Positions 1 through 64,000 of a DNA stretch of 64,000 nt are shown piece after piece (the stretch's first letter is position 1; every line of letters starts with the position of its first letter). The notes under the pieces were generated by a model. That model was given only the letters and a program-made list of their open reading frames with translations, did no database searches and was not told where the DNA came from. Position numbers and translations under genes: made by a program. This DNA is from Hirudinaria manillensis (taxonomy: Eukaryota; Annelida; Clitellata; Hirudinida; Hirudinidae). Location: contig CM067537.1 in NCBI GenBank assembly GCA_034509925.1, positions 1,109,501 through 1,173,500 on the forward strand, read 5' to 3'.

Positions 1-971
1 TCTTAAAAAAAAAAAAAAAAAAAAAAATGGAAGGTCTTAGTCCAACAAATGAAATTGTTTTGCCAACTGTTGCTTTCGTGTTTATGACGTGTTCATTTAT
101 AAATCATCTAGTAGCTCGCAAGAAGGTATGGGATGGAATCTGATTTTATTAATAAACTAATTCTGGACCTTCATCCCAAAAGATACTTAATCTTATTATT
201 AAACTATATTGCTTGGCTGAGCATATGTCAAGATATATATTAGAGTTGTGCTATAGGTAAATTGCATAATCAGTGATTTGTTCATTGGTTCACAGTTTTG
301 GACAGAACCCTATGCTTCAATCACCATTTCCAACCCAGTCTGGTTCCACATTGCCCTGAAGGCATTTAATTTCAAGGAAAGCCACCCCCAACTTCTTAGT
401 TCGTGAACAGCCTTTTGGTCCCCGTCTAAGCTTGGTGATCCCAACTTCCTCTGGTAGAATTTTGCCTGGTTAACTGGCTCTATAAGAGGGACATTCTTGC
501 AATATTCGTTTTTGTTCTCCTTGTTAGTCTTATCTCAATTACCTTGAGATCTAATTCATTAACATCTCCCCTCTTACACAGTTCCTTCACCATATGTTTG
601 CAATATGGAAGCATCGAATTGGCTTCCTCCACAGGAAACTAATTCAATACGATTTTCCACTGAAACCAGAGAGGTAACCGGCTACTGTGGTTTCCCTGCT
701 ATATTTGGAATTCTCTTTTTCAATTAACTGCCAGATGAACCCATTCGTCTATATCTATTCTGATTTCACTTTAACCTCTGGCTATAATGAGAGGCTCTCA
801 TTTGCCTTCTTAGGGCGTTATTGCTGGGAATGGAGAAATTCTTAAAGCTAACAAATCTATTTAAGATTTAGCTTAATAACAGAGTTAACAATATGATTCT
901 TAATATTGAAAATTCATTGTTAAAACAAATGAAATGCAAAATAGGTTATATAATCTCGACATTATAATTAC
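1..971. other. No gene recognised; flank of copy 1
   Basis: An A-tract lies at 6-27. The stretch 300-690 is less A+T-rich than its surroundings. Read on the minus strand, it gives two short open runs in different frames separated by stops, which looks like a decayed coding or repeat remnant of unknown origin. I searched for the third exon of copy 1 (a lectin-like second half ending in an EVHSLG-like motif) and did not find it. Confidence 0.4.
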
Positions 972-2226
972 CTTTGCCGATATAAACAACCACGTAATGA
1001 ATGTCGTAGACGTGAACCAAATTTATCGAGAGTGTGCGGCAGGCCACTTCCAATGTATCATACCTATTTGGATCTTTATCTCCGTCGGTTATTTTTGGCA
1101 GTACTTTGCCGCATCCACTGGCAACTTTGTTCAGAGCAATGTTTACCGCAATAACAGCTTTAAATAAACATATATGATATATGTTGGGTAAAATCACTAG
1201 CATAGTGATTTGAAATCAAATCATATGCAGCTACAATGATTTCAAATCAGAATCGTGATTTTTTATTTTGAAAATAAAAAAAGCATTGGAAAGGCGGGAA
1301 TATATAATACACATTTCACTGACTTTATGCTTTAATTAAATAATAACGTTCAACTACATAAAACAATATTTATTTATTTTCATAAGCAATATTTTTTTGA
1401 AAATCTTGTCCTTTAACCTATTTCTCTTTGGGGTTTCTATCAGTCCTGCAGAGCTATAAAGTTTCTGTAGAGGAGATGATGACGGTAAGGTTGTATTGCA
1501 TTTTATGAAGGTTCTTTTTACAATGTCATTAGCATTTAGCTAATGACTGGTCATTATCCAAGAAATATGCATTCACTTTGTACTTCACTGTGCTGTCTTG
1601 TGGAGATTTTTGTTGGCTTATATTACAATATCCATACCCTAACCCTAATCACTGTCTCTAGGTTCATTTCCTCATCCAAAACTTCTTCGACATTAGCAAA
1701 AGCTATATCCTCTTCCTCCTCCTCCTTTTTGAAAATCATGGTTTGTTTGATTTTAAAATCAATTAAAGATCACACCCAGAAAAACGATTTAAAATCAAAA
1801 TAAAAAATCACGATTTTGATTTTAAATCGTTTGATTTCAAACACTCCCCATCAATGCATATATCTTACATCACTATTATGATTACAACGGAAGTCTTCAT
1901 AAGTTGCAACAATTGAAAGTTGCTGATACTGCCAAATGTGCATATATGAATTATATACTAATTCTGTTTTTATGAACTATGGGAAACAAATTCAGTGCCT
2001 GTTTCTTGTGGGTGAGAAAAGGCAGCAGCTTGAGGTCCATCATTGTTGAAAAGCAATGCAGTAAATGTAGTTAATTGATTGCATAATTTAAGCATGCGTA
2101 GTAAATTTATAATAACATAATAATGAGGTATTAAAGTTTATACGAATGCCAACTTGTTTTCGTTTCTTGCCAACAAATTAAGACTGCCATTAGCGTGATA
2201 AAATTCAGAAGCAGGCATGTCTTCAT
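972..2226 (-). CDS. Receptor copy 1, 5' part only (signal peptide and first lectin exon)
   Basis: Two minus-strand exons match the start of the family. Exon 1, 2154-2226, encodes a 24-residue signal peptide (MKTCLLLNFITLMAVLIC...) and ends in phase 1 at a GT donor. Exon 2, 972-1157, starts after an AG and encodes the first half of the FTP/F5-8C-like domain with the family signatures VNIALNK, ITDGDKDPN and IHYVVVY, again ending in phase 1. The intervening intron is long because it holds a foldback repeat. No later exon is seen before the window edge, although the next one normally lies 200-500 bases away. The gene is either truncated or has an unusually long second intron. No in-frame stop or frameshift is present in the two exons. 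Confidence 0.6.
1204..1848. repeat. Candidate MITE / foldback element in intron 1 of copy 1
   Basis: The two ends are imperfect inverted copies. The left end reads GTGATTTGAAATCAAATC from about 1205. The reverse complement of the right end, near 1848, reads GTGTTTGAAATCAAACG. A second pair of arms, ATCGTGATTTTTTATTTTG at about 1252 and its complement near 1785-1825, extends the inverted repeat. The middle (about 1280-1730) carries no convincing coding sequence. I could not identify a clean target-site duplication, so the superfamily is unknown. Confidence 0.45.
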
Positions 2227-3466
2227 CTTCAATAAATTCTTTGCCTTTAACGCATTTTAATAGAATTTTTGTGTTGTAAAACAAATATTAAAGTTATTAC
2301 AAAGAGGACATTTACAATGTTTATAAACGTTGTTTATGTTTACTAAATAGTTGCAATATTCAAAACAACGAAAGTCTGATAAAAAGTGAAACCCTAGCCT
2401 AAAAATAAAATGCAAAATAAAAATAATAGATCTAATGTGTAAAACTGCAAAAAAAACCCCAATAAATTACATAAATAAATCTATTTGGTCTACGTTCGAT
2501 ACTTCGAAACAAAATTCTCACCTTGCGCTATTACTAGTTTTAAATATTCAGTCCCGCCAATCGACAAGAAATGTTTTATATATTAATTAAGGTTAGGGTT
2601 AGTTGTTTAAATTAATTTTTCTTTATAGTTACAAAGAAATTATAAATAATGCATAATTTTTCAAAACATCCCAAAAAACATCGCTACTAGGACATTCTGG
2701 TAAGATTTTACTTTTATCCGCTTATAAAGATGATAGCTAAACGTAAATAATATTTGATGAATTTAAATGTTTGATTTTTTACTGCATTTGACTTTTTATT
2801 GGTCGCTGGGGGACACTGGACAAGGTCTCAACATCAATGGGCGGAGCTGAATATTCAAAGTAATAATAATAATAATATGGAAGGGGTGAAGCTAAAATTG
2901 TTTTGAAGTATTGAGCATAAATATAGGAAATTTTCAGTACTCCCAAGCTTTTATTTTCAGTCTCACAAATTTTCTGAATTTTCGGTATACATTTAAAAGA
3001 AATTATTGCGTTTATTTCGACTTAAAAGCATGTTTTTAACTAAATATTAAAAACAAAAAGTTGTATCAAATTTAAGTTATGCTGACATTAAAATTAAAAT
3101 GCACTGTAATATATGATCCGACAAGATTAAACAAGTTTGAATTACTATTTATTCTCATCAGGTAAATGTTGATTTACATTTTTTGATGGACATACAGAAA
3201 ACATTCTCAAAAAAATGATAAACTTGATTAGTACATTTTTTAATTTTTTTTGTTGTTAAAATATGTTATTAATGCACCAATGTAATCGAGGTCAATTCAA
3301 GACAGGCTTTGAATGTTTTCTGATTAAAAATAAGATTAAGATTATTTTAAACTTCTGATTATCTTCAACAGTCAACTTTGTCTTCCGTTGATCTGATAGT
3401 CTTTAAATGTTAACTATCAAATCTAATTGTTGAGGCAGTCGTTTGACCCCAAAAATTCTGAAGGCT
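2227..3466. other. Intergenic, copy 2 to copy 1
   Basis: This 1.2-kb A+T-rich spacer should contain the promoter of copy 1 and the 3' end of copy 2. From about 3040 onward it is part of the duplicated unit and matches 9645-10112. No RNA gene or further exon was seen. Confidence 0.5.
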
Positions 3467-6400
3467 TTAATCGTCTGAAGCTGTACTTCCACTAGAAGAG
3501 ATATCGCTGCTTTTTGGCGGGAGATTGTACCTGCAAATATACGTTTAATGTTTCCAAGCATTAGTTATTTGTTAAGTTGCAATAGATGATTAATTCAAGA
3601 AAAAACAAATGTTTTTAGAAATTTAACATTTTTAATGCAAGTTTTATCGCTCCCATAATAACCGCCACGATAATTTGGATAACAAACTAGCGACATAATC
3701 ATTTACATGGAAATATGATTACGAAGGCATAATTAATACTCAAACAGGATGGCGTGAGTTAGCATTGATACGGCGTGTCATGCCATTTCCAGAATTATCT
3801 TCAGAATATGAAAGCAAAGGACGGGTAGACCTACCCCAATTTTTTCCACTCGCCTATCTACTTATTTACACCATTCATTCACTAGTATTTGAATCACACG
3901 AATAATTTATTTATTAATTTTTATCTTTAATTTTTCTCTTTAATTCTGTTTCTTGTTCATAATTAGTCCTTATCAAAACAAATGTCAATCGGCCAATATA
4001 CTTTTCACTTACCACATTAATCCAATCAAAATCATCAACGAAATAAGTGGTAATAAAATCGATTCTGTTAATAAATGTTTTAATAAATCATCCTGAGGAT
4101 TTCCTAGGTCAACTGCGAGAGTTTCATTGTCTGAAATAATATTATTCCATTTACGAACACTAATTACTATCATTATAAAAAGCATTACTCTCCCAATATA
4201 TTTATCCATCTATATCAATATATTCAGTTAACCTCTAATTGTTTAATCCGTTTGATAATCTAATTTGCTTATTCGCCGTCACCATTTGTTTGCTTCGGTT
4301 TGAAATTAACATTTGTACGCATTAGTTTTGGATAGGGCAATACTTGTATTAACATACTTCGACAAAGATCTTCTGTCACCCTTGTGTATCCAATCTTGCA
4401 TTCGCAAAAGTACGAACCGTTGGTGTTCATGCAAATAGTAACATGAGTGTCACACGGTTCGAAAATGCATTCATCGATATCTAAAATTACAAAAGAATTT
4501 TTGTTAAACATTGTTTGCTTAGCCCTGGATTCAAAACACAATATGTCATCTTACCCGTGCATTGACCATATGAATCATTTTTTGAATATCCGGTCTTGCA
4601 TTGGCACGTTTCCTGACCCTTGTGCAAAACGCATTCTGTATTCATTATGTTTATGCACAAATCCCCGTCCTTACAGGCAATAGAAATGCTTTCTGATGTC
4701 ACTGTTTTAGCTAGGTTAGTGAAAGAATCCTGTGGATCCTCCGCAGATGTTGGACTGAACGAGTGAATCACTTCGACAAAGAAAAAAGGTATAATGACAT
4801 TATATTTTCGTTTTTTCTATAACTTCTACTTCCATTATAGTAATAATTTTACTTCAAATTCGGTGCACAGGAATTAACAGGATTTAAGAATAATAATATT
4901 CTACATTATGTATTTATTGTCGCACTATGTATAAGAAATGGACGTCATAGAACTATGTCTCTTGTATGTAAAGAACTCAGATCCTGTCGAAGACTTACTA
5001 AGTGACATTACGAGTCTAGAAGAAAGTCTTGCACGTATGTGGACGTTTACAGATTTCTATCAGTTAATTATTGAGGGAGGAGGGTTCCAACCCATGTCAA
5101 CACTACGGACATTGAAAAAGCAGAGCGCAATCAAAATCGAAATAAAGCATAAGATCCCGAATATTCATTAAACAAACGGACTGATACAGAATAGTAGATC
5201 ACAGCCTGTTTCCACAACTAAACTAAATCACAACGTCGTAAAATGATGGCAACATCACAAATTGAACAAAAGTTCTAAAAGATACAAAAAAATCTCAAAA
5301 AGAGTACATCCAGAGTGCATATTCCAGCACTAGTTAAAAAAGAAGAAATCTTTATAACTAGACCCTGCATGGGTAAATGTTTCATAAATCTTAGAGAAAC
5401 AGCAGATTCCAAGACTTAGACAATTAGGCATTGTTTATTTTCCAAGCCATCTGAACACTTTCAATAAACCTGACCTTCCTTAATTAGTTTGAGGAAACCT
5501 CAACCTACTGGGTTATATATGATATATATATATGTATATTGGCAAGTCGTAATGTTGATAACCCAGTAGGTTGCGTGGAAACATCATTGAATTTTTGAAA
5601 TAAATATAAAACTTTTATAACCTAAAATATAAAATCTTTTTTAACAAAACGAATACATCATACAAGTATATCTGTCTGTTACAAACACAGCCGAATATCC
5701 TAAGTTCAATCTAACCTGGTTTTTTGGGGGTGTATTTTTTCGCAGTTGTAATTCTTCTCGACCCTACTTTGGATAGACGATACAACGTGGTAAATATCAT
5801 TGATTTTATGGTAGAATAAATGCTGGGTACTATAATTTCTGTGAAAACTAAAAGTGAACTTTCGGAACCTGTTTTGGATATGTAATCCATCCCAGAAATC
5901 CATTCTTTGGCTAATGAATTAGTTGAAAAGGATATAATTGATTATTTGTTAAATTAAATATGGTTAAATGCAAACACAATGTTTTTTAAATTAAATACAA
6001 TCACTCTATAACAGCTAAATTAAATTTAAGATAATATCTTTAAATTCTATACTTTTGAATATGATCTTTAGGAATTTGTAATACCCAATTATGTTTTTTT
6101 TTAAATAATGCATTTAGCCTATCTTTTGATATTATATTTCGGTTAGGATGTGAAAGGACTTCTTAGTGGCTCTAAAGTTTGTGCAGTGTCCCCATCTGAG
6201 GGCGCATAAGGTATCTAACACGATGCATAATGCTGCCACCGCTGTCCTTAGAAGCATCTGCCACTCCTTTGTAAATGGTCAATTGGACAGAGGAAAATAT
6301 CGTTTCTTTTTTTTTAAATCAAAATTATCACAAGAATCTTCGATTATATCAAAAAGAAAGGTGGGGAAGGGAGATACGACATCATTTTAAAATTCGAATA

Positions 6401-9350
6401 TTCGAACTTATTTTGGAGTAGTTGGTCACCAAAGATGAGTTTTCTTGCAATCCTCCAGTAAAAGCAGTAAAAAGACTTAAATTAGTGTTATATTAATAGC
6501 ATTTAAATTCTAAACTAATCAATGATTTATCTATGATTTATGTTACTACTAACCATGGTCTCAGGCAAATGGTCAAATTAAATATTACCTTTAAGAAACT
6601 AGTTATTTAATTGAATTAAATCGTTATATAAAATTTCTCTGGGGCCGACTGCATGACAAAAACAAATGCGTGATAAATACAATATAATCCCATTCCAAAA
6701 TTATACGAAATTATATAAATTAAATCTATTATAAAGAAATAGTGTATTACTAGTAAAATTTGTATTGAAACGTATTCGTTATATTTCTCAATGAATTGAA
6801 AACCACCTCGACCAAGACAATAATCACCCGTGAACCCTGGTTTGCAACCACTCAAACAAACGCCGTATTTATCGTAATCGTCGCATCTGAACAATCTCGA
6901 ACAAGGAATAGATGGTGATGGTTTTAGGCAAGCTGTTGACAAAACGATGCATTCCTGATCCTTTTATTCTCCACCCATTTGTCATTTTTTCTTGGTTAAT
7001 GAAGCAAACTTTGTCTCACTCTCGTATATAGAAGCGAAAATATATCCTCCGCAAGATTCGCCGGCATTTCCCGTGCACTTTACATTGCATCGATCATGAT
7101 GACTGACATTCTTGGCAGGAATACCCTCTTGGCAAAAACACTTGTCTCCCTCCTCGAAAAGTTAAATTCAAACTAATATTCGTCACAGAACGTCGAAAGG
7201 AATTGCGCGCTAATATTTAGTTTCACCTGGAGTACGGCGTACAGACTGGTGTCGCAATGTTTAAGACATATGTCAATGGTCATTTCACCGGTCAAAGCGT
7301 CTGGAGGAATGCTTCCAGCTTCGAAGCAGCCATAATACTTTGGCAATGTAATGTGCGCTGATGTGGATAGTTGGAAATGTACTCAAATCGTGAAACGGAA
7401 TACAATTTTTTTTCAACCATATTCTTATTGAATGTCACTGGATTGTTTATATAGAATTCTTCTATACATTTTGACACTTAAATGCACTATTATAAATGTT
7501 TTGTAGTTTATACAAGCTAATATATATCGCTTAATTAAAAATAGTTGCTTATATTATAACATATGCTCTTTTACCAATTATTACGCATTAAATCCTGTTT
7601 TTTTTTTTCAGAAATAATGAACATGATTAATAACGACTAATGAAACAAAAACTAAAAACACAAATATATCAACCCAGGTACACAGAATGTAAGCCGTCAC
7701 CTCCGCAACTGCTTATACCGTCATCGCACTTCATGTTACAAGTCTCGGGAGGTAGTGCTCCACTTTCAACGAACTCGTTATGACAAATACAAAGAGAATT
7801 TTGCTGAGCCCACCGGAAGATTTGAGTATGACATTGTAGAGCAAGGGTATACAGATATAAAGTATTATCGTTTTAAAATATTATAAATTATATAAGAATT
7901 ATTGTTTTACCTTGATGGAGTAAAATACTGTGTGAATGGATGCACACTTTTTATGGCAGTTGTAGTGAACTGGTTCAGTGACTTGGGAGATAATTCCTTT
8001 TTCCTCATCTAAGTCTCTGAAACATCCACGGAATATTTTCAGTCTCTGGCCTGTTTGTTGCATGACTTGAGAAAACAAAAACAGATTAAATAAATCGATT
8101 AAACTCGTAATTATTTTAAACAATAATAATAGTATGCTAGAATTAGTAATAATTAACATACACTAGAGGATAGTAATAGTAATATAATCGAAGAAAAGTT
8201 ACTAAGTTGAATACTCTGGACCTTGACAGGGTTCCCCAATTCAGTTCCTCACCACAAAGGAATTTGGAGAGATTTGTTTATACAATAATTTTAACATAAT
8301 AATAAATAATTAACTCACTAAGACTATGGACTTCTATCTCGGAAATTGAAAGGCCATGATTTTTCCTCGACAGAACTTTTATACCACAGTGTATGCCTTG
8401 GTAATACTTGCAGTTTACCCTCAACTGTTCGTCGTCCGGCGAAATGGAGTCAGGAAATTCGCCGCATGGTATCCAGCGCATTCCATCCCCTACGTCAACT
8501 TGGAAGAAGTCCAATTGTCCGTATTTATTGTCTAAATGCAATAGATCCACTTCATATGAATAAATATGTTGGTTGTTAAATACATTAAATATGATTCTAT
8601 ACAGATAACTATATATTTATATATCTTATTCGATATATTTAATAGAATCAATATATTTATTTTTTTAAAGTTTTTTTTTTTAAATTTAAATTTAAAACTT
8701 TAATTCTACTATTTTCTTATTATATTTATCGAGAATAATTGTATTTAACAATATTTCTTCAATATTATTTCGGATAAATATTGCATTTGTATCAATTCTT
8801 CTTATTTCCGCATACAAAAAAATAAACAAGACAAGAGTAATAATGTTGGCAGTGATAATTCTACGCTAAAGTATTCTATTTCCAAAAGTAACCTCACCTT
8901 CTCCCGCGTAAACAATGACATAATGTACGGCATAGTATCCCATCAGCAACACTTCGACAAATGATTTCATCCCATTACAATCTTTTTCAACTTGAACGGA
9001 CAATTTAGGATTATGAATCCCGTCAAGAATTGCACTTTCTAGAGGTCTGCTTTTACAATCTTTGGCGTTTTTATTTAAGGCTATGTTGAGTGCGAGCAAA
9101 TCTGCACGGAAGTTATTGGTATATTTAGTGTTATCGGTGTTTTATGTACAGCCTGACAAATTTATAATTAAGTTTAAGAAAATTCAACATCTAAATGTCA
9201 GTATTTGAATGATTGAAAAACTATGATACTAAAATCGCTAAAGACACCGCCACTCAGGAATGCCAACAGCAATAAATCTAGATAATTCTAACTTGTTAGC
9301 AATTGCTGGTGACAAAGTGTTATTAGCAACAACTCGATAAATTTTGTCAT
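3467..9350 (-). CDS. Receptor copy 2: lectin-like / WSC / EGF single-pass membrane protein
   Basis: About 556 aa from 12 exons: 9293-9350, 8898-9101, 8319-8531, 7911-8065, 7674-7803, 7227-7357, 7020-7152, 6807-6932, 4555-4770, 4358-4480, 4013-4130, 3467-3530. Signal peptide 1-19, FTP/F5-8C-like domain 20-158 (NIALNK, VHYVIVY, SEIEVHSL), WSC 1 159-253, WSC 2 254-341, laminin-like EGF 342-383, EGF 384-455, calcium-binding EGF starting DIDEC 456-496, membrane helix in 497-535, Ser/Asp-rich tail. The start is the second of two overlapping ATGs: it alone gives a hydrophobic leader in phase with exon 2. The intron between the first and second EGF (4771-6806) carries a truncated LTR. The gene is the near twin of copy 3, differing mainly in exons 3 and 7. 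Probable surface receptor; ligand unknown. Confidence 0.85.
5391..5516 (+). mobile_element. Truncated LTR of the 28-kb-element family
   Basis: The sequence from TTAGAGAAACAGCAGATT to TAATTAGTTTGAGGA matches the 3' half of the solo LTR at 20952-21245. The 5' half is missing. It starts exactly where unit 1 stops matching unit 2, so it arrived with, or caused, the replacement of this segment. Confidence 0.75.
5502..5572. repeat. 15-bp perfect inverted repeat
   Basis: AACCTACTGGGTTAT at 5502-5516 is repeated in inverse at 5558-5572, separated by 41 bases of mostly AT repeat. The left arm begins where the LTR end should be, so the hairpin may be a product of the insertion or of its repair. Confidence 0.7.
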
Positions 9351-10112
9351 TTTTCATATGGTTTAACAAACTATATTTATTTTGCGGGCTCAAAGTTTAA
9401 CTCAAAAATGGAAAGTTTCTAAACGATGTTGTTTACGCTGAATGTTGTTTGAGGGCCTTATTACGTCATTACGGAGCATTGTCATCGCAATCAAAACCAG
9501 TGGTAAAAGGAATTATTTTCTGATTATAAAATTTAAACTGATTACACAAATTTCAAGATTAAAAAAAAACAATTTAAGATACAAATTAATATTTTGAATA
9601 GTAATATAAATAATATAATTTGCCGACCTTGATACTTTTAACAAAATGTTAAAAACAAAGGTGTCCCAAATTTAAGTTATGCTGACATAAAATTAAAATG
9701 CACAATAATATATGATCCCACAAGATTAAACAATTTTGAATTACTATTTATTCTCATCAGGTAAATGTTGATTTACATTTTTTGATGGACATACAGAAAA
9801 CATTCTGAAACCAATGATAAACTTGATTAGTACATTTTTTAATTTTTGTTGTTGTTAAAATATTTTATTAAAATATGTTATTATATATGTTATTAAAATA
9901 TGTTATTAAATATGTTATGTGAATGCACCAATGTAATCGAGGTCAATTCAGGCTTTGAATGTTTTCTGATTAAAAATAAGATTAAGATTATTTTAAACTT
10001 CTGATTATCTTCAACAGTCAACTTTGTCTTCCGTTGATCTGATAGGCTTTAAATGTTAACTATCAAATCTAATTGTTGAGGCAGTCGGTTGACCCCAAAA
10101 ATTCTGAAGGCT
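9351..10112. other. Intergenic, copy 3 to copy 2, with duplication junction
   Basis: The first part is upstream sequence shared with 15503-15690. From about 9505 to 9640 the sequence instead follows the intron and exon edge of copy 4 at about 17220-17412, ending at GCCGACCTTGA. From about 9645 it follows 3040 onward, the 3' flank of copy 2. It therefore holds the breakpoint of the tandem duplication. Confidence 0.65.
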
Positions 10113-13100
10113 TTAATCGTCTGAAGCTGTACTTCCACTAGAAGAGATATCGCTGCTTTTTGGCGGGAGATTGTAACTGCAAATATAATATTTTATATAA
10201 TTTGGATAGAAAACTAGCGACATAATCTTTTACATGGAAATATGATTACGAAGGCATAATTAATACTCAAACAGGATGGCGTGAGTTAGCATTGATACGG
10301 CGTGCTATGCCATTTCCAGAATTATCTTCAGAATATGAAAACAAAGGACGTGTAGACCAACCCCAAATTTTTCCACTCGCCTATCTACTTATTTACACCA
10401 TTCATTCACTAGCAGTTTTTGAATCACATGAATAATTTATTTATAATTTTTATAGGTTTCTCTTTAATTCTGTTTCTTGTTCATAATTAGTCCTTATGAG
10501 AACAAATGTCAAGCGGCCAATATACTTCTCACTTACCACATTAATCCAATCAAAATCATTAACGAAGTCAGTGGGAATAAAATCCATGTTGTTAAAATAT
10601 GTTTTAGTAAATCATCTCTATGATTTCCTAGGTCAACTGCGAGAGTTTCATTGTCTGAAATAATATTATTCCATTTACGAACACTAATTACTATCTGTCA
10701 TTATAAATAGCATTAATCTCCCAATATATTTATCCATCTATATCAATATATTCAGTTAACCTCTAATTGTTTAATCCGTTTGATAATCTAATTTGCTTAT
10801 TCGCCGTCACCATTTGTTTGCTTCGGTTTGAAATTAACATTTGTACGCATTAGTTTTGGATAGGGCAATACTTGTATTAACATACTTCGACAAAGTTCTT
10901 CTGTGACCCTTGTGTATCCAATCTTGCACTCGCAAAAGTACGAACCGTTGGTGTTCATGCAAATAGTAACATGAGTGTCACACGGTTCGAAAATGCATTC
11001 ATCGATATCTAAAATTACAAAAGAATTTTTGTTAAACATTGTTTGCTTAGTCCTGGATTCAAAACACAAATGTCATCTTACCCGTGCATTGACCATTTAA
11101 TTCATTTTTTGAATATCCGGTCTTGCATTGGCACGTTTCCTGACCGTTGTGCAAAACGCATTCTGCATTCATTATGTTTTTGCACAAATCCCCGTCCTTA
11201 CAGGCAATAGAAATGCTTTCTGATGTCATTGTTTTAACTAAGTTAGTGAAAGAATCCTGTGGATCCTCCGCAGATGTTGGACTGAACGAGTGAATCACTT
11301 CGACAAAGAAAAAAGGTATAATGCCATTATATTTTCATTTATTCTATCACTTCTACTTCCATTATAGTAATAATTTTACTTCAAATTCGGTTTACGTGAA
11401 TTAACAGTATTTAACAATAATAATATTATACATTATGTATTTATTGTCTATATCACTATATATAAGAAATGGACGTCATAGAACAATGTGTCTTGTAAGT
11501 AAAGAACTCAGCTCCTGTAGAAGACTGTACTAAGTGACATGGCGAGTCTAGAATAATGTCTTGCACGTATGTGAATCCTTACAGAATTCTATCAGCTACA
11601 TTTTTGAGGGAGGAGGGTTCCAACCCATGTCAACACTACGGACATTGAAAAAGCAGAGCGCAATCAAAATCGAAATAAAGCATAAGATCCAGAATAATCA
11701 TTAAACAAACGGACTCCTACAGATTACTAGATCACAGCCTGTTTCCAAAAATAAACTAAATCACAACGTCGTAAAAGGATGGGAACATCACAAATTGAAC
11801 AAAAGTTCTAAAAGATACAAAAAAATCTCAAAAAGAGTACATCCAGAGTGCAAATTCCAGCACTAGTTAAAAAAGAAGAAACCTTTATAACTAGACCCTG
11901 AACGGGTAAATGTTTCATAAATCTCATGTAGATATTTTCATGCTTCGAGACAGCACGAAAATAAAACACGTGACCTAACAGCAAAGCAATGGTACAATAC
12001 TTCCTCTCGGAATGCAAGGAGAATTGAGAGAGCAACTGATGGAAGAAGGATAAAAATTATGTTAAACCAACCACTCAACCACCCTCAGGAACATAAAACA
12101 ATAGTGCACTATGGAAAACCGAAGAGTTATACTGTAAAAGTGGTCCAAATATTTCTATTATTATTGATCTAATTAATTATATCTAATCTGAATCTAATAC
12201 ATCTGATTAAGCAACTTATTTAAAATAAAATACGGACCAATGACTACGACAAAATAGAATCATAACCGATCGAATAATCAATTTATTATAAGGATCTTTG
12301 ATATGTTTATGACAAAGATGGACTTAATTGATTTTCTAAGCGATAGTTAGTTACATGTTTTATGTCTCCATAATTAAGTCGGTGTAACGCCTTGAATTCT
12401 CATATTCGAACCTGTTTTCGGGATGTGTTTTCTCGGTAGAGTACTTCCTTGCGGTAACCCTTTTGGTGGTCGATGGATAAAACAACATTTATTTTAAATG
12501 AAACTTATTTGTTAAGAGTATCTTTGTGAGTGTGAATTTTGCCTGCAATTCTTTCGGTTATCGATAGATTGAGGGAAAGGACATAATTAATTTTGTGATA
12601 TAGTAAATATAATAAATACAAGCACTTTTTAATTATTTAAAAAAAAATAAATGCGTTAAAAACATTTTCCATATTTAAAACAAATAGACAAGTATCATAC
12701 CTGGTTTTTGAGTGATGAGATGCGACGTGGTATTAATCCCTTTCAGATATCCTATGATAGCAATACGGTGTGATAAATAATATTGATTTTCTATTATAAC
12801 GATCGATACTATATATATTCATAAACGTAATGCATAAAATATAATCCCATTCCAAAATTATACGAAATTGTACACATCAAATCTATATTAAAGTAATAGC
12901 GTATTACTAGTAAAATTTGTATTGAAACGTATTCGTTATATTTCTCAATGAATTGAGTAACCACCTCGACCAAGACAATAATCACCCGTGAACCCTGGTT
13001 TGCAACCACTCATACAAACGCCGTATTTATCGTAATCGTCGCATCTGAACAATCTCGAACAAGGAATAGATGGTGATGGTTTTAGGCAAGCTGTTGACAA

Positions 13101-15690
13101 AACGATGCATTCCTGATCATTTTATTCTCTACCCATTTGTCATTTTTTCTTGTTTAATGAAGCAAACTTTGTCTCACTCCCGTATACAGAAAAGAAACCA
13201 TGTCCTCCGCAAGATTCGCCGGTATTTCCCGTGCACTTTACATTGCATCGGTCATGATTAATGTCATTCTTGACAGGAAGACCCTCTTGGCAAAAACACC
13301 TGTCTCCCTCCTCGAAAAGTTAAATTCAAACTAATATTCGTTACAGAACGTCGAAAGGAATTGCGCGCTAATATTTAGTTTCACCTGGAGTACGGCGTAC
13401 AGACTGGTTTCGCAATGTTTAAGACATGTGTCAATGGCCATTTCACCGGTCAATGCGTCTGGAGGAATGCTTCCAGCTTCGAAGCAGCCATAATACTTTG
13501 GCAATGTAATGTGCGCTGATGTGGATATTTGGAAATGTACTCAAATCGTGAAATGGAATACAATTTTTTTTTCAACCATATTCTTATTGAATGTCACTGG
13601 ATTGTTTATATAGAATTCTTCTATACATTTTGACACTTAAATGCACTATTATAAATGTTTTGTAGTTTATACAAGCTAATATATATCGCTTAATTAAAAA
13701 TAGTTGCTTATATTATAACATATGCTCTTTTACCAATTATTTCGCATTAAATCCTGTTTTTTTTTCAGAAATAATGAACATGATTAATAACGACTGATGA
13801 AACAAAAACTAAAAACACAAATATATCAACCCAGGTACACAGAATGTAAGCCGTCACCTCCGCAACTGCTTATACCGTCATCGCACTTCATGTTACAAGT
13901 CTCGGGAGGTAGTGCTCCACTTTCAACGAACTCGTTATGACAAATACAAAGAGAATTTTGCTGAGCACACCGGAAGATTTGAGTATGACATTGTAGAGCA
14001 AGGGTATACAGATATAAAGTATTATCGTTTTAAAATATTATAAATTATATAAGAATTATTGTTTTACCTTGATGGAGTAAAATACTGTGTGAATGGATGC
14101 ACACTTTTTATGGCAGTTGTAGTGAACTGGTTCAGTGACTTGGGAGATAATTCCTTTTTCCTCATCTAAGTCTCTGAAACATCCACGGAATATTTTCAGT
14201 CTCTGGCCTGTTTGTTGCATGACTTGAGAAAACAAAAACAGATTAAATAAATCGATTAAACTCGTAATTATTTTAAACAATAATAATAGTATGCTAGAAT
14301 TAGTAATAATTAACATACACTAGAGGATAGTAATATTGGGAACTTCGAAGAAAAGTTACTAAGTTGAATACTCTGGACCTTGACAGGGTTCCCCAATTCA
14401 GTTCCTCACCACGAACGAATTTGGAAAGATTTGTTTATACAATAATTTTAACATAATAATAAATAATTAACTCACTAAGACTATGGACTTCTATCTCGGA
14501 AATTGAAAGGCCATGATTTTTCCTCGACAGAACTTTTATACCAAGGTGTATGCCTTGGAAATATTCGCAGTTTACCCTCAACTGTTCGTCGTCCGGCGAA
14601 ATGGACTCAGGAAATTCGCCGCATGGTATCCACCGCATTCCATCCCCTACGTCAACTTGGAAGAAGTCCAATTGTCCGTATTTATTGTCTAAATGCAATA
14701 GATCCACTTCATATGAATAAATATGTTGGTTGTTAAATACATTAAATATGATTCTATACAGATAACTATATATTTATATATCTTATTCGATATATTTAAT
14801 AGAATCAATATATTTATTTTTTTAAAGTTTTTTTTTAAATTTAAATTTAAAACTTTAATTCTACTATTTTCTTATTATATTTATCGAGAATAATTGTATT
14901 TAACAATATTTCTTCAATATTATTTCGGATAAATATTGCATTTGTATCAATTCTTATTTCCACAAACAAAAAAATAATCAAGACAAGAGTAATAATGTTG
15001 GCAGTGATAATTCTACGCTAAAGTATTCTATTTCCAAAAGTAACCTCACCTTCTCCCGCATAGACAATGACATAATGTACGGCATAGTATCCCATCAGCA
15101 ACACTTCGACAAATGATTTCATTCCATTACAATCTTTTTCAACTTGAACGGACAATTTAGGATTATGAATCCCGTCAAGAATTGCACTTTCTAGAGGTCT
15201 GCTTTTACAATCTTTGGCGTTTTTATTTAAGGCTATGTTGAGTGCGAGCAAATCTGCACGGAAGTTATTGATATATTTAGTGTTATCTGTGTTTTATGTA
15301 CAGCCTGACAAATTTATAATTAATTTTAAGAAAATTCAACATCTAAATGTCAGTATTTGAATGATTGAAAAACTATGATACTAAAATCGCTAAAGACACC
15401 GCCACTCAGAAATGCCAACAGCAATAAATCTAGATAATTCTAACTTGTTAGCAATTGCTGGTGACAAAGTGTTATTAGCAACAACTCGATAAATTTTGTC
15501 ATTTTTCATATGTTTTAACAAACTATATTTATTTTGCGGGCTCAATGTTTAACTCAAAAATGGAAAGTTTCTAAACAATGTTGTTACGCTGAATGTTGTT
15601 TGAGGGCCTTATTACGTCATTACGGAGCATTGTCATCGCAATCAAAACCAGTGGTAAAAGGAATTATTTTCTGATTATAGAATTTAAACT
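9645..15690. repeat. Tandem segmental duplication, unit 2 (contains copy 3)
   Basis: This is the partner of 3040-9535. The segment of about 11932-12830, in an intron of copy 3, has no counterpart in unit 1. On the plus strand it has one long open run without a clear start (about 11930-12180) that I do not recognise. Confidence 0.85.
10113..15502 (-). CDS. Receptor copy 3: lectin-like / WSC / EGF single-pass membrane protein
   Basis: About 556 aa, exons 15445-15502, 15050-15253, 14476-14688, 14068-14222, 13831-13960, 13385-13515, 13178-13310, 12965-13090, 11082-11297, 10886-11008, 10537-10654, 10113-10176. Domain order and exon lengths equal those of copy 2. The lectin first exon and the first WSC exon are identical in protein to copy 2, and the laminin-like EGF differs by one residue. 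The second exon of WSC 2 (13178-13310) differs at 12 of 44 residues, and exon 3 at four. The tail (YNLPPKSSDISSSGSTASDD) is short, with serines next to acidic residues. The membrane segment is ILFPLTSLMILIGLMW. It is a complete gene without frame damage; function as a recognition receptor is inferred. Confidence 0.85.
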
Positions 15691-16102
15691 GATTACTTTT
15701 ATGTATTTATGTATAAACATAAACCACGAACACCTTACTAATGTTTTATTTGCCAAAATTTGATAACAAAAATTGAATAAAGTCTTTCCTATCAATCCAC
15801 CAAATTTCCTAAATTCAATTCGGTAAAATGTAATGTTAACAAAATGTCCGACTGCTAAGTCATCGGTTTATCGGCATAGATGTTAATTGTATTCGGAAAT
15901 GATAATTGTATAAAAAAAAGTTAAATCAATTGTTTTGTCTTAAAAGTTTTTGTTGAAAATTTAATAAAAATGATTTCATGAAATTTTTTTTGTTATATGA
16001 ATGAATTCGGTTTCTATTTCACGGAGTTCAATTGAAGTCCTACTCTCTGTCTGTTCTTGTAGTTAATTATTTTTGGTTTTTAATTTCATTTATATTTTCT
16101 TT
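15503..16102. other. Intergenic, copy 4 to copy 3
   Basis: A+T-rich spacer of 600 bases. It is homologous to 9351-9530 up to about 15690, then unique. It should hold the promoter of copy 3 and the 3' end of copy 4. Nothing else was recognised. Confidence 0.5.
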
Positions 16103-19100
16103 CTATTGTTGTTTGGTTGGCTCTTGTACATCGCTTTCACTGGTTCCTTTTGGCTTGTGACAGCTGAAATTTCAAACAAAACATACTTCACTTTTAATAT
16201 AATTATTAACTGCTCTGATTTCATATTCTTAATTTTTTAATCGTTTTTGTTTTTTTTTTATTCACATTATTTCAATTTATTTTATCTTATTATTTCTCAG
16301 TGCTATAGTGCCTTAACATCCTAGGATTTAGGCTAGAAAAGGCACTTTAAATATTTGCTGAATGAATTAAATTCATGACCTCCAACTTATTCTTAGGCTA
16401 CTTTAATAACCTAAGTCAAGCTATTGAAACAGCTTGTTATTAGCTAACCACTGATATAAATCAAATTATTCAAACCAACCACATAAGCATAGCTAAAAGA
16501 AAAGTTGAAGCCATAGGAAATAGGACCAGCACTAACGGATTTATATCTTTAAAAAATGCTTTTCCCATATCTATGGCTCCGTGTGGGTCACTAACTGATC
16601 AAATTTTATTGATTAATTAAATATTACGACTTGGCTATTGTATTTAATATTTACGACAGTATTTAAAATTTTATATTTACATTTGTTTACATATTCCTGA
16701 CAAATTACATAAATGCAAAACTTTCCAATGAAATCCAAGCTCATCAGCTACTCATCGGTACCCTGAAAGTGTCAGGCAAAACCCAATTCAGAGCGCACTT
16801 TCCAGAATCAGAGGTGATTGGTAAGGTTTCATCTGCTATCTAATAGTTGCCTTTTGCCAATCACTTCACCGACGTTTAACGATACTAATTTCTGACTTAA
16901 TGAAATTATTATATTTATACAATCGTACAATTACCTATGCATATATCATAGGACATATATCGCCTGTATCCCGGTTTGCAGGTGCAATTATAGGAGCCAT
17001 CTTCATTAGTGCACGTTGAAAATCGGGTGTCGCATGGTTCGAAAATACATTCATCCATGTCTGGAATGCAATAAAAAAATTAGATCTTTATGTACGAACT
17101 TCAATTTTCCAAGACGAATTTTTGACTCAGAAATGTTTGACTTAATTTGTCTAGCTCGATTTGGGACAAAGAACCTATTCAACCAAATATTTATATAACT
17201 AAATTGTTAACCACTGGTTAAGTGGTAAAAGGAATTGTTTTCTGATTATAGAAGATAAACTTATTAATGTTCAATGTTCTTTAAGAATAAATTTCAGTGT
17301 TCTTTAAGAATGAGTCGACACTAATTTCAAGATTTAAAAAAAAAACAATTTTAGATACAAATTAATATTTTGAATTGTAATATAAGTAATATAATTTGCC
17401 GACCTTGACACGTTTTATTTTTGTTCATGTATCCGCTCTTGCATTCACACATTTCTATGCCTCTTTGCACAACACAATCTGTATTGCTCCTATTTTCGCA
17501 AGGGTTCGTGTTTCGGCATAATGAGAGGTTATGGAATGCTTCTGTAGAATCTAATGTTTCTAATTCTTTAGTACTCGAGATATAGGCTTTTGTGCTGGAA
17601 ATTACAGCTCTTGAGCCGGGGATTTCAGATCTTGTGCTAGTAATTACAGCTCTTGCGCTGGAAGTATCGGCTCTGATACTGGCAGCACTGGTTATTTTAG
17701 TTGTTCCTTTTAAGTGATGTTATCCGGAATGAGTATCATAATGCTACTTATATATATATATATATATATATATAACATGTTTCGATTGTGGAAAAGAAGT
17801 GAAATTGACGTGAAATGAAAGCAAACATTTCACGTCACATTCCTGGTTTAACAAAAGAAATTCACCTCGTTCAAAGCAGTATTCACCCATATAACCTTCT
17901 TTACAACCGCCAATACAAACGCCGTACATGTCATATTGACAATTCAATAGTTTGGAGCATTTAATTGATTCATACGATAGTTTCAAGCAAGCTGTTGAAT
18001 AGGAATTCAGGATATATATATATATATATATAAGTAAAAATATATATATATCCTGATATATATAAATTATAATAATAATTGCTTTAGAAGCCAAAATCAA
18101 CCAGAGAACTAGGGCACGAAGTGGCACCTGCTACATCCCTAGGAAATCTGTCCTTTTTATGCCATCGCCCATCATTATCATATAATTTCCCACCCAATCT
18201 TGCCCTTTCAAAATATAAATATCTTACATAGCTCTGCACATAGGTACTGCTATATATATTATACCTTTATATATTATTATTGTTATATTAAATTTTAAAA
18301 AAAAACCAGAAACATAAAATATAATAATATTGGTAGAATTAAAATCATAGTTTGTATTTATTCAGTTGGCATACTTTCATAGACGGACGCGTAATCAATT
18401 CCTCCGCAGAATTCATTTGGATTTCCGTTACATTCTTTGGTACACGAGAAATATTGCGAACCCGAGGTCGAAATATCTTGACTGAGACAAAAACACGTAT
18501 TTCCGCCCTATTAAAAAAACAACAACAATGGTTGGTTGATTCATAAAAGATATCTAAATATCTATAATATACAAACTAGTAAATCGATTTCGTTGCTTAA
18601 ATTTAATTGAAACTAAAATCGTAAGGTTAAGATTGTAAAATTTCTTCGTCTATTTATTTATTCGTTCGTTCATTTATCCATTCATCATGCCATGTATTAG
18701 GATGCATATAATAAATAAGATGAAAATGTTTAATAGTAATCTAACTAAATATAATAAACCTTAAGTAATGCGTAGCTGTAATCCTCACAATGATAAAGGC
18801 ATTTAGCTACGGTCATGCTGTCCTGCATTTTTGATTTCAGAATACTTTCTGATATATTTCGGCATCCTTGGTAAGATGGCAGTCGAACCGATGCTGTTAT
18901 AAGTTGATACAAATTTGGAAAAGTAAAAAACACAAATAGCAAAGTTTAAGGTTCATATCAGATTACTAAACCAACCTAGATACACCGAATAAGCATTTAC
19001 ACCACCACAGGCCCTAACTCCATCGTCGCACTTCATATTGCAAGTTTCATGCGGTATTTCATCCTTTTCATCGAAATCATTTTCACAGAAACACTTGGAA

Positions 19101-20364
19101 TTTTCCTTTTAAAAAACAAACCCCTATGTATTTCATGCATTTCAATCAATAATCGTTGATTGGACGGTTAGAATGAAGAATGAAATAACTTTGATTCCAA
19201 AGAACATAAAGTCCAGAACTGAACAATCTCTGTAGCAACTGCGAAATAATGGCATGGAGATTGAGATGTCAGAGTTTCCAAATCTTTTGAAGCATCCACG
19301 ATAAATTTCATTTCCACCGTCATACGTAGCTGGAACAAGCATTTTTTTAGTGCAAAGTCGCGTTCAGAACTTCTGAAAGATTGCTGACATAGTAACAAAT
19401 TAGAAACTTTGATGCTTTGAACTAAACAATTTGTTTCTGCTATCATTCTCTGCAAGTATATTTTCTAAATCTAATTTTTTTCATCTCTGTTAACTGAATA
19501 ATTGAGTTGCGACAAGTTGAAAAGCAAGGAGCTTGTGTTTTAGCACAAATTAACCGCAGATCATTGCCCAAATAGATGTTTAATTTACCGATACTGTGCA
19601 CTTCGATTTCTGAAATTATGAGACCCTCATTTATCCGTGACATAATTTTGACATGAGAATTCATTTCACCGGATACATCACAATTTACTCTCATCCCACG
19701 TTCCGAGATCACACTGGACCTCGGATATTCAGAGCACAATTCAAAGGATTTTCCATCACCGACAAAGACTTGGAAATAGTCCAACTGCCCAGCTTTTGTA
19801 CCTGGTTGATTACACGAATGCTGAACTCCTAAGTTATCAGCACGAATTTAGCACCAACTCTACATATGATTTCGAAATGATGACAAAGTAAAAATAAATT
19901 TACTTTAAATAATTATTTTAAAAATGCAAGTATTTTCCACCTATTCCGGCGAAAACGATGACGTAGTGTATTGGAAAATAATCTCCCAAATTAATTTGAA
20001 CAAACGAGTTTTTTTCAGAGCACAAATCCTTGACATTTTCAAATTTATTCATATCGCGATCTCCATCGAACATAATGCTCGACAATTTTTTACCGTTGCA
20101 GTCTATACCGATTCTGTTCAGAGCAAGATTAATGCCAGCTATTTCTGAGCGAAATGACTGACATTTTCATCATTTGAAACACAAGAACAAAATTAAATTG
20201 GGCAAAAATTAATTAAATCAATATTTGTAAGACCAGTTAATTTGAATGTTTAATATAAATGACGCCATTAAGAATAATTGGCTCCGACCTGCTAGCAAGA
20301 ACTGTTGTTGGTAAAAGATGACCGCTAATAATCTTGTTATTTCCATCAGACGGGTAGTTGTCAT
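16103..20364 (-). CDS. Receptor copy 4: lectin-like / WSC / EGF single-pass membrane protein
   Basis: About 586 aa, exons 20289-20364, 19941-20144, 19589-19801, 19190-19329, 18976-19105, 18760-18893, 18375-18507, 17866-17991, 17404-17706, 16935-17060, 16480-16594, 16103-16163. Signal peptide of 25 residues, lectin-like pair (INLALNR, IHYVIVF, GMRVNC, SEIEVHSIG), two WSC domains, laminin-like EGF, a long Ser/Thr linker before the second EGF, calcium-binding EGF (DMDEC), membrane helix LVLVLFPMASTFLLAMLMW, tail CHKPKGTSESDVQEPTKQQ. The linker repeats a short SSARAVI/SSTK-like motif three or four times. WSC 2 opens with GCRN in place of the usual GCF. The acceptor of exon 17404-17706 is the least certain junction; a weaker AG nearby is possible. 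Confidence 0.82.
16307..16355. repeat. Dispersed stem-loop repeat, copy A
   Basis: AGTGCCTT and AAGGCACT form the arms, around a CATCCTAGGAT core. The same arrangement occurs at 57237-57285 in an unrelated intron, so it is a dispersed repeat (possibly the end of a SINE or MITE). It lies in the intron between the tail and membrane exons of copy 4. Confidence 0.6.
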
Positions 20365-21594
20365 GTTTCGATCGAAATGATCTCTGCCCACAGTTTAATT
20401 TTAATATTTCGTTTAATTCTATAATTTTGTTATACCTATATTGAACAATTGCAATATGAGTAATGAGTGGTGAAGTTATGGGTAGCCTCTGTAAATTGCA
20501 TTGTGCATATCGATTGATTACTGGTTGTTACTCGTTTGGTTACTGGTTGTTAGTATTAATGAACTAATTTATTTGCCTGTCTTTATTCTAATTTTACTTA
20601 AGAGTAAAAATACTATGAATTAGAATATACTTACGAAACTGTTTACTAGAGACGAGTTTTTTTTTGAATGTCGACGTCACTTCCAAATTAATGAAAGATT
20701 AGGAAATTTCAAAAAGACCGATTATCGATGGAATGGAGATTTGTGACTGAATTAATGTTTGCAGGGTAATTCATTATTCATACCAATCGAAATTTAGAAG
20801 CGACATAGCATTAGAAGCGACTATCGTTTTATAAGAACACTAGGCAATACTTGTATACATTTACATATTTCTAATATATTATATTATACTGAAATACGCG
20901 AGTCGTGCCGTTTATTGAGAGAATACTAATATAATCAATATATAATTATATTGTTGGATCCCTAGATCCAGTAAATTGAAGAATAATTAAAATTATATTG
21001 CCGATTAATTAATTTAGTAATTAATTAAATTTAGTGGCAATATAATTTTATAATTAATTAATTGATTCAGACTCTTTGGTTATGTACCTCGACAAATGGA
21101 TTTTTCTCGGAAAGCAGAGTGAGAGTTAGAGAAACAGCAGATTTCAAGACTTAGACATTTGAGCATTGTACATCTTCCAACCCATCTGAACACTTTCAAT
21201 AAACCTGACCTTCCATAATTAGTTTGAGGACCCCGGGTTATTACAATATTATATAACTATGAATATAATATTAATTGTACATCACTTTCAATAACTTTTG
21301 AATATAATGTAATTTACATTAAAAACAAATTGACTCTTAATCAACAACTTGTGGTTGTGGGATATATTATGATATATAATAACAAACATGTTTATGATAT
21401 ATAATAATAAACATGTTTATAGTTTCCTAAATTAAAAGGTCCGATGTAATGCACTGAAAAAAAAATTGAAAGTATTATATATTCCAGCAAGTGAATTAGA
21501 TGATTTTTATTTTCAATCGTTTAAGTACTCTGTTTTCTTTTTTTTTTTTAAATACTAGAATTCCTTTACATTAAAATTGGGGCATTTAAAAAGT
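20365..21594. other. Intergenic, copy 5 to copy 4
   Basis: This 1.2-kb spacer contains the solo LTR at 20952-21245. The remainder is A+T-rich and without recognisable exons. It should include the promoter of copy 4 and the 3' untranslated region of copy 5. Confidence 0.5.
20952..21245 (+). mobile_element. Solo LTR, 28-kb-element family
   Basis: It begins TGTTGGATCC and ends GGGTTATTACA, colinear with the LTRs of the element at 27915-29703 but read on the opposite strand. ATAT flanks both ends (20948-20951 and 21246-21249). No internal sequence remains, as expected after LTR-LTR recombination. It carries more differences from the 28-kb element than the solo LTR at 24339 does, so it is probably older. 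Confidence 0.85.
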
Positions 21595-24299
21595 CTAGTT
21601 CTTTTTGTGTGTTGGCTGCGAACGACGTTTCTTCTCTTTTTCACTAGGAGTATCAGGCCTGTCTTGGTCTTCTGAAATTTGTTCGGAACTCTTATCACTT
21701 TCCTCCGCTTTGTAATGCCTGGAATGTCCGGGATTTAACATCCAAATAATGTTTACGTTTACTTTACTTCATTATTTACGTTTGTAATGCTTTATTAGAT
21801 CTATATATTGGATTTATTGGAGCACACGTTTAATAAAGGTTTAGAAAAAACGGAGCATAAAAAAAATAATTGCCAGAAAATAAGTTTGGCTTTCAACTGA
21901 CCAAAGAAATATTCCCATCAGAAGCAGTGACGACAAAGGTAGACTCATGAATATCAATTGAGGAAAATCATTCAAAATTTGAGGCTCATAAACATTGTCC
22001 CTGTGGTCGTTGGCTGAAATTATACTTTGAATTTGATATTTTATGAATGCATAATGTTTAATTTAACTTTCACTAGGTGCAATGATTATGAATGATTCTA
22101 GAACTGGTTAATTTTTTAATTAATTAATTAATTGATTGGAACTGAACTTATAATAAGGTTGAGGAAATAGTTTTATAAATTAAAGAATAAGTAGGCGGAA
22201 ATCAGTGCAACAAACAAATGTTTGTTCTTAACTCAAGATAAACAAGCTAATGAAATGCAAGTAGTGATCGAAACGCAACCAAAATAACCAAATTTTCTAA
22301 AATGCATTTTCACTTAATCTATCCTTTGGGTAACTGTATTGGAATAGAAGCTAAGGTTCATTTTTTTTTTAGCAGGTATAACACTTGAGTTCCTACATAG
22401 GGATGGTCGCCAAAATGGCAAACCTTTTCAGTGGCATTCATAGCATGGAATTAACCTGAACTTCGAGTTGTTTATTACCTAAACAAATATCTTTCGACTT
22501 GCTACTATTGCGACCTGGCTTGCACTTGCAAACGTACGAACCATTCAGGTTGATACAGGATGAAGATCGAACATCGCAAGGTTCGAATTGGCACTCGTCG
22601 ATATCTGAAATTTGATTTGCAATGATTTATCAAACGTCAAGGAATGTTTTATCCAAAAAAAAATAACCTTCGCATTGACCGATGTGACTGATCCTATGAT
22701 ATCCAATGTTGCACTCACACGTGGCTTTTCCCAAATGCGAAATGCATTTTGAGTTTTCCTGGTTTATGCATGGATTCGGTTCCAAGCAAGCATCGCTATA
22801 GTTTGTTGTTAATCCGAGACGAGAAGTTGACTGAGAAGTAGATTTGGGTGTGGTGGTATCAAAATCTAAAATGTCGTAGCGTAATATAAGATAAGAGAAT
22901 AAGGTCACGTTTATTCAATGAAAATCTTGCAAATATGTGCCTGGCAAGAGCATTAAATTTACTTCCAAATTCTCTAGTTATATGTATATGTATGTGTGTG
23001 TGTTTTCTAATCCTAGATTTAGAAATGTAAAAGAAAGCCCAAACCATATACACGCGTACAATATACAACTCAATTCACCTCGACGCAAGCAATGGTCACC
23101 CCCAAATCCTGATTTGCAACCGTATTTACAGTAACCATATTTGTCAAATCCATCGCAATTTATGAGCTTAGAGCAACTTGTAGAGGGAAGTGACTTCTTT
23201 TTACAAGCTGTTAAATAAAGTGTTGATAAAGAGTCAAATAAAATTCTAGATTGTCATTCTCTTCTAAATTTCAACATGAATTCTGTTCATTTTCCTTACT
23301 TTCATAAACGGAAATAAAATCAATTCCTCCGCAAAGTTCATTGGAATCTCCAGAACATTCAGAGTCGCACTTGTCTTTAAACAACGGTTTTAGCAAATCT
23401 ACATCATCGCTGCAAATGCAATTTGACCCCGCCTTCGAAGAAGCGGTACGTTTTTGATAATTTTCACATTTATAAAAATAAAATTTCGATTCAGACAATG
23501 CTTGAGATTGAAGTAACATCAATCACTCAATCGATCGATCGATCGGCCAACCGGTCAATCAATCAATCAATTAATCACAGAAAACAATGACTAATCTCGA
23601 ACCTGAAGTACTGCATATATAAAAGTGTCACATCGTCGAAGGCATTTGCCTATCGTCATATCTTCCTGAGAGGTAGCGGATCTTGGAGATTCATAGCATC
23701 CTTTGTAGACAGGAAGATAAACTAATACTATTGGAAATTAATCAAATGTCAGTTGTCAATTTATGCTTTATTTCAAAATCTTCGTCAGGAGTTATTGAGA
23801 CAATTAAAAACAAATATATAGAATATAAATTAAATTTAATCGTTATTAACAATATAATCATAACAATGTTTAACCCAAGTAAACGGAATAAAATCCAACG
23901 CCTCCGCAGATGTTTTTACCGTCGTCACACACCAGAACGCAATATTTCTTTTCTACTTCGTCTTCATTATTATATTTATTTTCACAATAACATGAGGTAC
24001 CGCTCTGATAAGCAAACTTGGCAATGAGTGAGAAATAGGCACGAATGATGGATAATAGTTTTTATCCGATACTTCTTAATTTATCTACCTTTATTGCGAA
24101 AAAGATGTATTTATCATCATAACATTTTCTCTGGCACGACAAGAAGACCGGATTATGAACACTGGACACTGTTGTTCCAAATTTCTTGAAACAACCACGA
24201 AATATTCTAGACTTTTCACCCTTTTTACCGGCAACTTAAAGAAATAAAAGCGAACGTCACAAAAACATATTCCCAACAATGATGGGTGTCTTTATATTT

Positions 24300-24343
<44 letters not shown>

Positions 24344-25490
24344 GATCCCTAGATCCAATAAATTGAATAATATTTAAAATTATATTGCCGATTAATTATT
24401 TTAATAATTAATTAAATTTAGTGGCAATATAATTTGAGAATTAAATTGGTGCTATTCAGACTCTTTGGTTATGTACCTTTGACAAATGGATTTATATCGG
24501 AAAGTAGAGCGAGAGTAATAGAAACAGCAGATTTCAAGACTTAATCAATTAAGCATTTTACATCTTCCAAGCCATCTGACAACTTTCAATAAACCTGCCC
24601 TTCTATAATTAGTTTGAGGACCCCGGGTTATTACAATATATATATATATATTATCTACATGAACATATATATGTATGTGTAAGGAATATATATGTGTGCG
24701 TGTATAAGTAGTACGTACTTAGCGAGTGAACTTCTATTTCGCTTATACATAGACCTAGTTCGTTCGATTGGATCACAGCTTGATCTTGATTCCCTTTCAG
24801 TGGTTCGCAGTTTACCCTCATCCCAGTGTCTGTTATAACACTGGGCCCCCAGAATTCAGAGCATTTGTCCAAGCCACCACCATTTCCAACAAGGACATTG
24901 AAGTAGTCCATTTGGCCGGGTTTAGTGTCTGATAAAAACAAAAAAAAAATAATAAATTAAACAGTGTTTCATTATATATTTTTTTTAAAATTCCTACAGC
25001 TCTAATTAATCAAAAATAAAAGAATAGAACAATTATTAATTTTCCTCACTTTCTCCTGCAAAAACAACCACGTAGTGTACTTTAAGATGTTGTGACAAAT
25101 AAACTTTCACTATAGTCGTATAACCACCGCATTTGGTGTTAATCTCTGCTGCATTTTTAGGATTTCTGTCGCCATCTGTGATGACAACGGATACTGCCGT
25201 GCCTTTGCAATCGACTGCCCCTTGATGCAGTGCCACGTTTAATGCCAAATACTCTGCGATGCAGAACGAATTGAAAGAATATTAGTAACATTATGATGAT
25301 ATATTGTAATAAATTAGTCAGGAAATAATTTGAAGTTATGATGCCGAAACCGTATTTATTAAATTAGTGTAAAGCTGTTATATAGCATGACAATTTATAA
25401 ATTAAAACCGATTCAGAGTAGCGCTTCAAAACCTTTTATCATTAGCTGGAGGCAAACAGTGTTTAGTAGTAAAGCTGTGATTCTCAGCAT
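21595..25490 (-). CDS. Receptor copy 5: lectin-like / WSC / EGF single-pass membrane protein
   Basis: About 562 aa, exons 25433-25490, 25050-25253, 24719-24928, 24089-24234, 23875-24004, 23603-23721, 23300-23432, 23079-23207, 22668-22865, 22479-22604, 21902-22013, 21595-21718. Standard domain order. The second lectin exon carries FWGPSVITDTGMRVNCE, shared almost exactly with copy 6, its closest relative in the array. WSC 2 is five residues shorter than in most copies, again as in copy 6. The membrane helix is followed by the most basic tail of the family, rich in Ser/Glu then Lys/Arg (SEKEKKRRSQPTHKKN). A solo LTR lies in the intron between the lectin and WSC exons, and does not disturb the reading frame. 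Confidence 0.85.
24339..24635 (+). mobile_element. Solo LTR in an intron of copy 5
   Basis: Runs TGTTGGATCC to GGGTTATTACA, 297 bases, close to the LTRs of the 28-kb element. It was inserted into an (AT)n run, so ATAT is present on both sides but the exact duplication cannot be delimited. It lies between the exons 24089-24234 and 24719-24928, antisense to the gene. Confidence 0.88.
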
Positions 25491-26535
25491 GTTCAAGGTT
25501 TGTGTTTTTCACTGCAATTTCTTGAATGTACCCATTATATTTCCTTTCCAAAAACTGCTAAACTTATGTTTGGGTTATGAAATGATATTGTTTACCAACA
25601 AATACAATTGTGTGTTTACGTCATTCTAAGAGTAAACATTTTTCATGACGAGTGGGTTGGAGCAACTACTTGGACTTATTTATGAACAACCATCTTTATT
25701 TTGGATCGTAAACTCATCTGGAATTAAATAAATATAAAACAAAATCAGAGACTTCATTTATGCATTCAAAATATTGCAGGGAAAAAAGAGGGAAATGGCA
25801 TTTTGCCTCACACAAATTTTTGAATTCACTGCTAGAGGGCACGAATGATATATAAATGTAACAATTTACATATAACATTTATATTTTATAGTATGTAATA
25901 ATAATTTATGATATAAAATTAGAATTATTTCGAATTAGAATTCATGATTAAACCAATCCATTTGGATACATTGTGTAGATTTAAGATAAACCCAAATATA
26001 AAAGATTGAATCTAGGAAGTGGACGATGCATATTTCTCGTCCTATTAAATAATTAATCGTAACCAATACCAATTGTTGTATTTGTCCTTCATATTCAGCT
26101 TATTCCATAAAGTACTCTCCCTATAACAGTCAATATTTTCATGCATAATTTATGAATATATGAAATATTTGAATATTTTTCCAGCGTTAATGTTCTGACA
26201 ACAAGAAAAGTTATTATTCTTACGCCTAAAAATACTTTTTAAATTTTAAGTTTGTTTTATGCCGCGTTGAATTAGTCGCCAGTCTTATTGGAGCAACATT
26301 TTCGAATTATTCTTTATTCAGTTTTTTTTCCTTTTTAATTTAATTTTCCATGAATTATTGTCTTTAAAATATTTTTTTTTTAATTAACAGTTAACTGAAT
26401 CTAAGAAATCGTTTTGGATTTTTAGTCGTCGAAATGCAAATGATTTGCTTTTATTTTAAGGACGATCGATTGCTTGGATCAGTTGCCTTCGTCCTCTGAA
26501 ACATTATCGCCTGTCTTTTTCGATTTGAGAGTTAT
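25491..26535. other. Intergenic, copy 6 to copy 5
   Basis: A+T-rich spacer of about 1 kb with the expected promoter of copy 5 and 3' end of copy 6. No exon, RNA gene or clear repeat was recognised. Confidence 0.45.
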
Positions 26536-32245
<5,710 letters not shown>

Positions 32246-32762
32246 ATTCAGCCTCTGAGTATTTTTTTCTGAAGTTTCTTAAAGTTTAGACTTTACATAT
32301 TTGCTTTAAAAACAAAATTGGTTTTATTGACGGACAATCATGCAACGATATTGTTTACCATGAAAATGTAATATAGGCTCTCACGTCATCTAAAAAAAAC
32401 GCGGATCGTTTAAGATTTAATAGCATCATACGTATTGAAAAAAGTGGACTCAATTCTTTATACATTGTAGTATTGCTTTAAATTAATTATATAATAATAT
32501 ATATATATATATATATCTAACCCTTGTTATATCAAATGTTTAATTTCCTTTAGTTCTATTTCCACCTATTCCTCCCTTAAAAATCGTTGCATTCACATAC
32601 AAAGGATTGCAGTTTTATTTCATAAACAGATATTGTGAACTTTGTAGATGTTACTTCGTTTATGGAGTTAAACTTTATAAATCCTTCAAAATTCAGTCCA
32701 AACTGGAATCTTTAGAGGTGGCCGAGTAAAACGTCAGGGAGTTCATTGTAAATTAAACGATT
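32246..32762. other. Intergenic, copy 7 to copy 6
   Basis: The 0.5-kb spacer is the shortest in the array. Its right part (about 32520-32762) is similar to 37900-38127, so the 3' flanks of copies 7 and 8 are homologous. Confidence 0.5.
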
Positions 32763-35700
32763 TCATATTCTATTTTTTAAAAGAAAATTCATTCTGAGTA
32801 ATTTTTTCATCTGCCATTTTAGGTTTTTGCCCATCTCCTCATCAGTTTCACCTTCCTCGGCTTCTCCTTCACTATTTGAATGAAATTCTTTCCAACTAAA
32901 ATATTTTACCAAACACTGAATAAAATTTATTAATTAACTGTCAATGTAATGATAGTAGTATAATAATGTTAATAAAAATAATAATTAAATACTAATATTA
33001 TAGAAGTGATAAGAAGTGCATTTATGTAGCGCCAGGGACTTTGACATGGATTTCGGACACGGTCTGAGACTTTTGATTTTGTCGTGGCTCGGTGAAAAAA
33101 ATGTTAAAGTTAAATCCTAGTAATTTAAAACAAAGATATTGCTTAGCTTGAACGTTTCTAACCATAACACCGTAGCTAGAATCAAAGTGGAAGCTACTGG
33201 AAAAACGATCAGTACAGACACGGGTATGTTTTGAACAGATACTCCTTCTTCCATTGGATCATGTGCACTCCTAACTAAAATTTTGTTATGACATTATTGG
33301 ACAATAGTTTGATCTGCTAATTCCAATATTATCGATAACAAAAAGTACGGAAATAGGTTTGGAAATGATTAAATATCTGTCTGTTTCATTCAAATAACTA
33401 TTGATTTTTACCTATGCAAATATCTTTTGACATGTAATTTGAATATCCTGGTTTACAAATGCAATTGTAGGAGCCATTCGTATTAAAACAATTTGTAGTT
33501 TGATGATCGCATGGATGGAATTGGCATTCATCGATGTCTGAAATTCAAGTTACAGAAAATAAAGATTTTAAGACTTAATTCAAATTGCAGTTCGTAGTTT
33601 TTTCAACAATAATTGTTTTTCTTGGTAAAGAAATCCACGAACCTGTGCATGTAGTTGGATCGATTCTGGAATATCCTATCATACAATCGCACAATTCCTT
33701 GCTTTCAATTACCACACAAACTGCATTTTCTATGTTTTTACATAGATTTGGATCCTTGCAGACATTTGGAGATGTTCTTGAAGGAAATGTTGTTGAAGGG
33801 AATGTCGTTAATGAATATTTTGTTGTCGATGTTGAGGTTCTTGGCACTGAACCTTTGGTGCTGATTGTTCGGATTGTTGGCACTGAACCTTTGGTGCTGA
33901 TTGTTCGGATTGTTGATGAAGTCTTTGTAACTATATTTCTTGTGGCGTTTAAAGCTATAATAGGATAATGCATTAGTGGCAGTGGACCAGCCTAGGTCCT
34001 TATAATAGGTTTTGCATACATTTTGTCACTAATGACTTTTTTTTGTAATAGTTTAATTTTTGCAAAATGATTTTTTACAAATAGACACACACAAATGCAT
34101 TGCTTTGCAATTTACATTGAAATAATTTACATCGTTCAAGGCAATGATCACCAGTGTATCCGGGTTTGCAAAGGTCTTTACAATCTCCGTATTTGTCGTA
34201 TACACAATGGAGGAATTTTGAACATTTATTTGATGGATAATATTTCTTCAAGCAAGCTATTATTTTAAAAATCATTACTTTTAAACTATATTAAAATATT
34301 TTTTAAGGAACGAGCAAAGCGGTACTTTCGTAAATGGAAAAGAACTTCTTTCCTCCGCAAAATTCATTAACATTTCCTGCGCATTTGGTATCGCATTGAA
34401 CGCCGAGTCCATTTATTGTGACATCCGCATTATTATTACAAGAGCAGGCATTTCCCTCCTTCAAAATGAATATTTATAAACTTTAAAATAGCTTGCTATT
34501 GCTGACTAAATTTTGTACCATAACTTTGTTAATTATTTGTCAAAGTTAGTGATCGAATATGTACCCTGAGTAAGGCGTAGTTATAATTGCTGCAGTGCCG
34601 CAGACATTTTTCAATTGTCATGCTTCTCTCTACCTTGGTCAACTCTTCATCATAACCACTGATATCGAAGCATCCTCCGTAGCGGGGTAGACGGGCTCTT
34701 ACTATTAATATCGGTCACGTATTAACGATCGTTTAAACTTCGTAAGCAAAATCGAGTTCAAATAAATTATTCACTAGTGTCGAATTTAAATTATGCAAAT
34801 ATAAATTAAATTATAATTTTAATTATGCAAATAGGATCTGTCAATTAGTCCAGTGATAAACTTAAAATACTTTCCAACCGAGGTACAGAGAGTAAAGGCC
34901 ATTTCCTCCGCAAGTATTGTGTCCATCATTGCACAATAAGTTGCAATACTCGGGCGGTGTCTCGTCTTCGTTCTCAAAATTACTGTCGCAATAACATCCT
35001 TCGTCCTCGTGAAAGATACGCAGATTATTATTTAATTAATGAGCGTAGCAAATTTATCATAAATTAATTTATTATTATGATTATTATTATAATATTTATT
35101 ATTATATCAGTCCCTAAGAAATAACTTGAGCAACCATTGCAAACGACTATGGAAGACAATTGAAATTAGCTGATATCCTAATGCTTCCTGAAATAATAGA
35201 AAGAATGCGTCTACAGTCGTACTTAAGTCTGATAATAATAATAATATAATGGAAATTATTATTATTATATTAGATATTAATATAATTAATAATAATATAA
35301 TATTATTGTATTAATCTGTATATTACTTATATAAATTAGATAATATAATATATTAAGATAATAATAGCACTAAACAGAGAGACTGGAACTTGATACTGTA
35401 TCAACAGGTAGGGTTTTCTAATATAATTTCCAAATGGGACAGAAAATGTTTCGAAGCCAACTTGGACTTATGTAGAATTGGTAATTACTAGAAACTAGAA
35501 TATTAACAATTATGTACGTGTTGTTTGTCAAAATCATTGTCTCCTATTCCTATAACTTAATACCAATCTTGTGTTCCAAACCATCTATTTGCAAAAGTCT
35601 TTTACGAATTGCACTTAATATTCCTGCTATTAACAGGATCAATAATTGATACGAAAGCTATTTTATTCATATATTCATGAAACTAAAGATAAAACTTATT

Positions 35701-36810
35701 ACTGCTAACTAACTATGTTGTGGTATAAATAAATCACAACCTTTAGGGCAAAAAATATGTGTCCAGTAAAAAAACATTGCTCCCGGCAATAGCTGACGCT
35801 GAAAAAGTCCGCCTCGTTTTTTATAATTGAACCTGGGAAATTTTTAAAGCAACCCTGGAAAACTGAGAGTATTCCGACAGGTAACAATGCTTAGAGAAAA
35901 TCATTAGTAATTATTTTTTAATCATAAGATGTTCAACGACCGTTATTAACGTTAATGAATGCATTTACCGAGTGTATGAACTTCAACCTCTGTCAACGAT
36001 AATCCTTCACTTGCTTGGGACCGAATCATGACCCTAGACTGTAACTGGGCTGAGGACTGACAGTTCACCCTCATTCCCGTACGAGATATTATACTCCTTC
36101 CTGGATAAGCAGCACAAGTAAAATATGTGTCTCCACCGTACAGTAAAACTTTGAAATAGTCCAATTGATCAGGTTTCGTGCCTGATGAAATGAAAAGCCT
36201 CACTTACTGATTACTCAATATTACACTTACAGAATATCGCAGAATATTGTTTTAAAATGATTCCTTATAACATAAAATTTATAAAATATTAAGTAAATTT
36301 TGTTATAAAATCTACAAAAATGCTAAGCAAATTTTACATTCCAATTATAACACAGTTCATCGATACAATATATTCACTCACCTTCCCCTGCATAGACGAC
36401 GACGTAGTGTACATCGTAAGTTCCGTTCAAGAAAATTTCTATAAATGTTGATTTCTGGCACAAGTGGCCTTCAACATCTACATAATTTTTAGGATCTTTG
36501 TTTCCATCAACGATGACATTTGACAACTGGTTATTCTTGCAATCTCTAACGGGCACGTTCAAAGCTACGTTGATTGCAGCCAATTCTGAAAGATTTCTAC
36601 TTTGTAAAATAACATTGAATGCGATGGAAAAATTTTAAAATGCATCTTTTTATCATAAATGACAGAAAAAGGTCTTTTTTTAGAGTAGAGTATTTAACAG
36701 TGTTTAATATTAAACCAATTCACTCAACCGTCCTTACTTGTTAGCATTTGTTGATAGTATAATATTGCAGCTATTAAATTTAAAGATGACAAAGGTAGTA
36801 ATGTCGTCAT
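32763..36810 (-). CDS. Receptor copy 7: lectin-like / WSC / EGF single-pass membrane protein
   Basis: About 614 aa, exons 36738-36810, 36382-36585, 35969-36181, 35741-35889, 34879-35005, 34565-34701, 34326-34458, 34131-34256, 33643-33954, 33412-33537, 33163-33274, 32763-32895. Standard order, the longest copy. The linker before the second EGF is Thr/Ser-rich and contains two perfect tandem copies of [12 protein letters not shown] (36-base units at 33841-33876 and 33877-33912). The laminin-like EGF exon ends with GAT at the donor instead of the usual GAA, which changes the codon at the junction. The tail is first acidic ([15 protein letters not shown]), then basic. The membrane-proximal EGFs nearly equal those of copy 8, while the lectin and WSC parts are strongly diverged. 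Confidence 0.85.
33841..33912. repeat. Perfect 36-bp coding duplication in the stalk of copy 7
   Basis: Two adjacent identical 36-base units keep the frame and each encode 12 Thr/Ser-rich residues. Copy 8 lacks the second unit and most of this linker, so stalk length varies between copies. Confidence 0.95.
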
Positions 36811-38127
36811 ATTTCATTATTTTACTCGGTATTTTACATCGGTACATTAGTTAGTTAATTGAACAACAAAGAATTTTTACGGGAAATTCCCCGAAGTCGA
36901 AGATTTTACTAAAGGAATGATTCCAGCGGATTACGTCACTACTAACAAAACCATAGAAATAACAGTTTTATATGAAATCATATCCAAGAGCTGGTCTGCT
37001 TAACTTAAGTAGGTTGAATTACTTGAACCGCTTTTTAAAAATATATACATTTATTTATATTTATATAAAGATAATGTAAAACGAATTGTTTACTCTACAG
37101 AAACGCCACTGTATACTGTATTTTATATTTTAATTTCGGGTTAAACCATAAAGACATAGAAACTAGAAAATAAACTAATCGATTATTCCAATCAGTTAAT
37201 TTGATCAACCAATCACGTAATAAAAAATACGATAAAAGCAGAAACTTTACTATAGAAATATAAGCAAAGTCGATGGATGCAGAAATTATTTCTGGGGCAA
37301 ATGGCTTTGTGGGCGTTATGACGTATAACCTAATTAATTAAAACAATAAAAAATAAAATAAATTATGCAATTAATATAATTAAATTAATAAATTAATTTA
37401 TTAACACTTAGCTAATAATTCTGGGGTATTTTTGCTTTGACCGAAAATATTAATAATAATTTTGTGAGAAAATGTATTAAAATGGAAAATTAAATAATTG
37501 GTTACAGCATTCAAATAGTATATCAAGGCATCTTTATTTATGATTATTCTTAATCCACATTAATCTTTATCGACATTAATCGTATTTTATGGTGAGGGAA
37601 TTCGTGAAAATAGCGAAAAACCAGCTAAAATGTTTTAGATGCTCTTACGAAACTGTAATACGTTGATTGTTGACCAAGAATATCCTATTTCTCAATCACA
37701 CACTTCCTATCCTTCAATCACAATACAAACATCGTTTTCTATGATTTTACAATGATTTGGATCCTAGTCAATGTCTTTGATTTGATTTTGATTTAAGATC
37801 ATCCTGATTGATGAAGATTTTGATTTTGATTTCATGTCACCATGCTAGTGATTTTCCCAAATCACTGCTAAGCATAAATCAACTCAAATTCTCTCGAACG
37901 TTATTTCCATAACCATCTTTTTTTTTTAAATCCACAAACAAAAGATTTCAATTTTATTTCTTATACGGTTCTCAAAAAAAAAAATTAAAGGATGTTCATT
38001 TTTTATTTCATTTATGGAATTAAACTTTAAAAATTTGATTCCTTCAAATTTGAAGCAAACTGATATCTTTAGGAGAGGCAGGGCAAAACATCAAGGGGTT
38101 CTTTAGTGAAGATGTAAATGGTGTAAA
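36811..38127. other. Intergenic, copy 8 to copy 7
   Basis: 1.3 kb, A+T-rich. It contains a decayed EGF exon (37679-37775) and, to its right, 3' flank sequence shared with copy 7. A GATTTTGATTT-type simple repeat lies at about 37785-37845. Confidence 0.5.
37679..37775 (-). pseudogene. Relic of an EGF exon of the receptor family
   Basis: It aligns along its length with the second EGF exon of copies 7 and 8 (compare GGATCCAAATC, CATAGAAAA, GTTTGT, ATTGAA, GGATATTC). The frame is broken by indels and stops, and several cysteine codons are lost. It shows that another receptor copy, or part of one, once lay between copies 7 and 8. Confidence 0.7.
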
Positions 38128-41100
38128 TTAAATTTTCTTATTCGACTTTTTAACATTAGTATTCTTTCCTCTTTTTTTCCCAATCTTCGTCTTCGCATGT
38201 TCTTCAGAATCTCCTTCACTGCTTTTTTCAGGTTTCCTGGGACTAAAATATTTTATTTGACCAAGCACTGAGCATAAATTATTAATTATCTGTCACTCCA
38301 ATGAAAAGAAACTAGTAATGCTATTAATAATGCTATATTATTGAATACCAATGGTATTAATAGTATTATATAAATGATATGAGGTGCATTTATGTAGCGC
38401 CAAGGGCGTTGCTGTGGAATTCGGACACGATCTGAGACTTTGGATTTTGTCGAGGCTCAGAGAAAAATGTTAATTCAATCTTGGTAATTTAAAACAAAAG
38501 ATGTTGCTTAGCTTGGATTTAGTTAAAATCTTCTAACCATAAAATCAAAGCTAGAATCAAACTTGAGGAGATAGGAAACATGAGCATTAAGGCTGCAGGC
38601 AAATCTTTCAAAAATCCGCCTACTTCCATTACATTGTGTGAACCCTTAACTAAAATTTGTTATGACATCATTGGACAATAGTTTGATCTGCTAATTCCTA
38701 TATTATCGATAACAAAAAGTACGGAAATAGGTTTGGAAATGACTAAATATCTGTCTGTTTCATTCAAATAACTATTGATTTTTACCTATGCAAATATCTT
38801 TGGACATGTAACTTGAATATCCTGGTTTACAAATGCAATTGTAAGAGCCATTCGTATTAAAACAATTTGAAGTTCGTGGATCGCATGGATGGAATTGGCA
38901 TTCATCGATGTCTGAAATTCAAGTTACAGAAAATAAAGATTTTAAGACTTAATTCAATGTTTATTTCATAGTTATCCCTTTATTGAATTTTTCTTCAGTA
39001 ATTATATTTTAACAATAATTGTTTTTCTTGGTAAAGAAATCCACGAACCTATGCATGTAGTTGGATCGATTCTGGAATATCCTATCATACAATCGCACAA
39101 TTCCTTGCTTTCAATCACCACACAAACTGCATTTTCTATGTCTTTACATAGATTTGGATCCTTGCAGACATTTGGGATAATGTCCGGAGATGTTCTTAAA
39201 GCGGATGTCGTTGAAGGGAATGTTGGTAATGAATCTTTTGTTACACTTTCAGTCGCTACAGACTGATTGAAGTAAGAAATGTTTATTATTATTTAAATAA
39301 TTATTATTCTTTTATCGCAAATTAATATTCTATTGCAAATTATTTTAATAAGCCAATAAATCATGTTATAAAAGCAGTTCTTACGATCTTGACTTTTTCA
39401 GTTGTTGATGGTTCAACGAACATGGCTATTAGAAAATACAATAAATTACGTAATTATTATTATTTATTAATAATTATATTAATAATTATTAATAATTAAT
39501 AATTATATTAATAATTATTAATAATTAATAATTATATTAATAATTATTAATAATTAATAATTATATTAATAATTAATTAATAATTAATAATTATTAATAA
39601 TTAATAATTATATTAATAATTATTAATAATTAATAATTATATTAATAATTATATTAATAATTATTAATAATTAATAATTATATTAATAATTATTAATAAT
39701 TAATCATTATATTAATAATTATTATTTATTAATAATTATATTATTAATTATTAATAATTAAATATTAATTAAATATATTAATAATTATTATTAATTAATA
39801 ATTATATTATTAATAATATTATTAATAATATAATTATTAATTATTAATAATTAATTAACTAATAATTATTAATTATTATTAGCCTCTTCAGTTGAGATAG
39901 TTTAAAAAATGTATTATCTCAGATTGCTATATGGGCAAAGTATTGGATTATTTGCTTGCTATATATATATATATAATTATGAAGCTGATTAATTAATTAT
40001 TAATTAATATTATAACATTTAAATCGCTATAATAAATATAATAGGGAAATTTACATTTGTATCAAGTTTATATGATACAAAATGCTTAATTGTTGTGTTA
40101 GCAGAACTCTTTACATTGGGGCAGTTCTAAAAAGGCACAATCTGAAGTTGTGATAGTTAATTTATTAAAATTATTAAATTTAATTTAATATTAATCAAAT
40201 TAAATTAATATAACTGTAAATAAATTTCTGCCAGCAGAGTACAAAGTTATTCTTTCGTCGAATCAACAAATTGCAATATTTGAATAACTTACTTCGTTTA
40301 AAGCAGTGATCGCCAGCAAATCCAGATTCACAAGTGCCTTTACAATCTCCGTATTTGTCTCGTTCGCAATGAATGAATTTCGAACATTTGTTCGATGGAT
40401 AAGAATTTTTCCAGCAAGCTGTTAGCAAGTTAGTTGAAATAATTAATAAAATATAGTAATTCCAATGCTTCTACAAAGATAAAAAACAATACGCAATACT
40501 TTCGTAAATGGACAGATAATCAACCCCTCCACAAAGTTCATCGGCATTTCCAGTGCACTTGGAAGTGCATCTGTCGTGGAACAAACTAATTGCAATTTTC
40601 GAGTTGTTGTGACAAGAGCAAATGTTTCCTCCCTTGAATAGTTAAAATAAAATTCGAGTGATTTAATTAAATTTGACTGATTTTAAATTGAAATTGATTT
40701 TAAAAAAGTACTTCAAGTAATGCAAAGCTTGAATTATCACAGTGACGGAGACATTTCTCAACTGTCATGTCGTCACGGATTGTTAAGAAGGTCCTAAAAC
40801 CGAGCTTTTTGAAGCATCCTTTATAGGTGGGGAGTCTGGCTATTACTGTTAACAATAATTGAACAAATTGAAAAAATTGAACAAAATAATAGAATGTTTA
40901 TTATTAATGGAACAAATTAGCACAATACGATGTTTATTACATGACATTGTCAAAATGATGAGACCTAGGTCATATTATTTAAAATGTCTGCATACCGAGG
41001 TAGACTGAATAAGTTCCGTTGCCCCCACAGGTGTTAATCCTATCCGAGCACTCAATATTGCAATGTGTATGTGATATTTCATCGTCATCGTTAAAATCAC

Positions 41101-43007
41101 TGTCACAAAAGCAGGTCTCTCCATTCTGTTGATAAATAACCTTAATAAATAAAGCTAAGAGGACGTACGCTCTAAATGATGTCTGATGTCAAAATTAATA
41201 GCAATTTTTAAAATAAATAAATATTTTTGGAGCATATAATTGCAATATTGATTTTAAGTCGTAGAATATTAAAAAAATAAAGACCTAATTACTGTAATAT
41301 TTAATAATACTACAATATTTGCATGCATGGGCATCAAATATTCATCATTTATAAACAATATGATTGCAGATTAATTTCAAGCTAAAGAAAAGCCTAAAAC
41401 ACAAGACCTTGACAGCATAAAATATATGCCCGTTGTATGCACAAAAATGCTGGCAGCTACTGAGGTCAAATCCGTTACTTCTGCTGGACTCTGATACTCC
41501 ATCGAATTTTCTGAAGCATCCTCGATAAACTCCAAGTCTTTCTCCAGGTAATCCAGATGCTGAATAAAAAGAGTCGAAAGCAAGCATTAATAATAACAAT
41601 ATTATTATTATTAATTAATTTTATTATTAATATATTATTATTTTTTTAATGCCTGCATCACCATTTATTTTGGCTGAAAATAAATTATTATTATTATTAT
41701 GTTGTTGTTATTACAAATTAAATGTTATTAAGGAACAACATTATTGTTATTATTACTATTTATTTTGTCATTATCTTACTATGATAACTAATTAATTCTT
41801 AAAATATGCTAATATTAATTTTCGAGAAGCTAGGTTTACTAAGGGTGTGAACTTCAATTTCTGATAACGAAAAGCCCTGATCTGTTCGAGAACGAACTAC
41901 AACTCTGGAATGAAGAACCGATGAAGTGTGACAATTTACTCTCATCCCATTATTGGATGTTGAACCCAACCCCGGATATTCAGAGCAACTGGTCGTATGG
42001 TTTCCACTTCCCACTTCTACTATGAAATAGTCCAATTGCTGCGGTCTTGTGCCTTGTTGAAAAATAAAAGCACTGGTCGAATGAGTCGTGTATATTTCAA
42101 CTTGTTTACAGAAATAAACAGAAATAAATATATTAAAATTATATAAAAAAAAATTTCATATTTCTATATATCCCAATTTTTGTCTTAAATTTGTTAACAA
42201 ATAGTACCACACATCTTACTTTGTAAGAAATATGTATGGGTATCCTTACTATATACTTAATATATGACTTATCAGTATAACAACTTATCACCTTCTCCTG
42301 CATATACGACCACGTAATGTATGTCGAAAGTTCCATTCAGAGAAACATCGACGAAGGTTTGGCTTCCTCCACAAAGACTTTCAATGTCCACGTAATGTTT
42401 AGAATTTTTGTTTCCGTCGAGTATGGCTTTCGAGAGTTCTTTTCCATTGCAATCTCTGGCGATCTTGTTCAGGGCTACGTTGACTGCGTTCGTTGACTCT
42501 AAGATAGTTCGTTAAGTTCATTAAAAACAAAAAGAAATTATGAAGAAATAATTAAATTTAAAAAAAAATAAACATTTCAATTAACACAATGAATTTACAA
42601 TTTTGGAACTCATGTTGTAATAAGTAAGGTTTTTTTTAAACATTTACATTGTATACTAAACTTTTGGAACTGTCTTATCGAAGTAATCAATATGTGTGTT
42701 AGGGCAGTTCCATCTAATAATTATAGTTTGGCATTAATTCCTAGCATTTATGATTAATTTCTATAAAATGATTGTATTAGTCTCCGCTATTTGTCCGAGT
42801 GCTTCAACTGAACTTATGACAATTTTTTGTCCTAAACGAGATTCCTTAATAATAGTATTATTAATATTATGATTATTAATATTATATTGGTGACCTAATT
42901 TTAACTTCAGGTTAGTCCGTAAAACCATTCCTACTTGTTAGCATTTGCTGATGGTACAACAATACAGCCATCAACTTGATAGATTTCAACATTTCTATCG
43001 CACACAT
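38128..43007 (-). CDS. Receptor copy 8: lectin-like / WSC / EGF single-pass membrane protein
   Basis: About 591 aa, 13 exons: 42935-43007, 42292-42498, 41840-42052, 41408-41559, 40996-41125, 40712-40845, 40500-40632, 40293-40418, 39385-39425, 39049-39262, 38786-38911, 38538-38649, 38128-38242. Standard order. Uniquely, the linker before the second EGF appears split by an extra small exon (39385-39425, phase 1 to 0), which is less certain than the others. The intron to its right carries a 430-base A+T-only repeat. The membrane segment (LMLMFPISSSLILALILW) is followed by a 37-residue tail with SSEGDSEE, then a lysine-rich end. From the second EGF to the membrane exon, introns included, the gene closely matches copy 7. 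Confidence 0.83.
39452..39881. repeat. A+T-only minisatellite, about 29-bp unit
   Basis: Repeats of ATTAATAATTATTAATAATT plus about nine bases, with almost no G or C over 430 bases. The unit is nearly palindromic. It lies in an intron of copy 8. Confidence 0.95.
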
Positions 43008-43764
43008 TTTTCTTCCAGCTTTTTACTATTTCGTTCATTTACATTTTTTTTTTGCATAAAATGCGTAGAAATCGAAGTTTAAATCTTGTTTACTAAATTT
43101 AATGAACTGAATGAAAAATTGAAAATTGCGTCACGTTCCAAACAAGAAGACATTGGAACTGATATGTTTTGGAGCAAAGCAATGAGACTCTTTAAAATTC
43201 TAGGTTTGCTTGTCGTGTAAAATAAAAATAGAAAAACATTTTTTATTTAAAACGTTCGCTCTTTTTTGGTATAAATAAATAAATAATATTTTTGGTATAA
43301 ATAAATAATATATATAAATAAAACAAATAATATTTGTCTTTCATTCGGTGTTTAATGAAGGATAAAGCCGGTTTTATTTTTAGCCATTTTACAAACATAA
43401 ATCAGAAATCATTATTAATTTGCAATTTGCAAAAAAGAAAACAAACAAACTTCGAAATAATCTAAGATACGACGGTTACCTAAGTGGGTAAAATCTTTCC
43501 ACTTTGCAGACTTTTATTTTTATGACTTTAAGAAGAAAAATCGAACAAATTTATGATTTTTTTTTTCATTTTATTTCAACGACTTGAAGTCATTGGAGTC
43601 TCTTTTATTTTAATTTTTTCCAATTTAAAAGATTTTGCACATTTTTACGGGTTTATCGTTCGTTCGTTCGTTTGTTTGTTGAAACTTCTGAACTCTGAAG
43701 AGTGATCGTCGAAGTTGCAGAAAATGCTCTTCAACTTCGTAAAACAGTTTCCCAAGTTTTCCAA
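43008..43764. other. Intergenic, copy 9 to copy 8
   Basis: A+T-rich spacer with a short GTTC/GTTT tetranucleotide run (about 43657-43681). It should hold the promoter of copy 8 and the 3' end of copy 9. Nothing else was recognised. Confidence 0.45.
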
Positions 43765-46700
43765 TCAGTTGCCGGATTTCAAGCACTTACAGCTGTCGAT
43801 GATCTTTTGTAGAGTCCTGTATGGAAATGAGCAGATCTGGAAATGCTTATTCACGAACCAAGTTTCATAACAGTTATTGTCCTTTTTAAATGTAAAAATC
43901 TATTTAACCTTTTTTGTATCATCAGGAATATGACGCCAAATATACTGAACATGAGAAGAATCTGAAGCAACAATACTACAACGCTGTGATCCATAAACTT
44001 TCTTTTTGGAACTAAAAACAAATTTAAACAAAAATACCCTATTACAATCGGATGCCACACTTTGTTAAATCTACTCTCTGCATTATCTCATAATTCCCTA
44101 TCGCTTCCTATATTGATTAGCAATCTCGTAATCCATTTCTATCATCACTGAATAGATAAATTAACAGAATTTGCTTGTTTTTTAACAACTCCATTCAGTA
44201 TCTATCTATAGATAAATTGAACTGTATTTAGTTTTGATGGTATTTTTAATTAATTTTTATTTTTTATTTTGTTTTCAACGGTTTCGCTCTAAGTTGAGAA
44301 TAGTGCTTTGAGCTGACTTTGATTTTGAACTGACAATGTCATACTTCTTTCAAGACAGTGTTCACCCCTGAATCCAGGTTTACAGGGACCTAGACATTCG
44401 CCGAACTTATCAAAGGCATTTGCACAATTGAGCATCTGAGAGCATTTGATCGAATCCTGATTTTGCCTCAAACAAGCTGCAGGAGAATGAAAGAGAAGAG
44501 AAAGAGAATGTTACATGTAAACTTGTAATTTTGTAATCTTTCTTTTTAACTACGTCCTACTTTCATAGACTGAGATGTAACCGTTCCCTCCGCAAAATTC
44601 CGTCGGTGTACCGGAACAAGCTTTGGTGCAACCGTCGTAGACCATTTTATCTGATTTGAGTGTACGATTGATACAGAAGCAGCTGTCACCTCCCTTATAA
44701 ATGGTTCGTAAAGAAATTTAATTAATTATAATTAATTAACCATCCATGAACCACGTTCCCTTAATGCATGAGCGGGTTTTGTGTTAATATTTCTTCAAAA
44801 AAATGCTTTTCAAGGTTCACTTTCTCGTAACCGTCAAGATTTATTTATTTATTTTTTATAATAGAAATGTTAACCTCCATCACTGCAAAGCTGTAGCTGT
44901 CGCAGTGGCGAATGCACTTTGTGATCCCCATCTCTCCTTTAATAAGCGTTTTGTCAGGAACGTCGATCATCTTAAAACATCCGCTGTAGATTGGCAATCG
45001 AATCAATCCTGTTTCAAATTCACGTTATGACATGCTTTCGTAATATTCGTGCAATACGGAAAAGTGGATTACAATATTGTTGTAACCCGGGGTCTGATGA
45101 ATTATTTAACGTAAGGATATCTTTATTGGATTTAACTAATGGCAAATACGGCTGGACGATTTGGTCGATTGCTTGTCCCGACGGAACTGAACCAATGACC
45201 CGAATCGCTAGATACGACTTTGAAACAAAAGATTCCGAATATTAACTAAACTTAATTAATTAATTATTTAATTAATTAATTAATGTCAGGGATCCAACAT
45301 TGCCCCCTCCTTAAATCTGTTCGTCCCGAACAGGCTGTTCTGTTTCTCCGTGATATTTTGCTAATCGATTGCTGTGGACCACTTTCATTCTAGTCCTTGC
45401 TGATTTCTGTATGCGGTATACCACGTCGTTTATTTTCTTTATGATTCGGTATGGTCCTTCCCAATCTTTTTGTAACTTTGGCGACTTCCCTTTTTTTCGT
45501 TGGGGGTTGTATAGCCAGACTAGTTCATTTTCTTTAAAGCTTATATCATTGGCTTGCCTATCGTATCTCGCTTTGGCTTGATCGCTATTAACACTAATAT
45601 TTTTCCGGGCAACCTGGTGTGTATCGGCCAATGTATTTCTTAGGCTTGAAACGTAGTCACATGCCGACTTAGGTTCCTCTGCTCTTCCGAACATCATATC
45701 GGCAGGAAGACGAATCTCCCTCCCGAATGTCATTTTCGATGGACTGATTCCTGTCGTTTTATGCACGGCTGTCCGGTAGGCCATAAGGAAAAGTGGCAGG
45801 TATCTGTCCCAGTCATCTTGCTGTTCAGTTACCATTTTTGACAAATACTGTTCCATGGTCCTGTTAAATCTCTCGACCATACCGTCCGATTGCGGATGCA
45901 ATGCAGTGGTTCTTGTCTTATGGATTCCAAGGTTTTCGCATAGCTCTTGAAATATTTTCGACTCGAAATTCCTTCCTTGGTCCGAATGTAACTCTAATGG
46001 CACCCCGAATCGACTAATCCAATTATTTACGAGAGCATCAGCTACATTTTCCGCCTCCTGATTTGGCAGTGCAAACGCTTCGGTCCATTTGGTGAAGTAA
46101 TCGCTGATCACTAATATGTACCGATTTCCCTTCTTTGATGCAGGGAATGGTCCGGCAATATCCAAAGCTATTCTTTCAAAAGGTACTCCCACATTATAGA
46201 GTTGCATTAGACCTTTAGTCTTCTTTTGAGGACCTTTACTGGTTGCGCAATTATTGCAATTTCTACACCACTCCTCAACGTCTTGTTTGTAGTGCAACCA
46301 GTAAAACCTCTCCCTCACCTTCCTGATGGTTTTATTCACTCCTAGGTGTCCACCTGAGGTTCCGTTATGGAATTCTTGTAACACCTCAGAGACGCAAGAT
46401 CTCGGAAGTACTATTTGAAGGTGATAGTCGGTGCCATCCTCTGTTTCCCACTTCCTATGTAGGAGTCCATTACTAATTCTCAAGGAATCCCACTGTGCCC
46501 AATAGGACTTAGTAACTTCTCCGTGCTCCGCTATCTGTTGCCAATCTGGTTTCACCCCGGCCTCCATCCACTGTAGTATGGGTGCAAGTGCTTCGTCTCT
46601 TAATTGTAGATCTCGTAACCCGCTTTCTGTCCAGGGTTCGGGAGCCGTGATACGAATTTGTCGACATTCTTCGGTCTCCTGTTTTTTCTCTGCGTTGTTG

Positions 46701-49700
46701 CAGTGCCTGCAGTTAAGTTGACAAGGACGTCGTGATAGCGCATCAGCGTTGTTGTGTATTTGACCTCTCCTGTGTTCAATTTTGAACTGAAAACCCTGTA
46801 GTCTTTCAATCCACCTCGCCATTTGACCTTCTGGGTTCTTAAAGTTTAACAGCCACCTCAGAGAGGCGTGATCCGTTCTTAGCAAAAACGGCTGGCCCAA
46901 AAGATATTTCTGGAAGTGTTTCATGGATTCTACTGCTGCCAATAATTCTCTCCTGGTTACGCAATAGTTTCTTTCCGCTTTGGTCAGTGAACGGCTATAG
47001 AATGCTAGAACATTTTCTTCGTTTTCAACCTGCTGGGAAAGAACTGCCCCGATTCCACAGTTACTGGCATCTGTATCGAGGATAAAAGGTAATCCGGGAA
47101 TAGGATATGCCAGGATCGGTGCCGTTGTCATAGCTTCTTTCAGATTATTAAATGCTTTCTCACAGCTGCCGTTCCAGATAAATGGCTTGCCTTTTACAGT
47201 AAGCTCATGAAGGCTTTTTGCGATGTTTGAAAAGTTGGCAATAAATCGTCTGTAATAGGTACAAAGTCCTAAGAAGCTTTGAAGTTCTTGGATATTTTTG
47301 GGTACGGGCCAATTTTTTACTACATCGACTTTATCTGGATCTGTACTAACACCTTCAGAAGACACGATATGGCCAAGGTATTTGACTTCTTTTTTAAAGA
47401 GTGAGCATTTCTTTGGACTCAGTTTCATGCCTGCCTCTCTAATCCTACTAAACACTTCTCGGAGGTTGTCTAAATGTTCTCCAAATGTTTTTCCGACAAC
47501 AATTATGTCATCTAAATATACCAGGCATACTTTCCAGTTGAGTCCCCTTAGTATGTGTTCCATTAATCTTTCAAACGTCGCGGGGGCATTGCATAGCCCG
47601 AACGGCATGACAGTGAATTGCCATAATCCTTCACCTGTCGAGAAGGCCGTTTTTTCTCTATCGTCAGGATGTAACTCCACCTGCCAGTAACCACTTTTGA
47701 GATCTAACGTGGAAAAAGTTTTTGATCCCGAGAGAGTGTCTAAAGTATCATCGATTCTAGGTAAGGGGTAGCTGTCCTTAAGTGTCATTTCGTTCAGCTT
47801 TCTATAGTCGACACAAAAACGAAGTGATCCATCTTTCTTTTTAACGAGTACCACTGGTGAGCTCCAGGGGCTATTTGACGGTTCAATAACCCCTTGGTCT
47901 TGCATTTCTTTTATCATTTCCTTGGCGTTTGCTCTTGTAGCTAACGGAAGTGGACGGGGGTTTTGTCGAATGGGTTTAGCACCGGCCGTATTTATTTGAT
48001 GTTGCACGAGGTTAGTCCTACCCAAAGGGCTGTCTTGTTCAGCCATTATATCCTGAAATTCGCTAAGCAGCTTTTCCGCTTGTTGATAATCTTCTTTTTG
48101 TAGGGTTTTGTTTAAATCTTTCAGGAGATTGTCCACCAATGGTTTAGGCATGGCATCCCTTTTTATATGCTTATTTCCACTTCCATCTAATGTTAATATG
48201 TGTTCTAGGTTCCTGCAAAGTGCGATAGGTGTTCCTGCTTTGATCTGTTGTTCCTGGTCAGATAGATTCATTACCCTCAGTGGAACTCTGCCGGTGTTTA
48301 GCTTGACTAGTGCTCGTCCTATTAGTAGTCCTTGGCCAATGCCCGATTGATCTTCGACTGCTCCTATACCAAATTTTGTGTGGTCGCCCTCTAGCCCGCC
48401 CCAAATTAAACTTTCCGACTGTGCTGGGATGGTCTCGTCCTGCAATACTTTTACAAATGTGTCTTTAATTTCTGTACCCCCGTAATTTAAAGGAATCTCC
48501 ATTGTTCCTTGTTGAAGGGTACCGCCCTTCATGTCAATGGAAATTCCATAGCGTCGCATGAAATCCAATCCCAGTATACATTCATCTGTTATATTGGCTA
48601 TCATAAATTCCTGTTCGAATGACTTGCCTCCTAAATCCACTGTAATAGTTGTGGTTCCTTGAACTGGCACTAATTCTCCGGTGGCTGTTTTTAGCTTGTA
48701 GTTGTTGGTCGTTACTTTACTGTTTCCTGCCAACTTTGGTTGGACAATAGATGTAGATGCCCCTGTGTCTATTACAAGATTATATTCCTTCCCTCCAATT
48801 TTTCCTTTAACATCTAGTGATGATCCTTTTCCCAATGCCGTAACGTGAAAGACGAGTGGGGCATTTCGAGTTTGCTGAAACGATCTTTGCCCCTTAAAAT
48901 CAGAAGCTTCAGGTTTTTCTGATTTATAGGGCTCTCTCCAGTACTGCTGTTTTTTGGAGAAGGTCGTTCTACATTCTCGGGCTAAATGGCCTGGCTTGTT
49001 ACACCTGAAGCACCTTGGTCTTCTATCTATTTCCTGGGATCTTAAGTTTCTTGGGGGCTTGCTGAAGTCATTGATTTGTCGGGCTATTTTTTTAATCATC
49101 TCTCTGTCTTTGTCATTATCTTTATCTTTCTCCTTGCCTCTGTTTTCCTGAGCTTCAATTTTCTTTACATTCAAGCTTTTTTGGATTGAGGCTCTTGCCG
49201 CTTCTATGGAGATTGCAAACGCCAATGCTTCATGGCTGGCCTTTATTCCATGAATTTTTAGTGCCATTTTGGTTTCCGCATCCCTTATCCCATCAACGAA
49301 GGCGTCAGTTACAATGTTTTCAATGAAATCTGTTGACTGTCCTGGATGGGCTAAGTATGCGAGCCTTCTGACATCAGCCTCTAATTCTTGGAGTGATTCG
49401 CCCTGTTTTTGCGTACGGTTTTTTAATTCGTTTTTATGTACTTCCAGCATGTGGCCATTCCCAAATCTTCTTTCCATTGCTTCTGCTATCTCCGAATAAG
49501 CTTTACAGTGCAGCATTGTTTGCAAAAGCTCGGCTGCCTTTCCTCGCAGTATCATTATCAGCTCTGTTGCTTTTTCCTCTTCGGTCCACTTGTTACGTTC
49601 AGCGGCAATTTCAAACTGATGTCTGAACACTGCCCATGGCCCTTGTCCGTCGAATAATGGTGGTCTTGTCGTTTTCTCTCTTCCATATGTCTCTGTTTTC

Positions 49701-52700
49701 GATTCATTGTATTTTTTAAATTTCTCTCTTTCTTTTCTCTGTTCTTCTTTTAGTCCATCTATTTCTGCTCTGACCTGTTTTCTTAAGTCGGCCATCTCCT
49801 GTTCCGTGTGTGATATGAGGTTGGCTACGTCAGTTTTTACCTCTTCCCGTAGGACATCCATGGCTACCTGGAAGTTGGCTATATCGGATTTCACATCTGA
49901 CCGCAAAATATCATTGTTGGATTGCATATCCGACCGCAGAGTATCAATGTCACATTTCATATCTGACCGCAAAGTATTCAAGCCGCAAGTCATATCTGAC
50001 CGCAAAGCCTCCAGGGCATTATTGTTGGCTTCCAGGGCATTATTGTTGGCTTCCATAGCAGTCTGAAGGGCTTCCCATTGTTTTTCTTTTTGAACCCCAA
50101 ATTCATACTCCGACGGATCGTGATTATTTTCCAAAAGCCATTCCTCGAGCCGTCCTTGCAGTTCGGCTTTTGGGCCAGTTGCATCCAGGCCTCGATTCCT
50201 TAGTTCTCGTCTCAAATCGGGAACGCGCAAATCGTCCAGTATTTTAGGTCCCATTTCTGTCGTTTTAAAACTCTGTCTCGCTGTCTTTTACCTCTAGTGA
50301 ATCGATATCCTTTTTACGACGTTAAATCCCACTCCTGACACCAATGTTGTAACCCGGGGTCTGATGAATTATTTAACGTAAGGATATCTTTATTGGATTT
50401 AACTAATGGCAAATACGGCTGGACGATTTGGTCGATTGCTTGTCCCGACGGAACTGAACCAATGACCCGAATCGCTAGATACGACTTTGAAACAAAAGAT
50501 TCCGAATATTAACTAAACTTAATTAATTAATTATTTAATTAATTAATTAATGTCAGGGATCCAACAATATGTTGTTAAAATAGAGATAGATTGCAAGGAT
50601 GACTAGCTCAAGTTAGACCGTAGTAGTTTTAAATTACGGCCATTGGGTATTAAGACCGGTTCATATCTTACAGCAATCAATGATCGAAGTCAATGCCTCA
50701 TTTTGATAAATAATACACTTTTGCAAATAAATCATTTCCAAAAATCGATCTCAAAAGAAGATCGGTAACCCAGGTACACCGAGATATATCCAACTCCACC
50801 ACAAATACCCTTTCCGTCAGTGCATTTCACATCGCAATGGTGCAGTGCCACTTCTTGCTTTTCATCGTAGGTAGCATCGCAGTAACAGTACTGGTTGTTC
50901 TGTTGAATATTAAATTGCCATTCTGTTAATAATTGGTCATAAATTTGACGAGAGACACTTTTGACGTCTTGTTATTGTAATGCTGCATGCGGAATAATTG
51001 GTGACCTTCGTAATGGGTACCTGGAGAAGTGACAGGCAAAAAGAATTCTAGGAGTCAGAAATGGGAGCATGAGTAGTTAGATTAGGATAGCATATGGCTA
51101 GGGAAAGTCGCTTAATAAAGATTTTTCGTGTCGTGCCTGAAACCCAGGAAGAATCTGACACGTTCGTAACTTGCGTAGCATATTAATACAGATTAAAATT
51201 TTTATTTCAAATGGGCAAGTAAGACACTCGAAAGAACAGATTAAATAGACATTTTTCTGGAAAAACTGGGATAAAATTAGCTTGTATCCGCTTCCATTTA
51301 CATATTTCTCAGGCTATGAATGTCATCGTCGTATAAATTTAAAAATCAAAATTACCATGACTCCAGAGAATAAGTAGCCGGATTTTGCGCAATCGGCAAT
51401 GCAACCGTAAATATATGGTTCATCAGGTGCCCTAGGTATGGTTCCAAATGTCTTGAAGCATCCGCGATAGTGCATCGGTCTTATATCTGGGTCGGTAGAA
51501 GCTAGACAAAGCAAGATATCGGACTATTTATTTCTTAAAAATCTGCTAGAGACATCTTAAAAACTCTACCAAGAGAATGAACTTCGATCTCAGATATGTC
51601 AAGTCCTTCCTTTACTCGACTTGAGATCAAGACGGTATCGTGCAGTAAATCGGTCGGCATGCAATTAACTCTCATTCCTGTATCTGATATAATGGTGGTG
51701 CCGGGATAGTCACCACACATAGCCAGAAAAGAGTTTTGATACACTCTGACCATAAAATAATCCAGTTGTTTTTGATTTGGGCCTGGGGGTTAAAGCAAAA
51801 TTATCATTTGGAATTAGCTTATATAATTATTTAAAATTACCTTCGGTTATCTAGCTATTATCTATGTTGTATATAAGTAATACGGTATTTTGAATTGTAC
51901 CTATTGCATTCAAATTATATCCATCGTTTATGATATATAATCCGTAAGATGATTTATTATCGACTCCACAGAACCTCTGTGGTTTTATTGTGACAAAAAC
52001 TGTTCATTATTTGATTTTATTGCAATTTTTAATGGTTTAAGAATATTAATTTCCGTAGAATAATCTACTCGACATTCTTAGCAGTCTTTGTACTAAAAAA
52101 CCAATCTTTTCTGGTAAAAGATTACAAAATATGAAGAAAGTGTTCCATCATTTGTAAGTTTGGCTTTTACCTTTTTTTCCTTTTACCGAAAGGAAAAACT
52201 TATTGGAATATTCTTTTGAATTAACATAAATAAAGAACGACAGAATTATTTAATTAATAAAAATTAGTTACATAATTAATGTCATTGCCAATTTGGACTA
52301 TTATTGGTTTTCTTATTTTGTTATTTATTGCGATTTATGATTCTAATTAGGTAAAAATGCAAGACATTTAAAAAAACGGCAAACCGTTTCCTGGATAAAC
52401 GATGACATAGTGAATAGCAAACGTTCCACACAGTTGAACTTCCACGTACGAATTACGGCCTCTGCAACGGCTCGAGGTCGACTCAAATATCTCTGGGTCT
52501 TTAATACCGTCCACCATGGTATAAGACAATGGCTGGTCAAGACAATCTGAAACATTTTTCTTCAGGGCCACATTTAGAGCAACCAATTCTATGGAGGGAA
52601 CACGAGGGTTTTACGGAGTTGTTCCCGTCCGCAATGTATAATGCGTAATTAACATCAACATTGGCTCAACTTTTTCAATTCATACCTGCTATTAGATGAA

Positions 52701-52749
52701 GATGGCACAGTGAAAAGACCCATAGAGTCGGAGGCGAAGTTTGAATCAT
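43765..52749 (-). CDS. Receptor copy 9: shortened form with one EGF, split by a retrotransposon
   Basis: About 436 aa, exons 52686-52749, 52385-52588, 51570-51782, 51356-51501, 50770-50899, 44875-45008, 44561-44693, 44345-44476, 43909-44011, 43765-43816. Signal peptide, lectin-like domain, two WSC domains, laminin-like EGF, then directly the membrane helix (VVVLLLQILLMFSIFGVIFLM) and a 17-residue tail. The second EGF and calcium-binding EGF exons are missing. Because those exons have phase 1 at both ends, their loss keeps the frame. The tail has no acidic or serine cluster, unlike the other copies. A full-length Ty3-type element lies between the WSC 1 and WSC 2 exons, giving an intron of about 5.8 kb. 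Whether the gene is still spliced correctly is unknown; the frame is open throughout. The last exon is the least certain. Confidence 0.78.
45078..45299 (-). repeat. 3' LTR of the Ty3/gypsy element
   Basis: 222 bases. On the plus strand it starts TGTTGTAACCCGGGG and ends GGGATCCAACA. It includes a TTAATTAA-rich stretch near its right end. It appears identical to 50345-50566. Confidence 0.93.
45301..45313 (-). other. Polypurine tract
   Basis: AAGGAGGGGGCA, read on the minus strand, immediately precedes the 3' LTR and follows the stop codon of gag-pol. It is the expected primer for plus-strand DNA synthesis. The same tract precedes the 3' LTR of the short element. Confidence 0.85.
45311..50254 (-). 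CDS. Gag-Pol polyprotein, Ty3/gypsy type
   Basis: 1647 residues in one uninterrupted frame, so no gag/pol frameshift. In order: SAP-like domain about 5-40 (VPDLRRELRNRGLDATG); coiled coil about 57-180 with repeated LRSDM units; capsid-type gag about 198-360; CCHC zinc knuckle 415-428 (CFRCNKPGHLAREC); aspartic protease with DTGAS at about 496; reverse transcriptase with YLDD at about 913; RNase H with DTDAS at about 1060; integrase with an HHCC zinc region about 1296-1336 and catalytic D/D/E at about D1365 (LDIAGP), D1425 (HSDQG) and E1461; a GPY/F-like module (WEGPYRI) near the end. No chromodomain and no envelope. All catalytic residues are present, so the enzyme set appears intact. An N-terminal SAP domain on gag is unusual and is shared with the short element. 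Confidence 0.95.
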   Translation of the reverse strand: MGPKILDDLRVPDLRRELRNRGLDATGPKAELQGRLEEWLLENNHDPSEYEFGVQKEKQWEALQTAMEANNNALEANNNALEALRSDMTCGLNTLRSDMKCDIDTLRSDMQSNNDILRSDVKSDIANFQVAMDVLREEVKTDVANLISHTEQEMADLRKQVRAEIDGLKEEQRKEREKFKKYNESKTETYGREKTTRPPLFDGQGPWAVFRHQFEIAAERNKWTEEEKATELIMILRGKAAELLQTMLHCKAYSEIAEAMERRFGNGHMLEVHKNELKNRTQKQGESLQELEADVRRLAYLAHPGQSTDFIENIVTDAFVDGIRDAETKMALKIHGIKASHEALAFAISIEAARASIQKSLNVKKIEAQENRGKEKDKDNDKDREMIKKIARQINDFSKPPRNLRSQEIDRRPRCFRCNKPGHLARECRTTFSKKQQYWREPYKSEKPEASDFKGQRSFQQTRNAPLVFHVTALGKGSSLDVKGKIGGKEYNLVIDTGASTSIVQPKLAGNSKVTTNNYKLKTATGELVPVQGTTTITVDLGGKSFEQEFMIANITDECILGLDFMRRYGISIDMKGGTLQQGTMEIPLNYGGTEIKDTFVKVLQDETIPAQSESLIWGGLEGDHTKFGIGAVEDQSGIGQGLLIGRALVKLNTGRVPLRVMNLSDQEQQIKAGTPIALCRNLEHILTLDGSGNKHIKRDAMPKPLVDNLLKDLNKTLQKEDYQQAEKLLSEFQDIMAEQDSPLGRTNLVQHQINTAGAKPIRQNPRPLPLATRANAKEMIKEMQDQGVIEPSNSPWSSPVVLVKKKDGSLRFCVDYRKLNEMTLKDSYPLPRIDDTLDTLSGSKTFSTLDLKSGYWQVELHPDDREKTAFSTGEGLWQFTVMPFGLCNAPATFERLMEHILRGLNWKVCLVYLDDIIVVGKTFGEHLDNLREVFSRIREAGMKLSPKKCSLFKKEVKYLGHIVSSEGVSTDPDKVDVVKNWPVPKNIQELQSFLGLCTYYRRFIANFSNIAKSLHELTVKGKPFIWNGSCEKAFNNLKEAMTTAPILAYPIPGLPFILDTDASNCGIGAVLSQQVENEENVLAFYSRSLTKAERNYCVTRRELLAAVESMKHFQKYLLGQPFLLRTDHASLRWLLNFKNPEGQMARWIERLQGFQFKIEHRRGQIHNNADALSRRPCQLNCRHCNNAEKKQETEECRQIRITAPEPWTESGLRDLQLRDEALAPILQWMEAGVKPDWQQIAEHGEVTKSYWAQWDSLRISNGLLHRKWETEDGTDYHLQIVLPRSCVSEVLQEFHNGTSGGHLGVNKTIRKVRERFYWLHYKQDVEEWCRNCNNCATSKGPQKKTKGLMQLYNVGVPFERIALDIAGPFPASKKGNRYILVISDYFTKWTEAFALPNQEAENVADALVNNWISRFGVPLELHSDQGRNFESKIFQELCENLGIHKTRTTALHPQSDGMVERFNRTMEQYLSKMVTEQQDDWDRYLPLFLMAYRTAVHKTTGISPSKMTFGREIRLPADMMFGRAEEPKSACDYVSSLRNTLADTHQVARKNISVNSDQAKARYDRQANDISFKENELVWLYNPQRKKGKSPKLQKDWEGPYRIIKKINDVVYRIQKSARTRMKVVHSNRLAKYHGETEQPVRDEQI
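50326..50343 (-). other. Primer-binding site, tRNA-Leu
   Basis: TGGTGTCAGGAGTGGGAT follows the 5' LTR after one spacer base. It is complementary to the 3' end (with CCA) of typical animal leucine tRNAs. Confidence 0.8.
50345..50566 (-). repeat. 5' LTR of the Ty3/gypsy element
   Basis: Partner of 45078-45299; no difference was found on reading the two side by side. Confidence 0.93.
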
Positions 52750-53548
52750 CACAGTTTCGTAAAATATTCCATAACTTTGTCTCTCAAAGTTGTTGTAATT
52801 TGTTACCGGAATTTATGCAGATGTAGATGTCCAAAAAAAAAGATTTTACTGTTTACGTTTTGAAAGTTTTAAGTTACGTCACGGTTGCCTTGAAAATCAG
52901 GATGGGGTTTATTCAAAAGTGAAGATATTTTTCAATGTAATATTCATCGTTCGAATAGTTATAGTTAAGTTGCCTTTTATTCAAATGCTGTTTTTTTTCC
53001 ATTAAGTAATTTGTCGAGACTTCCACCCCTTGCCCTAACCACGTGAGGTCTTTAGCCCTAAATTAATCTCTTAGATACCCTTGCTTTGTACTGAGAACAT
53101 CTTTCTGTTCTTTCAAAAAAAAAAGAAAAAGAAAAATACAGCGCTATAAAATCTTTTGTTTGGCTAAAATGCTTCGTTTCGTTTTTTTGGTTTTTTTTTT
53201 ATATTTTTTTTACTTGTAAATTAATCCGTCAGAACGACTTTGATTGAATTTATTATTGTAACAGATTTTAGGTTGCATTGGGGTTGAAGTGAAATTTCAA
53301 CTGAAGTCCTTTGTGGTGTTTAGATTATGAAAGTGTGTCTGTATTACCAACATTATACATTATACATTTCATCCAAATATCCATCCACCAGTCTCTCCGT
53401 CGGCTATCCGTCCGTCAGTCCATGCATCCATCCTGCATTTCCACCCATCCGTGCAACAATATCTAGCAATTTATGTATGATTTCAGCGATGCTTAAATTT
53501 TTTATTTGCGAATTTTCTTTGACGACGTTTATTTTTCTATTTCTACTT
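52750..53548. other. Intergenic, copy 10 to copy 9
   Basis: 0.8 kb. It contains a degenerate tetranucleotide repeat (ATCC/GTCC type, about 53370-53455) and T-rich runs near 53180-53210. It should include the promoter of copy 9 and the 3' end of copy 10. Confidence 0.5.
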
Positions 53549-56500
53549 TCATTGTAACTTTGCTGAGACCGGTCGAACCGACACATTAGGATCGCTTTCG
53601 CTGCTCAGTATTGGGTCAAAGTATCTAAATTTAAAATAAATATACAAATTATAAATTAATGCTAAGTTAAAATAAATGAATAAATAACAATTTACTTAAT
53701 GAGTTGAAACCTTTAACAATATAATGACAAATAGAACCGGCTGAAAATCACTGGGTTTGAGAAATTTGATTTCAGAGACTGATTATAAACTTTAAAGAAA
53801 ATATTTAAGATTTTCGAATGCTTATCAACAATGAAATTGCAAAAACAATCCAGAAAAACATTTACCTTAAGAAAGCAGTAAAAACCAGGACTGAACCCAA
53901 TGACAAAGCGATCATGGTCTGTGGGCTCAAATATCCTAACAACCCGAATGATGGAAATCTGTGAAAGTCGGCTGCAAAGAAATGAAGTATTATTTAACAC
54001 CGTTAAAAAATTGAGATTATCTCTTCTTTCTTTTTTTTGTTTTGCTAAATTATTGAATATTAATGATAATCTGGCACGTAATCCTCATATTACATTACAC
54101 GTCAAGAAATGTGCTTTCATTCACGAAGAAGAAACAGCAATCAGCAACTTTACAAACATTCAAAGCTTTAGAATTAACATGCAGAGAAATTGCATTGCAG
54201 TCTGTTCATAGGTGGGCAGTGTAAATTGACTTCCAAAGGTACGAAATACAAAGAACAGCTTGGCGGTTAGGAATGAAACCAGTTAAACGCAATAGGATCA
54301 ATAGAAGGACAGAAGTCAGTACCACGACGAGTAGGATTTCTTTTTAATCACAGAAATGCGAAATTATCTCATCAAATACCTACCTAGGCAGATATCACTT
54401 GACCTGTTGCTGATGTAACCCGTCTTGCAATCACATTTGAAGGAGCCATTCATGTTCAAACAAGACGAGTATCTGCTGTCGCATGGGTCGAATTCGCATT
54501 CATCGATATCTGAAATTGGATTAAAATCGGTTTTTATTAAATGAACAAATTATTTTTTTATCATAATAATACCTTAATAATATCTCAATAAACACGACAT
54601 ATGAATTTTTCTGTAATTGGCCTTACATTAATGAGAAGAAGTATATACTATTATTATTATTAACTAGAGGTGGCCAGCGTTGCCGTGGCCCAATCTGATT
54701 AATTTTATAAGAAAGAAATTTTCTAATATGTTTATTTTTTACAATTTCACAATGCTTGAGGGTTACTATATTTTAATCTTTTTCACGTCCATGGCAAGAT
54801 GGCAGGATTTTCGAAAAAAGCGTCATTTTACAAGATATAGTTGTGGCCTAATCGAGCACTATGTTGTGTCAAAATTTCAAGGCAATTAGTTAAGTACTTT
54901 CAGAGAACATTTACATAATACAAAGACACATTGCTTTATTATTTATACAGATATTATTATTATTATTATTATAAAATTAATACAATTATTTTAAGATTAT
55001 AATTTTAATTATAATAATAATAATAACTCTCCATAATTATAAATAAATTATTGCCTCTGAAAACACACGGTCACCTTCGCACGTGTTCTCTACAGCTGTA
55101 TATCCAACAATGCATTGGCACTCCGCCTTGCCTCTGTGGACGATACACTGTGCGTTTGTCCTATTTCCACACGGATCGTACTCCGTGCATATTCGAAGTC
55201 TGTTGTCGATTTTTTCCGTGTTTCTGTAATCCTTGTATGTTGGAGTCGTTGGGCTGATATCAGTGCTGGTCATTATTCCAATGGCCTTCTCAGTACTTGA
55301 CTTTGTACTTTTGACTTCTTGCAATGTTATCGCTAACATATTTGTTATTTATTAAATAAAGATACACTCGTAGATTACAACGAAAGGTAGCTTAATACGC
55401 TTTCATCTAGACTGCACAATCCCTTTTTATTTACCAATTGTGAAAAACAAATATTAATTAGTACTATGGAAATCGTGATTTAGAGTTTGAAAGAAGTATC
55501 ACCAGAAAGGTTGTAGTACATATAATCGAAGCCCTAAACTTTAGGCCTCTGACCCTAACTTGTCTCCCAACATTCTGCCCCATTTTTAACTGAATATTTA
55601 CTTCGTTCAAGGCAGTGATCACCAATGAATCCTTGTTTGCAAGTACCTCCACAATCTCCGTACTTATCATAGTGACCGGAGCATTTGAATAATTTTGAAC
55701 AAACTGGTGATTTTTCAAAGGGTTTTAAGCAAGCTGGTAGTCAAAACATTAAAAAATTTAGTTTTTTGTTTATTAATAATAATGTTTATTAACTGATAGA
55801 GACATGATTTAAAATAGTCTCGTACTTCTGTAGATCGAAATATGACCACTCCCACCACAAAAACTTTCAGGATCTCCAGAACAGCTTGTCATGCATTTGT
55901 TGAACGTGACAACATCCGACAGGTGATTAAATTCGCTGCAATAGCAGACGTTGCCTTCCTTTTTCGAAATAACTTTAAAATTATTTTGACAATATTTGCT
56001 GCTGAAATAGAATTAATTTAAAAATTGATGTCCCAGTATTTTTTTTCCCCTAACTTTTACCAGGAGAATAGCGAAGTGTTGAATTTCGCAATGTAGAAGA
56101 CATTTTTCAATGGTCATGTTATTCCTGATTGCCCCGTGATCTGGATGGTCTTTGGCCTCGAAACATCCTACATAACTGGGAAGTCTTACTAGGACTGAAA
56201 CGAAGATCGAAAAAAGAATGAATGAAAAACTGATGTGCTAAAAATAATGATTTTGAAAACAATTCGCGATAAATCTGTCTACATACTGAGATATACCGAA
56301 TAGGCCTCCAGCCCGCCGCACAATTTAGTATCGTCTTTGCATCTGAAATTACATTCATTGGCAGATATCTCGTCATCTTCCTTATAGTCAGAACCGCAAT
56401 AAAACCAGTCGTTAGCCTGGCAAAATATCACTTTAGAATGATTAATAGATTATCATTGGTGTAGTACAGCTCCAATTTAATAATTTGTTCGTGACATATT

Positions 56501-58278
56501 TTATTTATACAGATTTATTAGTATTAATAATAAGAATTTCTCTTTACTATCACGTATTATATTATTATTATTATTATTAATTTATTTTTTTTTTAGTATT
56601 TTATTGAACCTTTATGCCGCAAAACTTTTGTGATCCACACTTCTGTCGACATCTGTCCAACGGGTCCTCAACCCGGGTACCATTCTCCTCTTCACCGAAG
56701 CTACTGAAACATCCTCTGTACATCAGGAGCCAATCACCGGCCAATCCTGAGGCTTTTCAACAAAGTATTTTTTACCAGATTAAGAACCCACTGTCGTCCG
56801 AACAACGAATTTCATTTGAAGAGAAATTGGAAAAGAGCCAAGTTACCGAGCGTGTGCACTTCGAATTCGGAAATAAAGAGACCCTCGTTTCTCCTGGATT
56901 CAATTTGGACGTTTGAAGACTTCTTCTCCGTTGAGTCACAGTTGACTCTCATGCCACGACCCGGACCCAGATGCTTACCAGGGTACGACGAACAGGCCGA
57001 CTTTTCCAGACGGGCTTTAAAGAAATCCAGTTGTTTGCCGAGTGTTCCGTCAACTCCTTGTGGGAAATGACTTGTTGCATTAATCAAAGATGGTACTAAT
57101 CAATATTTATGAGAAAGCGCAGTCGAATGGATATCTGTTATTCTTAAATATTTTAGTTTGCATATTTTTTTTAAAATTGTCTTTTGTTCTCATTATTTCA
57201 TTATGTTGTGCTCGGTCTATCCTAATGTGCGTCGGCAGTGCCTTGACATCCTAGGACTTGGATAAAAAAGGCACTTAAAATATTGGAGGAATTGAATTGA
57301 ATGGAGGAAAGTGACCAATTCCAATTTTGTTGGTTCACCACCTCTCTCCATGGAGTTTTTAAATTCAAAAGCGCCGTTACCATTTACCAGTGACAAATTC
57401 ATTTGCATTGAAGAGAATTTAAAGAATTGCAAGAATATTTATAAATTACTATTTCCTCCATAAACGACTACGTAATGGACGTCGTATGATCCGTTCAAAT
57501 CAACTTCTACGAATGATTTAAAGGCGCACGGTTTCTCCATGATTTCCGCTTTGTCGAAGTCTTTGATCCCATCGAACATAATGTCAGACAAGTGCCTGAG
57601 GAAGCAGTACTTGGCCTTTTTTCTCAGGGCTATGTTGACTGCAATCAACTCTGCCAATTGTTAAACCTCAATTTTAGTTCATTAAGTTTGAACGGATGAA
57701 AATGGGCTGCGCAAATGGTTTGGGAACGCCAGAGATAGAGGAGCTGGAAGTCGAAAGAAGAAATTAAATATCGATGAATGAACCATTTTTTTAAATAAAT
57801 ATTTTATACGTATAGTTCGTCAGTTAATAGTTATGGCGGGTTGGATAAGGTCGATCCGCGATTAATGGTCCGGGATTTGGCTGGGTGGCCCATGTGTAAC
57901 GGCTGGGATTAGGCTGGGTAGCCCGGGTTTAATGGCTGGGCAACCCGAGACTAATAGTCGGGATTTGGTAGGGCAACCCGAGCTTAATAGCCGGGCAGCA
58001 CGGGTCCCTTGCGGTCAAAACCTACGCGGGACCCGCGAATATGCCCGCCCGGGACCCTCGTGGGCCCCCCTGGGGTGTGTTTGCTGGGTAATTTTTACAA
58101 CATTATAGTCAGTAAATAGCTCCTTTTATAATTAAAATAACTGGAGCTAAACCGATGTATATGTTTTTATAATTTTTTAAAGTATATAAATATCTTTATA
58201 TGAAATAATATTACCTGTTATTAGTAACTGGTAGAAAAGTGCGACCGTGAATGTTTTAGTTGGTCTTGATATTTTCAT
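53549..58278 (-). CDS. Receptor copy 10: lectin-like / WSC / EGF single-pass membrane protein
   Basis: About 568 aa, exons 58215-58278, 57450-57650, 56847-57056, 56610-56746, 56287-56416, 56061-56194, 55826-55958, 55602-55733, 55075-55332, 54384-54509, 53866-53971, 53549-53624. Signal peptide 1-21, FTP/F5-8C-like domain 22-158 (VNIALRK, VHYVVVY, GMRVNC, SEFEVHTLG), WSC 1 159-247 (YRGCF...CGG...YSVYL), WSC 2 248-336 (YVGCF...CGG...ISIY), laminin-like EGF 337-380, Ser/Thr linker and EGF 381-466, calcium-binding EGF 467-508 (DIDEC), membrane helix MIALSLGSVLVFTAFL, 25-residue tail. It is the 5'-most member of the array, divergent from the V-ATPase gene and among the most distinct in sequence. 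Intron 1 holds a GC-rich minisatellite. WSC and lectin folds bind sugars in other proteins; the ligand here is unknown. Confidence 0.87.
57237..57285. repeat. Dispersed stem-loop repeat, copy B
   Basis: Same AGTGCCTT / AAGGCACT arms and CATCCTAGGA core as 16307-16355. It lies in the intron between the two lectin exons of copy 10. Confidence 0.6.
57834..58090. repeat. GC-rich minisatellite in intron 1 of copy 10
   Basis: Imperfect units of about 33 bases (consensus near GGGATTTGGCTGGGTAGCCC plus GGGTTTAATGGCT) give way to a GC-rich end with GGGACCCGCG-type sequence. It is strikingly richer in G and C than the flanking introns. Units become more diverged toward the right. Confidence 0.8.
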
Positions 58279-58880
58279 GCTTTGCTCTGATCTAGTTTAT
58301 GTAGATGAAATATTATCATCACGCAATGATTTTGTGTTTACATTTGAGGCCAATTTACGTCTTGTTTTGATATTTGAGTTTTCTTGAATATGAAGCAATG
58401 AATCAATGAAAGACTTCTGTCGCAAATTCTAAATTTAAGTAAGCCAAACTCTCTGTCGTTACTAATAAATATTTCAAATAATTTGCTGTTTTCAGATATT
58501 TGCAAACTTTCGTGCAAACACACATTTTTCATTTGATGTTGTTAGTATAAAGGCTTTTCACTCAGCATTTCTCTGACTGGAAGATATCACCGTTTTATTC
58601 GTTAAGTGGCACCAGCAAATCATGTGATAATCCATCTATTTGTATGAAATATTTTATGCATTGAATTAAACAATATTAAATCATCATAAGTAAAATAAAT
58701 ATTAAGGTAATGTTAGAATGAAAAAATACATTTTTCTATAAATGCGTTCAATATTTATCTGAAACGTCGCTTTTTTGTTTACTATTACAAATAAATATTA
58801 CGAAACAATTTTAAAATGAAAAAAAATAATATTGCCTTTTTTCACACACAAAATAAATAAATTATAATTGGGCAGTGGAA

Positions 58881-59067
58881 TCAGATGACTTTTAAAACCA
58901 TCCACTGTGGCTTGCGTAAATCATTAATTATCTCGCCGCAAAATGGGGAGACGGCACTGAAGAATGTATGCAGTTTGAATTGCATGAATTTTATTGTTTC
59001 TTCGAGTAGAAAAGTCCATTCCAAAGCTTCATTTTGCCTCTGGAATCCGAGAAAAGAGTCAAGTGAC
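58881..59067 (-). other. Possible orphan terminal exon
   Basis: After a good minus-strand acceptor (TTTGCAG) a 62-codon frame runs to a TGA. Its phase (one base, then codons) equals that of the tail exons of the receptor family, but no membrane exon is visible upstream on that strand. The opposite strand is also open for 81 codons from 58885. I do not recognise either product. Confidence 0.25.
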
Positions 59068-59407
59068 CTGCAAATTAGCCAGAGACAAACATGTTACCCC
59101 AATATCGAGAGCCGGTCCCATCCGCCCTAGGCTCGATTGACGATTTCGAGAAAGCAGGTTAAACTAACGCTCAGTTTGCGTTTGGTTTTGCACATAGAGG
59201 TCTAGCGATAGGACGGAATTGAGTTATTTGCCGGCCATAAGTGCTGATTTTACAGTGAAACCGTTGCCTATTTGTGTGAATAATAGAGTTGTACGATCGC
59301 GAATATCGTATAGTTTGTTTCAGTGGACGGTCAATTTAAGAATAGATTCAGTGAGAGTCTGTTGGAAGTTAATTGTAATTTATTGAAAGATCAAAACATC
59401 TGTCAAA

Positions 59408-59551
59408 ATGGTATTTGGACGTAACCAGTCAGTTGACTTTGAATTTCAATTAGAGCCAGAATCAGGTGATGTGAAAAACATAAATGTTTGTGGTGCTATC
59501 ACTGCTTCTGTTATGACAATGATTAATGCATTTATGCGATTGGATGGCTGA
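59408..59551 (+). other. Small open frame of 47 codons, unrecognised
   Basis: Begins ATGGTATTTGGACGTAAC and reads MVFGRNQSVDFEFQLEPESG before ending at TGA. It resembles no domain I know. It may be a real short peptide, an upstream frame in a leader of the V-ATPase H transcript, or chance. Confidence 0.2.
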
Positions 59552-60108
59552 ATTTCATATTGATTTTGCACACACACATTGTTCATTGATCATAGGAGAA
59601 AATTAGATTTTCTGATGTTTTGAGGTATTTTTTGTCTGTGTGTTCACTTTCCTGAATATGTGGGATTTAAGTATCGCTACAATTTTTCTTGTGCTGAGCT
59701 CAGACATTAAAATATTAAACTATTAAACATGGACAAATAAATTGCTGGACTTGAGAAGCAAACTGGTTACCAGGGCATAACAAGTTTTAAAGCTTGCTTA
59801 CCTCCACGGGTTGAAGCCAGTCGTTTCAATCGTTAATGAGTTGAATTTGTTGATTGGTGCACCGCTTCAACCTCATATCAGAATATCAATCTTCAATAGT
59901 GCCATTATTCGATACCTTGGCTTATGCATATGCATGTCATTGGGTCCATGGCATCTTGCATCAAGTTTTGGGTGAATGACCCTTTATTACCGTTCGTCTG
60001 GTTCCTAAATTAGCATTATTAATGAGTCAGTAATTAATGACATTATTATTTATTTATTTATTTATTTATTTATTATTAAACATTATTTATTAATTAACAG
60101 GGACTTCC

Positions 60109-63100
60109 ATGGCCACGAGTCCCCTGCAGGCGAAGGCCATCGAAGTGAGGAATACACGTGTCAACTGGCAGCCGTATGTCCAGTGAGTAGTGATGTCGAT
60201 GATTATGATCACGATGATGATTATGATAGTGCTCAATACTTATGATTATATATATCAGTCATAAACACTCTCCCCGTGCATAAATTATGCAAACGAACTG
60301 TATGATTGACGCCTTGATGACTGGACATTTGAATGCAGGAGCATGATGATAACCAAGGAGGAGTACGAGGCCATCCTGAAGATTGACAACCAGGGCCAGA
60401 GGAAGGAGGCGCTGAACATGATGCCCGATCAGGTTGCTGTCGGATGGACTGAATGGCGAATGAAGGAATGCATGGTCCGATTGGTGGATGGATGAATGGA
60501 TGGGTGAATGTAGGAAATGCATGACTGAATACTTGAATTGAATTGATGGTTTGAATGTAGACTGGATACAGATAGTAATGGGTAATGATACTTGCTATTG
60601 ATACTGAAACAATAAGTTCTGTAATGATACTGGCAGATCGATTGGCCGGTGCAATCGAGAATGCACAAACAACGAGTTTTAACCCCCATGAGCAGATCGT
60701 GGCATAAATTAGCATAAATTATTCTAATTTTTTATCATCATGTGATGCAGTGCGTGGCCACTCTGGTCTCTCTGATGACGAAGATATCCAAGGACCAGAC
60801 CGTCCAGTACATTGTCACTCTCATAGATGACATCCTGCAGGTATTGAGATTTTGTTTGCACATCAACTCAGCACATCGTCATAATTGTCATCATTATCAT
60901 CACATCAATTCACCATAATCATCATCATGACGAGTCATAGCTATCGTCTAATTGGCTTTCATTATCAGTTGAAATCCATTCAGTCTCATTTCCACTCCTA
61001 AGCATCCTCATCAATATCATGACAATATCATCACAATCTCACGCATCATCAGCATCAACATCGTCGTCATCATCATCATTATCATTCTCACCAACATCAT
61101 CATCATAACTCCCCACAGGAGGATAGGTCAAGGGTCGAGTTGTTCAGGCAGTTTGCAGCCAAGAACAAAGAATCCGTCTGGAGACCATTCTTCGACATGC
61201 TCCACCGACCCGATTGCTACACCATCAACCAGGTGACCTACTGACCAATCAGTCTCGATCATCCGATAGGTTGCCATAGGACATTAGCATAATTTATTTA
61301 TTAATTTTTTATATTCATATTTATCGGTCTCTTATGTGAATCTGTTGAAATTTAAATTTATATCTGGGGTGACTTATTTACATCCATTTATGTGTTATCA
61401 CGAATACTGTCCGTGTTGTTGATAATGACCTTCAATAGTGATGCATGTTGAACATAAGTTTATTATTATTATTATTAATATTATTACTAAATATTAATAT
61501 ATTATTGATAATAATGCATATGTTAATATCAATCTTACCACAACCACGTAATGTACACTGCATATAACACAAACCTGACATGAACCTCACAGGCAAGCAG
61601 GGTCATCTCCAAGATTGCCTGCTGGAGCAAAGTGCAAATGGAAGAGAACGATCTCATCTTCTATTTGAACTGGATCATCAAGGACCAGTTGAAGATCCAG
61701 GTATGAATGGAATAGGATTCGGGGGAATGGGAATTGACCCAGTCGGGGTACTGGGGAGTATTGGGTTAACTACTTAGAGTAGGATAGATAAGTCTTTTCT
61801 TTTGGTATTATTGCTGGTGCTGGACCAGGAGAGACATCTAGCAATGTTTAACAGAAATTTTAGTCTAAGTGAAGTTTTTTCCTTTATTTATTTATAAAAT
61901 TAAGTTAGTTTAATTTTTAAAGGTCAGTTTAACAAACATTGAGCAAAAGTACCTCGAAAGTTTAGTTTGAAATTTGATTGGTTGTGGCTTTAAATCGACC
62001 CTGACCAATGAAATCGTCTCGTCCATTGAAAACTCCATCCTCGAATTGACAGGGCAACGAGTACCTCCAATCAGCAGTCAGGTGTCTGCAAATGCTGCTC
62101 AGGATTCGTCAGTACAGGAAGGTTTTCGTCAATCTCAAGGGAATTGAGGCGTAAGTTGCTGGTTTTTGGTGCATTCAAAATAATAATGTTCCTAACTAAA
62201 TACTTAATAATAAATTGTTAATTGTAACTTATTAGTAATCTCCTATTAATAATAATTTATATATTCATGATATATAATCCTTGTTGAAGATAAAATAACT
62301 TTGCATTTTGCAACATTGTTTCAATTCTGCAAACAATATACATTTTTCTATTGGCCATCTAACCATCATCATCATCATCATTATCATAATCACTTTCCAG
62401 CATCAGCGACCTGCTGCATGGTAAGATAGGCTACCAGATCCAATACCAGCTCATATTCTGTCTTTGGATTCTCACCTACGACGTTCCAATCGTCAACAAG
62501 ATTAGCAAGTCAGGCCCCTCCCCCTTTTTTTTAAAATTATAATATTATAATGTAATTACAACATCAATGAATTATTAATTATTGTCATTATTGCTATCAT
62601 ATGTTCGTGATAGCATTCTTAGCAATATCATTGTAGTATTGTTAACATTGTTTAGTCTTTTTTTTTGTTTACAATTTCATCCATTTATTGTGGCATTTCT
62701 CATTGTTTGTCATGTTATTATTTGTAATAATATTTTAATTAATATTTTATTAATTAATAATTTTCCTAATATATTCAACCTCAAAAGCCAGGCATAAGCT
62801 GGTTAAATAGGTCTATGGTCTTCAATAAACAATTAAAAGCACTTTTGTGATTGTTACAGGTTCAGTCTGATACCAGTGATGGCTGATATTTTGAGTGATG
62901 CAGCCAAGGAAAAGGTCGTCAGGATCATATTGGCCACGTTCAGGGTCAGTTACCTGATGATGATGATAATAATAATAATAATAATAATTATTATTATTAC
63001 AATAATAATAACTGTGGTGATAATAACTGTTTACAATTTCATTGATAATAGTGATAGCAACAAAATTATCCTATAATAACGATTATAATAATAATAGTAA

Positions 63101-63894
63101 CTATGACCAGGTTTTAACATTAAAAAAAATTTTTGTTTATGATGATAATAATGATGATAATATTAATAATGATCTCCAGAATCTGCTCGAGAAGCCATCA
63201 GAGAATGAGTATCGTCTGGACAATTCCATGGCAATGATCAGGAGCAAGGTGACGGCTTGTCTCTTTGTCTTTGCCCGATAATCATCACCGTCATGCTCAT
63301 CATCATCATCACCACCAACATTATTACGGATGTTGTGATCACCATCATGGTCATCACAATCATCAACGCTTCCATCATTATCATCATCATCATGATCACT
63401 GTCATCATCGTTGTCGTCATCTTCCTCAGGTCTTGAAGCAGTTGTCTCTTCTGGAGACGAAGAAGTACGAGGACATTGATGTCATCGAGGACATCAAAGC
63501 CGTCAGCGACACTCTCAACGCCATGGTTCAGAACCTCAGGTTGGAACTGGTGATGATGATGATGGTGATTGGTGGTGGCGATGATGATGATTATTTATCT
63601 AGAGTCACTTTTCAAATGAGAGCTGAGATTATCAATATAACCTTGATTAAATTGATTAACTGCCTGCTTTGGCAACCATTATTATACCAATTAATATTAT
63701 AACATAATCCTTGATAACAATAATCATTATCATAATCATTATAATCATCATCATCATCGTTTTCTCAGCTCATTCGACGAGTACTCATCCGAGTTGAAGT
63801 CCGGACAACTGGAATGGAGTCCCGTTCACAAGTCAGAGAAGTTTTGGAGGGAGAATGCGGCCAGATTAAACGAGAACAACTTTGAACTGCTCAA
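60109..63894 (+). CDS. ATP6V1H: V-type proton ATPase subunit H, 5' three quarters
   Basis: Eleven exons on the plus strand: 60101-60182 (ATG at 60109), 60339-60432, 60751-60840, 61119-61232, 61593-61700, 62053-62150, 62401-62508, 62860-62944, 63180-63248, 63430-63539, 63769-63894. Together they give about 358 codons, and the gene continues past the edge. Subunit H is the HEAT/ARM-repeat regulatory subunit of the V1 sector and bridges catalytic head and membrane sector. Recognisable landmarks are [56 protein letters not shown] and [15 protein letters not shown], in the family's usual order. Animal subunit H is about 480 aa, so about 120 residues lie beyond the window. The first exon starts at an AG acceptor, so an upstream leader exon exists; the frame is open before the ATG and an earlier start cannot be excluded. 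Exons are markedly richer in G+C than the introns. Confidence 0.95.
60880..61110. repeat. Degenerate (ATC)n in a V-ATPase H intron
   Basis: Repeated ATCATCATC runs mixed with CATCA variants occupy most of the intron between the exons ending at 60840 and starting at 61119. Confidence 0.85.
62955..63170. repeat. (ATG/ATA/AAT)n microsatellites in a V-ATPase H intron
   Basis: TGATGATGATAATAATAATA and related triplet runs fill the intron between the exons ending at 62944 and starting at 63180. Confidence 0.85.
63285..63425. repeat. (ATC)n microsatellite in a V-ATPase H intron
   Basis: CATCATCATC runs reach almost to the acceptor at 63429. Long Met- or His-rich open frames on either strand here are products of the repeat. 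Confidence 0.9.
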
Positions 63895-64000
63895 GTAGGT
63901 GCTGGTGGTAATGATGACGATGGTGGTAATGATGATGATGGTGGTGGTGATGATTATGCCTAATGATGGTGAGGATGGCTGCCAATGATGATAATGAGGA
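63895..64000. repeat. (ATG/GTG)n repeat after the last visible V-ATPase H exon
   Basis: GATGATGATGGTGGTGGTGA-type triplets start just after the donor of the exon 63769-63894 and run to the window edge. Confidence 0.85.

Follow-up and report, generated by a model that had tools for sequence, protein, structure and literature searches.

The 64,000-nt stretch of DNA analyzed here (the window) carries ten gene copies on the minus strand between positions 972 and 58278 (Table 1), the limits being the start codon proposed for copy 1 (58278) and the end of exon 2 of copy 10 (972). The predicted architecture of the encoded proteins is a signal peptide, an F-type-lectin-fold domain, two WSC domains, three EGF-like modules, one membrane helix, and a short tail, with a Thr/Ser-rich linker accompanying the EGF-like modules in some copies.

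Table 1. Positions in the window of the ten receptor copies, the variable-loop exon, and two inserted elements. Exons are listed in order of transcription.
Feature	Span	Strand	Signal-peptide exon	Exons from exon 2 onward	Membrane exon	Remarks
g1	54384-58278	-	58215-58278 (candidate)	F-type-lectin fold 57450-57650, 56847-57056; WSC1 56610-56746, 56287-56416; WSC2 56061-56194, 55826-55958; EGF-like 55602-55733, 55075-55332, 54384-54509		no clear membrane exon by similarity
g2	44345-52749	-	52686-52749 (candidate)	52385-52588, 51570-51782, 51356-51501, 50770-50899, 44875-45008, 44561-44693, 44345-44476		
g3	38538-42992	-	42935-42992	42292-42498, 41840-42052, 41408-41559, 40996-41125, 40712-40845, 40500-40632, 40293-40418, 39049-39255, 38786-38911	~38538-38649	
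g4	33163-36810	-	36738-36810	36382-36585, 35969-36181, 35741-35889, 34879-35005, 34565-34701, 34326-34458, 34131-34256, 33643-33954, 33412-33537	~33163-33274	33643-33954: Thr/Ser-rich linker + EGF
g5	26763-32245	-	32188-32245	31728-31928, 31219-31431, 30988-31133, 30787-30916, 30558-30682, 30290-30419, 29992-30120, 27536-27700, 27321-27446	~26763-26869	
g6	21902-25490	-	25433-25490	25050-25253, 24719-24928, 24089-24234, 23875-24004, 23603-23727, 23300-23432, 23079-23207, 22668-22865, 22479-22604	~21902-22013 (weak)	
g7	16480-20364	-	20289-20364	19941-20144, 19589-19801, 19190-19329, 18976-19105, 18760-18893, 18375-18507, 17866-17991, 17404-17541 (5' end uncertain), 16935-17060	~16480-16594	
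g8	10540-15502	-	15445-15502	15050-15253, 14476-14688, 14068-14222, 13831-13960, 13385-13515, 13178-13307, 12965-13090, 11082-11237, 10886-11008	~10540-10654 (weak)	young duplicate of g9
g9	4016-9350	-	9293-9350	8898-9101, 8319-8531, 7911-8065, 7674-7803, 7227-7357, 7020-7149, 6807-6932, 4555-4710, 4358-4480	~4016-4130 (weak)	young duplicate of g8
g10	972-2226	-	2154-2226	972-1157		exons 3-10 outside the window, C12:1106321-1109027
Variable-loop exon (second WSC2 exon) of g9	7020-7149	-				partner in g8 13178-13307; loop between CxC pair and next cysteine
LTR retrotransposon	45071-50566	-				g2 intron 5, splits g2; 5.5 kb; 229-bp LTRs with 3 mismatches; not part of the receptor
Short SAP element	27915-29703	-				g5 intron 8; identical 296-bp ends; 385-codon frame; not part of the receptor

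Profiles of nine exons, derived from the same ten copies against which they were run, gave 81 minus-strand matches in window positions 1-58300, of which 80 belong to the ten copies and one is a weak relic. The controls gave none: neither the plus strand nor the flanks, at 58301-64000 and in a further 54.5 kb beyond. The one-strand tandem array of a preliminary description of this DNA is thereby confirmed. Tandem expansion with recent duplicates (e.g., g8 and g9) is supported as well. Its count of nine complete genes and one partial gene holds for the total of ten but not for completeness: only eight copies are whole through the third EGF module, exons 9 and 10 of g2 going undetected by the profile search, and g10 is partial merely because the window edge cuts it. 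Of the nine copies inside the window, eight keep every modelled exon from 2 to 10 open and correctly bordered. Spacers had been given as 0.5-1.3 kb; measured from the final EGF exon of one copy to the start codon of the following copy, the distance is ~1.2-2.1 kb, which includes the membrane and tail exons. Relic exons had also been proposed, and the profile search recovered a single weak one (37710-37763, E 4e-4). In line with the transposon load described, insertions are present in introns of g2 and g5. The element in g2 has SAP, zinc knuckle, aspartyl protease, reverse transcriptase, and RNase H matches; SAP was the sole domain found in the reading frame of the element in g5.

The window is part of a gene run of at least 167 kb in a genome that very probably belongs to a leech. 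At E<=1e-3, exon 3 matches the genome 78 times, and 68 of these matches fall on C12; one fragmentary copy outside the window shows only exons 2, 9, and 10. Judged from sequence, the genes form a multigene family so far known from leech-type sequence only.

Modelled exons 2-10 have GT-AG intron borders and conserved phases in all copies; the introns are in phase 1, except for one phase-0 intron inside each WSC module. A Pfam scan covered seven of the ten copies (g1-g5, g7, and g9). Two stretches of WSC above the cut-off were found in all seven proteins, as described earlier, and EGF_CA exceeded its cut-off in six, supporting the EGF stalk; the seventh, g2, lacks that exon. Of the three EGF modules claimed, one is matched by EGF_CA, exon 8 is recognized by its cysteine pattern only, and exon 9 falls mostly below Pfam cut-offs. 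No TB or CCP domain was detected in the seven proteins. Membrane exons in g3-g9 are suggested by similarity. The proposal of one helix per copy fits clearly in g3, g4, g5, and g7 and weakly in g6, g8, and g9; g1 has no clear exon and g2 is ambiguous.

The exon joins, membrane helix, and short tail are backed by a related spliced protein, P0014, encoded by a 2,152-nt contig (99% of the query covered, E 1.7e-139). P0014 was the one full-length homolog in our searches for relatives, whose sensitivity was limited to shared five-residue words. It is placed in the g5/g6 clade (support 100/99), with g6 its best match among 28 copies compared. P0014 ends shortly after the membrane helix with a tail of ~20 residues in which no recognized motif was found, and it is the one spliced protein from which the short tail is known.

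Because Pfam detects almost no head domain in single sequences (F5_F8_type_C_2 in 2 of 18 head members, best E 7.6e-4), a profile search was needed. Searched against 177,635 PDB sequences, a profile of 18 heads (A3) gave four matches at E<=10, all of them F-type lectins (best 2j22, E 2.4e-6), which bears out the lectin-type fold (FTP/F5-8C-like) proposed for the tip. The fold assignment comes from the sequence profile; structure predictions were of too low quality to be informative (mean pLDDT 33 for single-sequence AlphaFold of P0014, and 43 when P0014 was folded with 16 exon fragments in an alignment with a ~16-column misaligned stretch). The fucose-binding motif of F-type lectins is HX24RXDX4(R/K), according to PMC5712786. 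None of 34 leech heads has the complete fucose triad or more than one of its three basic residues, although in 7 of the 34 one triad column is gapped where the exon match was trimmed. Lectin activity is therefore doubtful, and the sugar-binding role suggested earlier for these modules finds no support in the known site. DG occurs at the place of the cation motif h2DGx in 31 of the 34 heads (hydrophobic and last positions scored loosely), and all 34 have at least four cysteines.

Diversification is concentrated in one tip module, WSC2. Counting estimates of dN/dS, pooled over the five youngest pairs (bootstrap ranges in parentheses), were 1.76 (1.09-3.21) for WSC2, 0.88 for the head, 0.74 for WSC1, and 0.52 (0.37-0.77) for the EGF stalk; the bootstrap resampled codons as independent, so certainty is overstated if gene conversion changes sequence in blocks. 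The three tip modules pooled gave 1.01 (0.79-1.31), and only WSC2 exceeded 1, with dN greater than dS in all five pairs. Between g8 and g9, 18 of the 258 WSC2 exon bases are different, whereas introns 5-7 differ at 8 of 409 (Fisher p 0.0016).

Within WSC2, one loop varies far more than the corresponding loop of WSC1. Identity across 24 copies was 0.136 for the WSC2 loop versus 0.272 for that of WSC1, and none of 2000 label swaps was as extreme; the loop of pair -1078017/-1065722, whose second WSC2 exon had been assigned as exon 5 and was therefore removed, is outside this comparison. Pair -1056551/-1039034 shows no loop contrast (0.79 vs 0.83). The loop of pair +1238995/+1250946 is alignable only with several indels, so point mutation, a shift of frame, and replacement with sequence of a different copy are indistinguishable there. 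In the sole cross-species comparison, P0014 with g6, the WSC2 loop by eye appears better kept (8 of 14 places match) than that of WSC1 (4 of 14), which speaks against a fast arms race.

The best explanation, which we hold with about as much belief as doubt, is a diversifying family of type I single-pass recognition receptors, perhaps immune. Copies would arise through tandem duplication, with signs of partial homogenization. WSC2, and one loop above all, would diversify between copies while the stalk stays constrained. The distal modules may bind variable ligands, most likely non-self, with WSC2 setting specificity. Given that the one tail seen, that of P0014, is so short and has no recognized motif, signaling would go through partner proteins. 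Annelids would then possess a receptor family that has expanded and is diversifying, with one defined loop as the candidate for setting specificity. We are more doubtful of a bolder version, a leech-specific, individually variable locus in which a head of F-type-lectin fold, turned to other ligands, forms with the hypervariable WSC2 loop the binding tip of an expanded non-self/self repertoire of a new kind.

Alternatively, and rather improbably, the copies could be structural proteins of the cell surface that act in adhesion or in the body-wall matrix and tune the stretch of tissues, a role that was proposed for the "FBN1" expansion in leeches that feed on blood. The EGF_CA modules and EGF stalk would suit such a role, as would the fibrillin-1-like names among the EGF-driven matches in the relative search with g4. 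Fibrillins are defined by TB domains, eight-cysteine domains that lie between calcium-binding EGF modules. The TB matches in this genome (8 of 14 candidates scored) are confined to one 21 kb locus, C12:2.669-2.690 Mb, outside the array, and WSC2 diversification would be unexpected in structural proteins. Also consistent with a matrix role, a leech paper (GigaScience 2023) reports twelve "FBN1" copies in the two bloodsucking species and a rise in their expression during feeding. The published expansion may, we infer, consist of mislabelled members of the WSC/EGF receptor family. If so, the attribution of leech body swelling to "fibrillin" expansion may rest on mislabelled receptors.

We give a similarly low probability to a cell-identity, gamete, or neural recognition code, in which paralogs would recognize each other, or partner proteins, instead of microbes. 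A single membrane pass and short tail, together with a variable tip on a constrained stalk, are as compatible with homophilic or matched-pair codes as with immune codes, and the resemblance of the P0014 WSC2 loop to that of g6 suggests kept identities, but recent duplicates and copy turnover in arrays are less usual for developmental codes. Relaxed constraint, under which the tandem family would be decaying, its dN/dS moving toward 1 and its loop variation neutral, would fit the pooled tip value, the exon losses and retrotransposon of g2, and the fragmentary copy outside the window, yet is quite improbable given that the same pairs show constraint on their EGF exons, eight of nine copies keep open exons with correct borders, and the g8/g9 WSC2 exons change faster than adjacent introns.

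The combination of lectin fold, WSC, EGF, and membrane helix favored here for recognition appears undescribed in the open-access literature searched. We found no paper joining F-type lectin with WSC domain, or WSC domain with leech genome. The search for WSC domain, transmembrane, and annelid returned only the glycerotoxin paper and a mushroom study, and no title listed in broader searches names the leech architecture. By term search, "WSC" is missing from the main text of four papers on leech genomes (PMC10087013, PMC11897028, PMC7191736, and PMC7303139), and the term is absent from the main text, as accessible, of the F-type lectin review (PMC5712786).

With F-type lectins (fucolectins; AAA, MsaFBP32, 2j22) the leech heads have the fold, by profile, and the DG cation motif in common. 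They differ in lacking the complete fucose triad, in their four or more cysteines, and in being linked to WSC modules, EGF modules, and a membrane helix. Glycerotoxin, a venom protein of the annelid Glycera, combines a pair of WSC domains and a calcium-binding EGF domain with a CCP domain and a long C-terminal part in which no domain is known, according to the accessible part of PMC5336659, which names neither an F-type-lectin fold nor a membrane helix for it. By description, the leech copies are like it in being annelid proteins with two WSC domains and calcium-binding EGF, and unlike it in having no CCP domain (seven scanned) and, in P0014, no long C-terminal part. The calcium-binding EGF modules are also shared with fibrillin (FBN1), and best-match annotation could confuse the two; the leech copies, however, lack TB domains (seven scanned) and have WSC domains, a lectin fold, and a membrane helix. 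Expanded or fast-changing multidomain surface proteins also include the SRCR proteins of sea urchins and sponges, Hydractinia Alr, Botryllus fuhc, and mollusc lectin/EGF proteins, for some of which polymorphism or function is established; compared with all of these, the leech family uses different domains.

Exon-by-exon models of the window recovered ten receptor gene copies (g1 to g10), all on the minus strand and ordered as signal peptide, exons 2-3 (the head domain), exons 4-5 (WSC1), exons 6-7 (WSC2), EGF-like exons 8, 9, and 10, and then a membrane exon. All 81 matches to nine exon profiles, built from the array's own copies, lie on the minus strand of positions 1-58300; the right flank and 54.5 kb beyond it contain no matches to these profiles. 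The preliminary description of nine complete genes and one partial gene stands as to ten copies on one strand, but g2 lacks exons 9 and 10 in the models, so exons 2-10 are all present in g1 and g3-g9, and g10 runs on past the window edge. Candidate signal-peptide exons were identified in all ten copies, those of g1 and g2 on the basis of hydrophobicity and splice site only. Similarity suggests membrane exons for g3-g9 (clear for g3, g4, g5, and g7; weak for g6, g8, and g9). The 5' end of exon 9 is uncertain in several copies.

Two introns contain transposons that look young because of the identity of their ends. Within the long frame of the g2 element, segments are similar to SAP, protease, reverse transcriptase, and RNase H; the shifts tested for this element revealed no target-site repeat. 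In the frame of the g5 element only SAP was found, and its candidate target repeats are short and AT-rich.

Transposons and repeats within the receptor array
Feature	Position	Length	Location	Detail
LTR element	45071-50566	5,496 bp	intron 5 of g2	229-bp ends, 3 differing bases
LTR-type element	27915-29703	1,789 bp	intron 8 of g5	identical 296-bp ends
Stretch similar to g5 element ends	24334-24639			inverted orientation
Stretch similar to g5 element ends	21065-21255			inverted orientation
Perfect ATT repeat	31967-32129		intron 1 of g5	54 units, ~40 bases upstream of exon 2
AT-rich tandem array	39444-39881		intron 8 of g3	unit ~29 bases

Searching with a family profile of ten rows gave a single protein, P0014 (532 aa, on a 2,152-nt contig), which is 46% identical to the profile's first row across 99% of that row. 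Its source code is 'lgn', which we take to be the Logan assembly of public reads. The contig is most simply cDNA, because it carries an uninterrupted 532-codon frame on 2.15 kb, and the array genes spread the same sequence over about ten introns and several kilobases. In P0014, the region corresponding to exons 2-10 is followed by a hydrophobic helix and a ~21-residue tail; judged by eye, the N-terminal residues of the protein are similar to the last part of the g5 signal exon. It forms one clade with g5 and g6 (100/99 support); if it comes from another species, part of the array diversity would thus be older than a species split.

The family extends well beyond the window. Between 1.000 and 1.263 Mb of the same contig (C12, where the window occupies 1109501-1173500) there are 23 minus-strand copies or fragments over at least 167 kb, beginning at the edge of the examined stretch, followed by a 61 kb gap and then six plus-strand copies of a diverged subfamily, up to the end of that stretch. 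Across the genome (148.4 Mb, 23 contigs), an exon-3 probe had at least 99 matches at E<=0.1 among 111 scored candidates, and at least 78 at E<=1e-3, 68 of them on C12. An exon-8 probe gave at least 121 matches at E<=0.1 of 126 scored, and a WSC model at least 96 of 150 scored. The WSC-WSC-EGF order recurs in each of three 10 kb stretches sampled from C11, C2, and C4. The head is diverged in the C4 stretch; no head exon was detected in the other two (C11:3406001-3416000 and C2:4278001-4288000), where two WSC modules and EGF-like exons are present.

TB domains are the defining feature of fibrillins, and fibrillin-type TB domains match at one locus only (G000:C12:2669028-2689666, eight matches of 14 candidates scored), which is probably the single true fibrillin gene; the EGF_CA-bearing array family, by comparison, is large. 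A 2023 leech comparison (PMC10087013) describes two bloodsucking species as having twelve 'FBN1' copies and ties these copies to body swelling. These published genes may be the array family under a best-hit name, making them candidates for mislabelling. Antistasin gave at least 63 genome matches of 150 candidates scored, and hirudin gave one match among 6, its frame containing a stop; together these point to a leech as the probable source of the genome. Nineteen antistasin-type matches fall inside 55 kb at G000:C2:1723601-1778857, which suggests a tandem family of protease-inhibitor-like genes.

Sequence change is concentrated in one module. We pooled dN/dS over the five lowest-dS pairs (dS 0.034-0.149, each copy used once) among the 28 copies with six or more exons, the set used for pair and loop comparisons. 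Two kinds of exon were omitted: exon 4 in copies lacking a passing profile match and, for -1078017 and -1065722 (copies outside the window, named by strand and C12 position), the second WSC2 exon, which had been assigned to exon 5 and was removed as a duplicate. WSC2 gave 1.76 (codon bootstrap 1.09-3.21, 98.7% above 1), with dN exceeding dS in 5/5 pairs, although counts are small. By the same bootstrap, values were 0.88 (0.63-1.27) for the head, 0.74 (0.47-1.19) for WSC1, and 0.52 (0.37-0.77) for EGF; the tip modules (head, WSC1, and WSC2) together gave 1.01 (0.79-1.31), and tip versus EGF differed at Fisher p 0.021. In the g8/g9 pair, WSC1 is identical, and 18/258 bases differ in the WSC2 exons versus 8/409 across introns 5-7 (p 0.0016; the intron counts were back-calculated from rounded rates). 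Because intron 8 differs by 9.8%, the pair is a mosaic, as partial homogenisation could produce.

Specifically, WSC2 change is concentrated in the 12-16 residues between the CxC pair and the next cysteine. Mean pairwise identity in this loop is 0.136, versus 0.272 for the equivalent WSC1 stretch in the same 24 copies (pair -1078017/-1065722 left aside), and 0/2000 label swaps reached this contrast; after the loop, identity is higher in WSC2 (0.475) than in WSC1 (0.388). Some comparisons run counter to this pattern: indels are needed to align the +1238995/+1250946 loop, the contrast between loops is absent in -1056551/-1039034 (0.79 and 0.83), and by eye P0014 and g6 match at 8/14 positions in the WSC2 loop and 4/14 in that of WSC1.

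Pfam alone hardly detects the head domain. Searching 177,635 PDB sequences with a profile built from 18 heads (E<=10) gave four matches, all F-type lectins: 2j22 (2.4e-6), FBP32 (0.0016), and two Sm-hPAF constructs (0.0029 and 0.0057). Heads were aligned to 2j22 and FBP32, with fucose and cation motifs as defined in PMC5712786. None of 34 heads has the complete His-Arg-Arg fucose triad or more than one triad residue (one column is a gap in 7/34), the cation-motif DG occurs in 31, and all have at least four cysteines. From these matches and the missing triad, the predicted head fold is F-type-lectin-like, with the known sugar site lost. The lectin-like tip proposed earlier is therefore retained as a fold, but sugar binding by the known site is not, and 'lectin-like' should not be taken as 'sugar-binding'.

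We envisage that the EGF stalk would raise the lectin-fold head and both WSC modules above the membrane. Ligand choice would be located in the tip, with the WSC2 loop as leading candidate, and the short tail implies that signalling or adhesion may depend on a partner. The leading guess for function is immunity, given the turnover of copies and the restriction of diversification to a tip module; a code for self-identity is a possible alternative. Overall, the array heads differ from F-type lectins in lacking the complete fucose triad, but share with them the profile-predicted fold and, in most heads, the cation-motif DG.
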